Shown in pieces: positions 1-64,000 of a stretch of DNA of 64,000 bases. Every line of letters starts with the position of its first letter. The stretch's first letter is position 1. The notes beneath the pieces are model-generated. The model ran no database searches, was not told where the DNA came from, and worked only from the letters and a program-made list of their open reading frames with translations. The DNA is from Paratrimastix pyriformis. Its lineage: Eukaryota > Preaxostyla > Paratrimastigidae. The stretch lies in assembly GCA_027972325.1 (NCBI GenBank), contig JAPMOS010000002.1, positions 1,090,001-1,154,000 on the forward strand. The letters run 5' to 3'. Both the position numbers and the translations under genes were made by a program.

Positions 1-1753
1 TGAGGGGAGGCACGAGGCGGCATGGCGGCAGGGACCTTCTTGATGACGCTTTGGTCGACGGGGCACGAGCACTTGTACTGGGGGCAGAAGACGCTGGTCT
101 GGCCCTCCTGGATCTTCAGTGCCAGGTACTGGCCCCAACAGCTCGAGCAGAACCGGTGCCCGCAGGAGAGCCCCGTCAGCTGCCAGCCAGCCACGGGCGC
201 CAGTGGGAGACAGACGGGAGACGGACGGACGGACGGACGGACGGGTGAGCGGGCGTGGACGACCCGAGGCGGGGCGGGGCGATGGTCGGGGCAGGAGGGG
301 TTGGCGGCAGACCTGCAGGTCGGTGGTCTCGTCGAGGCAGCCTGGGCACTGGTAGGTCTGGGCCAGACCCCGCGAGAGGGCCCCCTCGGCCGGAGGGCTG
401 GTCGCGGTACTGCTGCTCTCGCCGCCCGGCGAAGGGCGAGGCACCGGCTCGGCCGCGGCCCCTGCGCTGGGCACGGCCACGCCCGCCTCGGCAAAGACCT
501 TGGCGGGGTCGCGGATGTAGGTGCCGAGGAGGGCCTCCATCCGCCAGCGGAATCGCTTCAGCAGGATGCGCGCGCTGGGGGCCGGGACCATCAGCACCTC
601 GGCCACCCGCCCGATGGCGCGCCCCTGAGCCTCGGCCAGCTCGGCGGGTGTGTAGCAGGTACTCTCGGGCCGCCGGGACGGAATCAGGTCGCTCTCGTGG
701 ATCACCAGGCCCAGCGCCGGGCCCGGGGCCGGCCCCGGCTGGGTGTGGGGGGGGCCGGCCTCGATCCGGCCGCCCCGGGTGAGGAACCCGTCGAGGCGGA
801 AGTACTGGTCGGGCGGGGGCGGGGGCGCGGGGTCGGCCCCGCCCTCGGCACGGGGCGGGCGCCCCGGGTGGTCGGCCGCGGGGGGGGCCTCGGGGTGGCG
901 CTGGAGGTACTCCTGGCGCAGGGAGCCCCCCTGGACGAGGGCCCGCGGGTCGATGACCACCGCCGGGCGCTGGTGGGGGTGCGGCGACTCGGTCAGCATC
1001 GACCGGCGCAGCGCCTCGAGCAGCTGCTCGGCTTCCGTCATCCGGGCCACCGCCCCGGGGCTCAGGGCCGCCACCCGGGGCCGACCCGACATGCTACGGC
1101 GGATGGGGGGCGACGAAGCGCGGCCACGGCCGCTCTCGGAGAACAGGCTCGGGGTGGGGGAGCGGCTGGGGCGAGGAGGGGGCGATGGGGAGCGGGGGGC
1201 GAGGAGGTGGCGGCGAGCGACTGATGCGAGGGGGTATGCTGTCGTGGCTGGGAACTGGGCTCAGGCTCTTTCGGGGGTGTGGCTGTGGTGCCGGAACGAG
1301 GGGCGCGAGCACGGCAGGCGGCGAGCGCACGGGGGCCAGGGGCGGACGCGACCCAAGCGTGGTCGATGGCCTTGATCCAGGTGGAGACGACGTCAGGGCT
1401 GTGGAAGGCCTGCTGCCACTCCTGAGGGCAGGGAGGTGGTCTTCTGCAGGTTGTTTTTCACCTTCCTCCTTGAGCGCTTCCACCAGCCCGAATATCATCT
1501 GACTGCCCAGATTTTGGGTAACGTACTGGCGCAGCCGTGGAAGCAGCCGATGAACGAGCGAAGAAGATGACCGGCACTGAATTTGAAGGGCAGGCTCGTC
1601 CCGTGGGTAGTTGCGAGACAAAAAGCCCTCGAGGATCACAACATGCGTCCCAATGCGGAACGCGATCTCAAACCCACCGCTCGATCGGCGCTTGAAATCG
1701 GAACCATAAATCGACGCAAGAAGTTCAAGTTCCTGCTCTGCCTCATCACTCAT
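1..1753 (-). CDS. RWD-RBR E3 ubiquitin ligase (RNF14/Ariadne-like), 3' end outside window
   Basis: Probable RING-between-RING ubiquitin ligase. The protein starts at ATG 1753 (MSDEAEQELELLASIYGSDF), an RWD domain opening of the kind found in RNF14, which binds E2s or partners. A Pro/Ser-rich linker follows. After it comes a helical stretch (LLKRFRWRMEALLGTYIRDP) resembling the segment before RING1 in ariadne proteins. RING1 begins with YQCPGCLDETTDLQ, is split by an intron at 312-180 (donor GTCTG), and resumes with LTGLSCGHRFCSSCW. The IBR and catalytic RING2 would lie beyond base 1. The RWD frame meets TAG at 1096-1094 and the RING frame opens with ATG at 1092. An intron ending at that TAG is the simplest join, but two adjacent genes cannot be excluded. 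RING1 is firm; the fusion is inferred from the RNF14 architecture. Confidence 0.75.
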
Positions 1754-2257
1754 TGAGCCTCAAAAAGGCTGCGGGCGGCGGTTGTGGAGCTAGTGACTAT
1801 TGCCAGTGGTGCATTCTTTCCGACCGGCGCACAGGGGCCGGGGCTGCCAGTCTCGGTTGCTCGGTCGCTCTTCCCCCGTGTTCCCGGGGAGGGCACCGAG
1901 AAAATGGCGGCACCACCAACGCGGATAGTCGGGTTCGGCGTCGTCAACAACTCCATCCATCATCATATCCTCCGGGTGAGTTCGGGATGCCATATTAGGC
2001 GGATCATTACGAAAGCCACAGATGAGCTAAAAAAAAAAAAACAGGGACCTCAAAATAGACAAAAGAGAGAGATCTGACCGTCAACAAAAAAAGATTCAAA
2101 AACAAAAACACAGGCACTCACCGCCAAAAAAACAGCCAAAAAAAAAAATACGAAAGACCACACGGACCGCGATCGACCAGTCCCATCGTCTCGTCATGAC
2201 CACGCGAAATAGCCACGTTCCGTCCACAGGCATCAGGGCTGTGGACCTCTCAACACG

Positions 2258-2293
<36 letters not shown>

Positions 2294-2438
2294 TGAGGCA
2301 GGCAGAGAAGCGCTAAAGGGGCGGACGAAATAAACCGAAGAGCAAAGAGGCCCCGCTCGAAGCGGAGCCAGCAATTAAAACTCACCCTGGCGGCGGGGGT
2401 GCCTCCAGGCGCTCCAGATCGCTCGCCTGGGTGGGGGT
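1754..2438. other. Intergenic stretch with A-rich segment and G-run
   Basis: About 685 bases between the start of the RBR gene and the end of the next minus-strand gene. It contains an A-rich part (roughly 2025-2150) and a run of about 33 G at 2259-2291. A short plus-strand frame starting near 1904 is followed by a canonical-looking GTGAGT, but I found no matching exon. No supportable gene is seen. Confidence 0.6.
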
Positions 2439-4546
2439 TCAAACCACCTGGTAGGAGATCACCAGGCCCCGGGGCAGGTACTCGACCAGAGGGGCCCGGG
2501 CCCGGCCGCACTGGACGCCCCGCACTTTGAGGAACTCGTCCTCCATGCCGTAGTCGCCCCGGGTGGGCGCCTCGTCGCCCGAGTGGGCCACCCCTTCACC
2601 GACAAAGAGAGGACGCGCGGAGTGAGAAAACGCACGGCTGTGGTGCGGCTGCAAGAATGCGCGCGTGTGTGAAGGGGGCCGCGCCGCGGATGGGCGGACC
2701 GGCATCATCGGAGGTGTGTACCCAGAGGGCCACGGCCTGCTCGGCGGCCAGGGCGAGCGGCTCCCCGAAGTGGAACTCCTCCAGGGCGTCGCGGCCCCCG
2801 TGGTACCCGGCGAAGGAGCGCTGCTCGTGGACGGCCACCCGCCACCGCTCGGGGGTCTCCACCAGTCGCAGCAGCGAGCCCGCATCGATCCCGGCTCCCG
2901 GGCCCGCGCAGAGGATCTGCGAGCACAGGGAAATGACGGCGTCAGGGACCGGGAAGATTCCGTGCGGAGGTGGGGGGTCGGGGCAGGGTCGGAGAAGGGG
3001 ACCTTGACGTCGACATCGTGCCGGTCGCCCTCGCGGCCGAAGGCGATCCCCGTCAGGCGGACGGGCTCGGCGGTCAGGTTCCGCACCACGAAGGCCATGC
3101 TGGCACTGGCCACGGGCCCCCCCGCGGGCGCGTCGGAGAGGTCCGAGACGAGCTGCCCCTCTGTGGTGGTCAGCGCCGTCCCAGAGGCACAGCGATGACG
3201 AGGAAGCGAAGAGTGGCCAGTGAGCGCTGGCGGGCAGGACAGGAGAGTGCCAGCAGAGGGCAATGCACCGCCCGCGGACCGGTCGGGGTGTAGGGGACAA
3301 TGCTGAGCGAGTCGGTGGGGAGCAGCTCGTAGGCCACGACCAGCCCGCGCGGCCGGACGACCGCCCCGATGTCGTCGAAGGCGGACCCACCGAGGGGCCC
3401 GCAGAGGGCCGTCAGCCACTCGTCTGACATGGCCACGGCTCCCTCGCCGGCCCCCTCGCCGCTGTGGGCGACCCCTGCAGCCACGAACCCCAGGTATGGC
3501 AGACGGCGGTGAGGTTCCCAACGCCATAAGGAGACCAGGAGCAGCGGGGCTGGCGGGCCAAGGCCGGACCATCGTTGTCGTCGGTGAGGACCTTGATGCC
3601 CACCCGCTGGCCGGGGGCCAGCTCGATCCGCGAGCGCAGGGTGAAGAACTCCAGGTGGGCCTTACCGCCCGCCCACCCGTCCATGGACCGCCTCTCGTCA
3701 CCCACCAGCCGCCACTGGGAGGCGTTCAGCGCTCGGCAACAGCCAGCTTGCCCTTCAGTCGTGCAAAAGATCTGCCGGCAGACAAAGACACGCGGGGGGT
3801 CACTGCAGTCCCACCCTCCCCAAGGGCGCGCAGACCTTCACATGCACTCGCAATCGGTGTTTCCTCCGACCGAAGCCAATTCCCGATACCCGAATGGGTC
3901 GCGTGCCCGTGTTGCGGATGTCGAACGAAAGGCTGGCCGAAGCATCGCCGGGGGCGGTGAGGTCCGAGACCAGCTGGCGGGCGAGCGAGAGGGGGTGTGG
4001 GTTTTCAGGAGTGGCTGTGGGCGACCGAGTGTCAGCAACGAATGGGCACGCATGTAACACAGACAAAAAACTGGTGGTGGGGTCTGAGGGGATCCCCTGT
4101 TGAGAAGGAAGGATGAGATTTGGATTGTTGCCTCGGACAGACTGGACGCTCGCAGGGGCGCTTGGTGTTGGCGTCGTCAAAGGAAAATCGAGAATTTGCG
4201 GGTCATCTCCGTTTTGTCCGATTGGTTGGAGGTCAAGCTTGCTTTCTGGCGTATGCGAGTCGTTGGCATAAACATCGATCCGGCTCACAGCGCACTGTGG
4301 AATATGTGAATGTACATAAGAGCCAACGAAGCCAGACAGACTCCCATTTCTCGGCACGTCGGACGTCGTTTGGAGGAACAACAAAGAGCACAGATGGTGA
4401 TGGAACGCCACAATCACCGGGGACAACTTATCATAATTTATGTTCAAAATAAATGATCCCGTTCGTGGGTGTGGCGGCGCGCTAGCTGAGACGTTCTCAT
4501 GTGTGCGATCGGACCGGTAAGCCCTCGACCTTGTTGTAGAGCACAC
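2439..4546 (-). CDS. Protein with two tandem beta-rich PHR-like modules
   Basis: Two homologous modules of about 160-180 residues lie in tandem. Module 1 (about 4000-3300) contains RQLVSDL, then SQWRLVGDERRS, then GVAHSG. Module 2 (about 3180-2439) contains GQLVSDLSD, then ERWRVAVHEQRS, then GVAHSG, and ends ISYQVV with the stop at 2439. The introns fall at the same places in both copies: after the xVK strand (donors GTCTG and GTCCC) and in phase 1 just before GVAHSG (donors GTCCG). The pattern of alternating strands ending in a tryptophan strand recalls PHR-type beta-sandwiches, but that family call is a guess. The start is not resolved. In-frame coding-like sequence (for example SRIDVYANDSHTPES) reaches about 4310, and 4546 is only the open-frame limit. 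Function unknown. Confidence 0.6.
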
Positions 4547-4655
4547 GAGGGAGGAAGATTTCGCCCCTTGCCCAAAGGGACGTTTTCGTTTTCGATGCTA
4601 CGATATACAAACACGATAACGCAAGAGGACGACGCAGCGGCATCGCGCACGACCG

Positions 4656-7600
4656 TCACTGACGAGGCGGCTGCGTCATCTGGTCAAAATACTGTTCGGA
4701 TGCCTCCTGGGCGGCGAGATCCAGGACTCGTCGCCACTCGCCGGCAGGGCGTAAACATTCTATAATCAGCTTGCTTGTGACGACGCCGGCGACAGGTGCC
4801 TCTTGTGGGGTCGTCTCGTCGGTGTCGTCATCTCCCGTCCCGGGAGCATACAAACCGCCCTCTTCCTCGTCCAGCTCCTCGGGGGCCACTCGATGGACGG
4901 AAAGGCCGTGCAGGAGGTCCCCCGCGAGGGCCTGCAGCGCTGCAGTCAGAAAAACAGCGCCATGCTCGGGGAACCGCATCGAGTTGACGTCATCCTCGTC
5001 GTCGGAGCTGTCATGACTGTCGGCGCTGCCTGCGCCCTGTCCGTCTGGCTCTGGGGGGGAGGCTTCCGCCTCGACAGGGACGGGGGGCTGAGCGGCGGCT
5101 CGCTCAAGTTGGGCGAGAAGGGGCAGGGCCTCCGGATCGGGAGACGGGGGCTGCGCCTCTTCCTCCCAGACCCGCTGCACCCGGAGGAAAATATCCTCCA
5201 CCGGGAAAATCACGCCGGCATGCTGGCGCACCGTGGGCCGGCTGGCCGGAACGCCGGCCTCGGGAAGGGGCACCTCAGCCCCCACCTCGATCGCGGCGCC
5301 TTCGGGCTGAGCCCCGCTGGCAGCATCGCCGGCAGCATCGCCGTCGGCATCGACGGCGGGATCTGCTTCGGCTGCATCGGCATCGGCATCGGCATCGGCA
5401 TCGGCATCGGCATCGGCATCGGCATCGGCATCAGGGGCTTCTCCGCACTCGATCGCGGCGCTCTCGGGGGCCTGGCCGGTCCCTGAGCCATAGATCTGGG
5501 CGGTGGTGAAGCGGGGCTGTGCTTGCAGGGCGGGGTGCGATTGGTAGGCCGAGCGGGGCCGGGCGCTGGCCGCGAGGGGTGAGCGGCTCGGAGCGGGAGT
5601 GGGCGGCGAGGAGGCGATGCGCGGGCGTGGCGGCGAGGGCGCGGAGCAGATGGTGGGCACCACCGCGAAGTCCGAGGCGACGGCGGGCGTGACAGCGAGG
5701 CCCGCCGACCGCGGGCGAGCCGCGGGGACGGGGCCCATCGAGGCCCAAGGGCGGGCAACAACGGCGGCGTGAGGGACCACGGGCGAGAAGGGAGTTGAGG
5801 CAGCGTGAGGGTCGGCGCGGGTCTGAGCCTGGCCGAGGGCAGTCGCCAACTGCTCCTGGTTGGCGGTTTGCCCGAAGTCGAGGCTGCCCCGAGGGAGCGA
5901 CGGAGCCAGCAGAGAGAGGGAAATGAAGAGATGTCGCCGACGTGTCCCCCGGGGAGGCAGCCACATGCGCGCATTCGGGGCAACGGCGACAGCTGACACG
6001 GGGCCGGGCGTGGGCGGACCTGGAAGCCAAGCTGAAGAGGGACTGGTCTGGGGCCACCTCCACCAGCCGGTCGACCGCAGGGGGGCTGAGGAAGGCCGTC
6101 TGCAGCTGGCCCAGCATGGGCACCTTGCGCGCATCCACCGCCGCGCCCCCGCCCTCGGTGGCTCCCCCCGGGGCAGCCGCCGCGCCACCCTTTGGGCCGA
6201 GAGGTTCGGCATGGAGGCCCACTGACTCGGGCCCCTCCTCCCATCGGGGCGACCGGGGGACCTCGGCGTCGGCATCGGCATCGGCATCGGCCTCAGGCTC
6301 CTGCTGGTCGCCGTCGGGGCTCTGGGCGGGGTCGGGCCCAGCGGGCAGCCCTGCGAGCCGCTCGGCTTGGTGAGGGTCGGGGCACTCGGCGGTGGTCCCG
6401 TGGTCGCCCCGATCGAGGGAAGGAGGCGGGCTGGGCGCGTAGGGGCTGACCCACTGCAGGGTCGGGATGGGGTGCAGCGCCTCGCGGAAGGACGAAGACG
6501 CGGCGGCGCCCTGGTGGTGGTGGTGGAGGGACCCGCATGCGCCAATGGCCGGGTGAAGACGCCGCCCGCCGCAGGGCAGAAACAGCAAGAGGGCGCGTGT
6601 GGGCCGGGGGGGGGGGGGGGCGGACCTCGAGGCGGGCCTTGAGGCGCGGCAGAATCTCGGCCATGTCCGAGAAGGTCGCCACCGCCTGGGCCCGGCGGAG
6701 GAAGTCGCGGGTTCGCTCGAAGCGGTCCAGCAGCAGCCGGTCGTTGGCCCGCATCGCCTCCAGGGGGCCCTCTGGGCGGGCGCGCAGGCACGGAGAGGCA
6801 GAAGTGAGCGCGGGGGCCAAGGGCCCGGGAGCGGGGGAAGGTGTGCGCCGCCGGGCAAGAGAGACAGAACTGCAGGTGGCGGAGGCGGCCTCGAGCTCGG
6901 CCAGACGCTGGTCCCGCTCGGCCTTCAGGCGGGCCTTGGCCACCTTGTACGAGGCCGCCACCGACTCGCGGGTCAGCTCGTGGTGCTACGCCGCGACCGG
7001 GGGTCGAAGAAGGGGTGATGTTGCGAAGTGATGTGCCCCCCCCCCCCCCCCCCCCCCCGGCTCCCTCCCTCCAACCAGGAAGCGGACCCTGGCGGCTTGC
7101 TCGAGGAGCACCTCGGCCGAGAAGAGGTGCGCCCGCAGGGTCTGCACCAACCCAAAGAGCTGCCGGCGGCTCTTGAGGAGGGTGGCCTGGGTCAGGGCCT
7201 GGGCCTGCCGGTGGTGGAGCAGGGTGTGCTCCTTGTGGTCGACCAGCGAGCACACGACGCAGATCGGGAGGCTGCAGTCGCGGCAGTACAGGGCCACCGG
7301 GTTGCCCGGGTGCAGTGCGCACTCGCGGCATTGGGCGGCCTTGCGGAGCATGTCGGGGTCCTCGATGACGGTCGGCTGGTGCCCCACCAGGATCCCGTGC
7401 ACCGTCCGGCTGCAGGCCGGGCAGAAGGTGGCCTCGCACTTGGCGCAGTACTGGTTGGGGGCATTGGAACAGCTGTCCCGCACATTGGCAGATACAACAC
7501 ATCGGCGCGTTGAACGAGGATTGATGGTGCCAGGGGTAGAACGGGAGGGAAAGACAGACCCAGGGTTGCTGCACCGGAGGGGGAGCGACTCGCGGAACTC

Positions 7601-7816
7601 AAAGTCCGGCAACGCATCGTCGGGGCTCTGCTTTTCATGGCAAACAGGACACGTCAAGGTCCCCTTGGCAGCCTGTAAGCATGATTTGCAGGCCACATCA
7701 AGGCAAGATAACAGTCGCGGCTGATGGATTTCCCGATCAAACGGAGAATGACATATTGGACATTCTGCAGTCTCGACAGTAGTACTGGGGGGAGAGTCGG
7801 TCTTCTGTGGTGGCAT
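4656..7816 (-). CDS. TRIM-like RING/B-box/coiled-coil protein with acidic tail
   Basis: Domain order is RING (AECPICHSPF ... CLDVACKSCL ... CPVCHEKQ, about 7770-7640), two B-boxes (NAPNQYCAKCEATFCPACSR and the following QCRECALHPG ... CRDCSLPICVVCSLVDH) and a coiled coil (ELTRESVAASYKVAKARLKA). A long disordered region and an acidic C-terminal part end in QYFDQMTQPPRQ with the stop at 4656. This is the RBCC architecture of TRIM ubiquitin ligases. Clear introns: about 7564-7473 (donor GTCTG), 7075-6986 (holding a G-run on the sense strand), about 6868 to 6769 (donor GTTCT) and one beginning GTCCG near 6635 with a C-run. One exon encodes about ten Asp-Ala dipeptides from a hexanucleotide repeat. 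Start uncertain: ATG 7816 lies just before the RING, but an upstream exon is possible. It is divergent from CHMP4. Confidence 0.75.
5355..5435 (-). repeat. In-frame hexanucleotide repeat coding for Asp-Ala
   Basis: A tandem GGCATC hexamer on the plus strand (GATGCC on the sense strand) gives roughly ten Asp-Ala pairs in the TRIM-like protein. A shorter run of the same hexamer near 6265-6295 encodes another Asp-Ala tract in the same gene. Repeat number is likely to vary between alleles. Confidence 0.9.
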
Positions 7817-8108
7817 CGACGGTTCGGGTGGGCCACTCGGTTCTGCAACCACAGCCGGCCCATCAGCAACGGCAGGATCTGCTTCCGCCGGTGGCTTGCC
7901 CTCCTCAAAATTTTCAGGGGGAGGGACGGGCTGTTGAGGGAGATCTGGGGGATCTGATGGCGTGTCCACCGTGGCGAAGGGAAAATTGAAAAAAAGAAGA
8001 CGAGAGCGAGCCTCAAGTCCCTTGGCGATTCCCAGATCTGAAAGAACAGCTGGTTGGTGGCCGCTGTCGTTTGCTCTGACGTTCAATATCGCACGATTCT
8101 TTTTAGAA

Positions 8109-9102
8109 ATGCATTTTTTCGGCAAGGCAAAGAAGGTCGACGCTCCTACTGCCCATGAAAGTATCCAGAAATTGCGCGAAGCCCAGGAAGCTCTCGAGAA
8201 GGTTTTATCATTTGCCACAGCAGCTAGGTACTTACCCACCTCTGCGGATTATTCTAGCGTCAAAACTTTCTGGAAAAGAAAGCTGCTCTGGAGCAGGACA
8301 ACGCCCGGAAGCTGATTGCTCAGAAGAATCGTCGGGGTGCTCTCATGGCTCTGAAACGTAAGAAGGTTGACTCATATTACCCTACACGGATGTGTTTAAA
8401 ACATTTTGACAGATTTACGAGGTGCAAATCGAGAAGCTCAACAACTCTTGTCTCACTCTGGAACATCAACGTTTCGCTCTTGAGAACGCCAGCCTGAACA
8501 ATGAAACCCTGAGGGGTCTGCCTTTCTTTTAACTGATGTGTTTACACCTTTCTTGGGCCACCATACTAGCGATCAAGGGCGGTGCGGACGCAATGAAATC
8601 TATTAATCAGGGGATGACAATCGAAAAGGTGGACGAGACCATGGAAGATGTTCAGGAGCAGATGCAGATTGGCAGCGAAATCGCAGACGCTATTTCTCAG
8701 CCTCTTGGTATTGGCGCTGAGCTTGACGAGGTCAGTAACTCTTGTTGATCCTGATGCGATCATCCCCACCTCCTCTCCCTCCTCCCTCCCCTCCCAGGAC
8801 GAGCTGAACGCCGAGTTGGATGCCTTGGGGGAGGAAGATCTTCAGGCGCAACTGGCTGTTCCAGCCGGGGTTCCCCAGGCTGTCCCTGGCCAGGCTGTTG
8901 CCGCCCCCGCTGTGGCCACTGCCACGGCAACACTCCCTGCCCTTCCTGTTCCCCCAACGGGTCGGTACAATCCCGTGGTAGCTGTGGCCCCTCATTTCTT
9001 TCGTGTGGACCTTTTGTCAATGCAGAGGCTCCACGGGCTCGTGCCGCTCCCTCGCGGGAGGAGGAGGAACTTCGCAGCCTCGAGGCTGCCCTGGGGATGT
9101 GA
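8109..9102 (+). CDS. CHMP4: CHMP4/Snf7/Vps32 ESCRT-III subunit
   Basis: Complete ESCRT-III core subunit, which polymerises on membranes for multivesicular-body sorting, membrane repair and cytokinesis. Six exons: 8109-8201, 8258-8365, 8413-8515, 8570-8730, 8798-8960 and 9026-9102. They sum to 705 bases, giving 234 residues, the usual CHMP4 length. Signature stretches are ESIQKLREAQEALEKRQNF, KAALEQDNARKLIAQKNRRG, ALMALKRKK, IKGGADAMKSINQGMTIEKV and DELNAELDALGEEDLQ. The C-terminal helix EEELRSLEAALGM matches the Snf7-type helix that binds the MIT domain of Vps4. The basic N-terminal helix (MHFFGKAKK) suits membrane insertion. Donors are GTTTT, GTTGA, GTCTG, GTCAG and GTCGG, so two of five fit the window's GTCYG rule. 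Spacing to the divergent TRIM-like gene is short. Confidence 0.97.
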
Positions 9103-9289
9103 GTCCGCTCCCGACGCGAACTCTCGGCTCGCTCGCTTTCTCCCCGTTTTTGGGGTTTTGTTCCATCCGTTTGTGGCTCCCTCTTCTTCTCTCCGCCGGA
9201 TCTTCTTTTTCCTTTTTGGGGCAACGGCCTTCAACAGCAGGCCTGTTTCGAAGTCGAGGCACTCACCAGGGATTAACACAGGAGAGGGG

Positions 9290-9343
9290 GAGGGAGGAGG
9301 AGGAGGAGGAGGAGGAGGAGGAGGAGGAGGAGGGGGGGGGGAT
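9290..9343 (+). repeat. GGA triplet repeat running into a G tract
   Basis: About 14 tandem GGA units end in a run of about 9 G, in the spacer between the convergent CHMP4 and EFCAB10-like genes. The plus strand could form quadruplex-like structure. No coding role is evident. Confidence 0.85.
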
Positions 9344-9385
9344 GTGTTTCAAAGGGACTCTAATTGCGACGTCAGGGCGGCCGAT

Positions 9386-9878
9386 CTACGAGGAACGGTG
9401 ACCAGAGGAGGTAAAGAAGCAGGATGCAGACGCAAGGGACACGAAGGTTGTCTTGTCCACAGGGGCGTTGCCCTTTGGGAGTCTGGCGAACTCGGCGCAA
9501 CCAAGAGTTTGAAGTGCTGCATTTCAATGAAGGCCAATTTAAAAAAAACAAACGACCAGACCCCCCTCAAGTTGGGAACGTGTGATTGTCCCCTGTTGCA
9601 GCACATCATACATAGAAAAAATACAGTCGAGATCTTCTGTTGAGAAAAGGGGCTATCAGAAAGGAAATATATGGTAACCATATTGTGCCCATGAGAAACC
9701 AGACGTGCTCGGCTCGCGAGTCGTGGAGGGATCTGAGTTGATCGACCAGAAATGCGTTGGGATCCTCGGGGCGATGGAAAAGAAGGGGGGCTGTGATAAT
9801 TTCAAGAATTTGAGTAATTTTTTTGTCCTTCATATACTGCGCGGCATCTTTCCTCTTTGCGTCGCCGGGGTTTTGCAT
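9386..9878 (-). CDS. EFCAB10: EFCAB10-like RIIa-fold / EF-hand protein
   Basis: Small protein with an N-terminal RIIa-like dimerisation fold (KKITQILEIITAPLLFHRPE) and a degenerate EF-hand-type half (EDLDCIFSMYDVLQQGTITR followed by SQLEGALQTLG). This is the layout of EFCAB10, an axoneme-associated protein of animals and protists. Three exons, 9878-9705, 9652-9562 and 9516-9386, sum to 396 bases and 131 residues, close to the human protein. Both donors are GTCTGG, with introns of 52 and 45 bp. The EF-hand loop lacks the full set of acidic ligands, so calcium binding is doubtful. The start ATG 9878 lies 75 bases from the stop of EIPR1 upstream. The assignment rests on both halves matching in order. 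Confidence 0.85.
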
Positions 9879-9952
9879 AACGTTCGGTATTGCGTGGACC
9901 ACCCGTGCATCATCCCCTGTTGCGCAGGCAAAAAAAAAAGCGACGGCAGAAA

Positions 9953-11686
9953 TTACAACAAAATAGAATATTGCACGTTCCGGCTGACACGCTGAATTAC
10001 AAGTCGTCCATCATGCGATACTGCGCAGGAGAGGGGGAAAATGAGGAGAAACCGGAGAGCGCGGATACAGACCCGAAGCGATACACCACGGATCCATCTC
10101 GTTGGTTCCCCAACAGCAGCTATGAACAGAGTCTTCGTGATCACGGTACGCCTCGACGCAGGCACCGGCGGCCCTGCAATGAAGAAAATGGAAAACAAGC
10201 TCGACTCAAGGGCAACGATCAGACGTGGGCGTGTCGAGGATCAAGTCGGTTCTCCAGAGCCGCACGGTGGCGTCGGTGGATGCGCTCACGAGGAGTTCGT
10301 CATGGTAAGTGTTGAAAGACAGCGTCTCCACCCTTAGTTCGTAAAAGTCACAGGAGTGTCGTCGGCTGCTTCATATCAGACCAGTGCATATGCGCGTCGG
10401 GCACACAGGCAAGCTCCTCCCCGTTTTGACGGACATCCCAAAGCTTGATGGTTCCGTCTGTGCAACCTGTGGCCAGGCGGTACTGCGGGCATCGCCACAG
10501 AGGGTCGGCAGCAGTCAGATGCTCAGCAATCGGATCGGGGCACAGACCTGTGTGGTGGGCGCAAAGTCGAGGGCCATGATGGGGGCGTAATGCGCCCCGG
10601 GGACATGCAGGCCCTCGCTGCGAACCAGCAAGGGAGGATTCGTGTGAGAAAGCAGCAAAGGTGATCCGGGGGCAAGCGAAGCCACCAACCGGCCCGCCTC
10701 CCATCTCCTCCCAGCCCGCCGCAGACTTGTTGGTCCGCATGTCGACCACGACGAGGTCGCCACCCTTGGCGACAGCCACCAGGTGGGGGTGCAACGGGTC
10801 CCAGGCCCCTGAGGTTGAACGGGGAGGAGGAAGATTTATCGGGCGGTCACCTCCAACAAACAGACCGGCCATGGTGAAGGCGCCCGTCGTGCAGGCATAC
10901 GGGCTCCCTTGGGCCTGACGAGCATCCGAGATCCGCGCGAGAAACCCCGAGGTGACGATGGGCGGGAAGAGGGCGGGCCGGGTGGCGGACCACGAAACGT
11001 GTCGTCCCCTGCGGAGCCGAGTAGACCTGAAGCCCGCATTCACTAATGACCCCGAGTTGAAGGGGCGCCCCGCGGACGCTACCCAGCTGGGGCTGGACGA
11101 TCACCCTGCGCATACATAGCCACGGTCAGCAGAGCCGGCGGCGTGGGGGGCGAGTGACCTGGAGATCTCCCGTCGCCCTTCGAATGTGTACCGGAGTTGG
11201 AGGGGGACGCCCAATTGCTGGCCCCCATCAATGGAGGGCATGGCCCAGCACTGGGTAACATAGCGGCCGTCACCTAGCGAGAGATCGTGGTGAGAACGGC
11301 TCCCGTGCAGAAAGTCAAACCTGTATGACAGCAGGTAAAAAAGAGGGTAGGATCACTGGGGTGTGGTGTGAGAGTCCAAACTTCGCCCTGCGGGGATGAT
11401 GGATGGGTGAAAGACAGCCAGAAAATGAGGTCCAACCTTGTGGATCGGATCATCTTTGGGGAACGAAAATAGTGCCTTCCTGGTGACCTCACCCCGCTCC
11501 CCGTCAAAATTCACAAGGTGGATCTGCAGGAGAGGAGCCAGTCGAGAGAATGCATCAGCATCAAGAACAGACCTCATTTTCCTCGCGCAAACTGCAAGAA
11601 GCCACCAAAAACTGATTCGTATCGGACCCACAGACGGAACCTACCTGACGACAGGGAAGCTTGAGGCCGTAGATGCTGCCCGACAT
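9953..11686 (-). CDS. EIPR1: EIPR1 (EARP/GARP-interacting WD40 protein, TSSC1)
   Basis: WD40 protein that partners EARP and GARP tethers in endosome recycling and dense-core-vesicle sorting. The N-terminus MSGSIYGL matches the conserved IYGLEF opening of EIPR1. Recognisable blades are GAWDPLHPHLVAVAKGGDLV, YRLATGCTDGTIKLWDVRQN, DELLVSASTDATVRLWRTD and the closing SHDGRLVIQRVSRNVQYSIL, which matches the family's invariant C-terminus. At least seven exons; donors read from the sequence include GTCTGA twice, GTCTGT twice and others of the same type. Stop TAA at 9955-9953. The start ATG (11686-11684) shares CATG with the proposed start of the divergent gene. Middle exons between 10600 and 11560 are only partly placed. 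Confidence 0.9.
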
Positions 11687-14172
11687 GGCCAGGTGACAGC
11701 GTATCTCTCCCCTCGCCGGCTTTTTTCCTGCCCCCGCCCCGGGACTGTCGAACAGCGACTTATCCGATGGAGATCTTGCGGGGCGCGTGGGTAACGTGGA
11801 TAATGTAGGATACGATGCCGCCGAGTTTGAGGACGACGCCGATGCGATCAATGACGATCATTCACCCCACCGTCGTCATCTCCGTGTTCGCGTCAAGTCG
11901 CCTCTCGGTTCGCCAAAATCGCCTGCTCGAAGACAACCTCTTCGCAACATCAAGCCGCCAGCCCCGCTTGCTCATGCTGCAGAGATCCGGCGACGCCTGC
12001 CGGTATTCAAGTCGAGTGCCCCTCCCACTCCCCTCGATGTCCCTCCTCCGATGCCCCCACCTCCGGCCCCCGTGTTGCCCGACCCAACGACATCTGTCGC
12101 ATACGTTCATGTGGGGGGCTCAGTGTCGAAGCGGGCACGGGTGGTCGACGACGACGACGACGAGTATCGCGAGGAGCCTTCGTCGCCGTCCTCTGGCTCG
12201 CCCGGCCGACGTTCCCCGGCGGCCCATCGTGCGGTGGCGTCGGAGGATGATAGCGACGATCCCCAAGAAGGAGGAGAGGGCGACGATGACGAAGAAGAGC
12301 GTCGAGACGACGAGGCGACCCCAGACGACGATGATGCCACCCCTCAGGATGACGAGGGCGGGGCCACGGACAGCAGCCACAAGGACGGGATCCCAAGCGA
12401 GGAGGATGGTGGCGACGATGAATCCACCAGCCCCGATGAGCGACTCGGGGCGTCCTCGCGGCCAGCCACCCCGGCCCCGCGCTCCGATCTGCCCGATCAA
12501 GACGAGCAGGAAGCCCTCTCGGTTGCCGAGGCCGATGAGGAGGACGGGGACACAGACTCGGCGCCGCCCTATGGGACCAGTTTCACAAGGACCCCCATGC
12601 CCGAGCAGCTTCGCGAGGAAAACGAGGCTGCCTGTCCCGTTCCGTGGGTCCAGTGGCTCAACGGGCGCTACCGCGTCCGGCCCTTGGGCACCCCTTCCGA
12701 TACCAACGGAGAGAGTGGCCAGTCGGCCGCTGGGGGCCCTCCTTCCGATGGCGAAGCCAGTCCGCTTTATTTGGAGATGGTCCTTCAATGCGACAAACTC
12801 ATCCGCAACCGCACCGCCACCGGTCCGCCCGTTGAGGGGGTGTGGGTGTGCTGGCTCGTGCGAATTGTCCGTTCATCTATTTCTCTTTCTTATGCGAATC
12901 TGCCCACGTTCATCTCTCTCTCACCGAATGGCCGGCGCGGTTGGCGTGGGCGCACCGACACCGACCTGACTTCCGGCCATCATCTTGGCACCAGACTACA
13001 TCGGCGCCGAAAAGAAGGCTGGTCCGCCCGCGGGGTAGAGGGCGGGGTGGCTGGAAAGTGTTCGGCCCGTGTGCCCTCTTCCATGTCCGATGCTTGCGGC
13101 TCGCGGCTGACAGTCTCCACGGCTTTCTTCTTCTTGGGTTCCTGCTCCCAATCGTAGTGAAGACTTCTTTGATCGCGGGTTCCAGGGGAAACGCCACGAT
13201 TCGCGGGTCCCCCAACGGACGCATGCGCATCGCGGTCATCCGTCCTCGGGGTCGCCAGAGGATCAGTCTGCCCCCCCCCCCCCCCCCCCCCCCCGCATGT
13301 GCGTGGTTCTTTCGGAGTGGTGGATCACTCAGTGGCTGCCCTTGTTCCCTTCCCTTAGCACTCCGCCATGATGCAGGGGATACCCTTCAATCCGTGCAAA
13401 ATGTGGCGCTCTCCTTCAACCACGCCAAATGCCTCCTCAAGCTGGCCGTCGCCCTTGACCCCGCCCGTGGTCTGCTGGCCCTCTCGCCGCTTTCGTCCCG
13501 ATCCCGACGGTTGTAATTGTTTCCTCTGGTCGTCCCAGGGACCCCAACGAAGTCGGGACGAGGCGGCGTCCAGTACGGCAGCACCAACGGCTACGTGGAG
13601 ATACCCCACTTGCCTGCACTCGAGGTCTGCAAAGATGGGCAGGCCTCCTTTTGGCACGGCCTCGTCGGTGGTTGGGTAGGTTGCAGCCACCGTTTGGGCG
13701 CAGCCACCGTCGGTTCCCCCCCATGGCGCCCTTCCTCTGAGAAGTGGCGAGACCGCCAATGATGGCCACGCCGACCCCTCCCCGGAGATCGCCCTGTCTG
13801 AGGAGTGCCGGCTTGAAGTTGCTCGCCGATGCGCGCTGTGGAATCTGGAGGTCTGTCTTCCATTTTTCCCCGAGGCACACCGTGGTCCGTCCGTAGTTCC
13901 TCCGCGAACGAAGGCAACGGCTCGGCCCGGAGCCCACCAAAACCGTTGCCTCTCCCCAGCCCGCCATGCCCCCATCGCATCCAACTCCCGCTCCCCTCCC
14001 CCAAAATTCTGGGACCTTGCTGTCCCCGGCCGACCAACTCCTGGCCCCGGCCGAACTCCCATCAACACCAACAGTTGTTGGTCTCGGGCATCCCCAGCGG
14101 ACAAAATCGCACAGAGGGAGACCTCGGACAAGTGGGCGGGTCTCTGTCCCGCGAAAGAGGGCCCACACCTAA
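11685..14172 (+). CDS. Acidic, probably nuclear protein of unknown function
   Basis: Not recognised. The proposed first exon is only eight bases (ATGGCCAG, 11685-11692), spliced through a GTGAC...ACAG intron to a frame reading DLSDGDLAGRVGNVDNVGYD. A long acidic, Ser/Pro-rich stretch follows with Asp runs. Downstream exons that join in frame read GAEKKAVKTSLIAGSRGNAT, RMRIAVIRPRGRQRITLRHD, then QSVQNVALSFNHAKCLLKLA, VQYGSTNGYVEIPHLPALE and EIALSEECRLEVARRCALWN. The end is a basic tail (GRVSVPRKRAHT, stop at 14172). Several donors are GTCTG, and one intron (about 13268-13357) opens GTCTG followed by a C-run. One junction near 12870 is unresolved. An acidic middle and basic tail suggest a chromatin or nucleic-acid partner; that is inference only. 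Confidence 0.55.
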
Positions 14173-14371
14173 TCAAAGCGCCATTTTCCTCGCGTATTTT
14201 GCTAAGGGGCATTATGTTCTGGTCGGTCCTAAGACATTAGACCGTAAAAATAGACCCGAACAAGTCTTTGTTGCGCTCGGGTCGTCACGCTGCTCCAGTC
14301 ACACTCTCCCTCAACGGCCGGATGGGCCAGCCTAACCCTGTCTTGATCTACCCGAGCAGAATTCTATTACA
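14173..14371. promoter_or_regulatory. Spacer upstream of the prominin-like gene
   Basis: About 200 bases between two plus-strand genes. It is less GC-rich than the flanking exons and presumably holds the promoter and 5' UTR of the prominin-like gene. No motif is distinctive enough to name. Confidence 0.4.
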
Positions 14372-16029
14372 ATGATTCCAAGGCTCGGGCTGATTTTTTT
14401 GACGCTCCCTCTGTTGGCTCTTGCGGGCGGTTCGTTAATTTCGGGGCATTTTTTCGATGACAATTTTGGATCCGTTTTTCATCTAGCCCCAACGGATTTC
14501 TTTAATCAAACTCTGGCGAATAGCTGGGCCAGGATGTGGGATGTTATTCGGTGGGACTTTCAAAAGGGGTTGCAGCCTATCCCGAAGACACTCACTCTCC
14601 TTTCGAACGATACTGCTTTGACTACAACCTTCACGATCGGAGCAAATCAAATCATGCTCTACCTACCGCTTGGAATTGTTTGTGGCTTTTTTCCCCCCCA
14701 GACGACAGCATATTTTCTTCAAATCGATTAGTCTTATGGCGTCCGCATCGTTTGGGCGCTCATCTTCTTCGTTGTCTTCCTCCTTTGGGGTATTTTCTAT
14801 CCATTCTTGCAATGCTGCAAGTGCTGCTGCTGCGGCTATCGGCAACCGTGTTGCTGCTGCCGATGCTGCTGCTGGCGGAAGGGTGCTCCCAACTGCCGTA
14901 TCTGCACGCGGGTTGCCCTCATCGTTTTTTGCATCCTTGTCTCGTCTGTTCCGGTGTGCTGTCCCCTCCCAGTGATTTCTCCCCTTTTTTTTTGACACAG
15001 GTTGTCCCTTGCCATCGGTATGGTGGGAGGTTCACAGTTCTACACTGCATTCGCGGGGGCCAAGGCCGGTGTCAACAACGGGTTTGGCTTCGTCAACGAG
15101 GCGTTCGATCTTGGGACCGATGTCGAGGCAATCGGCATCAGTGCCCTCAACACCATGGACGGCCTTGTGACCACCGTTGATAATGCTATTCCTCAAGCCG
15201 CATTGACGGCCAACTTTGATTGCATCTCGAACGGGCTCAATAGCATCCCCAATCTGAATCCTCTTCTGGGCGAGCTGGACAAGCTGCCGGTCTTCAAGGC
15301 CGCCATCCCCACCAGCGCCTACATCCAGGGCCAGCTCCAGACCCTGAACGCATCTCTGGGGCTCCTGGCCTCGCTGCCCCAGCTCTCCGCTCGGGTTCGT
15401 CCATCCATTCCTCCCCGGACAGTGGCTCATCAGATGTGTCGCCCCGCCCCCCGCCCCCCGCCCCCGCCCCCCCGGGTAGGTTGCCATCATCGGGGAGGTT
15501 GTCCAGGAGATGCCCACCACCTCGGCCATCAACATGATTCAGCAGCTGGACGACGCCGTCACGGCGATGCCCGTCATTGCCGACCTCAAGACCTCCATGA
15601 ACAACCTCTTCAACGCCATCAGGGCCGTCCCCGAACCGGGCACCGTCAACGGACACATCACCGACCTCCAGACCAGCGTGCCCGGCATGAGGGTCCGCTG
15701 CGCCCGCCTCTTTGGGACTTCTCACGCCCATTCCCCCGGTCCTTTCGTCCCGTTCCCCTCCCGCGCACCCCCACCCCCACCCCCACCCACCAGGCGACTG
15801 CGGGCAACCTGAGCGCCGACCTGGTGGCGGTCAACACCACCCTCAAGGTCACCCTGCCCACCGATGTCTACCCCCTGGCCGCACCGGGCGGCCAGCTGGA
15901 CGATTTCAGCGCCTCGGTGGCGAGCATGAACTCCGTGCTGCCCGCCCTGGTGACCGAGCTGAACGACTACTCCAACGCCAACGCGGCCACCATGAAGACC
16001 CAGCTGGCCACCCTCAAGACCGCGGTCCG

Positions 16030-16070
<41 letters not shown>

Positions 16071-16934
16071 CCCGTCTCACGTCGCTCCTCGCTCGCTCGC
16101 CGGGTGGTAGATTGCCCAATTCCCTGACACCAGCCTGGAGACGGGCCTCGACACCCTGGTCACCGTGAAGGCCAACACGCCCTCGCTGATCGACCGCATC
16201 AACAGCGAGATCTCCGACTTCAACAGCCGGGCCGCGGCCCTGCCCACCCCGCTGGACGCGCTGAAGAACGACATGGACACGATGGCCTCGGTCAAGAGCT
16301 CCATGCCCGCCGACATCACCGCCATGCGCGGCCACGTCGTCAGCCTCCAGAACGCCATCGCCCGTCCGTCACCAGGCCACGCCCGCTGCCCTAGCCCCCC
16401 CCTCCAGAACGCCCCGCCTCTGTTGTTCTGTGCGGTTTCTCCACCGGCCCGCACACGCCTCGTCACGCCTCGTCACGTCACCCCGGGGATGGTGTGGCGC
16501 AGTGCTGCCCAACATGACGGCCCTGGTGGAGATGCTGCGCGGCCTCAACCGGACCATGCACAAGGTGCCCGACGTCAACTCGACCATGACCATGCTGGAC
16601 GACGTCGAGCAGGCGGCCAGCATCAACATGACCGAGCTCATCGCCCGCCTCAACGTCACCGTCGACGCGTCCGCCCCGCCCCCGCTGCCCCTCACCCTGC
16701 TGCCACTGTTCGGCGGCTGGGTGCATCCTCCCCTTCATCGGGGTCCCTCTCCTCATCGGCGCTCCCCCGCTTTGGTTGGTCCCTGGTCTGGTTGGTCCTC
16801 CGCAGGATCGCCAACCTGCCCAACACGACCGTCGTCCGGCAGACCATCGCCCAGGCCGAGAGCCTCCTGGGGGTCTTCCAGTGCGTGCAGGCCCTGCTCA
16901 ACATGACCAAGCGTCCGTCCCGCTCTTCATCCCA

Positions 16935-16970
<36 letters not shown>

Positions 16971-19900
16971 GTCAGCCCGCTCACGGCTCCTGTTCCCCCT
17001 TCCCCGTCGGCTGATGCCGGGCAGATGTGAACGACACGCTGCTCGAGCTGCCGCCCGCCGTGTCGCAGGCCCTGGCGGCGGCGGACCAGCTGAACAGCAT
17101 CGTCTTCCCCAACTTCACCGACATCAAGGCCCAGCTGGACCTCATCGACACCACCGTCCGCACCAAGATGCCCGACTTCGCCGGCATGCGGGACAACGTG
17201 GTCAACTTCGACCGGAACATCAAGTCCGCCGTCAGCGCAGTCAACTTCACCCAGTTCAAGCAGAGCCTGACCACCCTCAACGACTCCCTCGCCGTCCGTC
17301 ACCCCGCCCGCCCCTCCTTCATCCCGCCCCACCCCGCCCTCCTTCATCCCACCTCGCCCTCCATCCCGCCCTCCGATGCTCATCTCGCGGCTCCTTCCAC
17401 CTCGCGGCTCCTGCCCCGCGCCGTCCTCCTGCAGTCGGTCCCCGACCTGGCCCCGCTGCTGGCCAACGCGGACACCATGAAGAACGCCACCGCCAACCTG
17501 CCCGACCTGGGCGGCCTGCTGGCAACCCTGGACAACCTCACCGCCGCCCTGGCCAGCGCCCCCGACTTTGCCGGGCTGTCGGCCAAGCTGCAGGACATCA
17601 AGAACAAGCTCACCCTGGGCGACGTCTCGGCCATCCAGACCACTCTGGGCAACCTCAAGGCCTCCGTCAGCGGCATCCCCGACCCGTCGCCCCTCAAGAC
17701 GGCCGTCACCACCCTGCGGGCCAAGATGGCGCCCTTCGCCAGCCCCAGCACGGCCATCGACGACATGGACGCCGCCATCACGGCCTCGCCGCCCCCCGCC
17801 GCCATCCCGGCCGGGGTCTCGGTCCACCTGACCGAACTCACCGAGCTCCGCGACGCCGCCGCCGCCGCGGGGGCGATCCCGGTGACCCCCATCAAGGACG
17901 CCATCAACAACGTCAAGGCCCAGGCCGACACGGTGCCCAGCCTGGACCCGGTCGTGGCCAGCTGCGACCAGCTGGTGGCCAACATCGACGCCATGCCCGA
18001 CCTGGAGAGCTACAAGGCCGCCATCACCTCGCTCGGCTCCAAGATGACCAGCGTCGAGGTCGGGCGGCGGCCCTCCCTCCCCGGCCCCCTCCGTGGCCTT
18101 CCCTCGCATGTCCTTTTCTTCTTCGGCTCGCTGACCGCACCCGTTCCTGCACCACCGCACCCGCACCCGCACCGCACGGCGCCCGCAGCCCATCGACACG
18201 GCGGCCCTGGACTCGATCGACGCCTCGGTGACCACCATCAAGAGCCAGAACCTGCCCGGCCTCAAGGCCTCCATCACCGCCCTCCGCGACTCCATCGCCG
18301 ATGTCCGCGCCCCCACCTCCTCCCATCCCCCCTGGCCGTCTGGTTCTGGCCCCTGGCCCCCTGGCCGCCCTTCCTTTCCCTTCGACTGACTTTGCCCCCC
18401 TTGGTCCCCCTCGCGCGCCCCCCAGCTGCCCCCGATGAGCGACCTGCAGAACCTGCTTGCCGACGCGTCGGCCAAGGTGTCCAGCATCCCCTCGCTGGAC
18501 AGCGTCTTCGGCAACCTGCACTACCTGGACGAGGCGCCGGCCATGATCCCCGACCTGTCGGCCATCCGCGCCCAGATCGTCACCGCCCAGGGCACCCTGG
18601 CCGGCCCCCAGGTGGCCACCGCCAAGGGCGCCGTGGCCAACGCCAAGAATCTGATCGGCAACATGCTGACCATGATGCACACCAGCGTGGGCTCGGTCAC
18701 GACCCAGCTCGACCAGACCTTCACCGGCCTCAAGGCCCAGGTGGCCACCTACCGGCGCCTGGTCAACGGGTACAACGACACCATCGTCACCCAGTACGAG
18801 CCCATGGCCGCCCAGTACCTGCCGGCCGCCATCTGGGGCCCCATCGGCATCCTGTGCCTCCCCATCATGGCCATGATCGTCGCCCTCCTGGGGGCCTTCG
18901 TCTGCCGCAAGGGCTGCTGCATCGCCTGGTCCGGCGCCCGCTCCTGCTCCCGCACTGGCTGCCCACCCCCTGCCCCCTGCCCCCTTGGGCCGTCTTTGCT
19001 CATGACGGCATGGTATGGGACGGTCGCTGCAGCGGGTCGTGCTGCACGCTGTGGGTGCTGGTGCTGATGTGGCTGCTGGCGCTGATCTTCCACGTGGTCG
19101 AGACGCCCACCTTCGAAGTCTGCTCGGCCCTCTACGACCCCGACCTGCCCGCCTTCATCAAGCCCATCATCAACAAGGGTCTGCCCTCGGCCTCTCCGCC
19201 CTCCCTCCTTCCCCCTCCCTCCTCCTCCTTCCCCGCGGCCTCCCCGCGGCCTCCCCCGCGGCCTCCCCTGATCTCTTCACGATGGCGCCTTTGGTGGTGT
19301 GCAGTGATCCCGCCGATTCCCCTGTCGCTGGGCAGCCTGAGCGGCCCCAAGCTGAGCGACCTCGAGCTGGTCACCATGGGCGACGCCGTCCTGGCCCCGC
19401 TCGCCCCGGCGGCCCTCAGCCCCCAGCGGGTCCAGGGCCTGGCCACGCTGCTGGCGGCCCCGCTGCATGTGCCCGCCCCGCAGCTCACCCAGATGCTCAC
19501 CCGGCCCCTGGGCGAGACCCACGCCCAGTGGGCGGCCGCCCTGCCCGGGGCCGCCAACATGGACCTGATGGCCCTGCTGCCCAACATCTCGCTGACCATC
19601 TCGGTGGGCGACATCCTCGGCTACTACCTCACCTGCGCCGGCCCCAGCCCCCTGGGCCAGTTCTGGACCCTGAAGGACACCCTGATCGGCTTCGCGCGCA
19701 ACTTCACCGACCCGGCCGGCCTGGCGCTCCTGCTGCAGCAGCTGGCCGGCATGGCGGTCGTCCCCAAGCAGGGCCTCATCGTCCGCTGGCCCCCCTGCTG
19801 TCCCTGCCCCTGCTGTCCCTGCCCTCCGCGGCTCCCCCCTCACGCGTGCCTCATCCCGCCCGCATCCCGCCCACGCCCCCAGGATGCCCTGGGCAGCGTG

Positions 19901-20566
19901 GACGCGCTGATCGACAGCGTGGACACGCTCTTCGGGAAGGTCGAGGGCCTGACCAACTGCTCGCGGGTCAACGGGGTGGTCTTCGGGGCCGTCGACGCGC
20001 TCTGCGTGACGGCCGTCAACGCCATCATCCTCGTCTGGATGGGCTTCTTCCTGACGGGCTGCTGCCTGTGCCCCACCCTGTGCTGCCAGTTCTACGGGCG
20101 CCCCATCTGGCCCAAGTGGGACCCCAAGGCCGAGCGCAACTACCCCCGCGGCTGGACCGGCCCCCGCGACGGGGTCGCCGCCGACGCCCAGCAGCTGCCC
20201 CTGGGCAACGAGATGCGCCCCATCGCCGACAACCCCCCGCCCATGCCCACCACCATCGTCATCTCCCCCGCCCCGGCCCCCGAGCAGCCCATCCCCGGTC
20301 CGCCCGCCTCCCCACGTCGTCGCAGTCCGGTCGTGACCACGTCCCTCTCCCCGCCCGTCACAGGCGCCTACCCTGGCTCCCAGCCCTACCCGGGCTACCC
20401 CCCGACGGCGTATCCGGCCCAGCCGTACTACGGGGAGCCCACCGCGCTGGAGGTGCCCCAGACGGCCCCCCTGGCCATCTCCCCGGCCGCCTCGCAGGAC
20501 TACTACCCGGCCCCGCCCGCCCCCGCCGGCTACGGCGGCTCGACCTACGCCCCGGGCGGCTACTAG
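14372..20566 (+). CDS. Prominin-type five-pass membrane protein with enlarged second extracellular loop
   Basis: Topology matches prominin (CD133), a cholesterol-binding organiser of membrane protrusions and cilia. Fifteen exons (14372-14677, 14732-14943, 15001-15394, 15480-15692, 15794-16024, 16111-16363, 16503-16668, 16806-16912, 17025-17293, 17435-18058, 18189-18302, 18426-18928, 19033-19178, 19305-19780, 19883-20566) sum to 4698 bases, 1565 residues. Order: signal peptide; TM1 (VWALIFFVVFLLWGIFY) and a Cys-rich turn (CCKCCCCGYRQPCCCC); TM2 near 160-185; a loop of about 900 residues; TM3 (IGILCLPIMAMIVALLGAF); TM4 (LWVLVLMWLLALIFHV); a loop of about 210; TM5 (AVNAIILVWMGFFLTGCC); and a Pro/Tyr-rich tail. 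Prominins are usually near 850 residues, so loop 2 is greatly expanded by helical segments. Most of its donors are GTCCG, two with long C-runs behind them. Related tweety proteins have a different loop pattern. Confidence 0.8.
16025..16110 (+). other. Prominin intron: GTCCG donor followed by long C-run
   Basis: The intron starts GTCCG and goes directly into about 40 consecutive C, then ends GGTAG. It is a clear example of the window-wide pattern in which a homopolymer grows immediately downstream of the splice donor. A second case in the same gene is the intron 16913-17024, with about 32 C. Confidence 0.9.
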
Positions 20567-21204
20567 GCCCACCCCAGCACAGCACCGCTCGCCCTCCGTT
20601 GCTCCATGCTGAGCCCTTCTGGTCTCCGTTTCTCGGATCGCCGCGTCCATCGGGCGACCACGGCTCGATGAGGGGGGGCCCCGTCCGTGCCGCCCGTTAT
20701 TCTCGTATGACTTTCCCTCATCCCGTGCCCCGCCGTGCCGTGGGACTCCTGGACCTCCTGCTCCGTCTGCCCTTCGCTCCTCTCCTGGGGGGCTCTTCTC
20801 TTCTCTTCTCGGGCCTCGTGCCTCCTCGTTTTTTTGGCGCTCCTCTTCGCTCTTCGCTCTTCGTTTTTTGGTGTCTGCTGTTTGCTGTTTGGGCGCCACG
20901 GCTCTCGGCCAGCGCTCCCCTTTCTCCGTCCGTCCCTCCCGTCCTATCGGCATCGTCTTCTCCGCCACCCCGGGCCCGTCGGCCTCCAGCTTATACAGAC
21001 GTTGTCTCCCCGGCTCGGGGTTGGCCTTTCTCGAATTCTCCAATTCCCATTCCATCCTCCCCTCCCCTCGTCCGCTGCCGTTGTGGTGTTTTGTGACTTT
21101 TGGGCGGCCTCCCGATCCCGATTGCAACAATAATCGCCGTTTGAGGATGCCCCCGCTGCTCCCGCCGTGTGGTCTTGTTTCGCCTCTCGGGGCGTCCCGC
21201 TGGG

Positions 21205-21243
<39 letters not shown>

Positions 21244-21462
21244 TGCACCCTTGCCTCAGCATCTGCCTGTTGTGCGCGTCTTTCCTTGGGCCACAAAAAA
21301 TTGGCCGTCCGGATTCGCAAAGGAACCGAAGGGCCGCGCCGATGGGTTGCAAACGGTCGTTGAATGCCTGCTGGCGGGGGGCCATCATGACCTTATCCTC
21401 GCCTGCTGGCGGGGGGCCATCATGACCTTATCCTCGCCTGCTGGCGGGGGGCCATCATGACC
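20567..21462. other. Convergent 3' region with C-run and 35-bp repeats
   Basis: About 900 bases between the stop codons of the prominin-like gene (+) and the RING gene (-). It carries pyrimidine-rich sequence, a run of about 34 C near 21209-21242 and most of a three-copy 35-bp repeat. I see no coding exon. Long open frames here on both strands are driven by base composition. Confidence 0.6.
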
Positions 21463-21470
21463 TTATCCTC
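21366..21470. repeat. Three exact tandem copies of a 35-bp unit
   Basis: Three perfect copies (21366-21400, 21401-21435, 21436-21470), each beginning GCCTGCTGGC and ending CTTATCCTC. The third copy supplies the stop codon and last codons of the minus-strand RING gene, so the other two copies lie in its 3' UTR. This looks like a recent tandem duplication across the gene end. Confidence 0.95.
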
Positions 21471-22351
21471 GCCTGCGCCGTGGGGGCAGGGCGCGTCCCC
21501 GGGAGGGGGCCGGGTCGTCGTCGTCGGCCTCGTCGTACGGGTCGTACCCGTCATCGTCATCCTCGTCCTCGGCGGGCCCCCTCGCCCCTCGCTCGGGCGG
21601 AACCCACGTGGTCTGCCAGCACCACCCAGACCGCAGCAGCCCCGTCAGCCCATGCGCGATCGACCGAGGGCGGGCAGACCACCACAGCTGATGCATGCCG
21701 CGCCGCCCCGACGATTTTGGCCAGCTCGGCCAGCTCTTGGGGGGACCAGAGGCGCGAGGGCGAGAGGCGATGAGCGGGGCGGCGCACCCCCCGGGGGCTG
21801 ACGACAGACCGTCCAGCAGGCCCCGCGGGTCGACCCGACCCAGCCCCGAAAGCCACTCGTCGAGCTCAACGAGCCGCTCTACCGCGCTGCGGATCAGCTG
21901 CAGGCTGGGGGCACGTGCAAAGGGGGAGGGATGGGCGTTGCGCAACCGAGGAGGCCCAGACCTGTTCACCCGGGGCAGGCCGGGCCGGTAGCCTTTTTGC
22001 TCGGCCTCACGAGCCTGCCCCAAAAGGACTCGCACTTCCGAAATGAGAAAAGAGTGGTCGAGCCCTTCAAAGTTGTCGGGTCCGGGGATTCCGGTGGACG
22101 CAGTGGGGTCGACCTCGAGGACTCTGTGTCCGCCCGAGGGATCGGCAATGTCAATCGCAGTGAACGCACTCTTGCATTGCGGGCACTCGGCCTTTTCATT
22201 TTTTTTTTGTGAGTCGACAGAGATTCGAATTGCCGACCTTTACGGTTGCCCATTCTTGAATACATTCAGCGCAAAAACTGTGTCCACATTTCAGCGTCCC
22301 CCGGACCGTCTTCAACTGTTCCTGACAAATAGAGCAGATCACATCGGTCAT
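21463..22351 (-). CDS. RING-finger protein with acidic C-terminus
   Basis: Probable small E3 ubiquitin ligase. The N-terminal RING begins MTDVICSICQEQLKTVRGTL, continues KCGHSFCAECIQEWATVK and closes after an intron with AECPQCKSAF, giving a full C3HC4 ligand set. Five exons (22351-22238, 22191-21962, 21904-21810, 21735-21608, 21567-21463) sum to 672 bases and 223 residues. The middle is helical (LQLIRSAVERLVELDEWLSG), and a segment reading ELAELAKIVGAARHASAVVV precedes an acidic tail rich in Asp with a few Tyr. Donors are GTCGG, GTCTG, GTCTG and GTGGG. The stop lies in the third copy of the 35-bp repeat. Substrate unknown. Confidence 0.8.
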
Positions 22352-22566
22352 TCCTTCAGGACTGCCAGAGATCTGCGGCGTCCCAGAGATGAGACGAGTC
22401 TCAGCGACCTGAAAGGAGCGCCCCACTCGACGCCAGCCCAAACCCTGAAACCACGGCGCCGCCGACACCACTGCACCCATACCCATCCCTTCCCCAACCT
22501 CGTTGAGCCAACAAGGGGCATGATCGGACACGGCTGAATCGAATAATCGCAATTTTAACATATTCC

Positions 22567-23338
22567 TCAAAGGGAGCGGCGGAGGCAGATACACTCGACG
22601 AATCCGTCGCTCTGGATACGCTTCAGTGGCAGCTCATCCACATCCCAGCCTCCACTTCGGGCCGCCTGCAAGAAGCGTTCGTATACGACGGGGTCACGCC
22701 GTTCATTGGCTAGCAAGACAGTGGAGCTGTCCGAAGAAAGAGCCTGACACGTCTGCAAGAGGGGTTCGATCGACTGGTCCTCATAGACGATGTCCGACCC
22801 TACCACAAAGTCGAAGGGTGCGCCCAGAGCAGCGATATGGTCAGCGTTGCCCCATGTCAACTCTCGCACATCGCACAACCTCTGCTCCTCCGTGGAAAGG
22901 TTCAGCGCCACATTGGCGCGGAGGTTGTCGAGCAAAGGGGCCTACAAGCAGGGCCAGCGGCGAGTGCAGCAAAACTGGGGGGAAAACAGACCTGATCCGT
23001 CAAAAACACTCGAGATGGAGATAGCGTCGCGAGAGAAATTCCGAGGAGACCGCACCCTGCACCTATACATTGTCAAAGAGCAATCGAAGACGTCGATGAG
23101 GGGCGGAATCCGACCGACCGATTTCGCAAACCGAGCGCCCAGCAAACCGAAATTTCCTTCTGTTCGCGTCGAGATATTGCGAAAGAACAACGGAACTTGA
23201 CCAGACCGCCTCACCGGTCGTCCCCAAAGGATGGTCTTCGAGAAAACCGAAGATTGAGCCGATCAAAACAATGGCGCTCCGACCTGGTGTGTGAATCTGG
23301 AAGGTTCTTCCATAGAAAGAATAATTCGAACACCTCAT
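22567..23338 (-). CDS. METTL21-family protein-lysine methyltransferase
   Basis: Seven-beta-strand SAM-dependent methyltransferase of the METTL21/EEF1AKMT/VCPKMT group, which methylates lysines of translation factors and chaperones. Three exons (23338-23119, 23062-22992, 22941-22567) sum to 666 bases and 221 residues. Seen in order: TTGEAVWSSSVVLSQYLD; motif I VCEIGAGCGLLGISLATLSP; acidic residue after strand 2 in VFLTD; LDNLRANVALN; VVGSDIVYEDQSIEPLLQTC, where a DxxY-like motif is expected (SDIVY); and a closing WDVDELPLKRI. Donors GTCGG and GTCTG. It is divergent from SIN1, with 75 bases between the starts. Which family member and which substrate cannot be told from sequence alone. Confidence 0.85.
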
Positions 23339-23413
23339 AGCACGACGATTTGACACAAACAAGGCCAGCAGACGACAGAACCTGGGGATTTGTGAGCAAT
23401 CTCCCCTGGATTG
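23339..23413. promoter_or_regulatory. Shared 75-bp divergent promoter (methyltransferase / SIN1)
   Basis: The two start codons, 23338 (-) and 23414 (+), are separated by only 75 bases. Both 5' UTRs and both promoters must fit here or extend into neighbouring coding sequence. No TATA-like motif stands out. Confidence 0.55.
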
Positions 23414-25135
23414 ATGTCGACTGGAAGCGAGGATAGCATCGTCGATTCCTCCTCTCCTTCCCCACCACCTCAACCAAGCCGCCAATCTTCATCCCTCGCG
23501 CCACCTCTTCCACTTCCTCCTCAATCCCGACGGCCATCTCCATCCGTCGCCACGACTCCCAGAGTGCACTCCCCTGTTTCTCTCATCACCCTCCGCCTGA
23601 AAGGTCCTGGAGCGTTTCCTGGTCGCTCCTTCCAAGTTCCCCCCCAAATCAAATTCATTCAAATACACGCCACCGTCATGTGCCGGGGCCCCTCTCCCTA
23701 TCAAAATTACTTCCGGCTCCCATCTGTCTCTCAGTCCGGGCTCCAAACTTCGTCGCACTTTTTCGCCACGGTTCCCAACTTTCGCGCACCCGCCGCTCCG
23801 TCCTTCCCGCCCCTGCAACTGCGGGTGGCCGTGGCGGCCGAGTGCAGCGTGGAGCAGACGATCGGCTGCATCCTGGAGCAGTACCGGGCGGAGCAGTTCG
23901 AGCCGCCCCTGGAGATCTTCCCCGAGATGTACAGCCTGTTCGTGGTGGACGAGCACGGCGACATCGACGAGGACCTCCCCGAGCTCGACCTGGCCCAGCC
24001 CTTCAAGCAGTTCGGCCGCCGGTTCGCCCTCTGCTTCGCCAACCCGCCTCGCCGGCCGCGGCTCCTCGAGATGGCCTTGATGTCCCAGCGCCAGCCCCGG
24101 TCCCGTGTGCAGCCCGTCATGTACCGAATCGAGCTGCCCCTCCCCAGCGGCCCGCCGGGACCGCTCGCGGCCCAGCAGTCGCTCAGGCAGGGTGCCATGA
24201 GCCCGCCCTCCTCCGCAGACGGGCAGGCCGATGGCTCGGTGGCCCCACCAGTGCCCCATCTGAACATGTGGGTCTCGCCCGACATCCTGGCCAGCGAGCT
24301 GCTCGGCATGGTGTGCGCCCGCCAGGGGCTGTCCCTCTCCCGGTGCACCCTGCGGCCCGCCGACAACCCGGCCATGCCGCTCGACATCCGGCTGACCCTG
24401 CACCGGCTGGGGCTGACCCACTTCCGGCTGCAGCCGCTCGATCAGCCCCTCTCGCCGCCCGTCATGGCCCACGGCGGCCTCATGGGCACCCTCGAGGGGA
24501 TCCCCTCCGCCGCCCCACCTGCCGAGGCCGGGGACTCGAGCAATGCATGGGGCGCCGCACAGCCAGCCAACACCAACCCCGGGATGGGTGTCGGCGCTGG
24601 TTCCGCTACGTCCCAGGGGCCGGCCCCCCAGCAAGACCTGGCGACACTCTCGCATAACTTCGTCTTCTCCGAGGTCACCGCCAGCCAGTACAAAGTCCGC
24701 GCCCCCTGCGCCCCCAGTTTGATGTGCTCATCTTGTCACTCTCTCGCGTCTCCTCTCGGGCATAGGAATACACGGTTATCAAAATCAATAAGTATGGCCT
24801 CCGTCAGGAACGAGTTCTGGGACTCGATTGCGACAAGGTCTGCGGTGATGTCACCCATCATCATCAACTGACCTTATTTTCCCTCGGTCACTCAGGTGTA
24901 TAATATTGTGGCCAAGCACAGCGGTCTCTTCAACTTGAAACGGCCCAAGCGTGCCTGGCACTTTGTAGATGATCTGCAAGGAATCGAGGAGGGACCCGGG
25001 CCAGTTCAATTTGTCCTGGAATTTCTTTCACAAGGAGACACTACTCGGTATCGATACGAGGCCGCCAGTCCGGTCGAGAGAGCCGAGATCGTCGCGCGTC
25101 TCAGATTTTTGATGAACAACAAGAAGCGAGTGTGA
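23414..25135 (+). CDS. MAPKAP1: SIN1/AVO1 subunit of TORC2
   Basis: Scaffold and substrate-presenting subunit of target-of-rapamycin complex 2. The start MSTGSEDSIVDSS leads into a disordered Ser/Pro region. The CRIM domain follows (SVEQTIGCILEQYRAE ... YSLFVVDEHGDIDEDLPELD ... QPFKQFGRRFALCF), including the acidic loop that contacts AGC-kinase substrates. A Ras-binding-like fold comes next (SELLGMVCARQGLSLSRCTL ... LTLHRLGLTHFRLQPLDQP). The last part is the SIN1-type PH domain (EYTVIKINKYGLRQERVLGL ... PKRAWHFVDDLQGIEEG ... AEIVARLRFLMNNKKRV). At least three exons; the last two donors are GTCCG and GTCTG. Stop TGA at 25133-25135. Domain order CRIM-RBD-PH is diagnostic. The first intron near 23650-23800 is uncertain. 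Confidence 0.88.
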
Positions 25136-25157
25136 ATGCAGCTCCAAGACTCACCAA

Positions 25158-27258
25158 ATGCAAGAGAAAAGAAAAGAAAGAAAGATGGCGAAACTTGATG
25201 CGTCAACCCAAAGGGCGGATCCGCTAAGAAAAACAGCAAACAGCCACCAATCACTTTTTGGCGTATATATGCATTTTCTGAGTGGCCTGATGTCAAAGCC
25301 CCGTGCGTCTCCCCAGTATCCAGCCAAGATCTTTGGTCGATCGGACGATCTTGAGGTCAACGAGCTGATCGATGAGCTCAAGAATCTCCCACCGATGGAC
25401 AAGGATACCATGCGCGGATCCTGCCGTAATGAGACTGTGCGTATGATTCAATTTATGAATGACCAGGTTGGTATGCGCCTCATTCCCGGCCAGTGCTTCG
25501 TCCAAGGCGTTCGTGCCTTCGAGCTGGAGAAGCCCCTGGATTCCTTCCCCCCGGAGCATGTCTTCTCTTATGGGGCCGAGGGTACGCGCCAGCGCGAGCC
25601 CGTCCGGGTGGTGGAACACCCCATGGCGGAGGAGCGCGCCGAGAGCGGCTTCCACATGACAGCCGAGGAGGTCTCCCGGTGGCAGTCGACCTTCCACGTG
25701 TACGCGGCGCAGGACGTCTACCGGGGGGAGGAGGGCAAGGACCTGCTGATCCGCTCCCTGCAGGGCGGCTCCAACGAGGGCCCCGACGCCTTCAAGATGA
25801 AGTTCGCCCTGCGCATCTCGGAGAACCCCATCCTCTGCGAGTTCGACGGGGTGCCCATCCCCAGGCCGGTCTGCATGTGCCCCGCCCCCGCCCCCGCCCG
25901 ATGCGCATGCTCCGTTCTGTTCCGTTCCGTTCCACCCCTACCCCCGGAGACCCGCCGGGGAGGGCGTCACCGTGTGTGTGATTTGCCTGTGCTGCGGGAC
26001 TGACTCATTCGCGGCGGCGGGGCGGGCAGATTGGGGGCCCGTTGGGCCGGGTGCTGCTTGTGAGCACCTGCGGGACGGACTTCGCCTGCCGCATCCACGA
26101 CGTGGACGACATCAAGACCTACATCCGCAACTGGCCCCAGCTGTGCGTCCTGCGCAAGGGCCAGCCCTACGCTATCAGCCGCGACCTGGTCCTCAATGAC
26201 ATCGAGGTCCCCTGCCTGCCCCCTGCCTGCAACCCCCTTGCCTGCCACCCCCTTGCCTGCCACCCCCTTGCCTGCCACCCCCTTGCCTGCCACCCCCCTG
26301 CCCCCTCCGTGCCATGGCTGGGTGGCGTTGTGCTGAGCGAGCGGGGCCTCATCACTCTTGTGTGGGGCTCCCTCTGCCCATGTGCCGGGGCAGGCGGACC
26401 TGGACAAGGAACGCTTCTTCGCGGACATCCTCAAGATGGCCGAGTTCCGGCTGCTCGTCCTCGACCGCCTCGGCGTCCAGGTCGCTCGCAGCCCCGCCCG
26501 CCCGCCCGCCCCGCCCGCCCGCCCCGCCCGCCCGCCCCGCCCCGCCCCCTCGATGACCATGCCCATCGCCCCGCCCTGGCTGAAAATGGGCACGGCTGAC
26601 GGCTGACGGCTGACGGCAATGGCGGGGCGGCTCTGGGCGGCTCTGGGGTCGTGGGGCAGGTGATGGTCGAGGTGGGCATCGGGCTGGGGGTCTTCGCGGG
26701 CGACCACATGGGCATCGGCGACACCGTCCGCATGCTGACCGCCCTGGCCCTCCGGCGGGCCCTCGAGAAGCACGGCCCCGCCCTGCGCAACATCAAGGTC
26801 CGCGCCCCGCGCCCCGCGCCCCGCGCCCCGCGCCGCCCCGGACCGCCCCGATGGGCACTGCGCGGCGTCCTCGCTCACCGCCATCGGGCGCTTGCTTGGT
26901 GGGGGCCGAGCAGCTGGTGGTGTGCGCGCTGCCCGTCTTCCGGCCCAACGACAACATCGTCTTCTACGATGGCGTCTTCGCCGGTCCGTGACCACCGCCC
27001 CCTGGCCGCACTGCCCTCCTCCCCCCTCCTCCTCCTCCCTGGACTCACTGCATTGATCTGCCGTTCCGTTGGCGGGCCCAGGGCAAGGCAACTTGGGCCC
27101 GGCATACAGCGGCCCCGTCCCGGTGATGCTGCTCGACCAGGACATGCACAAGGCCCGCCGCCCCACACACATGCCCCACACACACACATGCCACACACAT
27201 GCCACACACATGCCCCACACACATGCCCCACACACACATGCTCCACACACACACATGC

Positions 27259-27333
<75 letters not shown>

Positions 27334-27553
27334 GTGGTGTCTCTTCCGCCCTCCGCTCCGCCCAGTTCACACACCCTGAGTGTCGCTTGATGGTGTCAAC
27401 CCCGACCACTCCCACCCAACCCCCAGGGTTGCATGGGCACGGACCCCAGTGAGGACGGACTCGCCCACGAGGGTGCCCATGTCGCTGTTGTAGCCGCACC
27501 CGATTTTCCCGTTACTTCTTTCCTTCTTTACGACACGCACGCATGCCCCCCCC

Positions 27554-27584
<31 letters not shown>

Positions 27585-28557
27585 ACGCCGCGCCCCGCCC
27601 CGCCGGTCGGGCCCTGCTCACGGGTCCCGTTTGACATGTGCCTTCGCTCGCCCCCTCGCCCCCTCGCCCCTCGACCAGATCGCGCGGCACTCGGCCCTGA
27701 AACTGCTCGGCCCTGGGCGGCCGCCCATGCCCCGGTTCGTCACCTCGGAGCTCAACCCCGGCGATTCCCACGGTCGGCCCTCCCTCATCCTCCCATCCCC
27801 CTTCCCCATCCCGGCCCCCGGCCCTCTGGCCTGCACAGCCCCAGCCTGCACAGCCCCAGCCTGCACAGCCCCAGCCTGCACAGCCCCAGCCTGCACAGCC
27901 CCTGTCCAGTTCGCGTGATGCTCACTCACCTCCTCACCTCGCTCCCTCTCCCACGTGCACATGGCGGGCAACCCCCCCCCCCCCCCCTGCCCCCGCCGTT
28001 CGCAATCCTCCTGCCCCGCCGGTCAGGCGTCATCGGCAGTACTGGTCTGTCCGATCCCAACCCGCCCCCATGATGCAGTCGCGGATGGGCTGGGGGGGGG
28101 CTGGGGGGGTGCGGATGCGCGGATGGGCTGGGGGGGGCGCGGATGGGAGTGCCTCACGGCTCCTGGCTGGTCGGGGGGCGGGCAGGATGAACTTCGGCCC
28201 CGGCACCGAGGAGAAGCTCGCCCTGACCACCTGCGGTCCGTCCCGCCCGCATCGGCCCCTCGTCCCCTCCCCCCTTTTGCCCGGCACGGGGCTGACCGAC
28301 CACCCGATTGGCCGATTGGGGTTGGGCTTGTCGTGACAGCCCTGCTGACCCAGCACCACGCGGTCAACATGCACGTCCTCGACCCGGCCAGCTACACCCT
28401 CTGCGACCCCACCAACCCCAACGTGGCCCCCGCCCCGGCCGTCGCTGCCCCCGCCCCGGCCGTCGCTGCCCCCGCCCCGGCCGTCGCTGCCCCCGCCCCG
28501 GCGGCTGATGGGCAGGCGGCGCCTCCACAGCGGGAGATGCCCGTCGAGGGCGGCTAA
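25158..28557 (+). CDS. Unknown protein with macro/PARG-like motifs (possible DUF4804/MavL type)
   Basis: Not firmly recognised. Exons: 25158 (or an inner ATG such as 25287)-25868, 26030-26206, 26394-26480, 26660-26797, 26914-26983, 27082-27152, 27427-27510, 27679-27772, about 28186-28237 and about 28335-28557. Conserved-looking blocks are GRVLLVSTCGTDFACRIHDV, MVEVGIGLGVFAGDHMGIGD, LVVCALPVFRPNDNIVFYDG, GCMGTDPSEDGLAHEGAHVA, SELNPGDSHG and MNFGPGTEEKLALTTC. The last two recall the NPGG...QEE signature of PARG-type macrodomains, so ADP-ribose binding or removal is a hypothesis. The junction from 27772 to the 28186 exon is out of phase, so an exon is missed or the C-rich stretch is misassembled. 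One intron appears to be GC-AG. The tail holds Ala/Pro repeats. Confidence 0.5.
26207..26393 (+). repeat. Intronic minisatellite, 15-bp CCCTTGCCTGCCACC type
   Basis: Immediately after the donor GTCCCCTGCC come about five imperfect copies of a 15-bp unit (CCCTTGCCTGCCACC). The rest of the intron is less repetitive and ends GGGGCAG. The unit resembles the sequence that follows the donor, as if amplification had started there. Confidence 0.8.
27153..27426 (+). other. Probable GC-AG intron with CA microsatellite
   Basis: No GT occurs between the coding frame ending MLLDQDMHK and a long CA repeat. Splitting at GCCCG (27153) and joining to the AG at 27426 keeps frame with GCMGTDPSEDG. GCCCG is the usual GTCCG donor with T changed to C. 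The repeat body spans roughly 27164-27332. Confidence 0.6.
27826..27905 (+). repeat. Intronic 15-bp repeat (CACAGCCCCAGCCTG)
   Basis: About five copies of a 15-bp unit within the intron that follows SELNPGDSH. Each unit contains CAG, giving several possible 3' splice sites, which may be why the next junction is hard to place. Confidence 0.85.
28430..28505 (+). repeat. Coding 21-bp repeat (Ala-Pro-rich)
   Basis: Nearly four copies of a 21-bp unit encode APAPAVA repeats near the C-terminus of the macro-like protein. This is one of the few tandem repeats in the window that lies in an exon. Confidence 0.85.
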
Positions 28558-28719
28558 AGTAGGGCAGCGGAGCCCGGGCGGGCGGAGGGATGATGCGATC
28601 GCGAGAGCCCAGCCCCCCCCGGAAGCCGCGGGGTTCGGATTGAGCACGAAAGACCACGAAAGACGGCCGACCGCGGAATGAGAAGAAGATCTCTTCTTTG
28701 GGAGGGGAGGGGGCCGCAG
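28558..28719. other. Convergent 3' spacer (macro-like gene / GDI)
   Basis: The stop codons 28557 (+) and 28720 (-) are about 160 bases apart, so the two 3' UTRs must end or overlap within this short interval. No clear polyadenylation hexamer is seen. Confidence 0.5.
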
Positions 28720-31004
28720 TTATTCGTTGGCCGCGGGGGACTGCTGCTGCTGCATGGCGGCCAGCTCCTCGGCGGTGGGCTCCCGCTCGAGCAGCGTGGG
28801 CACCGCGGGGGGGGCGGGGGCAGCCGGCGCCGCAGCGGCAGCGGCGGGCCCGGTGGCGGTGGCGGTGGCGGTGGCGCCATCCTCTGGGCGAGGGGCGAGG
28901 GGCGAGGGCGAGGGGGGGGGGGGGGGGGGGGGGGGGGGAGGGGGCGAGGCGGGTCAGAATCCGATCGGCGGTGCTGCGGGGCGGGCACGGACCGGGCTGG
29001 CGCACCTCGACGGTGAGGTCGAGGTCCTGGCCGGTGATCTCGCGGTACAGCCGGAAGACGTCGTCGGTGGTGCTCTCGAAGTGGCTCGACGAGTCGTAGC
29101 TCTTCGAGATGAACACCTTGCTGGCCGTCCCGGGCTCGTTGGGCACGAACATGGGCGTCACGTAGACGAACCTGCGACGCCACCGCCGCCATCACCGACA
29201 AACCGATCAGCCAACCGAATCCGAGGGAGGGGGAGGGGGAGAGGGGGGACGGAGGGAAGAAGGCGCGAGCGCGCGGGTTGGGGAGGGGGCGGACCGCTCC
29301 TCGATGGGCTCCAGGAGGCGGAGGGCCGAGTCGAGCTCGTGGGTGGGGTCGCTGGTCTCGGCGGTGGTGCTGACGAAGGCCAGGTACTTGCCCTTGGGGC
29401 ACACCGCGTGGACAGAGCTCAGGACGCTCACGTAGACATCTGCGCAGCGCCCAAGGGCGGGGCAGAGAACGGGATCGATCAGGGCGCCGACCCAGGTCGG
29501 GGGGGTGGGAGCCGCGGTGTGGCTGGGTGGACGCCCAGACCGTTCTGACGGGGCGGGTTGCACTGGTTCTGGGGGATGATCACCATGGCACTGTCGGCAT
29601 CCTTCGTGTTCGGGATCGAGTCTGCGGCAAGCCAACCGGGACCGCGTGAGAAAACCCAAGCAGGCCGCCAGAGAAACGACACCGGACGGGACATGGACGG
29701 GACAGACGGTTGAGGACGCAGATGCAGCGGACGCAGTTGCCCACCTGGTGGACGCGGCTGGGGAAGTAGCTCGGGTCGGCCAGGATGAACTTGCACCGGG
29801 CCACCTCGCCCTCGGAGCGCACACCCACCGCCTGTCCCTGCTCGTTGTACATGATCTCCTCGATGGGCTTCCGGAGCATATACGTGCCGCCGTAGATGGC
29901 CGACAGCCTGCGCCGAGAAAGAAAGAAAGAAAGAGAGAGAAAAAGAACAAAACATGAGATTCAAAAAGAACTTTCAAGAAAAGGAAAAGTGCAGCCCCGG
30001 ACCGGGGCCCAAAGGGCCCAGACAAGAGACACCCAAAATAGTGCAGGACGGACCGGGCAAAGCCCTGGGGAAGCTCACCCAGGCCGTACTTGGGGTAGAT
30101 GAAGCTGCTGTCCCCGTGGGCGGCCAGGGACTCGCAGTAGAGCTTGATGCGGTCCAGGGTCGGCTTGGCAGGCTGGTCCAGGTAGGCGTCGTTGTAGTAC
30201 AGGGCCATGGCGTGGCCAATGAAGTCGCAGGACTCTGCCTCAAGGCCGAACTTCCTGAAGACGGCCCGCATGGTATCCCGCTCAACAACCAGGCCTAATG
30301 AATTGTAGATAATTAGGGTAAATTTTCTCATCAGAGGGAAAGATCTACCTTCGTGAGTCTTGGGGACAGCCGGGTCGTAGTTGATAATGAAAAGAAGGAG
30401 CTTGCGGAGCTTGTTCTTTTCAAAGAAGCCCATGAGGGGGGTGGAAAGAGTCTCACCCTCAGTGGCGGGAACCTATTTTTAAGATGATAGACGACAGTTC
30501 AACAGCACACCGAAAACGATGAAGATGTCAAGGGAACAACAACTCAGAGGACCTTCTGGATCTTGTTCTTCTTGACGACAAAGGCGCCCTTGCACTTTTG
30601 GAATTCGAGGTAACGAGTAACCTTGGTGTGAACCAGGGTCTTCACCAGGTTGCCAGTACTCAACAGGAACTTGGGCACAAGATCCACATTATACTCGCGA
30701 GATGCGCCCAGCGTCGCAGGGGGAGCGGCGCCACTAGGGATGTATTTTTTATCGCGACTCAGCACAACTCTGTTTCGACAGACTTTCGGAATTTTCCAAA
30801 GAGTTGCTGAAGGTTCACGGAGGCGCACTCGCCACCGTAGTAGTCATTGCGGTCCTACCAAAAAAAGGCCGAAATCAAATAGCCGAAGATAGCAGCTCAT
30901 CAGACCATGTGCAGAACCTTGTAACCATGGGAACTCAGCAAGCCGCTGAGAATGCACTCAGTGAGACCAGTGCCGAGAATAACAGCGTCGTAGTCTTCCT
31001 GCAT
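28720..31004 (-). CDS. GDI1: Rab GDP-dissociation inhibitor
   Basis: Cytosolic chaperone that extracts prenylated GDP-Rabs from membranes. The start ATG 31004 opens [20 protein letters not shown], the GDI/REP FAD-like motif. Then come [20 protein letters not shown] (across an intron with donor GTCTG), [146 protein letters not shown] and [20 protein letters not shown]. The Rab-binding and effector-loop regions are present. The C-terminus is longer than in typical GDIs, with an Ala/Pro segment ending [10 protein letters not shown], and lies after an intron with a C-run (about 28914-28938). Stop TAA 28722-28720. Confidence 0.95.
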
Positions 31005-31437
31005 TGCACTGCACGGGCAATGAAATCATCACAAGCCCGAGGTCGTAATGGAGGCAGACCCTGCGTGACCGGGGCGATTTGATCTGTGTCCGGCAAAGAA
31101 CACCCAAAGAGGAGGAAAAGGTCAAGAATGTGTTCGAGGCAAAAAAAGAAAGAGAAGGAAAAAAGAGGAAGAGAAGAGGAAAAGGAAGAAAAAGATACCG
31201 AAACAGATGAGCAGGATTGCGGATGAGAGAATTGGACTCGAAAAAAAGCGGCGGAGACAGGGATATTCGAGAGAAAACGAGACTTAAAGGGCTCGTATGT
31301 TAGGAAAAATGGCACAGGCGAATAACTCGAGAACCGAGGCCGAGGAGCCGGTCACCGGGAGGGAGGGGGAGGATGGAATAAAAAAATCAGGTCGCGCCGA
31401 GGGCGGGGGCTCGGGGCGGCCATGGGAGGGGAGGTGG
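31005..31437. other. Spacer between GDI start and Ca2+-ATPase stop
   Basis: About 430 bases, purine-rich on the plus strand from about 31085 to 31260, holding the GDI promoter and 5' UTR and the 3' UTR of the ATPase gene. I see no exon. Confidence 0.5.
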
Positions 31438-34400
31438 CTACTGTTGGCCGCTCTGGTAGCGGGCGCCCTCGGGGGCGGACGGGGCCAGGTCGGGTGCGGA
31501 AAGCAGGCCCTGCCGTTGGACTGGATGGGAGGGCAGCAGGGCAGGGCAGCAGGACAGGCCGAGAAGAAGGGACCGGCGTGAGCACGGACGGAGGAGGGAG
31601 CGGGCACGGAGGAGGGAGCGGGCACGGAGGAGGGAGCGGGCACGGAGGAGGGAGCGGGCACGGAGGAGGGAGCGGGCACGGAGGAGGGAGCGGGCACGGA
31701 GGAGGGAGCGGGCACGGAGGAGGGAGCGGGCACGGAGGAGGGAGGGCAGGCAGAGCGGACCGGTCTCGTCGGAGGGCTGGGGCATGGCCGCCATCTCGAT
31801 GGGGGCCGCCGGGGCGGGGGCGGCGGGGGCGATGCGGCCGGGCAGGAGGGCGGTCTTCTCGGTGAGGCCCGAGGGGGCCGAGCCCTTGGCGGCCCGCTCC
31901 TGGGAGACCTTGAGCCGCTTCTGGCGGGCCTCCTCACGCTGCTTGGACTTGCGTGTCTGCAGCTCGCGGCGCCGGTCGAGATCGGCCTGGGAGATCTTGT
32001 GGTTCCAGTGGGCCGGGACCGGGATGAAGGTGTTCAGGAAGCCTGGCCGCGGACGGGTGGGCGGGGTGGGGGTGGGGAAAGGGTCAGTCTTGCGACCGAA
32101 AGGTTGGCACCCCCCGGGAAGGCCCACACTGGCGGGGCGGGTGGGGAGCACGGACCGAGGGGGATGGAGCAGGCGCCCACCAGGATGCAGACGCACCACT
32201 CGAGGAAGGTCAGCCCGGTGCACTCCATGAACTCGCCGGCCACCTCGACGATGAACAGCTGCCCCAGCAGGGTGATGCCCCAGATGGCCAGGAAGAACCA
32301 GTTGTCGGTGATGTTCTCGAAGATCTTCCGCTCTGCCCCCCACAGCAAGAGGAGGAACAGAGATGGAGATGGAGATGGAGATGGAGGGAGATGGAGATGA
32401 AATAATGAGCGTGCCGCCGTGGAGTGTCTGTGGGTTGGTGGCGGCGAGCGGCTGCGGACCGTTGTTGCACTTGCGGGCGTTGATCTCGTTGAAGAGCTGG
32501 CACATGACGAAGGTGTTGAAGACCATGGTGTACGTGTGCCGGGTGGTCGTCTGGTGGAAGATGCTCGGGCCCGCGTACAGCATAACGAAGCAGGCCACCA
32601 GCTGGGGGGGGGGGGGGGGGGGGGGGGGGGTACAAAGGAATGAGGGCGAGGCAAAGGAGGCGTCGACCAGAATGGAGGGAGCAGGAGGGCCGAGGTGCGG
32701 GCAGGGGGAGGGGAGGAGGGGGCGCCGACCTGGAGGGTGCCGTGGAAGATGATGTTGCGGAGCATGATGGGCGAGAGGAGCGACTCGAACCGGCCGTAGG
32801 GGGCCCGGTTGAGGAGGCTCGGGTGGGGCGGCTCGGTGGCCAGAGCCAGGGCGGCCAGGGTGTCCATGATCAGGTTCACCCAGAGCATCTGGACGGCCGT
32901 GATGGGGGTCGATTCGCCCGTCAGGGCCCCGATCAGGGCCACCACCAGGGCCACCACGTTGGCCGTCAGCTGGAACTGCAGGAACTTGCGGATGTTGTCG
33001 TAGACGGAGCGGCCCCACATGACGGCCTTGACGATGCTGCTGAAGTTGTCGTCGAGGATGACAATGTCGGCCGCCTCCTTGGCCACCTCGGTGCCCGTGA
33101 TGCCCATGGCCAGCCCGACGTCGGCCTCGTTTAGGGCCGCCGCGTCGTTGGTGCCGTCGCCCGTCACGGCCACCACCTCGTCCATGGCCTTCAGCCTACA
33201 GCGGCCCCCAGCCCAACGCCCGGCTGTGAGCCACGCCGCGCGGCACGGAGGGACGGCCCGAGGGCGGGGAGAGGGGGTGGGCGGACAGACCGCGAGACGA
33301 GCTCGTACTTGTCGGTGGGCGAGCTGCGGGCCATGACCTGCAGCTTGGGGAGGAGCTCGGTCATCTGGCGCTGGGGGTCCATATCGCGGAACTCCTTGCC
33401 CGTGATGGCCGTGCCGTTGGTCAGGATGCCGCACTCGCGGGCGATGGCGCAGGCCGTGGCGATGGTGTCGCCGGTGACCATCCGGACCGTGATGCCCGCC
33501 AGCTGGCACTGGTGCACGGCCTCCTTGACCTCCTTGCGCAGGGGGTCCTGCACGGGGGGGGCGCAATGGACGGTGAGCGAAGTCCATGCGGGAGGGGAGG
33601 AGGGGATGGCAGCAGGGCGGGGGGGCGGGGCGGGGCGGGGCGGGGCGGGGCGGGGCGGGGCGGGGCGGGGCGGGGCGGGGCGGGGCGGGGCGGGGCGGGG
33701 CGGGGCGGGGCGGGGCGGGGCGGGGCGGGGCGGGGCGGGGCGGGCGGGGCGGGCGGACCTTGATGCCGACCAGGGCCAGGAAGATGAGGTCACTATCGGG
33801 GGCCTCGGTCGTGTTGGGGTCGAAGGTGTCCACGTCCTTGTAGCAGAGGGCCAGGGTGCGCAGCTGCTGGGTGCCCATGTGCTCGCAGATGCCCAGGATG
33901 CGCTGGCGGGCCTCGGGGGTCATGGCCACGATGGAGCCTTCCGAGTCGATCATCTCCGTGCACCGCTCCAAGAGGATATCAGGCTGCCCCGACCCGACCC
34001 GACCCGACCCGACCCGACCCGACCCAAGGGGTGAAGATGAGGCGAGGGATGGAGGGCCGGAGGGCTGGAGGGCGGGGAATCTCTGGCGAGACGGACGGCG
34101 CCCTTGGTGTGGACCCGGAAGCCGGCCGAGTCGCGCCGCTGGACGACGGTAGTCATCCGCTTGCGGGACGAGTTGAAGGCGTACAGCCCGACGACGGCGC
34201 TCTTGAACATGTTGCGCATCTCGAGGTAGTTGACGTCCCAGTTGTCGCACATGACCAGCAGGGCGCCCTCGGTCTTGTTGCCGACGAACTCGCGCAGCCC
34301 GGTGGCGTTGTTGTTGATCAGGGTGGCCGTGCTGTTGATCGAGATGCCCTCCGAGAGCAGGTACAGGTAGGCCGGGGTCAGGGTCGTCGCCGCGGGGATC

Positions 34401-36064
34401 TCCTCATAGAGCCGATCGCAGAGGAAGGCCTGGACGACGGTCATGCGGTTCTCGGTGAGGGTGCCCGTCTTGTCGGAGCAGATGGTGGTCGCGCCGCCCA
34501 TGGTCTCGCAGGCCGCCAGGTGGCGCACCAGGTTCTGGTCCTTCATCATGAGCCGCATCGAGTAGGCCAGCGAGATGGTCACCGAGAGCGGCAGGCCCTG
34601 CCCTCCGTCGTCAGCCCCCCCACCGAGCGACAGGGCAAGCGACAGGTCAGTGCCAGCCAGAGAGAGCGCCAACCCGACGCGCAGATGGTGCGAATACCCC
34701 TCCCCTCCCCTCCCCCTCTCCCCTCTCCCCGGCGTGGGGCAGCCGGACGGACCTCGGGGACGGCAATGACGATGATGGCCACGCCGATGATGAAGAAGCT
34801 GACCAGCTTCTCGATGTGCAGGCCCCACTCCCATGAGGTGCCCGTGACGACCAGCGTCACGATGAACCGGATGACCAGACCCACGAAGGTCAGGCAGGCG
34901 AAGACCAGCCCCATCAGCCCGATCTCTGCAGGGAAGGAGGGGGTGGGACCGTCAGCACTCTGCCCTTGCGCCCCCCTCCCACCTTCCTTCCCGGGGTGCG
35001 GGAGGCACACTGACTCTTGGAGAGGCCATCGAGGGACTCCTGCAGAGGGGTCTCGCTGTCGTCGGCGTCGGAGAGCAGGGCCATGGTGGCGCCCCACTCA
35101 GTGTTGATGCCGACCCCGGTGACCAGCATCGTCCCCACCCCGTCGCTGACAAAGGTCCCCGAGAGCAGGAAGGGATCGCGCTCGTTCTTCTTGATCATGT
35201 TGGTCTCGCCCGTCATGGCCGACTCGTTGATCTCCAGGTCTGGCGGAGGGGGGGGGGGGGTGAGCGGCCCAGGCAGAGGATGCTGCAGACTGTGGCCGTT
35301 GATGAGAAGCCCATCGGCGGGGATGCAATCACCCGGGGAGAGTTCGACGACATCGCCCACAAGAAGATCGAAGATCGAGACGAGAACGCTCTCCACACCC
35401 GCACGGGTGCACTACAGGGAGGGGAGAACACAAGCTGAGGAACAGAGAACGTCGACAGGCCCAACCTTGATTTGAATGTCTTTCTTCGTTTGGTTGAGCT
35501 TTCGGAACTGGCGGTCCTTCGACCAATCGTTGGCAGCGGTCACACCGGCCACGATAAGAACAGTCACAATGATGGCAAGTCCCTCGACCCATTCTGCGGA
35601 GAAAGGTGGGCGAGATTCACCACACACACACAAAAAAGAAACACGAACCGGGAAGCGTGGCATTGGGGTCCTGGAAGAAAATGCCTACGAGAAAAAAAAA
35701 CAGCGTTATATAACCCGTGGAGCAAAAGGAAATGCATACCCAAAACAATAGAAATAAGAGCAGCACCCTGAAGAATCAGGAGCGTGGTGTCCTTCAGTGC
35801 GTCCAACATGAGCCTGAAGAAACTTTCTGGGGGAGGTTCAGGGATCTTATTCACGCCAAAGGTGTTGAAACGCTCCGCAGCATTTGCAATATCTTGAGCA
35901 GAAAGACCACGAGCAGGATCGGTTTGCAGAGCCGTGGCGATGGCAGGAACGCCACCCAGGCTGGCAACTGCTTCATGGTCCTTGGATGCGGCCAAATCAG
36001 CAAGATTTTTGGCACTCAAACCAAATCGCCCCGTTGGACAAGGCGTTATAATTGTTTTGCTCAT
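31438..36064 (-). CDS. P2B-type (plasma-membrane-like) Ca2+-transporting ATPase
   Basis: Calcium pump that exports or sequesters Ca2+. The start [17 protein letters not shown] leads to the N-terminal P2B signature ([11 protein letters not shown] ... [20 protein letters not shown] ... [19 protein letters not shown]). Then: actuator loop ([30 protein letters not shown]), M4 with [11 protein letters not shown], phosphorylation motif [19 protein letters not shown], nucleotide domain ([30 protein letters not shown]), hinge [21 protein letters not shown]5-M6 ([19 protein letters not shown] ... [20 protein letters not shown]) and later helices. The basic C-terminal region ([20 protein letters not shown]) is where P2B pumps carry calmodulin-type autoinhibition; a binding site is only inferred. 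The last exon is 31520-31438, after an intron full of an 18-bp repeat. Many introns, mostly GTCCG donors. Confidence 0.93.
31587..31745 (-). repeat. 18-bp minisatellite in last Ca2+-ATPase intron
   Basis: About eight to nine copies of an 18-bp unit (plus strand GGGCACGGAGGAGGGAGC) inside the intron 31760-31521. That intron begins GTCCG just upstream on the minus strand and ends CATCCAG. Splicing it out joins DET to [20 protein letters not shown] in frame. Read through, it would encode a six-residue RARSLL repeat, so retention would also be open. Confidence 0.85.
33622..33758 (-). repeat. CCCCG pentanucleotide expansion after a GTCCG donor
   Basis: More than 20 tandem CGGGG units (CCCCG on the sense strand) within the Ca2+-ATPase intron following FLALVGIK. 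The sense strand reads GTCCGCCCGCCCCGCCCCG, passing from splice donor into repeat with no gap. The G-rich template strand should be strongly quadruplex-prone. Confidence 0.92.
33990..34024 (-). repeat. GACCC pentanucleotide repeat in Ca2+-ATPase intron
   Basis: About seven tandem GACCC units (GGGTC on the sense strand) near the 3' end of the intron just before the exon encoding [11 protein letters not shown] second pentanucleotide array in the same gene. Confidence 0.85.
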
Positions 36065-36203
36065 CTGGGAGCCTCCAAGCTCAGAAGGCGTTATTCCAAA
36101 GTTGCCGGGGTGAGAAAGACTGACGTGTGAGTCGGCGGAATGGACGATCGACGCTGTCCATGAACGCCAAAAAGAAAGGAAAAAATGCGCGAAAATTTAC
36201 ATA

Positions 36204-38546
36204 CTATTGGTCCACCTCTTCCACGTGATCGTAATCCAGTGGGGGCCGCCGCATATCCGCAGTGGCGGAATCCTCCTCGCCAAGCGTCGTATCCATGGTT
36301 CGGTTGGCAGGCGCCTATTTGGTGTAAGGTAAGGAGTAAGACCGTGGTTGCATGGAAAACATAGGGGTGCGTGAAAGGGGACAGACATCCGCAGAAGTGG
36401 CGGTTGGCCGGGGGTGCCTGATGGCTGCGGCGGCCCGGACACCCGAGGTGGCCGAGGTGGCCGAGGAGGTGCTTGCTCGAACATCTACCCCCCCGTCGTC
36501 GAGGGCATCCAGGGGGGCCGTCTCCAGAGGCCCCAGGTCGTCCCACTCCTCGCCCTCGTCCTCGTCGGCCTCCTCGGCATGGTCGGCCAGCACGTGTCGG
36601 GCGGTCCCCGTCCGCCGGCCCTGGCCGCGAGCGCCCGTGGCCGTGGTGGCGTCCGAGGGGGACGTGGCCGTGAGGGGCGAGAAGAGTGCGCTGCCGGGGG
36701 TGGTGGGCTGCGTGGCCGTGAGGCTGGTCCCCGTGGGGGTGAGCGGGGTCCCCACCTCGGCCCCCGAGAGGGGCGTGCCCGGGGTGCCCGGGGTGCCCGG
36801 GGTCCCCAGGAGCCCAGTCCCCAGCAAGGTGGCCGTGGGGGGATGCTGGCTGGGCTCTGGTGGCTCGTCCCGGGGCGTGTGGAGGTTGGCCCCGGCCCCG
36901 GCTGCCGGAGACCCGGAGGGGAGGGCTATGCTCGGCGGCGGCACAGCGGCGGGTGGGACGGGCGCTGCACGACCGGCAGACGGCGCGGGGGCGGAGCCGG
37001 CAGACTGGGCCCGGCTGGTCAGGGCCCGCATCCGAGCAACGGGAAGCCCTTCCACTGGCGCCGCGAACCACCAGTAGTGAAATGAAGGAGCGGATGGGCC
37101 GAAACAAGAGAACCAAATGATGGTCGGCAGCCGGGGAGATGGAGAGATGGAGAGATGGAGGGATGGAGGGATGGAGGGATGGAGGGGGGGGGGGGGGGGG
37201 GCAGACAATCGTCTTCGGCTGCGGCTGCGGCGGAGCGTGCCCTACTGGCCAAGAGACTCGTCCCCAAGGGGCGCGAGGAGGGCGCGTTGTCGTCAAGACC
37301 GCTCTCGGTACCACGTAGCGGGGCCCCCGCGGCTGAGGCCCCAGGAAAGGGGGGATGTAGAAACAACGTGAGATGGCGATCCAGAAAGCAGCAGCAGGCA
37401 GCAACCCAGCACTCGTTCAGTTTCGGCTGTTGCTCATGTTCGGATCTTGCCCTCTGCCCCGCCCGGGTGCATTGTCCATCGCCCGCCAGGGCAGGGTGAT
37501 CAAAACCCCCACCCTTCATCTTCCGGTTTGCGCGAGCAGACCGGGCTGGGGAGAGGCGCCTGAAGGTTGGGGCAGCATGTCGCGGGGAGTTGTCTGCGGA
37601 GAGGCCGTCGGCTCGGAGTTGTGCTGCTCGCCGTCGGAGCTGCCGCAACGAGCGAGCCCATCACAGAAAAAGAGGCCCGCAGATGAGACGATGAGAAGGA
37701 CGTAAAGCAAGCGGGCGATTGGCTCGCCCTTTGGAGGGAGATTTTGCGGCCGGACGGACCCGTCTGCGGGCCCAAGAGAAGATGGGGCCCCATCGGGAAG
37801 GGCGGCCGCGTCTGCGCTGGCCCCACCCGTGAGCGCCCCCAGGGACGGGCCTCGCCTGGAACCCCCGGCAGCTCGGAGGACGGGCGAGGGGCGTGGACTG
37901 GTGGGTGAGGCGCGAGGCAACGCCAGTATGTCTGCAGCAGCAGCCCCCGACCCGCTCGGCGGGGGCAAACCCGGAGCCGAGGAAACCGGGGGCGAGCGGC
38001 CGGCGGGTGGCGAGGGTCGCGGGGCAGCCGGAGGGTGGGGCTCGCTCATCCAATGTTCGATCAGATAGGCTATGATCGGCCTCCGCTCTTTGGCATCGCC
38101 AGCGTTCTCGTCCTCCTCATCGTCGTCGAGGCGGGGGAGCCGCAGCCTGGTACGGAGTTCCTCGCGGGTCAAACGGGGAAGTGCCTTGAGTGACAACGGG
38201 AAGGTGATGATGGTTGAAACTCCTCACAAACCTGAAGGTGGGCCTCCGGTTCGAAAACGGTGAGTGAATTTTTGAGCCCGCAACATTCCAGAAGATCGCG
38301 GATCATCAGGAGACTCACTAGCCCTGGTAGGACAATGTTTGGCCCCGAAACATAAAAGAAGAGCAGACCTTCGGAACTCTTGAGATAGCTTTCGAGGCGA
38401 TCATTTTTAAATTGGAGCTCAAGATGGGACTCCTCCAGGCAGCAAAAAACAGCAGCACGAAGCTTAGCGCGAAATTTGTCCAAAACTCCCTTTTCTTCCA
38501 GGGTCTTTGTTACAGCTTTGCGGATCTCAAAGACATCATCCGCCAT
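36204..38546 (-). CDS. FOP/CEP43-like centrosomal LisH protein
   Basis: Probable basal-body/centriolar-satellite protein of the FOP family. The start MADDVFEIRKAVTKTLEEKG continues VLDKFRAKLRAAVFCCLEES, the conserved N-terminal TOF/FOP helix. After an intron (donor GTCTG) comes the LisH motif LLMIRDLLECCGLKNSLTVF followed by EPEAH. A further exon reads LPRLTREELRTRLRLPRLDD and a helix IIAYLIEHWMSEP. The rest is Pro/Ala/Thr-rich and disordered, with an acidic patch (EEADEDEGEEWDDLGPLE), ending in a small exon that encodes DYDHVEEVDQ, stop TAG 36206-36204. One intron (about 37204-37110) opens GTCTG and runs into C. Together with the EFCAB10-like gene it argues for a flagellated cell. FOR20 is an alternative but is much shorter. 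Confidence 0.75.
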
Positions 38547-38909
38547 CTCGAATAGCAAACGTGACCCCTCAGGGAGGTGGATGGTGCCGGCAACTTGTTT
38601 CGGGTCCTTTTCCCGTTCTTTTCGTGTGTTTACCACTTCCCCCGGTTCGCGGGGTGGGCACAAGAAAAAAAAAAAAAGGGGGGGGGGGGGGGGGGGGGGG
38701 GGCGTTTTTATTTCGGAGCGCAAGCCGGAATAAGGAAGAAGAAGAAGCTGCCCGAAAAATGCACCTTGCGCCACTGCAGGTGAAATTTACAGACGGCCGG
38801 CCAGGGGTCCGAAACAGGAACCCGCGGCCCACCGTCCGCTCCCAGTCAGGAAAATAGACATGCTGTCGAATGAGACACCAGGGGCCAACCCCGCGAGAGG
38901 AGGACAAAT

Positions 38910-39664
38910 TCACCCTGAACACTTGCGCACGCAATGATTCCCGGTGCATTCCGTGTGGCAGTTCTTCGGCTTTGGTGGTGGTGGTGGTGGTGGTCGGGCC
39001 TGCTGCTGCTGCTGCTGCTGTGGTTTTTGCCCATGTTGCCCCCGTTGCTGTTGGCCGAAAGGATTTCCGCCGAAGGGGTTCCCGCCTTGGGTGAAGGAGA
39101 ACGGGCCGCCGCCGAAGGGATTGCCACCACCCCGACCACCGGTCTTGAACTCAATTTTGAACCTGTACGCCAATCCCGGTAAAGGTAAGGGGTGAGAAGA
39201 GTGCAGAAAACAGACGGCATTCCACCGCCGAATCCGCCAAATCCGCCAAACCCGCCAAAAGGGAACCCGCCTTGTGGGAAGCCCTCTGGCTGTGGCTCAG
39301 GCGCAGTGTCACCTGTCATGTCATATTGCTCTCGCTTCTTTGGATCAGAGAGGATCTCGTAGGCGTTGTTGATCTCAACGAACTTTTCCTTGGCCTCCTC
39401 ATCTCCCTGATTACTATAGAAGAAAAATGGACGCCAAATGTGAAAAATGACCATTTTTGGACAACACACAGACTGGTCGGGATGATATTTGAGGGAGAGG
39501 CGGTGATAGGCCTTCTTGATGTCTCTGGGCGATGCATCTTTTGGGACATCTAACAATTTGTAGAGATAATCTGGCTCGTGAGTCTTTTGTTTCTTTTGTG
39601 GGCGTGCCTCCGCGAAGAGGAGTCCGAAGGCGAGCACGAGGAGCGTCGCCGTCTGCCAACGCAT
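38910..39664 (-). CDS. ER-targeted J-domain protein with Gly-rich and poly-Gln/Pro tail
   Basis: Hsp40 co-chaperone. The N-terminus [20 protein letters not shown] is a signal peptide. The J domain reads [32 protein letters not shown] and [20 protein letters not shown]. The HPD motif sits at the exon 1/2 junction. Three exons (39664-39474, 39413-39216, 39162-38910) sum to 642 bases and 213 residues; donors are both GTCTG. A Gly/Phe region follows, then FKIEFKTGG and repeated NPFGG, a poly-Gln stretch, a poly-Pro stretch and a Cys-rich end ([16 protein letters not shown]). An ER lumenal DNAJB9-like role stimulating BiP is likely. No KDEL-type signal is seen; the four terminal Cys suggest disulphide bonding. 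Confidence 0.85.
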
Positions 39665-39838
39665 CGCGTCTTTTTCACCAGATGGGTTGTGAGGGCGTCG
39701 GAAGTCTTGACACGGAGTGACATCACAACAACCCGAATAAGAATAATATTGGAATAAAATAGCTCCAAGATCATTTCGCGACACCATCCAATGGTCCGCG
39801 CATAACTTGGAGTGAGATTACCAAGACGGCGTGCGGCC

Positions 39839-40939
39839 TTACTTTCTTGCAGTTGAACGGCGGTCCTTCTGGTGTTGGTTGAGTTGTTGAGCCTTGAGTT
39901 GCTGCAGATAAAGGGCTCGTGTATTGGGGTCTGTCAGAGAGCGGTACGCTTCGTCAATCCTATGGGGAAGATAGCGAAGGTTTTGTTTTCGGGCAGCGAC
40001 AGACAATCGAAAAACTTCAGCACACAGGACGGCATATCCCTGGGTATTGGCGAAGTAATGCCGGTCCAGCTTGCGCATGTTGTCTGGGTGCCAGTCCAGT
40101 GCCATCCGCTGCGCCCACCAGTCATTCCCCGGAATGCCAGACAGAAGTCAGGCAAGGCGATCGCGGCTGTCGCGGGCAGGTGCCGGCTAGAGAACCGCCG
40201 GATCCAGAGCGACGCAATGGAGCCATCGGACCCGATAGGCGCGTTTGACGTCGGCGGGCGAGCACTCGGGGGTCAGGCCGAGCCGCTCGAAGTGGGTGCG
40301 GTTGCGGAAGCGGGCCAAGAGGAAGTCGCCGTACTTGTTGTAGTAGCGGGCGTCATCTCGCAGCTGTAGGTCGCTCTTGGCCTCCCGGAGCGTGTCCAGC
40401 TGTCCGAGTCGGCACCAGGGCAGCACCGTGAGAGGTGGGGTGGCCGGGGCGATGAAGGGGACGGACCCTGGTGGTGACCTCCTCCTGGATGTAGCGCAGC
40501 TCCTCCAGACGCTGGGCCTGCGTGGTGTGTGGGCGGCGAGGGGTGGGGAGGGCGTGTAAAGTGGCATCGCACCGGATGGGCGGCGGGGGGACCTCGGAGC
40601 TGTGTGCCGTCTGGCTGGTGCCCTCGAGGGCGAACTGGGTCTGCAGGTCGGCCAGCCGGCGGCCCCGGAGGCGGCGCTCTTGCAGCCAGGGCTTCTCCGC
40701 CAGCAACTGTCCAACGAAGGCCATCAGCGCCGCCGGGGACTGCGGGCCCCGGGGCGCGCAAGAAGGGAGCGCGTGAAGATGCAGCAGGGAGCGCGTGAAG
40801 ATGCAGCAGGGAGCGCGTGAAGATGCAGCAGGGAACGCTTGACCGACAAGAGGGCCCCAACAGCAGACCTCGTCCTCCTGCCCTGGGGTGGCGTCGCCGC
40901 TCTTGGGCTGCGGTTGCTGCTGCTGCGGTTGCGATGGCT

Positions 40940-40983
<44 letters not shown>

Positions 40984-43900
40984 TGTTGCTGCTGCTGTTG
41001 CTGTTGGCTGTGCTGCCGGCGCTCTGCCTCGGCCCGGTGGCGGTCCTGCAGCACGGCCCCGACGTCCACCACGGGCCGCCGCTCGCGGACTGCGCGGGAA
41101 GAGAAGTAGGATCAGGCCCTCTCCCGTCCTCACTCCGTGCCGACCAGCCAGCAGCAGGTCACGGGCAACGGCAGGGCAAGACAAAGCGCTTCAGGTGGCT
41201 CCTCGCCCGGGGCAGACCCGAGGAGGTTCCAGTCGCGGGGCCGCTGGTGACGGGCTGGCCCAGCGAGCCGGGAGGGGGCGGCGGGGCGGCGGGGCCCGAT
41301 ACGCCGCTCGTGGCGGGGCTGCCCGGATCGCCCGGGGCGCTGCTGATGGGGGTGGCGCTGGGGGGTGTCTCCGAGGGCGCCCCGGCGAGGGCCGGCGAGG
41401 GCGCGACTGAGTGCCCGCGAGAGGGCGAGCTCCCCGCCTGGGACGAGCTCCCCGCCTGGGACGACGGGGCCGTCGGGGGAGGTGGCGAGGCCAGGGGGGA
41501 GAGTCCAGCCCCAGCCCCCAGCCGCACCTAGGGCCCCCCCCCCCGCCATCCCATAGGCCATGTGAACGCTATGCCCGTGCCATCGCCCCCGCCCGCGTCC
41601 CGAGAGCCGAGGAAGCAGGCCGAGCGACAGACATCGCGCCTGGCGTACCCGTGGGGCAGGGCGGCCGTGGGCATGATGGGCAGGCAGGCCGCGGAGGCCG
41701 GCGGGGCAGCCGCCCCCCCGAGGGCCGGCGAGCCACTTGGGGAGCCGCCCGCCGAGGGGCCGTGCGAAGGGCCGCGAAGGAGGGACGGGCCCGGGGCGGC
41801 AGAGGGCGCGGCCGCCCGAGGGCTGCTCCGAGCCGCGACGGCGATCACGGGGCTGGCCGCCGGCGGTGCCCCGGTCTCTGCCGCCCCCCGCCGGATGATG
41901 GCAGTGAGCCGAGATGAGGGCCAAGGCAGGCCGAGGCGGGCCGGGCCGGGGCAGGGAGGGGTGCAGGGCCAGGGCGTACAGCCGGACCGGCGACCGGAGG
42001 AGCGGGCCCCTCGCCGATGTGGGCCCGAACCTCGTCATCATCGTCATCGGCCGCATCGGGGGTGTGGCTGGCCCGGAGAGCGCTCCGCAGGGCGGCCTCC
42101 AGCTGGGCGAGTTGCTCCTCGTGGCGCCGCCGCAGGTCGGCCTGCTCCCGGCCCAGGTCGCCCCCTACAGCCAACCGCCCCGTACCGCAGAATGAGCGGC
42201 AACGTGCGGAGGTGGCCGGCTGTTCCCGACATGACCAGGGGCGGGGGCGGGGGCGGGGGGGCGGACCGGGGGCCCGGTGGACGAAGGCCTGGCGGAGCTG
42301 CTGCAGCTCGTCGCCCTGACGGCCGAGCAGGGCCGCCCGCTGCAGGCGGAAGGCGTTCCGCACCTCGTCCCCCCGGCGGATGGCCTGTGGTCACAACCCG
42401 AGCGGGCGGAGCGACGGAGGGATGAGGGGAGGGAGCGGAGGGATGCGGGGAGAGCGGAGGAGGGAGAGCGGATGGAGGGCAGGGGGGGGGGACCTCGCCT
42501 TCGGTCAGGGGCCGGGGCCTCGGGGCCCGTCGGCTCGGGCGCCCCGTGCCTCTCGTGGTTGGTGGCCCGCCGCTCGGCCTCCCCCGCCCCGGCCCCCGGC
42601 CCCACCTTCTCCTGGCCCCGGCCCCCGTGGCCCTCGTCCCCGCGGTCGGGCGAGGCGAGCCGCTGGGTGAGCTCGACCAGGCCCGGCCCGGCCCCGGCCC
42701 CGGCCGGGTCGCCATCGGCCCCCGGGAAGAGCCTGTGCCGATGGCCGTGGGCGACGTGGTGGCGGGGGGCGTGCCAGGGCTGGGCCGACATGGGCCGCTG
42801 CCGGCTGCCCTCGCTCGCGGCGGCGCTGCTGCCGGCGGTGGGGCTGGCGGCCCCCGCCCCCACGGCCAGCAGGACCGACGGGCTGGCGGGCGTCCCGCGG
42901 GCGTTGGGGTTCTGGGGGCGCGGCGGGATGTGCTCCGGAGTGGCCGAGGCCGAGGACCGCAGGGAGCCCGCCAGGGGGACGGCCAGGGCGCCCAGGTGGG
43001 CCGGCGGGGGCGACGGGGGCGCCCGGAAGGTCGGCGCCGGGGCGGCCGAGAGCAGCGAGAGGTACGGCGGGCCCCCGTGGCCCACGCTGCCCATCCCCAC
43101 AGCAGCAGCAGCAGCGGTGGTGGCGGCGGTGGCGGCGGTGGCGGAGGGGACGGAGGGGGCGCCCCCAGCCAGCGGCCCGTTGGGGCCCGTTGGGGCCGCC
43201 TGGGCCGAGCGCTGCTGGCCGCCAAGGGCGGGCCGGGCCGAGAGAGGCCGCCGTACGGCCGCGGCCAGGGAGGCAGCTGGGGAGGCGGCCGAGGCGGGCG
43301 AGTCGGCCCCCTTCATGGCCGCCGCCCCGCGGGACGAGGCCGGGCCGCCGTGGGGCGACGAGGCCGCGCCTGCCGGCCTGAAGCCGCTGAGGGGCCTGGC
43401 CAGGCGCGGGACGGCAGGCCCGGGGGCGGACGAGGCGGGAGACGGGGCGGGAGACGGGGCGGCCGAGGGGTGGGAGGGGGCTGCCTCGTGGATCGCCGGG
43501 CCCGCCTCGCGCAGCTCGCCGCTGGATGAGGTGGCGACCATGGGGGTGCCGGGTGTGAGCAGGCTCTGCACCAGGCGCCACTGGGTCGGGTCCAGGCTCA
43601 GGTCGGGCGCCTCCTCCCGATGGGCCGCCCCGGCCGGGCCTCCGGGCAGCTGGGCCTGGGCCCGGTGGGCACCCCCCAGGCCGGCCGTGGTGGGCCGGGC
43701 GGGCGGGCCCGAGGCGGGGGTTGGGGCGCTGGGCCGGTGGGAGGCGGGCCGGGCGCGGGGATGGCCGGGGGGGGACGGCGGGGCCGAGGGAGGGGGCGAA
43801 CGGGGCGGGGCGGGGAGCTGCAAGTCGGCCGAGGACGCCGAACCCGAGAGGAGCCCCTCGTCGTCGTCCTCCTCCTCGCGGCCGCCCTCGGGTCCTCGGT

Positions 43901-45518
43901 GGCCCAGGCCCGGGGCGGCCGGGGGCGGGGCGGGTCGGCCCGGAGGTGGACGTGGGGCGGCGAGGCGGGCCGAGGGTGCGGGCGGCCGCCGGGCGATCGG
44001 TGGGGAGGCGCCTCTTGGGGCAGGTAGGCCAGCAGCCGGTCGTAGGGGTCGCTGGAACGCGCCGAGTGGCCCCCATGAGGCTGCGCCGGAGGGGCGGACC
44101 CGGCCGCCTCGACAAGGGGCTGCTCCAGGAGGAGATGGGGGAGTGGAGAGGTGCCCATCATGGCACGGGGCCCTTCCAAGAGCAGGCGCGGCGGGGCGCG
44201 GGAGTGGCGCCGGGGGGGGGGGGGGGGGGGGGAGGGGGGGGGGCGGGGGGCGGACCTTGGCAGCGGCCGAGAGGCCCGAGCCGCCTGGGGGCGCGCCACC
44301 ACCGCGGGGCGGGGGGGCCGACCGGACGGGGGGCGGAACCGCAGCACTGGCCTCCGAATCGAAGGCCTCCTCGACCGACGTGGCGGCGGCCGGCCCGGCA
44401 GAGGCCGCGTGGGGGGGCGGGGACGGGAGGGGCGGAGAGGGGACGGGCGACAGGGAGGGCGAGGCCAAGGGGGCCCGGTCAGGGTCGGGGGCCCCCTGCA
44501 GCCCTCCGCCCGAGGAGGTCCCCGTGGTGGCGGAGGCAGCCGCATAGTGGTGGGAGCATGTGGCCGAGAGGGTGGCCAGCAGGGTGCCCAGCTCGCCGTC
44601 AGCCGGCTCGCTCGGGTCGTCGCGGGGCAGCCGCAGGCAGCCGCGCAGTTGCAGGTACATCGCGCTCTGGGCGGGGGGGTCGGCAGTTAGGACGACGCGC
44701 GGCCCGGTGGACGAGGGGCGGGGGTTGGGGGACGTGCGGACCAGCTTCTCGGAGAAGAACCCGAAGAGGGCGCAGGAGAGCTCCTGGTAGGTGGTCAGCT
44801 GGCCGTGATGGAAGGCAAGCTCGGTGTAATGGCGCTGCTCAACCATCAGCCCGCTCAGATTCTGCAGCACCGGCAACATGCCTGCTCACGCCCAACAGCG
44901 CATCGCACCAAACGCCCACAGCAAAGACGACAGGCTCAGCGCCAAACTGTGGGAATGACGCCCCCCCCCGGAGTCGCGGACTGTGCACTGAAAGGGGAAC
45001 GGCATTGTGAATGGAGCGTAAAAAGTCGAGGTTCAGCTGCGGGCGCACCACTTGGGCACGACCTGGCCGGAGGAAGGAGAGGGAAAGAGCAACCATCCCG
45101 GAAGGCGTTCCCGAGAGGAGCAGACCCGCAGAGTCGAGTGTCGAAATGGGCGCCAGGTGGGAGACAAAGAATTTGGTCAGAAATCCTTTGAGCTCGCGGT
45201 GCGACGGAAAGATGCTGCGGGAGGCATGACCGACAGAACAGGGACGTCAACCGACCTTTCGATGGCCTGAAGAAAGAGAGGCTCGTCAAAGATACTCTGA
45301 ACCTTGGTATGGAGCGGATTGTTTGACGGAATTTGATCGAGAACTTTTAATATAATACTGGAAGCAGAAGGGCAATACAAATCATGTGGCAATGCACATC
45401 ATGTCGGCGGGCGGACAGACCGACAGTGGAGGAATATAGTTTCTAATGTTTCAATTTGGGCGGTTGTGACAAAGTTTTTGTCCCGTTCAGGGTTTGTGGC
45501 TTCTTTCTCTTCTTTCAT
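39839..45518 (-). CDS. Giant Pro/Ala-rich protein with C-terminal J domain
   Basis: Probably one long gene. The start MKEEKEATNPERDKNFVTTA leads, via GTCTG and GTCGG introns, to helical exons (QIPSNNPLHTKVQSIFDEPL, LKGFLTKFFVSHLAPISTLD, YQELSCALFGFFSEKL) of no family I recognise. A very long Pro/Ala/Ser-rich exon (about 44200-42500) contains LDPTQWRLVQSLLTPGTPMV. Then come helical segments (RNAFRLQRAALLGRQGDELQ), a poly-Gln tract with 20-odd Gln, more coil (AQRLEELRYIQEEVTTR) and the J domain: ARYYNKYGDFLLARFRNRTH, FERLGLTPECSPADVKRAYR, then MALDWHPDNMRKLDRHYF with HPD, and RIDEAYRSLTDPNTRALY. Stop near 39839. That all exons belong to one transcript is inferred from continuous frames and spacing. 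A C-terminal J domain on a scaffold recalls auxilin-like layout without its other domains. Confidence 0.55.
40931..41010 (-). repeat. CAG/CAA repeat coding for poly-Gln
   Basis: Mixed CAG and CAA codons give a run of 20-odd Gln in the J-domain giant protein, next to a second Gln/Pro-rich patch. Codon mixing suggests moderate stability compared with a pure CAG tract. Confidence 0.9.
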
Positions 45519-45583
45519 CGATCCCGAAAGAAAAAAAAGAGAGCCAGAAGCCCCCTGAGGTTGGAGGCCCTTCCGGCTGAAAA
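45519..45583. promoter_or_regulatory. Shared 65-bp divergent promoter (J giant / TBC)
   Basis: The two start codons, 45518 (-) and 45584 (+), are only 65 bases apart. The interval is A-rich on one side and gives no clear core-promoter motif. Confidence 0.5.
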
Positions 45584-46658
45584 ATGGGCTCGGCGAGTGA
45601 TACCATCGAATGCGATGCCGGCGGATTCTATCTTCACTCAGAATTCTCGGGAGAACTCCCAACATATCAACAGATTGTATATTTGCATGAGGAGGAAAAA
45701 TGGTTTCACATGTTGAAAAATTGGCCGGCCTACTCGACTGAACCCTCGCTCAGAACGAAAACATCAAGGAGGATATGGCGTGGCATCCCTCCTTCCCTTC
45801 GAGGAGAAGTTTGGTACACACTTTCGGGAGGGGCGCAGCATCACCGCGATCATCCGACTCTCTACCGCGATATCTTGGCCAAAGTTCCCCAAGCAGAATG
45901 TAACGCACATATCGCATCAGTTGGCCGCGATGCTCGACGAACGTTTCCGGAGCATTTGTGTTTCCGCGATCAGGCCGGGTCAGCTCCCCAAGCCCCCATG
46001 CAGCAGACTCATTCCCGGTCAGGTTGCAGGCGCTCTCCGACGTCCTCATTGCGGTCGCCCTCTATTGTCCATCTGTGGGGTACGTCCAAGGTCTGGGGTG
46101 TTTTGATCAGCATTTGACCTCCACCCCGGCCGTGTGGGCAGGGATGAACTTCATCGTGGCCGCCCTTCTGTTGCACGCTCCCCCCGAGCGGGTCTTCCAC
46201 ATCGTGGTGTGCATGGTGCAGAGCATGATGGACGGGTACTTTGAAGAGGTCCGGACCTTCCTGGGCTTCCTTTGGGGCCATGGACTTCCATCGCCCCATC
46301 GCCACACGTCTTATTCCGGGTTGGGGTGGTGCAGGGGCTGCCCCAGTTCATGGCCGACAGCGAGTGCATGGGTCGCTGCCTGAAGACTTGCCCGCTGACC
46401 GCTTCCCTTTCGGAGCACCTTGTCCGCGCCCCACCGACCAAGATTCCATGTGCCCGTGCCTTCGCTCACCTCTCACCTCCCTCTCCCCCATCATCGGGGG
46501 GGTCGGTCCTCGCAGGGGCGGCTGGGAGTATTCCCGCTCATGTACACCCCCAAGTTCTTCATGTCGGTCTTTCTGCTGGTGCTGCCCTTCCCGACAGCCA
46601 TGCGTGTGTTCGATGTCCTATTTTGGGAAGGTCCGCTGAATCCGCCCTCGCATTGTTT

Positions 46659-46689
<31 letters not shown>

Positions 46690-47277
46690 GGGCGTTCGAG
46701 CACCACACGCAGAGCGGATATGCGGCTCGCCTTCCTCTCATGGTGTTCTCTGCCGGATTTGGCGACTGGGGGTAGGAATGGAGGTCCTCTTCCCGGTGGG
46801 GCTGGCCCTCGTCTTCTTGGGTAAAGGTCCGCAGCCCGCAGCAGGCTGACGGGGCCCACCTCTGCCCTCCTGTTGGCATCCCCGTTCTTTGCAGATCATC
46901 TGCTGAAGCAGCAGCAGGCCGAGCGAGCCGTAGGGGTGCTCATCCGGCCCTCAGGCGACATGGCCACGGCCGATACCCTCATGAACACCGCCTGCGGCCC
47001 CATTCGGGGGGCCCTTCCGGCCGAGGCCGTCCACACGCTCCGCCTGCAGTGCCGAGCAGCCCTGGACTGCCCTCGCAAACCGTTGGCCCCAGTGCCCATG
47101 ACGCGCCCACCGGGAGACACCGAACTCCAGTCCCCCGGTCCGGTCGCGGGCCCTTCAGCAGAGCCCGAATCGCCCTCACGCGAGCCGGCGCAACCCACAC
47201 AGGAGGAGCCGGGCATCACCGGCGAGAGAGTCAGGACTGAAAGGGGGGACCCACCGCCCCCACCCGATCGGACATAA
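45584..47277 (+). CDS. TBC-domain Rab GTPase-activating protein
   Basis: The start MGSASDTIECDAGGFYLHSE leads to a TBC domain: IWRGIPPSLRGEVWYTLSG, AQHHRDHPTLYRDILAKVPQ, GRDARRTFPEH (catalytic Arg in the IxxDxxR-type motif), SDVLIAVALYCPSVGYVQG then MNFIVAALLLHAPPERVFHI (the Gln finger is in YVQG), GLPQFMADSECMGR and LGVFPLMYTPKFFMSVFLLV with MRVFDVLFWEG. Both catalytic fingers are present, so an active RabGAP is expected. The tail (LLKQQQAERAVGVLI) becomes Pro-rich and ends at 47277. Donors include GTCTG, GTCCG (three) and GTAAA. One intron (about 46630-46770) has a TG then G-run on the sense strand, one of the two exceptions to the sense-C pattern. Rab specificity cannot be told. Confidence 0.88.
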
Positions 47278-47457
47278 GCGGGGCGGAAATACCTGCGTCT
47301 CGGATGTGGCAGAACGATCTCTTTGGGGCGAGGATGGGTTATTGGGGGGAGCCGAGCATTCTGTCCGCCGCCCAAGGAAGGCAGCAGCCGAAGCTGCGGA
47401 AAAAGATGTGCCACATGAGAAACACACTCCATCGCAGAGTGGTGAAAGCCTCCGCGC

Positions 47458-48192
47458 CTATAGAGCCCCCGTCAGGGGGGTGGTCGAGGCAGCAGCCGCG
47501 GCGGCGGCGGCGGCAGCAGCAGCCAGAGCGGCAGGGGTTGCGGGGGCAGGGGCAACGGAAGCAGTCACATGCTGATACCTGCACTTATCACCGGCGCGGC
47601 ATCCTTCGGGGGTGTTGAAAAACCTGCACACCGGGGCGGGGGGCGCCATCATCCCCTCGGGGCGGGGGGCAGGTGCCACAGTCGCAGGAGGAGCGAAGAA
47701 CATCGGGGGAGCGCCAGGCATCATCATCGGAGCACCAGGCATGCCAACATGCTGGAAACGGCATGCCATACCGAAGCGACAGCCTAGTCATCCATCGAGC
47801 CAAGATCATCGGTGAGAAGGTCACAATCCAAGGATCCAGAAGTTTGGGGAGAATAGAAACGAACGATAAATGCGTTCCAACAAAGCCCAAACAAACAACA
47901 GACCGCCTGGCTGGCTGAAGAACTTGCAGATCGGCGCTGAACAAATATAAGGAAAAGGGGATGAGAAAAGGAAAAGGAAAGAGAAAAAAGGACCTTCGTT
48001 CGGAATAGAATCAGCCGATGCGCTCGGATGACCAGGATGAGTCTCAGTCGCTGGCTGAACGTGCCGATAGATACACTTCTCCCCTTGCTTGCACTGACCC
48101 TTCAAAAAGAACCGGCAAATAGGAATTCCTAAAAAGAAGGAGGACAGGGCTCTTGACAGTACCAACGCGGACAAACCGTCGCGATCGGCCAT
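47458..48192 (-). CDS. Three-CCCH zinc-finger protein
   Basis: Likely RNA-binding protein. The first exon is tiny (MADRD plus one base), then finger 1 reads PICRFFLKGQCKQGEKCIYR with the closing His. Finger 2 spans an intron (donor GTCTG): ICKFFSQPGGCRFGMACRFQ then H. Finger 3 is VCRFFNTPEGCRAGDKCRYQ then H. Spacings are C-x7/8-C-x5-C-x3-H. Between fingers 2 and 3 lies a Met/Pro/Gly-rich spacer, and a poly-Ala stretch precedes the end TTPLTGAL, stop TAG 47460-47458. Comparable fingers occur in muscleblind-like, ZC3H and Nab2-type proteins. The order does not single out one family. Confidence 0.82.
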
Positions 48193-48219
48193 GCTCCTTT
48201 CCCTGAATAACGTGGGAAC

Positions 48220-50131
48220 TTATAACCCGAGAATCGCCGCCAAACCCGACACCAAAAACGGCCTCGCCGGCAGAGCTCGGAGCGACTCTGGGGGCTCCCA
48301 ATTGGCCCGCCAGACGGACGGGTCTCCGAGTTTTACCCGCTGTCGCGGCGAAGGCCGCAGCCAAACCGATCGCCCAGGCTCGATCGAAACCAGTTTGTTG
48401 AATTTGTTCGTCCAAGAAGAGTCTTTCACTGGCGAACCCCCTGCGGAGTGGCCACAACTCGTTGGCGGATCTTTTGAAAGTGTAACTGTGTCCAACCCGA
48501 ACATTTCACCGACATTAAATGTCGACTGATGATCTTCGACCACCCCGTCTGTCTTCATTCCATCACGAATCCTCTCGATCCCGCTGTTTCTAACAGTTCA
48601 ACATAATGTTGAAAGGTGCACAGACTTCGCCGCGTTGTCGATGGTATGTGAAATGCAGATGATCGGGTAGATTGTCATGTTGGTCCGCCGCCTCATGAGG
48701 GCCCAAAGCCCATTCACGGTCCCAGTATTTGTGGAAGCCCCATCACCCATCCCCCAAATCACCTTCTTCGCGCCCGCACGCCCCAGCACTTCCTCCAGCC
48801 GGTCGGCGATGGTCGTTGCATCTTCTTTGCCGAGGAAGGCCATGTCCGCCGCGTAGGTCTGTGGCTTCGCCAGCGCGTTGAAGGCGGATGAATTGTGGAT
48901 GTTTCTGCTCACCTCGTCGTCTTCCTTGTTTTTGGCGTCCGATCCCTGCTGCTCCTCAGGGGGGACGTCCGGCATCTTCCACTGGTCGGGGACTCGGTGC
49001 TCGTCCAAGGCCGTCAAGAGACTCGTTGCCTCCCCCGTGATGCTTCCCGAGACCGAGGTGATGAGGACCACCAAGAACCCCTTTCCTACGCCGCGGAAGG
49101 AAGGGAAGATGGGGTCAGTATACGATGTTCCGGTGGGTGGTGGGCTCGCCGCCACGTCCTCGGCCACCAGTTGTCTCCTCCCCCTCCCGTCGTCTTTCAC
49201 ACCAGTGTGCATCGTTCTCCATTCATCCATGACCCGCAGACCTGTGTGCATGGCCTGCCGGGACGTGAAGGTTCCATTGTCCGTGAGAAGGGTGCAGAAG
49301 CAGGCCGGTCCTTCGGCGTGGAGCTGCAGTTGGAGGCCATCCATTACGATGTCACTTTCTCGAAGAGTTGTGGCACGAGGAAACCGAGGTACTTGTTCCC
49401 GGCCCTGCTCGATGAACAGGACCTTGGCCGCATCGATGACGCGGGGTGTGCTGCCCCAGGACAAGGTTGAGTCCCGCCGGAAGGTGCGGAGGGCAAGGAT
49501 GGCCCCAACCGCGTACTCGACGGGCCCACTCCCGGAAAGAATGGTCCGTCTCCAGCGGAACTTGGGGGTGGTGGCCTTGGCTCCTTCCAGGACCGGAGTG
49601 CGTAGATTGGTATTTTTAGCGTCCGGATCACACGGAGGCGCTGGCGATCATACCTGGTCAGCTGTGCGGCTGCCGTGCGCTGTGGGGCCTGCTGCTTGGG
49701 GGGCCGCGAGCTTGCTGCTGCTTGGGGGATCGCTGTGCGCAAGGCGAAGGCGACCAAGGTCTCACCGGCCCTCATCCCTTGACTCTTGAGCTCCTCAGCC
49801 TTCTACGCAGGGACGAAACGGTGAGAGAAGGCCGGCTGAAGGATGAGTCCCTTCCCCCCCCCCCCCCCCCCCAACCCCCACCCCTCTCCCTGAGCCCAGA
49901 TCCGTCTCACCATCAAAAGCTGACCTGGTTGATTTTCTTGGTGGCACTCGAGCGAATAGATTTATTTTTGTGTAACTGAGAGAATTTTTTCCCGATTGTG
50001 TCGTCCTCGTAGGTGATCAACGGCCGAAAACTCTCGTGGTATCGTCTGATGACATCAGCCCGTGGCGTCTTGCAACAAGGAAGAGCCAGTAAAAACTCGT
50101 TGACCGCCTCCCGAATGAAGGAACAAGCCAT
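48220..50131 (-). mobile_element. hAT-transposase-like gene, intron-bearing, possibly domesticated
   Basis: Four or more exons on the minus strand, starting near ATG 50131 (MACSFIREAVNEFLLALPCC). The region VIWGMGDGASTNTGTVNGLW followed by YPIICISHTIDNAA resembles the hAT/DUF4371-type core, where a DGA...NG block precedes a C..H block. LQLHAEGPACFCTLLTDNGT may be an earlier core strand. Introns follow the host rule: one, 48625-48584, is 42 bp with a GTCTG donor and joins DNAA to NGIERIRDGMKTDG in frame, so the last exon runs to a stop at 48220. No BED zinc finger, terminal inverted repeats or target-site duplication were found by eye. Host-type introns and lack of ends argue for a domesticated or decayed DNA-transposon gene. 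Family assignment is tentative. Confidence 0.4.
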
Positions 50132-50680
50132 TCCAAAAAAATGTCCCGGCAGAACTCCTCCCACCGTGGGGAACGTACCCCGCAAAAGGGCCGCCGAGCT
50201 TGGGAGGCGGCCTAAGACACGAAGAACCCGATTCGAGCTAGTTTCGAAGGACCCTACTATTCCTCCATGAGTTTTTTTTTTCAGAACTGTCGTCCGTTTC
50301 GACGCGAGCCCGTTGGCTGGCGCAGCCCGAGGGCCACAAGAAAAAGGGTCCCTTCGAAAAAGCGTGTTTTCCTTCCACCCGGATCCCGTGTCTGTTTTTG
50401 CACAGAACGGACGCCTGTTTTGAAAAGCACACACACCACCCAACACGCGAATGCGCAAAAAGTCTGTGTGACGAAGCACCGTGTCTCCTGGCCGGCATTT
50501 CGATATCCACTGACTCGACCAACGGCCGCGGACCCCACTTCGGCCCCCGACCCCCTGTGGGCCACTCATTGTTTGCACAGGGATTCTTCGGCCGCGGCAC
50601 TTTGCCGGTTGCGCTGGGGCAGCAGAAAGAAAAATGATAGGGGTAAAATCCACACGTGTTGCTTCCGAAAATCGAACAAC
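50132..50680. other. Spacer between hAT-like gene and RING/TRAF gene
   Basis: About 550 bases of lower GC content, likely holding two divergent promoters. Overlapping open frames exist on both strands but none has a convincing protein character or splice partners. An upstream exon of the minus-strand gene is possible. Confidence 0.45.
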
Positions 50681-52758
50681 ATGGAAGAAGGATATCCTCA
50701 GATTCTCTTTGTTGATCCGGTGGAGGATGAATTCATTTGTGTTTTTTGCCAGAATGTCATGAAAAACTGTGTAGATATTGGCTGCAGCGAAGCGCACAAG
50801 GCATGTGATGGGTGTTGTCGAACCTGGTTCACACGAAGCAGAACATGTCCTTTGTGCCGCTGTCAAGTCGATCCAAACGCACCCCGCCCAGATCGGACAA
50901 TCCGTAATCTGATCTTGCGCCGATTTGTCCATTGCCGGTGGCAAGGTCTTTTCGGGGATAATAAAGATTTTTCTGTATCGTTTTTTTTTTCCCCCGTTCA
51001 GTCGAAGGCTGTTCGTTCACGGGCCCACTTGCGGAGATTGCCGCTCACGAAGAACGCTGTGTACAATCATGCCCCGCATGCAATCAACAGATTTTGCGCG
51101 CACATGCCCAAGGTCTGACTGCGGTTCCAGTGTGTTTTCCGTGAAGAGTGCCCCAGAACACATCGAGTCTTGTCCCCAGAGGCCCGCGCGGTGTCCGCAC
51201 TGCGATGCCGATTGCACCGCTGCCACTGTCGAGGTCTGGTGCTTGTTTTTCCCGCCAGAATCATTCCCCCGCGCTGTCTGGCGCCCACCAGGAGCACATG
51301 AATTCCATTTGCCCTCGGGTCGAGGTCGTCTGCGGACAGGGGTGTGGGGCCTCTGTGCTTCGCGGACAATTACCTCATCACCTTGCCGAAGACTGCCCTC
51401 GGACCGCTGTGCCATGCCCCCTGCCCGGCTGCGAGGCCAAGGTCTGCCCATTTGCCCATTTGGATGCGAGCCGTTGCGACGGCTGTGGCGTCCAAGGTTC
51501 CTAGGGCCGAACTGGAGGGGCACATGCGCGATGCAGCGGCCCACCTGGTGGCCATCTCGCGGGCCATGGTACCCCAGTCGGACTTGCTGGCGGCCACGCA
51601 GCGCATCACCTCCCTTGAGGATCAGCTGGCCGCCTCGCAGGGACGTGCTGCCCGTCTGGAGCGGCAGCTGGTCGACATGAACGCCGCCTGGGCGAAGGAG
51701 ACCACCGAACGGCAAGCCGCCTTGGAGCGGCGCCTGGAGCCCTTCGCGGGTGCCCTCGAGCGGCTTTCCTCCCTCGAGTCGCGCCTTGCCGAGCTCCGCG
51801 GCGCCCCAGACAGGGCGGCACCCATCGAGCGCCAGCTTGTCCAACTCGTCGAGCGAGTGGCCCCCTTGGAGAGCCGGCTGCCCGTGGTCGATCAGGCCGT
51901 CACACGTCTGGGTGCCGTCGAGCAGCGCCTCGCCCAGCTGGCGAATGCGCCTCCAGCCGCCCTGCTCCCCCAACAGCAGTCTCTCGCCACGGCCCAGTCG
52001 GATCATCCCCCGACGGCACAAGATCCATCGGCGATTCCTGCGCCGCCTCCCTCCGGCTCCCCCGTGGCGGCGGATCCTCCATCATGCTCCCTATCCGCCC
52101 GCCGGGCGCCGTGCCGGCTGCTCTTCTCGAGCCGCTTCAAGGCCCCCTCCGTGCAAGTGCACGAGGAAGGTACCTTGGCCACGCTGGGTACCGTGCGGCG
52201 GGAGGACGGCAACAGTCCGTACGCCGCCTCGAATTGATCGGTGCCAGAGTCATCCATCCCTTGCTTCTCTGCAGGCCCGCATGTCTTTCTGAGCGATCGG
52301 CTCCTCAAGCAGGGGTGTCATGACGTCACCCTGTACATCAAATGTCTGTGACCGCTGGCTGGACAGTACTGACCCTTTCTTCCGGACTTCGGTGTCTCTG
52401 GCCGTAATGACAACAGCCAAGTCGCCCTGTCTGTCGTTGTCGGGCGTTCGTTTGTCTGAACCAATCTGTAGGTGGGGAGCACTTTATTGGGGTCATGTGC
52501 ACCGACGCGGCCAAGAGCTATTGTGGCCTATATGATCACGCGGGTCTCATGGGCCCTGGGAGCCCTATGGATGTGCGTGGCATCCGATTCCGCGAGGGTG
52601 ACCGTGTCTCAATGCGCGTCGACGTCCCCAAGGGAGAGGTCTCCTTCCAAATCAACGGAGGTGAAGATTGTCGTCTCACATGTGACCTCATCAAAGAGGG
52701 TGTCTTCCCTCTGGTGACCCTTCGCACTTGGTCTGGAGCCTCTTCCTTTTTGATTTGA
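50681..52758 (+). CDS. RING / TRAF-type zinc finger / coiled coil / SPRY protein
   Basis: Probable E3 ligase with TRAF-like front and SPRY end. The start MEEGYPQILFVDPVEDEFIC opens the RING (CVFCQNVMKN ... CSEAHKACDGCCRTWF ... CPLCRCQV). TRAF-type fingers follow across introns: VEGCSFTGPLAEIAAHEERC, SCPACNQQILRAHAQ joined through a 44-bp GTCTG...CCCCAG intron to EHIESCPQRPARCPHCDADC, then HMNSICPRVEVVCGQGCGAS and HLAEDCPRTAVPCPLPGCEA. A coiled coil follows (LLAATQRITSLEDQLAASQG, ERRLEPFAGALERLSSLESR). The SPRY domain covers VFLSDRLLKQGCHDVTLYIK, GGEHFIGVMCTDAAKSYCGL, GIRFREGDRVSMRVDVPKGE and EGVFPLVTLRTWSGASSFLI, stop at 52758. It combines TRAF-type recognition with a TRIM-like SPRY in place of a MATH domain. 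Confidence 0.85.
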
Positions 52759-52921
52759 CGCCTCTCGTTTAGTGGTGACACTTTTCAGGTTTTGTCAGGC
52801 TGTTCGGGAATTTTGTAAATTGCCCCCACCTCCCACGAGGCCCGCACTCAAACAACACGAGCTGGCGCAGCCGGCACCGTCCTGGATCCCCCCTGGTTTG
52901 GTTTTCTGTCCCAGTCCGGCG

Positions 52922-53580
52922 ATGAGTTTTCTTGGTGAACTCCTGGGCCCCGAAGTCCGCGAAATGATTCGGACTTCTCGTGTTTTGGTGGTTGGTGCGG
53001 GTGGGATCGGATGTGAACTTTTGAAGGATCTTTTGCTCACAGGCTTCGAGAACATTGAAATTGTTTGTCACGACGCAACGCAGATTTCACTTGAATTTCG
53101 ATTTACTTTTTTCTCCAGATTGATCTGGACACAATTGACGTTTCCAACCTGAATAGACAGTTTCTATTTCGGCGCGAACATGTTGGCATGTCAAAATCCG
53201 AGGTCCTGCCGCAGCCCAGTCCGCACCGGAACTCCTGACACGGCAATAGGTTGCCCGCAAGAGTGCATTGAAGTTCAACCCTCGCGCGAAGATTGTTGCC
53301 CATCATGGGAACATTCGCAACCCTGAGATGAATGTCGAATTTTTCAGCCAGTTTGTCATGGTGATGAATGCTCTCGATAACGTTGGTCAGTTTTCACCTT
53401 TTCTTATATGCCCCACGTCCGCCCCCACGCCAGATGCTCGGCGCCATGTCAACCGGATGTGTCTCGCTGCCCGGGTTCCACTGATCGAGAGCGGGACACG
53501 AGGCGTCGTTGGGCAGGTGGCTCCCATCATCAAAGTTCGTCGTGCCATGTCCTGAAAGCCCCAGGGGCACCACATTCGAC

Positions 53581-53616
<36 letters not shown>

Positions 53617-56600
53617 ACATACAACCCATCATCACGCCCCTCATGGTGCACTCTGCGGGCGGGGTGTTTGTGTTTGTGGTGCAGGGGCTGACCGAGTGCT
53701 ACGAATGCAACCCCATCACGGCCCCCAAGCAGTACGCCGTGTGCACCATCCGCGACAAGCCCACGGCCCCCATCCACTGCATCGTCTGGGCCAAGATGCT
53801 CTTCGGGTCTGCACACTCCCACGCCCCACGCCCCTCCCTCCCCCCCCCCCCCCCCCCCCCCCCCCGCGCCCCCCCGCGCCCTGGCCCCCCTTGGCTGCTG
53901 CGAGGAGACGCTCATCTGAGACCACGCGGCACGACCCCGGCAGGCGCTTCTTCGGGCCCTTCGACGACTCGCCATCCAACTACCTGGCCGACAAGAACAG
54001 TCTGCGCCCCCGCGGCACCCCCTCCACCCATAACCCATCGCATTCTCCGTTGTCTTGTGCTGTCATGCGGCAGCGGCGGCCTCGCTGGAGCACGTGGACA
54101 AGTGGGCGCAGGGGGACTTCGCCACGCCTGAGACCCTCCACGTACATGCGGCCGACATCCTCCGCAGGGTCCGCGCCCAGCCCCGTCCGCCCAGCCCCGT
54201 CCGCCCAGCCCCGTCCGCCCAGCCCCGTCCGTCCAGCCCCGTCCGTCCAGCCCTGTCCGCCCAGCCCCGTCCGCCCAGCCCCGTCCGCCCAGCCCCGTCC
54301 GCCCAGCCCCGCTGGGCAGCGCCGTTTGCTGACCATCCTCGGCGGCCTGCGCTGGGCTCATCTGCGGCTGCCTGTCCTTCCCTTTGGCGGCAGTGCTTCG
54401 CCACCCGCGAGCTTGGCGGCGCCAAGGGGCTGCCCCTGCCCGAAGAGGCCGTCCCCCGCCTCGCCCAGCCGGTCCGCGCCCGCGTATTCTGCGGTCCTGC
54501 CAGCCACTCGTGCTCGCGTCACCCACCCTCCTCACCCGCCACCTGGCCGCCCCTCCATCGTTTTGGCCCTTGCGTTGCCCTTGTTGGCGGGCGGGCGGCA
54601 GGTGCCCCTGGGGGTGGACGACGACCACGCCACCTGGACCCTCCACCAGAACGCGGCCGTCTTCGCGGACAGGTCCGAGACACGCCCCTTTTCGCTCCAC
54701 CGCTGCTCGATGGTGGATGTGCCCGTGCCTGCCCGCCGCCCCGCCTTGCGCACCCGCCCGCCCCATGCAAACGAAACACCGAAATGCCAATCCACAAGGA
54801 ATGCGAGCCGTGCATCACCAACCGTGCCAACAGACGCATGCAGGGGGCACCGGCGCACGACGCCCATCGCGGGGGCTTCTGCTTCCGGGCACGGGGGCTG
54901 GGGAGGCACATGCGATCACCGGCGGGGCAGGTCAGAGGCCATGAAGCCCGGGGAGGAGGATGTGGCCGCATCCGACACCTTGTGACGACCTCCCTCCCCC
55001 CCCCCCCTCCCCCCCCCCCCCCCCCCCACCACCACCACCACACCCCACCACACCCCACCACACCCCGCCACACCCGCACGCCCCCTACCCACACTGCCAC
55101 TGGCCAACGACCGATTGGGCAGCGTGGTCGAGCTTGCCCGGGCCATCCACGCGGGCAGCCGGGCGACGGCGCCCTTCGACAAGGACGACGTTCTCGCAGT
55201 CAGGTCGGCCGCCCCGCCCACAGCGCCCTCAGCCTGCCCGCCTCTTCCCTTCCCCTGCGACCGCTTCTGCTCAAGAGCCAGCCGGGGGAAAGGGCACCAA
55301 GAGCCGAGGGCACCAAGAGCCGAGGGTTCACACAGCCACACTGCGCACATCCACCCCACGTGTCCGCAGCTTCGTCACGGCGGCCTCCAACCTGCGCGCG
55401 TGGGCGTTCGGGATCCCCGTCCAGACCCGGTACCAGGTGAAGGGTCCGCCCCGCACCGGCCCCCCGTCGCGCCGATCGCCTCCCGTCCCGTCCCGTCCCG
55501 GCGCCGCGCCGCGCCGCGCCCGCACACGTGGCCTGGCCCGGTTGGCCCGCTTGGTGCTGTTGGCCCTCACAGCACCACATTCCGTCACCATCCCATGCCC
55601 ATTCATGTCCATGCCCATGGCCATGCCCATGCCCTGCAGCCATCGCGGGGAACATCGTCCCGGCCATCGCCGCCACCAACGCGGTCGCGGGGGGCCTGGT
55701 CGTCATCGAGGCCATCAAGGTCCGCCCCACCCGCCCGCCACGCCGGGGCAGCCCCTTCACTCGGCTGGCTGGGCGCAGGTGATGCAGGCCAAGGTGGCTG
55801 CGGCCGGGGATGCGGGCCGTCAGGCGGCCCTGATGCAGGGGCGGCTGCGCAGGTGCTACATCAGCGAGCCCCGGGGCAGCCAGAGCCTGGTCATCCCCGA
55901 CGCGGTGCTGCCTCCGAACCCCGAGTGCGTCGTCTGCAGCGCCCGGCCCGCAGCCCGAGTCTGTGCTGCCCCTCCCCCCCCACATGCTCTCACCCCAGCT
56001 CGCATGTACGCACGCTGACACCCCGTGCGTGGTTGTTGGCGGCGCGCCCTTCATCTTCCCTGGGACGGGACGGGTGGCGTAGGTGTGCTGCGACTTCGAG
56101 GGGATGACGGTGGGCCTCCTCATGGAGCAGGTCCTCCGGGGCCGCCTGGCCCTCAACCCGGCCTCCCTCATCCGCGACGACTTGTCCGCCCCCCCGCCCT
56201 CCCTCCATTCGCCCTCCCGTCGGGTGCGTGGATGGGATGGGTCAGCACATCCGTCTCTCAACCCACTCACTGTCTGCGCGCCTGCGGTCCGAACAATGGG
56301 CTCGGCTGCTCTGCACGGCTCCTCATCGTCCCGGCGGCCGTTGGGTCGTGTTGTCTTGTCTGGGCCGTGCAGCGTCATCTACGACGCGGGCGAGGACGTG
56401 GACATGAGCGGGGTGCTGCCCCGGTCGCTGGCCCAGCTGCGGCTGCCGTCAGGCTGCATCATCACCGCCGAGGACGACCAGCAGAACCTCTCCGTCGAGC
56501 TCACCCTCGTCCACGCGTCTGTCGCCCCCCTCGGGTCAGCAGCACCCCCTCCCGCTCACTGCCTTCTCCCCCCTCTGTTCGCCGCTCTGGTCTCGGGTAG

Positions 56601-56880
56601 CCCCGGGCTCGAGGGGTTCGAGATTTGCGGGGTGGCGGCTCCCCAGCAGGCGGGCACCCCGCTGCCGTCGCCCTCCCCTGCGGCGACTCCCGCCCCCTTG
56701 GGGCCATCGCCATCGCCGCCCCCCACGGGCAGCCCGGCCGGGCCCATCGAGGCGCTGCTGCCGGGCCAGCCCAAATCGGGGGCCCCAGGGACGAAGCACC
56801 CCCGCGACGGGGCATCCTCGCCCCAGGGGGCCCCCAAGAAGGGGCGGCCCGACCCGGCGGCCGATGACGAGATCCTCTAA
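52922..56880 (+). CDS. UBA2: UBA2/SAE2, SUMO-activating enzyme subunit 2
   Basis: Catalytic subunit of the SUMO E1. The adenylation domain opens with [20 protein letters not shown] (nucleotide motif), [49 protein letters not shown] and [19 protein letters not shown]. The zinc-site and catalytic segment is [20 protein letters not shown] with [20 protein letters not shown]; the Cys before TIR is the thioester residue. Later exons: [75 protein letters not shown] (second zinc pair) and a ubiquitin-fold domain ([20 protein letters not shown] ... [20 protein letters not shown]). A basic Lys-Lys-Gly-Arg near the end may be a nuclear signal; the last residues are DDEIL, stop 56880. Roughly 17 exons, most donors GTCCG. 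Several introns hold C-runs or repeats. Confidence 0.95.
54172..54315 (+). repeat. 15-bp minisatellite made of splice-donor-like units in UBA2 intron
   Basis: Around nine copies of CCCGTCCGCCCAGCC, starting from the intron's own GTCCG donor after the exon ending AADILR. Each unit contains a GTCCG (the preferred donor here) and a CAG (acceptor-like). The intron is therefore an array of potential splice sites. Confidence 0.9.
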
Positions 56881-57037
56881 GAGTCGCTCTTCCGGACCCG
56901 AAACAGAGGGGGCGCCACAAAACCTCGGAACCCAGGTGGGGGGGAAGGGGACGAAGAAGCGGAGCCGGAGGTCCCCTTCTGTCCTCGTGGGCCGCGCCAC
57001 GCCACCATCATCGGCCGGCAAGGGCCCGTTCAGTCAG

Positions 57038-57593
57038 CTAATGGGATGCGGCAGGATCTGCCACGAGGGCCGGGGGAACCTCTTCCTCCGCGAGTGGGGC
57101 AGCAACATCCTTTTTCCACAGCGAGCTCCGCATTTCGCGAATCCAGTCAATGTCCTGAGACATGCGCTCGCGGTAGTCTACATCAAAATGTTGAAGCCTT
57201 CGACAAAAGAGGGACGGACAAACCAGGGATTGTGACATGCATCAGTTGCCGTTTTCGGGCCAGGGGAGCGGTGGCGGATTTCAGTGCGGACATGATGGAG
57301 CGGGTCTCGGCAGCTTGTTCGCGGGTCGCGTGTCGGAGGCCCATCTCGAATTGTTGGCAGAACCACTACAGATCGATAAAACGAGGAACTGCAAGGGACA
57401 CTCGACAGACCTCAATTTCTTCATCCAGCGTCCAGACAATACGATCAGCGCCCTCGGGGAGACGATTCTCTGTCCGGGAGGCTTTCTGGCGTTCACGGCG
57501 CTCCTTGTTCTTTTGCTTCTTTTTTAATTGCGCGGCATCAGGGACGGGGACAGGGACAGGGACAGGGACAGGGGCGGGGGCAGCGGCGTCCAT
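57038..57593 (-). CDS. C8orf33/UPF0488-like protein
   Basis: Small conserved protein of unknown function. Three exons (57593-57411, 57365-57224, 57177-57038) sum to 465 bases and 154 residues. The N-terminus has a Pro-Val repeat (from a GGGACA hexamer), then a basic helix (LKKKQKNKERRERQKASR). The family core reads TLDEEIEWFCQQFEMGLRHA, KSATAPLARKRQLMH and, across a 46-bp intron, DYRERMSQDIDWIREM. This matches the UPF0488 order in which an APL.RKRQ.M block is followed by DYR. Donors GTCTG and GTTTG. The start is 58 bases from the divergent thioesterase start. The basic helix suggests a nucleolar or RNA role; unproven. Confidence 0.72.
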
Positions 57594-57651
57594 CTCTCGG
57601 AATTTGCGTGATCACACCCGGTTCAACAAGCAAAGCTCGCTCGCTGCTGCA
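57594..57651. promoter_or_regulatory. 58-bp divergent promoter (C8orf33-like / hotdog)
   Basis: The shortest clear spacer between divergent start codons in the window (57593 and 57652). Whatever core elements are used must lie within it or inside the two first exons. Confidence 0.5.
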
Positions 57652-58246
57652 ATGCGCCCTGAAGAGTTTCCACACGTTGTTGCTTCTCATATGGTCAAAT
57701 CCATCGAGTCTGTCTGCCGTTACACCAATTGCTTCACATCTTTGCAGTTTGAATCATCACCAAACCCTTTTCGCGGGGCGTATGAGCGAATGGATGGTTG
57801 AAACTGCTTTCATGACGGCCCGCAATGCACTCGCCTGCCATCCCGGAAACCTCGTTTGCAAACGTGTTCACAAGCTGGACTTCCGCAAGCCCGTTCCTGC
57901 CGGGGAAACGTTTGTTCTTGAGGGTCGCGTGGCGCACGTTGGCAGAACAAGCATCAGCGTGTACATTGAGGGATACATTCTCGTTCCCCAGTCTGCTCCG
58001 GTCGTCACTGCCGATGGGTTCGTTTCTTTTGTGCACGTCACTGAAGGCACCGATAACATCCGGCCGCTTCCTCATGGCGTGAATGCTGAGGCTCCACAGG
58101 ATCCAAAGGTCTTTACTTTACTCTCGTTGTCATTGCTTGACATAATTCTCTTCTCATTCCAGGCCATTGAACTGTGGCAGTATATTGAACAAGAGCGTGG
58201 TGGCGAGCGTCCTCAACAACCCGCTGCTCCCTCAGTTGCCCGGTAA
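57652..58246 (+). CDS. Hotdog-fold acyl-CoA thioesterase-like protein
   Basis: Acyl-CoA hydrolase of the hotdog superfamily. Three exons (57652-57707, 57748-58108, 58163-58246) sum to 501 bases and 166 residues. The N-terminus MRPEEFPHVVASHMVKSI joins to DLNHHQTLFAGRMSEWMVET, which carries the N...(G)xLFAG motif of the hotdog central helix where the catalytic Asp/Asn region lies. It continues VHKLDFRKPVPAGETFVLEG, VAHVGRTSISVYIEGYI and FVSFVHVTEG, the beta-sheet half. The C-terminal helix (AIELWQYIEQERGGERPQQP) is short. Donors GTCTG and GTCTT. One hotdog domain per chain implies at least a dimer. No organelle signal is obvious. Substrate length not predictable. Confidence 0.85.
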
Positions 58247-58319
58247 TTTTCTCGGTAACCTGTTTTTGTTATCGACCAATTTTTTCCCAATTTCCAATTT
58301 GAAATGATGCGTGCGTTCG

Positions 58320-59573
58320 ATGTTTGAAGCCGCCGGAATGACACTGGACACGGGGCAGGACCCTCTAACACCCTTGAATCACATGAGGTTATGCTCCTTT
58401 CTCGGGACCCACTTGCCATTTCAGACATACAACGGCACAATGTTCGACTACCTCCAGACAACTGAGGGCAATAATGAGTTATTTCTCTTTTTCTCTCGAT
58501 TTTCTGTCAATTCGCACCTTTCGCAAAGCCGGTTTGTGTCGTTCATGCGAGAGTGGAGCGATCTATACGACCATCGAATTGTTTCAATTTTTTGTTTATT
58601 TGGTCCGCCTTTGGGAGCATCTCGCAACCCTAAGACTCGATGATGTTAGTGCTCCCAGACCGATTTTTGATGTCCTTTTCCGAGTTCAGCATCATCGTTT
58701 ATTTCTATACTGCATTTGAATGCCAGCAGATCCACACTTTTTTGTCTGTTCCCTTCTCTTCGCCCGCTCCTCACAGCCTCTCCGGCAGTTCTCACCATGG
58801 AACCCACCTTTTCCGGATCTTTTCGGAGCGCTCTTTGCCATACCCGCCACTCTATGGGCCCCCAGTCCAATACCCATCGCAGCCGCCTCCCCCTCAACCA
58901 CCTCCCTCGCCCAGCGTTCGCGAGCCCACAGTGAGCAGCAATCTATCCACACTCACCACGTCACACTCTGTCTCCCTGTTGGAAATCAAGCGCTTATTGG
59001 CTCTGTTCGACCTCGACTTCCTCGATGTCGACGCGGCCCTCTCCCGTCAGCTCGAAGCGCTTTCCCTGCCCCCGCCCTCCTCCTCTATTCTCCCTGCACT
59101 GGCCACCGGCCGCAGCGGGACCGAGACACAGGGCGACTCGGCCCGTGCGCTCACCACTCACGGCAGTGTTGGACCTGACATGGCGACCAGCATTCCAAGT
59201 CCCTCTGTCCGCCCTCCCCCCACGGTCGCCAACCCGGAGGACCCGGCGCAGGTCCGGCTGAATCGATGCCAGTTCGAGGCGCTCCTCGTGGCCGTGCTGA
59301 GCTCCTTCTACCCTGCGCCCACAGTGGCTCCGCCCATCCCGTTCACACCCGCCCCATCGGCCCCGCCGACCCCTCCCGACGCCATCCCTCTTTCGATCCA
59401 ACCGGCGACCCCCGCACCCCCCAACTGCCCGTCACCACCCCCCGGCAACAGTCCGATACGACCCCTTGCTGTGGAAAGGGCCCACGGAAGAGCCTTCGCT
59501 ACCAGCAGGCCGGATCCGCGCCACCCCACAAATGTTGCACGCTGTTGTGACAATATTGCTGAAAATCTATGAT
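58320..59573 (+). CDS. Unrecognised Pro-rich protein
   Basis: I do not recognise this gene and its exon joins are uncertain. A first segment from ATG 58320 reads MFEAAGMTLDTGQDPLTPLN and LCSFLGTHLPFQTYNGTMFD. A second likely exon near 58600-58680 reads LREHLATLRLDDVSAPRPI-like sequence, followed by Pro-rich linkers. The best protein-like block is LLEIKRLLALFDLDFLDVDA then LSRQLEALSLPPPSS, and later LNRCQFEALLVAVLSSFYPA. The open frame ends at 59572. An alternative frame for the last 120 bases (LHAVVTILLKIYDL) is also plausible. It could be two genes. Confidence 0.35.
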
Positions 59574-59701
59574 CTCTGTGAGATCGGACACTCGCGGGAT
59601 GGCGGACGAGAAGAGAGAGAAAAAAAAATCGGTTCGCCAAATGGAGAAGAAAGAAATAATGTTGAGAAGAAGAAAAGGCAAAGGTCTCGAAAAGGGCACG
59701 A

Positions 59702-60107
59702 TTAAACAGAGGAAGCAGCCTCAGATTTGGCAGCAGCCTCTGCAGCCGCCAATTCTTGTGCAATAGCGGCCTTTTCCTTTGCTTCTTCAGGATCACCACG
59801 GGCGCCCTACAGGAAATTTGTGAATGATGACAGTGGAAATGGAAGGAAAAGACCTTCAAGAAGCAAACCACAATAAAAACCAGAAGAACAACGCAAATAG
59901 TGCCCAAAGGAACCCCAACAGCAAGAGCAATAGTCAGCCCCAACGGAGCTGAAGAAAAGAGGTCCGATCAAGAGAAACGGTGTATCAATACGGACTTGGA
60001 TTGTATGTTCTCTCAGCGGTCGGTTCTTCCGCCTGAACTTGGGAGAACAGGAGGGTAAAGAGGCAAAGAACACCGAGCAGTTTGAGCATTTCTCCCTGGG
60101 GTTGCAT
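59702..60107 (-). CDS. Small single-pass membrane protein with signal peptide
   Basis: Not recognised, but the structure is clear. Three exons (60107-59996, 59948-59854, 59806-59702) sum to 312 bases and 103 residues. The signal peptide MLKLLGVLCLFTLLFSQVQA (preceded by MQPQGE) is followed by a short extracellular part. One strong membrane helix reads LTIALAVGVPLGTICVVLLV then FIVVCFLK. A short cytosolic tail is charged and Ala-rich (EEAKEKAAIAQELAAAEAAA). Donors GTCCG and GTCTT; intron lengths 47 bp. Type I topology is inferred. It is too short to be a receptor in the usual sense; a subunit or adaptor is possible. Confidence 0.7.
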
Positions 60108-60659
60108 GACTCTGCCCCACCAATTTCACTTGCGCCAGAGTGAAGAGGATCATTCGAAATTCCCGTGCTGAACAACCTCACACTGTGATTGGGCGGGAAT
60201 CCATTCGTGTTCGTAGTCGCAGGACAGTTTACAGCTGACTCATTACCTATTTCTCTTGTTCTCCTTGCGCGCTTCTTCTTCGGTGCCTGGGCAGGGTGCG
60301 ACCATAAACCCCTTCCGTTGAGCGAGGGGGCTGCCGGGAGTTGACGCCGGTTAACTTCTCGCTGCTTCTCTTTTGGGCAGTAAGTGGAAGTGCTCTAACA
60401 CAGCTGACCCACAGGAATATATTTTTCTCGAGGAGTCTGAGAGATGCCTGTGGCTATAGAACAGTGCAGATATGTTGGGTGGGAGAGATTCTTCTCTTCA
60501 TCCGAGCCCTGAAGTGTGTGAAGATCGTGGGCCCCTGGCGGGAGAGATGGAACGAAAGCTGAATGTACAGCAGACCGGGCCGACGGTGCAGCTTTCCTGT
60601 TCCAAGTTGCTCACTCGGTTGGCTTAAAAGAGCCGTGGCTGCGTCGAGGAGGGCGAGCG
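60108..60659. other. Spacer, no clear gene
   Basis: About 550 bases between the small membrane protein start and the next plus-strand frame. It likely contains two promoters. A short frame from 60341 with a hydrophobic start (VNFSLLLFWAVSGSALTQ) could be a signal-peptide exon but has no partner I can join. Confidence 0.45.
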
Positions 60660-61007
60660 ATGATTCTCGTAAAGGGGGTTCTGGACGCGTTTTTGGAGAA
60701 TCACGCAACAGGAGAGGTACTTGGGGAAAACTTGTGGTGGGCAGATGGGTCGTCGGATCCTGCGGAGCTGGCGCACCGACGGAGACTACTTGCCAAAAAG
60801 TGGATGTCTTTTGGCAAGATGGGCAGAGCGATTTTGCCTGATGTGGATTCCGACAAGTCAGATAGGTTCCTCAAAGGGAAACAAATTGCGAACGTGAAGC
60901 AAAAAACGAATGGGCTGAGGGAATACAACCAACCATTTTGGGCTGAAGCGCGAACTGCTGTGTTGGAGGATCTTAAATATTGTTGTAAGACTGTATTTCC
61001 GGACTGA
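60660..61007 (+). CDS. Hypothetical 115-residue protein
   Basis: A single open frame from ATG 60660 to TGA 61007, not recognised. It is helical and charged: MILVKGVLDAFLENHATGEV, RRRLLAKKWMSFGKMGRAIL, SDRFLKGKQIANVKQKTNGL and WAEARTAVLEDLKYCCKTVF. The amino-acid mix looks like a real protein, and it ends 73 bases before the RPA12 start. It may have an upstream exon, since the sequence before its ATG is also partly open. Confidence 0.45.
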   Translation: MILVKGVLDAFLENHATGEVLGENLWWADGSSDPAELAHRRRLLAKKWMSFGKMGRAILPDVDSDKSDRFLKGKQIANVKQKTNGLREYNQPFWAEARTAVLEDLKYCCKTVFPD

Positions 61008-61080
61008 AGAAAGGCACAAGAATCCATCCCCAAGGAGAAACCTCGATCGGAGGCCGGAAAGAGCAGAAAACCCAGAGGTG

Positions 61081-61544
61081 ATGACGACCGTCTTTTGTTC
61101 TCGGTGTGGTTCCCTTTTGGACTTTCATCCCACCCTTGTCCACTGTCCTCGTTGCGAGTATGAATGCGGTTATGAGGGTTTGTCCCGTTTTGGGAATGTT
61201 TCCTTTTTCTCAAACGCCCAGGATAGAATTTCACTTTACCGAGGACGTGAAACGAATCCAATTTATCCAGGCCGGGCCAAAACCTGCTGTCAAAGCTGCC
61301 TCTAAACAAAAGGCAATCGTCTGCGGCCGACAGCCTTCCCCACCGATCGTATTCCCTCTCTTTAGATTACCCACACTTGCCCTCAGTGCAAGTATGACCA
61401 GTGTAGCTTCACAACGGCACAGTTGCGTAGTGCTGATGAGGGTTCCACTGTTTTCTACGAATGTCTTCGTTGCGGTTCGTCCGTCCCCCTTTTTATTCGC
61501 TCATTTTCGCCTGGATAGGACACAAATTCTCCGAGAACAACTGA
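61081..61544 (+). CDS. POLR1H: RPA12/POLR1H, RNA polymerase I zinc-ribbon subunit
   Basis: Small subunit of RNA polymerase I that acts like TFIIS in RNA cleavage. Four exons (61081-61181, 61222-61318, 61366-61474, 61519-61544) sum to 333 bases and 110 residues, near the family's usual 115-125. The N-terminal zinc ribbon is MTTVFCSRCGSLLDFHPT with CPRCEYECGYEG. The C-terminal ribbon is ITHTCPQCKYDQCSFTTAQL then RSADEGSTVFYECLRCGHKF. The RSADEG loop carries the acidic residues used in catalysis in TFIIS and RPA12. Donors GTCCC, GTCTG and GTTCG. The C-terminal ribbon is diagnostic; length and the N-ribbon exclude TFIIS and RPB9. Confidence 0.92.
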
Positions 61545-61913
61545 CACCATCCGATTCTCTTTGTTTCCCTATCATTCCTCCTGCCCCCTGGTGCGTCTGC
61601 ACCCCCGCCTCACGCATAAGCATCTCCGCGTTTTTGCGTGCGCTCTTTTCCTACGCTCCTTCGCACGCGCACATTATTTCAGTGCGGGGAACCGGTTGGC
61701 TCCCATTCTCCGCCTCTTCCGAACGAGTTAAAATGATCGGTCGTCACTCTTCTTCCAAAGAGGTGTCAGATGCGGAGGTGCAGGGATGATCTTTTGCGAA
61801 GGGATCGATATCTTTCTCGGAGGTCACAGAGCTGGAGACCTCACTCTTTGGTTTGAGAACAGTTGGGTGTCCCAGGGAGTGATTCTCTTTTTCTCTTTGA
61901 CCTTTTCCCTGTG
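61545..61913. other. Spacer between RPA12 and PINX1
   Basis: About 370 bases, relatively AT-rich. A short frame from about 61733 (MIGRHSSSKEVSDAEVQG) might be a 5' exon of the next gene, but PINX1 has a good start of its own at 61914. No other feature is visible. Confidence 0.5.
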
Positions 61914-63019
61914 ATGGAAAACAATCTTCGAGCGAATCCTCTGCTTGAAACCCAGGGACAGGCTTGGTCGAAGGGTAAGGGTCTTGGATTTCGAATGCTC
62001 CAAAAAATGGGATGGAAAGGTCTGCCCATCACCTCCACAGCCAAGGTTGAAGTTTCCGCTAGAGGGGACTGGCCTCGGAAAGACTCACACTGGTATGACC
62101 ACACATATTTTCGTGCCGGTGAAGCAAGATGCTTTGGGGTTGGGCGCCGCCCAATCCACAACCAACTGGCTGACCCCAGGTCGTCCCTCCCTGTGAAAAA
62201 AGGGCACTCTCTGATTTAGTTGAAATAGCTGCCCAGTTTTCTTCTATTTTGGCCAGTCTTTCATCAAAGTTCGCTGATAATGCCACTCCTCCCCCGCCCG
62301 CTTCGCCTGCCGTGCCCTCCGATCCTGATCATCCCGAGGAGCTCGCATCACCACCTCCATGCTCGGCATCACCCTCCCCGATCCCACCAACGGGATCTCC
62401 CGCTCCGGGAAAGAAAGTGATGGCGCGCATTCGGTCTGCCATTTTTCCCGATCACGTTTGATCACTGTCGGTCCTTAGGCATCACCGTATCGTTAAGGCC
62501 ATGGACACGACTCGTTTCGACGCGAACGATATGGCACATATTTTCGTGACAAACACTCTCCCCACCGATGATGATCGCTTCACCCCTTCCCCTTCCCCTT
62601 CCCCTTCACCGCCCCCGCAACCGGAGCCAGAGGTCGTTGTTCCTTCTCCAGTGGAAGGTCCAGAGGCCTCGATGCCCCCGGTTGGCGAGCAGGCCCCTCG
62701 CAAATCCAAGAAGAAGCGTTCCGCTCCACCCCCTGACGATGACTCGACGGCCCCTTCTCCCAGCCCCAGCCCCAGCCCCAGCCCCAGCCCCAGCCCCAGC
62801 CCCAGCCCCAGCCCCAGCCCCAGCCCGTCGTCTGATACTCCTGTGCATACGCACCGACGCGCTCGACACCAGAAGAGCGAGGAGGAACCAACGCCAGCTG
62901 AGGCAGACCCAGTGGCCGACTGTCAGGTGGTATCTTCAGACCAGCCCGCAACGGAAATCTCTGGAGAAGCCACAAAGAAGAAGAAGAAGCATCACAAGAA
63001 GGATCCCGAACCAGAATAA
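61914..63019 (+). CDS. PINX1: PINX1/PXR1 G-patch nucleolar protein
   Basis: Ribosome-biogenesis and telomerase-regulating G-patch protein that activates the DEAH helicase Prp43/DHX15. Four exons (61914-62019, 62063-62179, 62220-62433, 62479-63019) sum to 978 bases and 325 residues, close to human PINX1 at 328. The N-terminal G-patch reads QAWSKGKGLGFRMLQKMGWK and, across an intron, EGTGLGKTHTGMTTHIFVPV with KQDALGLGAA and NNW-like STTNWLTP. The middle conserved block RIRHHRIVKAMDTTRFDAND then MAHIFVTN matches the yeast PXR1 segment before its Lys-rich tail. The C-terminus is basic (KKKKKHHKKD). Donors GTCTG, GTCGT, GTCTG. A Ser-Pro repeat lies in exon 4. Confidence 0.9.
62755..62830 (+). repeat. 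In-frame CCCAGC hexanucleotide repeat (Ser-Pro)
   Basis: About 12 tandem CCCAGC units in the last PINX1 exon encode alternating Ser-Pro. A shorter CCTTCC-type run near 62585-62610 encodes a few more Ser-Pro pairs. SP dipeptides are potential CDK/MAPK-type phosphosites. Confidence 0.9.
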
Positions 63020-63170
63020 TCGCATCTGGCCGCCTCTACACGCCAAACGCATTTAATTATTCGACCACGCCCTGATTTCCCGAGGTCCAGTTCGCAAACA
63101 CGAGATCGGGAAACTCTTACGGCCAAATAGCCGTTCTCGCCCCTTCGGTTGAATACACCCTACAAATAAA

Positions 63171-64000
63171 ATGAGCCGCGCCCAAAAAGACGTTCTTTGC
63201 CTTTTCGATGTCGACGGCACGCTCACCCCTGCCCGAAAGTCCGCCTCTGATCTTTTTTTGCCCCTGTCAACTCTTCTTAGATCAATCACTCCCGAAATGA
63301 AAAATTTCATGGCTCGTGTGAGTGAGCATGTCGACATTGCCACCGTCGGTGGGAGTGATATGGGGAAGCAGGTTGAACAAATGGGTCCCACACGTCTGTT
63401 TTCTCTTCTCTCGAACTCCTCACACTCTCTGTAGTTCTTCAAGAATACAAATTCTGTTTCAGCGAAAATGGCCTTGTTGGCTATAAGGATGGGATTAAGT
63501 TCCACGAAAACGTCAGTGCGATATGTCCCTTTTACGATCCGCCTCTTTTTCATCCTTCAGTCCCTCAAGGCCCGTATTGGCGAGGAACGGCTTGCCCTCT
63601 TTGTTTCGGAGGCCATGAAGTTGATTAACGAGTTCCAATATCCCGTGAAAACGAGCAACTTTGTGGAAGTGCGCATGGGCATGATCAATGTCGCCCCGAT
63701 CGGGCGCGACTGTACCTACGAACAACGCCTCGAGTTCTTTGAGTATGATAAGGTCTGTGCTACGGACCCTCTCACCCCCAAGACGTATCCTTTCCTCGGC
63801 TTGGACAGATCCACCACGTCCGGGACACCATGATCGCCCGCCTGAAGGCCCAGTTCCCCGAGTTCGCCATGGTGGTCGGGGGCCAGATCAGCTTCGACGT
63901 CTTCCCGCCCGAGTGGAGCAAGGCCTATTGCCTGCAATTCTGCGCGGGCTACCAGACCATCCACTTCTTCGGGGATAAGACGGCACCGGTCTGCTTGCCC
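63171..64000 (+). CDS. PMM: Phosphomannomutase, 3' end outside window
   Basis: HAD-superfamily enzyme converting mannose-6-phosphate to mannose-1-phosphate for GDP-mannose and glycosylation. The start MSRAQKDVLCLFDVDGTLTP carries the DVDGT catalytic loop. Next are SITPEMKNFMARVSEHVDIA and TVGGSDMGKQVEQMG, then a spliced exon with EYKFCFSENGLVGYKDGIKF. Later exons read SLKARIGEERLALFVSEAMK, RMGMINVAPIGRDCTYEQRL (substrate-binding RxGMxNVxPIGR) and EFAMVVGGQISFDVFPPEWS with KAYCL and HFFGDKT, the metal-binding loop. The reading frame is open at base 64000, about 20 residues short of the usual end, depending on splicing. All catalytic segments seen are intact. Confidence 0.94.

Follow-up and report, generated by a model that had tools for sequence, protein, structure and literature searches.

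The stretch of 64,000 nucleotides analysed here, referred to as the window, comes from the free-living protist Paratrimastix pyriformis, whose introns mostly begin with GTC(C/T)G in place of the usual GT(A/G)AG. It carries a CHMP4/SNF7 gene on the forward strand, and a Rab GDI gene and a Ca-ATPase (PMCA) gene on the reverse strand. A prominin model was also predicted in the window by a gene finder; a homolog search with its first 580 residues gave no match. Donor sites were recomputed by spliced protein alignment without any assumed donor motif, the AG acceptor alone being fixed.

The Rab GDI gene (28884-30783, reverse strand) was aligned to EukProt protein P0001, which derives from transcript contig GAFH01001617. 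The alignment spans 461 of the 462 residues with identity at all 454 unsplit codons, and places eight introns exactly, at 30734..30783 (donor GTCTGT), 30473..30552 (GTCCTC), 30295..30348 (GTAGAT), 29908..30053 (GTCCGT), 29622..29707 (GTCTGT), 29440..29540 (GTCTGG), 29172..29294 (GTCCGC) and 28884..28992 (GTCCGT), numbered 1 to 8 in this order. When the P. pyriformis database protein P0121, a P-type ATPase, was aligned to contig C212, 1222 of 1226 unsplit codons were identical and all 23 introns started with GT[C/T]. The exactly placed introns of both genes thus show a GT donor in 31/31 cases, C or T at +3 in 30/31 (binomial against one half, 1.5e-8) and G at +5 in 25/31.

Spliced alignment of the CHMP4 gene to an SNF7 sequence resulted in four forward-strand introns, 1 to 4, at 8202..8257 (GTTTTA), 8366..8412 (GTTGAC), 8516..8569 (GTCTGC) and 8731..8797 (GTCAGT), all starting with GT[C/T]; the first donor lies at the position already noted from the sequence. 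For the Ca-ATPase of the window, neither a transcript nor a database protein of the same species was found, the best match being the C212 paralog at 56%, and the gene was aligned to a profile of 40 homologs. The donor-free run gave a GT start in 9 of 12 introns, the other three being CCTTTT, GGTTCG and CAGTGT, of which the last two miss GTTCG and GTCAG by 1-2 bases. Of the 11 introns obtained in the GT-AG run, 10 were pooled, a donor GTAGGC at 35688 being left out for its unstable placement. The ten reverse-strand introns are located at 35412..35465 (GTTGGG), 35240..35290 (GTCTGC), 34926..35014 (GTCAGT; from the GT-AG run, the donor-free placement being 2 bases away), 34598..34752 (GTCCGT), 33984..34096 (GTCCGT), 33548..33758 (GTCCGC), 33196..33290 (GTCTGT), 32602..32729 (GTCGGC), 32333..32459 (GTCCGC) and 32043..32155 (GTCCGT). 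All 14 homolog-supported introns of the window, four of CHMP4 and ten of the Ca-ATPase, have a pyrimidine at +3.

Pooling of the 31 exactly placed and the 14 homolog-supported introns (n=45) gave GTCTG in 12, GTCCG in 11, GTCAG and GTCGG in 4 each, GTTCG in 3 and GTTTG in 2, besides nine other donors occurring once. The sequence-only reading had proposed GTCCG and GTCTG for most introns, with a minority of GTCGG, GTTTG, GTTCG and GTCAG; all six recur in the pool, the same two leading. Its description of +3 as mostly C and +5 as mostly G also holds, as evident from C 36, T 8, A 1 and G 0 at +3 and G in 37 of 45 at +5. Position +4 is weakly constrained (C 16, T 16, G 9, A 4), and therefore +3 and +5 carry the donor signal. 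The +3 purine of U2-type donors was found in just 1 of the 45 introns, the transcript-supported GTAGAT of Rab GDI intron 3, which together with the dropped Ca-ATPase junction GTAGGC makes up the two GTA donors contrary to the pattern. The GT[C/T]NG donor consensus of P. pyriformis is thereby confirmed.

The U12-type donor motif is ATATCC or RTATCC, and a minor (U12-type) spliceosome is rejected as having next to no likelihood: a U12-like snRNA gene is present, but its match of 44.9 bits stays under the cut-off (53 bits), RTATCC occurs in 0/45 of the pooled donors, which are unlike ATATCC, and the exactly placed introns have GT-AG ends with ordinary pyrimidine-rich ends in 31/31. A search for U11 gave no match, and its positive controls likewise gave none.

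The consensus could also be regarded as an artefact, produced by the choice of frame or by a high GC content, since GC makes up 60.94% of the assembly according to the published table of PMC10703272 and ranges from 0.535 to 0.763 per 4 kb of the window, and the exon joins of the sequence-only reading were chosen by eye. This explanation is highly improbable and is rejected, as the same donors follow from exact alignment to a transcript-derived protein, and alignments restricted to GTA or GTG donors score far lower in 4/4 genes (4647 vs 5951, 1962 vs 2287, 1657.7 vs 1996.6 and 183 vs 281). GC richness would not yield a persistent G at +5 with G almost never at +3. A self-trained gene finder predicted 130 introns in the window, with GTCCG (46), GTCTG (23) and GTCGG (11) as the top donors, and reached the same donor from six training starts (no seed, GTAAGT, GTGAGT, GTGCGT, GTCTGT and GTCCGT), with frequencies of 0.51-0.59 for C at +3 and 0.55-0.64 for G at +5. 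In unseeded training no clear donor logo was present by round 3; it emerged once the seed ORFs were longer and 15 rounds had been run. In the reversed-sequence control the logo is missing, the information at +3/+5 dropping from 0.32/0.44 to 0.04/0.10 bits.

In the 56.06-Mb assembly, eight U1 loci were found that match the full length of the Rfam model RF00003 (1-166 of 166) with E values of 3.7e-13 to 2.0e-10. Their scores of 50.8-60.2 bits lie below the Rfam gathering cut-off of 69.5, and they are therefore termed divergent U1 homologues rather than members at the curated threshold. Stem-loops, the CAUAAU...UUUGGU Sm-type stretch, the final stem-loop, and AUAC and ACCU of the 5' end are retained from canonical U1, whereas UGG after ACC in the model is UUG, and all eight genes found have AG at nucleotides 5-6 in place of the UU of the Rfam consensus. 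The 5' end thus reads AUACAGACCUUG in 8/8 loci, not AUACUUACCUG. A pattern with free letters at positions 5-6 recovered from the assembly the same eight loci only, all with AG, and a pattern search of the assembly for the canonical AUACUUACCUG gave no match. According to the sequence-only reading, such donors require either a U1 with a changed 5' end or recognition by some other route, and these genes support the first alternative. A single zf-U1 domain match was recorded in the genome, which presumably represents WBP4/FBP21 and not U1-C.

The eight loci may instead be a divergent or pseudogene family, with a canonical U1 residing in sequence absent from the assembly or outside the scored set. 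With 495 contigs here against 633 published, the assembly is incomplete, and covariance-model scoring covered 41 of 992 U1 candidates, so that a second U1 of divergent sequence may have escaped. Against this, the 5' end is identical in copies on eight contigs despite their differing flanks, and an upstream CCCATAA element is common to all 27 U1, U2, U5 and U6 loci cut out. As this snRNA promoter element is shared, and U1 and U2 starts are both preceded by an AATTC-like context, the U1 copies appear to be genuine genes whose 5' end is correctly placed. The altered end also matches the donors, with which a canonical U1 would pair badly; the pseudogene reading is rejected as very unlikely.

The altered 5' end ATACAGACCTTG has CAAG/GTCTGTAT as its reverse complement. 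When duplex energies were calculated on unmodified bases, replacing AG at positions 5-6 of U1 by the canonical UU weakened the duplex for 43 of 45 donors and strengthened it for 2, the means being −7.86 kcal/mol with AG and −3.99 kcal/mol with UU; these two positions are pseudouridines in well-studied U1. The pairing of the U1 5' end with GUCYG, proposed earlier as a check, is thus borne out, and the U1 found is complementary to the species' own donors. Among the 16 possible dinucleotides at positions 5-6, AG ranks second to GG in mean pairing, since C and U are equally frequent at +4; the U preferred by A5 is present at +4 in 16/45 donors, a weak fit. The base counts at +3 (C 36, U 8, A 1, G 0) follow the pairing preferences of a G; a U in its place would favour A and G.

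These observations suggest, with a probability of roughly 0.93, ordinary U2-type GT-AG sites with a recoded +3, together with a U1 snRNA that would read it. In the predicted duplex, G6 of U1 would face +3 and take C by Watson-Crick or U by wobble pairing, A5 would face +4, C4 would still read G at +5, A7 and C8 would still read GU at +2/+1, and C9, U10 and U11 would read the exon end. The eight U1 genes would be expressed with the altered 5' end, which would define donors in vivo. Judged from the genes and donors compared, the splicing code appears to have been rewritten at its first step in the Paratrimastix lineage; the shift would have set out from a donor resembling GTATG, the form reported in the oxymonad relative Streblomastix.

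Among the other components, U6, U5 and the branch-site region of U2 are canonical in the loci examined (8 U2, 7 U5 and 4 U6; two loci each were aligned for U6 and U5, and two further U2 matches lie outside the set cut out). The canonical U6 sequence AACGAUACAGAGAAG was aligned for two loci and is present in 4/4, which rejects a U6 altered to match +3/+4. Nucleotides 1-7 of U1 (AUACAGA) are identical to this ACAGA-box stretch, and therefore both RNAs can read one donor heptamer. It may thus be that U6 was the driver, donors having moved toward full pairing with its invariant ACAGA box (G44 opposite +3, A43 opposite +4) and U1 having followed to end with the same AUACAGA, its pairing being secondary for donor choice. 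The retained U6 and the shared heptamer favour this course, as does A at U1 position 5, which suits U6 mimicry more than the donors, where G would be best; it is also argued in passages of PMC11732430 that the choice of the donor to be cleaved lies more with U6 than with U1. However, the fit of the actual donors to the shared heptamer is partial, with Watson-Crick pairs at +7 in 6/45 and at +8 in 11/45, and +4 changed in yeasts without a change in U1, as described by Parker et al. (PMC10581693), which leaves U6 as driver a tentative and somewhat doubtful explanation. The preferred reading, a recoded +3 read by U1, may extend, at about even odds, to a single-code spliceosome: U1 and U6 would read the same donor heptamer (G)UCUGUAU, the U1 'anticodon' having been rewritten at two positions into a copy of U6 AUACAGA, and the donor would be passed between equivalent helices in a natural, genome-wide change of the U1/donor code.

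Few known RNA stretches are as conserved as the U1 5' end, which here has changed together with the donors; the 5' splice site-interacting region of U1 is given as 100% conserved in 236 species in a figure legend of the yeast survey (PMC10581693). The Paratrimastix lineage is thus a natural counterpart to classic compensatory experiments, and allows one to test in what way a recognition code used throughout a genome may shift while thousands of introns stay functional. That U1 1-7 and the U6 box are identical also bears on the transfer of the donor from U1 to U6. Gene-prediction and splice-alignment programs that expect GTRAGT would score the P. pyriformis genome wrongly. No paper on U1 snRNA in Preaxostyla was found in the open-access literature searched, and print beyond it may differ; in the main text of the P. 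pyriformis genome paper (PMC10703272), 'snRNA' occurs 0 times and 'splice' once.

According to the sections of Parker et al. (2023; PMC10581693) on Saccharomycotina, A/U switches at +4 track METTL16 and SNRNP27K. They resemble the present case in that a donor position adjoining the U6 ACAGA box changed in particular lineages while U6 did not, but differ in that U1 stayed constant, whereas in P. pyriformis the change is mainly at +3 and U1 is altered. A METTL16-like NPPF domain and an SNRNP27-like gene are present in the genome, and a simple link of the non-A +4 to METTL16 loss fails. In Streblomastix strix, a Preaxostyla relative, A, U and G are described as conserved at +3 to +5 in the text of PMC1501061, so that GT-AG introns and G at +5 are common to both organisms, while its GTATG contrasts with GT[C/T]NG. 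The diplonemid S. specki likewise has a U1 5' end altered in nature: as reported in PMC12621601, one of its two U1 copies, the second U1, carries a run of C, with comparable complementarity to the same donors; in P. pyriformis, all U1 copies found are altered and the donors have changed too. Departure from the standard U1-donor relation is likewise seen in Cyanidioschyzon merolae and Amoebophrya, where U1 was not found according to passages of PMC11732430 and PMC7789003, respectively, but unlike in these, U1 of P. pyriformis is multicopy and complementary to its donors.

When intron boundaries were placed with a protein-to-DNA spliced aligner written for the analysis, in which the donor can stay free with the AG acceptor alone fixed, the window's Rab GDI gene scored 2287 in all three runs (both ends free, AG fixed, GT-AG fixed), with 454 of 454 unsplit codons identical; in the AG-fixed run all eight introns have GT-AG ends. 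When neither end is fixed, some of the boundaries shift a little without any change in score, which is the expected behaviour. This gene matches the protein of transcript contig GAFH01001617 at 100% over a 277-residue query. Trimastix pyriformis is the older name of Paratrimastix pyriformis. GAFH00000000 is described as a 454 transcriptome of Trimastix pyriformis (PMC3596361). A P-type ATPase gene on another contig (C212) agrees with its protein at 1222 of 1226 unsplit codons, and GT starts 23 of 23 introns. This protein presumably comes from the published gene set, described as built using RNA-seq hints (PMC10703272), which makes it less direct than a transcript; three long introns (296, 531 and 435 bases) could conceal misannotation.

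The sequence-only reading of unusual donors, with introns starting GTCCG or GTCTG, is right. All 31 exact introns from these two genes begin with GT. A pool of 45 donors was formed by adding four CHMP4 introns and ten from the window's Ca-ATPase (12 introns in the free run, 11 in the GT-AG run), leaving out one Ca-ATPase junction, GTAGGC, of unstable placement. The pool has G at -1 in 34, C 36, T 8 and A 1 at +3, C 16, T 16, G 9 and A 4 at +4, G at +5 in 37, and T 20 and C 18 at +6. Restricting donors to GTA/GTG lowers the alignment score in all four genes, whereas restriction to GTC/GTT leaves the C212 ATPase and CHMP4 unchanged and slightly lowers Rab GDI, which holds the single GTA donor (2274 vs 2287), and the window Ca-ATPase (1973.9 vs 1996.6).

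A gene model covering both strands, in which GT and AG were the sole fixed letters, was trained on the window and some 190 kb more of its contig; it reached the same end from six starts (+3 C 0.51-0.59, +5 G 0.55-0.64). Without a donor seed it predicted 350 introns, GTYNG 165 vs GTRNG 48, as compared to 72 vs 63 of 396 introns in reversed sequence. The predictions include false introns, and their percentages are therefore below those of the exact set.

Such donors had been held to need either an altered U1 or its bypass, and the sequence of the U1 genes supports the first alternative as their probable explanation. The Rfam U1 model finds at least eight loci, on eight contigs, in the assembly searched (56,060,509 bases, 495 contigs), a lower bound with 41 of 992 first-look candidates scored. 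The window is C112:1090001-1154000 of the assembly searched; the published assembly is given as 56,627,582 bases in 633 scaffolds with 60.94% G+C (PMC10703272). All eight begin with ATACAGACCTTG, where the model consensus is AUACUUACCUGG. A pattern with U1 positions 5-6 open recovers the same eight loci and no others in the assembly, and a pattern search of the assembly for the canonical 5' end joined to the loop letters GATCA found none. Upstream, 27 of the 27 U1, U2, U5 and U6 loci printed (L001-L027), U6 included, carry CCCATAA, in most cases preceded by a run of T; it is probably a common snRNA promoter element. U1 and U2 starts share a similar AATTC context.

When U1 is aligned with the donor, G6 faces +3, A5 faces +4 and C4 faces +5. 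The +3 spectrum, with no G, is that of pairing by G, with C directly and with U by wobble. The mean duplex energy is -7.86 kcal/mol with AG at U1 positions 5-6, second of the 16 letter pairs after GG (-9.83), and -3.99 with the consensus UU; AG is better than UU in 43 of the 45 donors and worse in two. The donors account well for the letter at U1 position 6, and less well for that at position 5. In the open-access literature searched, no report of such an altered U1 and donor system was found.

Losses of METTL16 and SNRNP27K, which a survey ties to +4 changes in yeasts (PMC10581693), do not account for the donors here, since a METTL16-like methyltransferase gene (L051, G000:C332:38300-39900; CNPPFF motif, NPPF core) and an SNRNP27-like gene (L050, G000:C9:25700-26100) retaining YRQYMNRKG are both present. 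The METTL16-like gene stands here in an excavate, and the survey is reported to have found none in its excavate species (PMC10581693). Two further introns in the SNRNP27-like gene, read by eye outside the pool, have donors GTCTGC and GTCGGG. No U1-C is evident from a zf-U1 domain search, which a split U1-C exon could escape; the sole match resembles WBP4 rather than U1-C. U1-associated proteins are described as nearly absent in the metamonads surveyed (PMC6679479).

The oxymonad Streblomastix, of the same larger group, is reported, from 21 introns, to conserve A at +3, U at +4 and G at +5 (PMC1501061), whereas P. pyriformis has mostly C, mixed letters and mostly G. A parsimonious history would have two steps: the U at U1 position 5 may have changed to A, with better pairing to +4 U, and the U at position 6 then to G, while donor +3 went from A to U or C.

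The U6 snRNA has the usual AACGAUACAGAGAAG, and its AUACAGA is identical to U1 nucleotides 1-7 in P. pyriformis; consensus U1 has in common with it just AUAC and the A at position 7. Both RNAs could therefore, judged by their genes, pair with UCUGUAU at +2 to +8. Watson-Crick pairs to this heptamer number 36, 16, 37, 20, 6 and 11 of the 45 donors at +3 to +8, respectively, and the few at +7 and +8 indicate that its outer part is little used.

A candidate U12-like snRNA gene (L049, G000:C432:103343-103517, minus strand) is a full-length RF00007 match at 44.9 bits vs a cut-off of 53; it contains AAUGAGUAAGGAAAAUA, has CCCATAA upstream as in the U1, U2, U5 and U6 genes, and suggests a minor spliceosome in P. 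pyriformis. In the window, the own-species matches listed for the plasma-membrane-type Ca-ATPase gene (31284-36400, minus strand) comprise the C212 paralog only, which is its best database hit, and a phosphomannomutase-like gene starts at 63675-64000 (plus strand) and continues past the window end.
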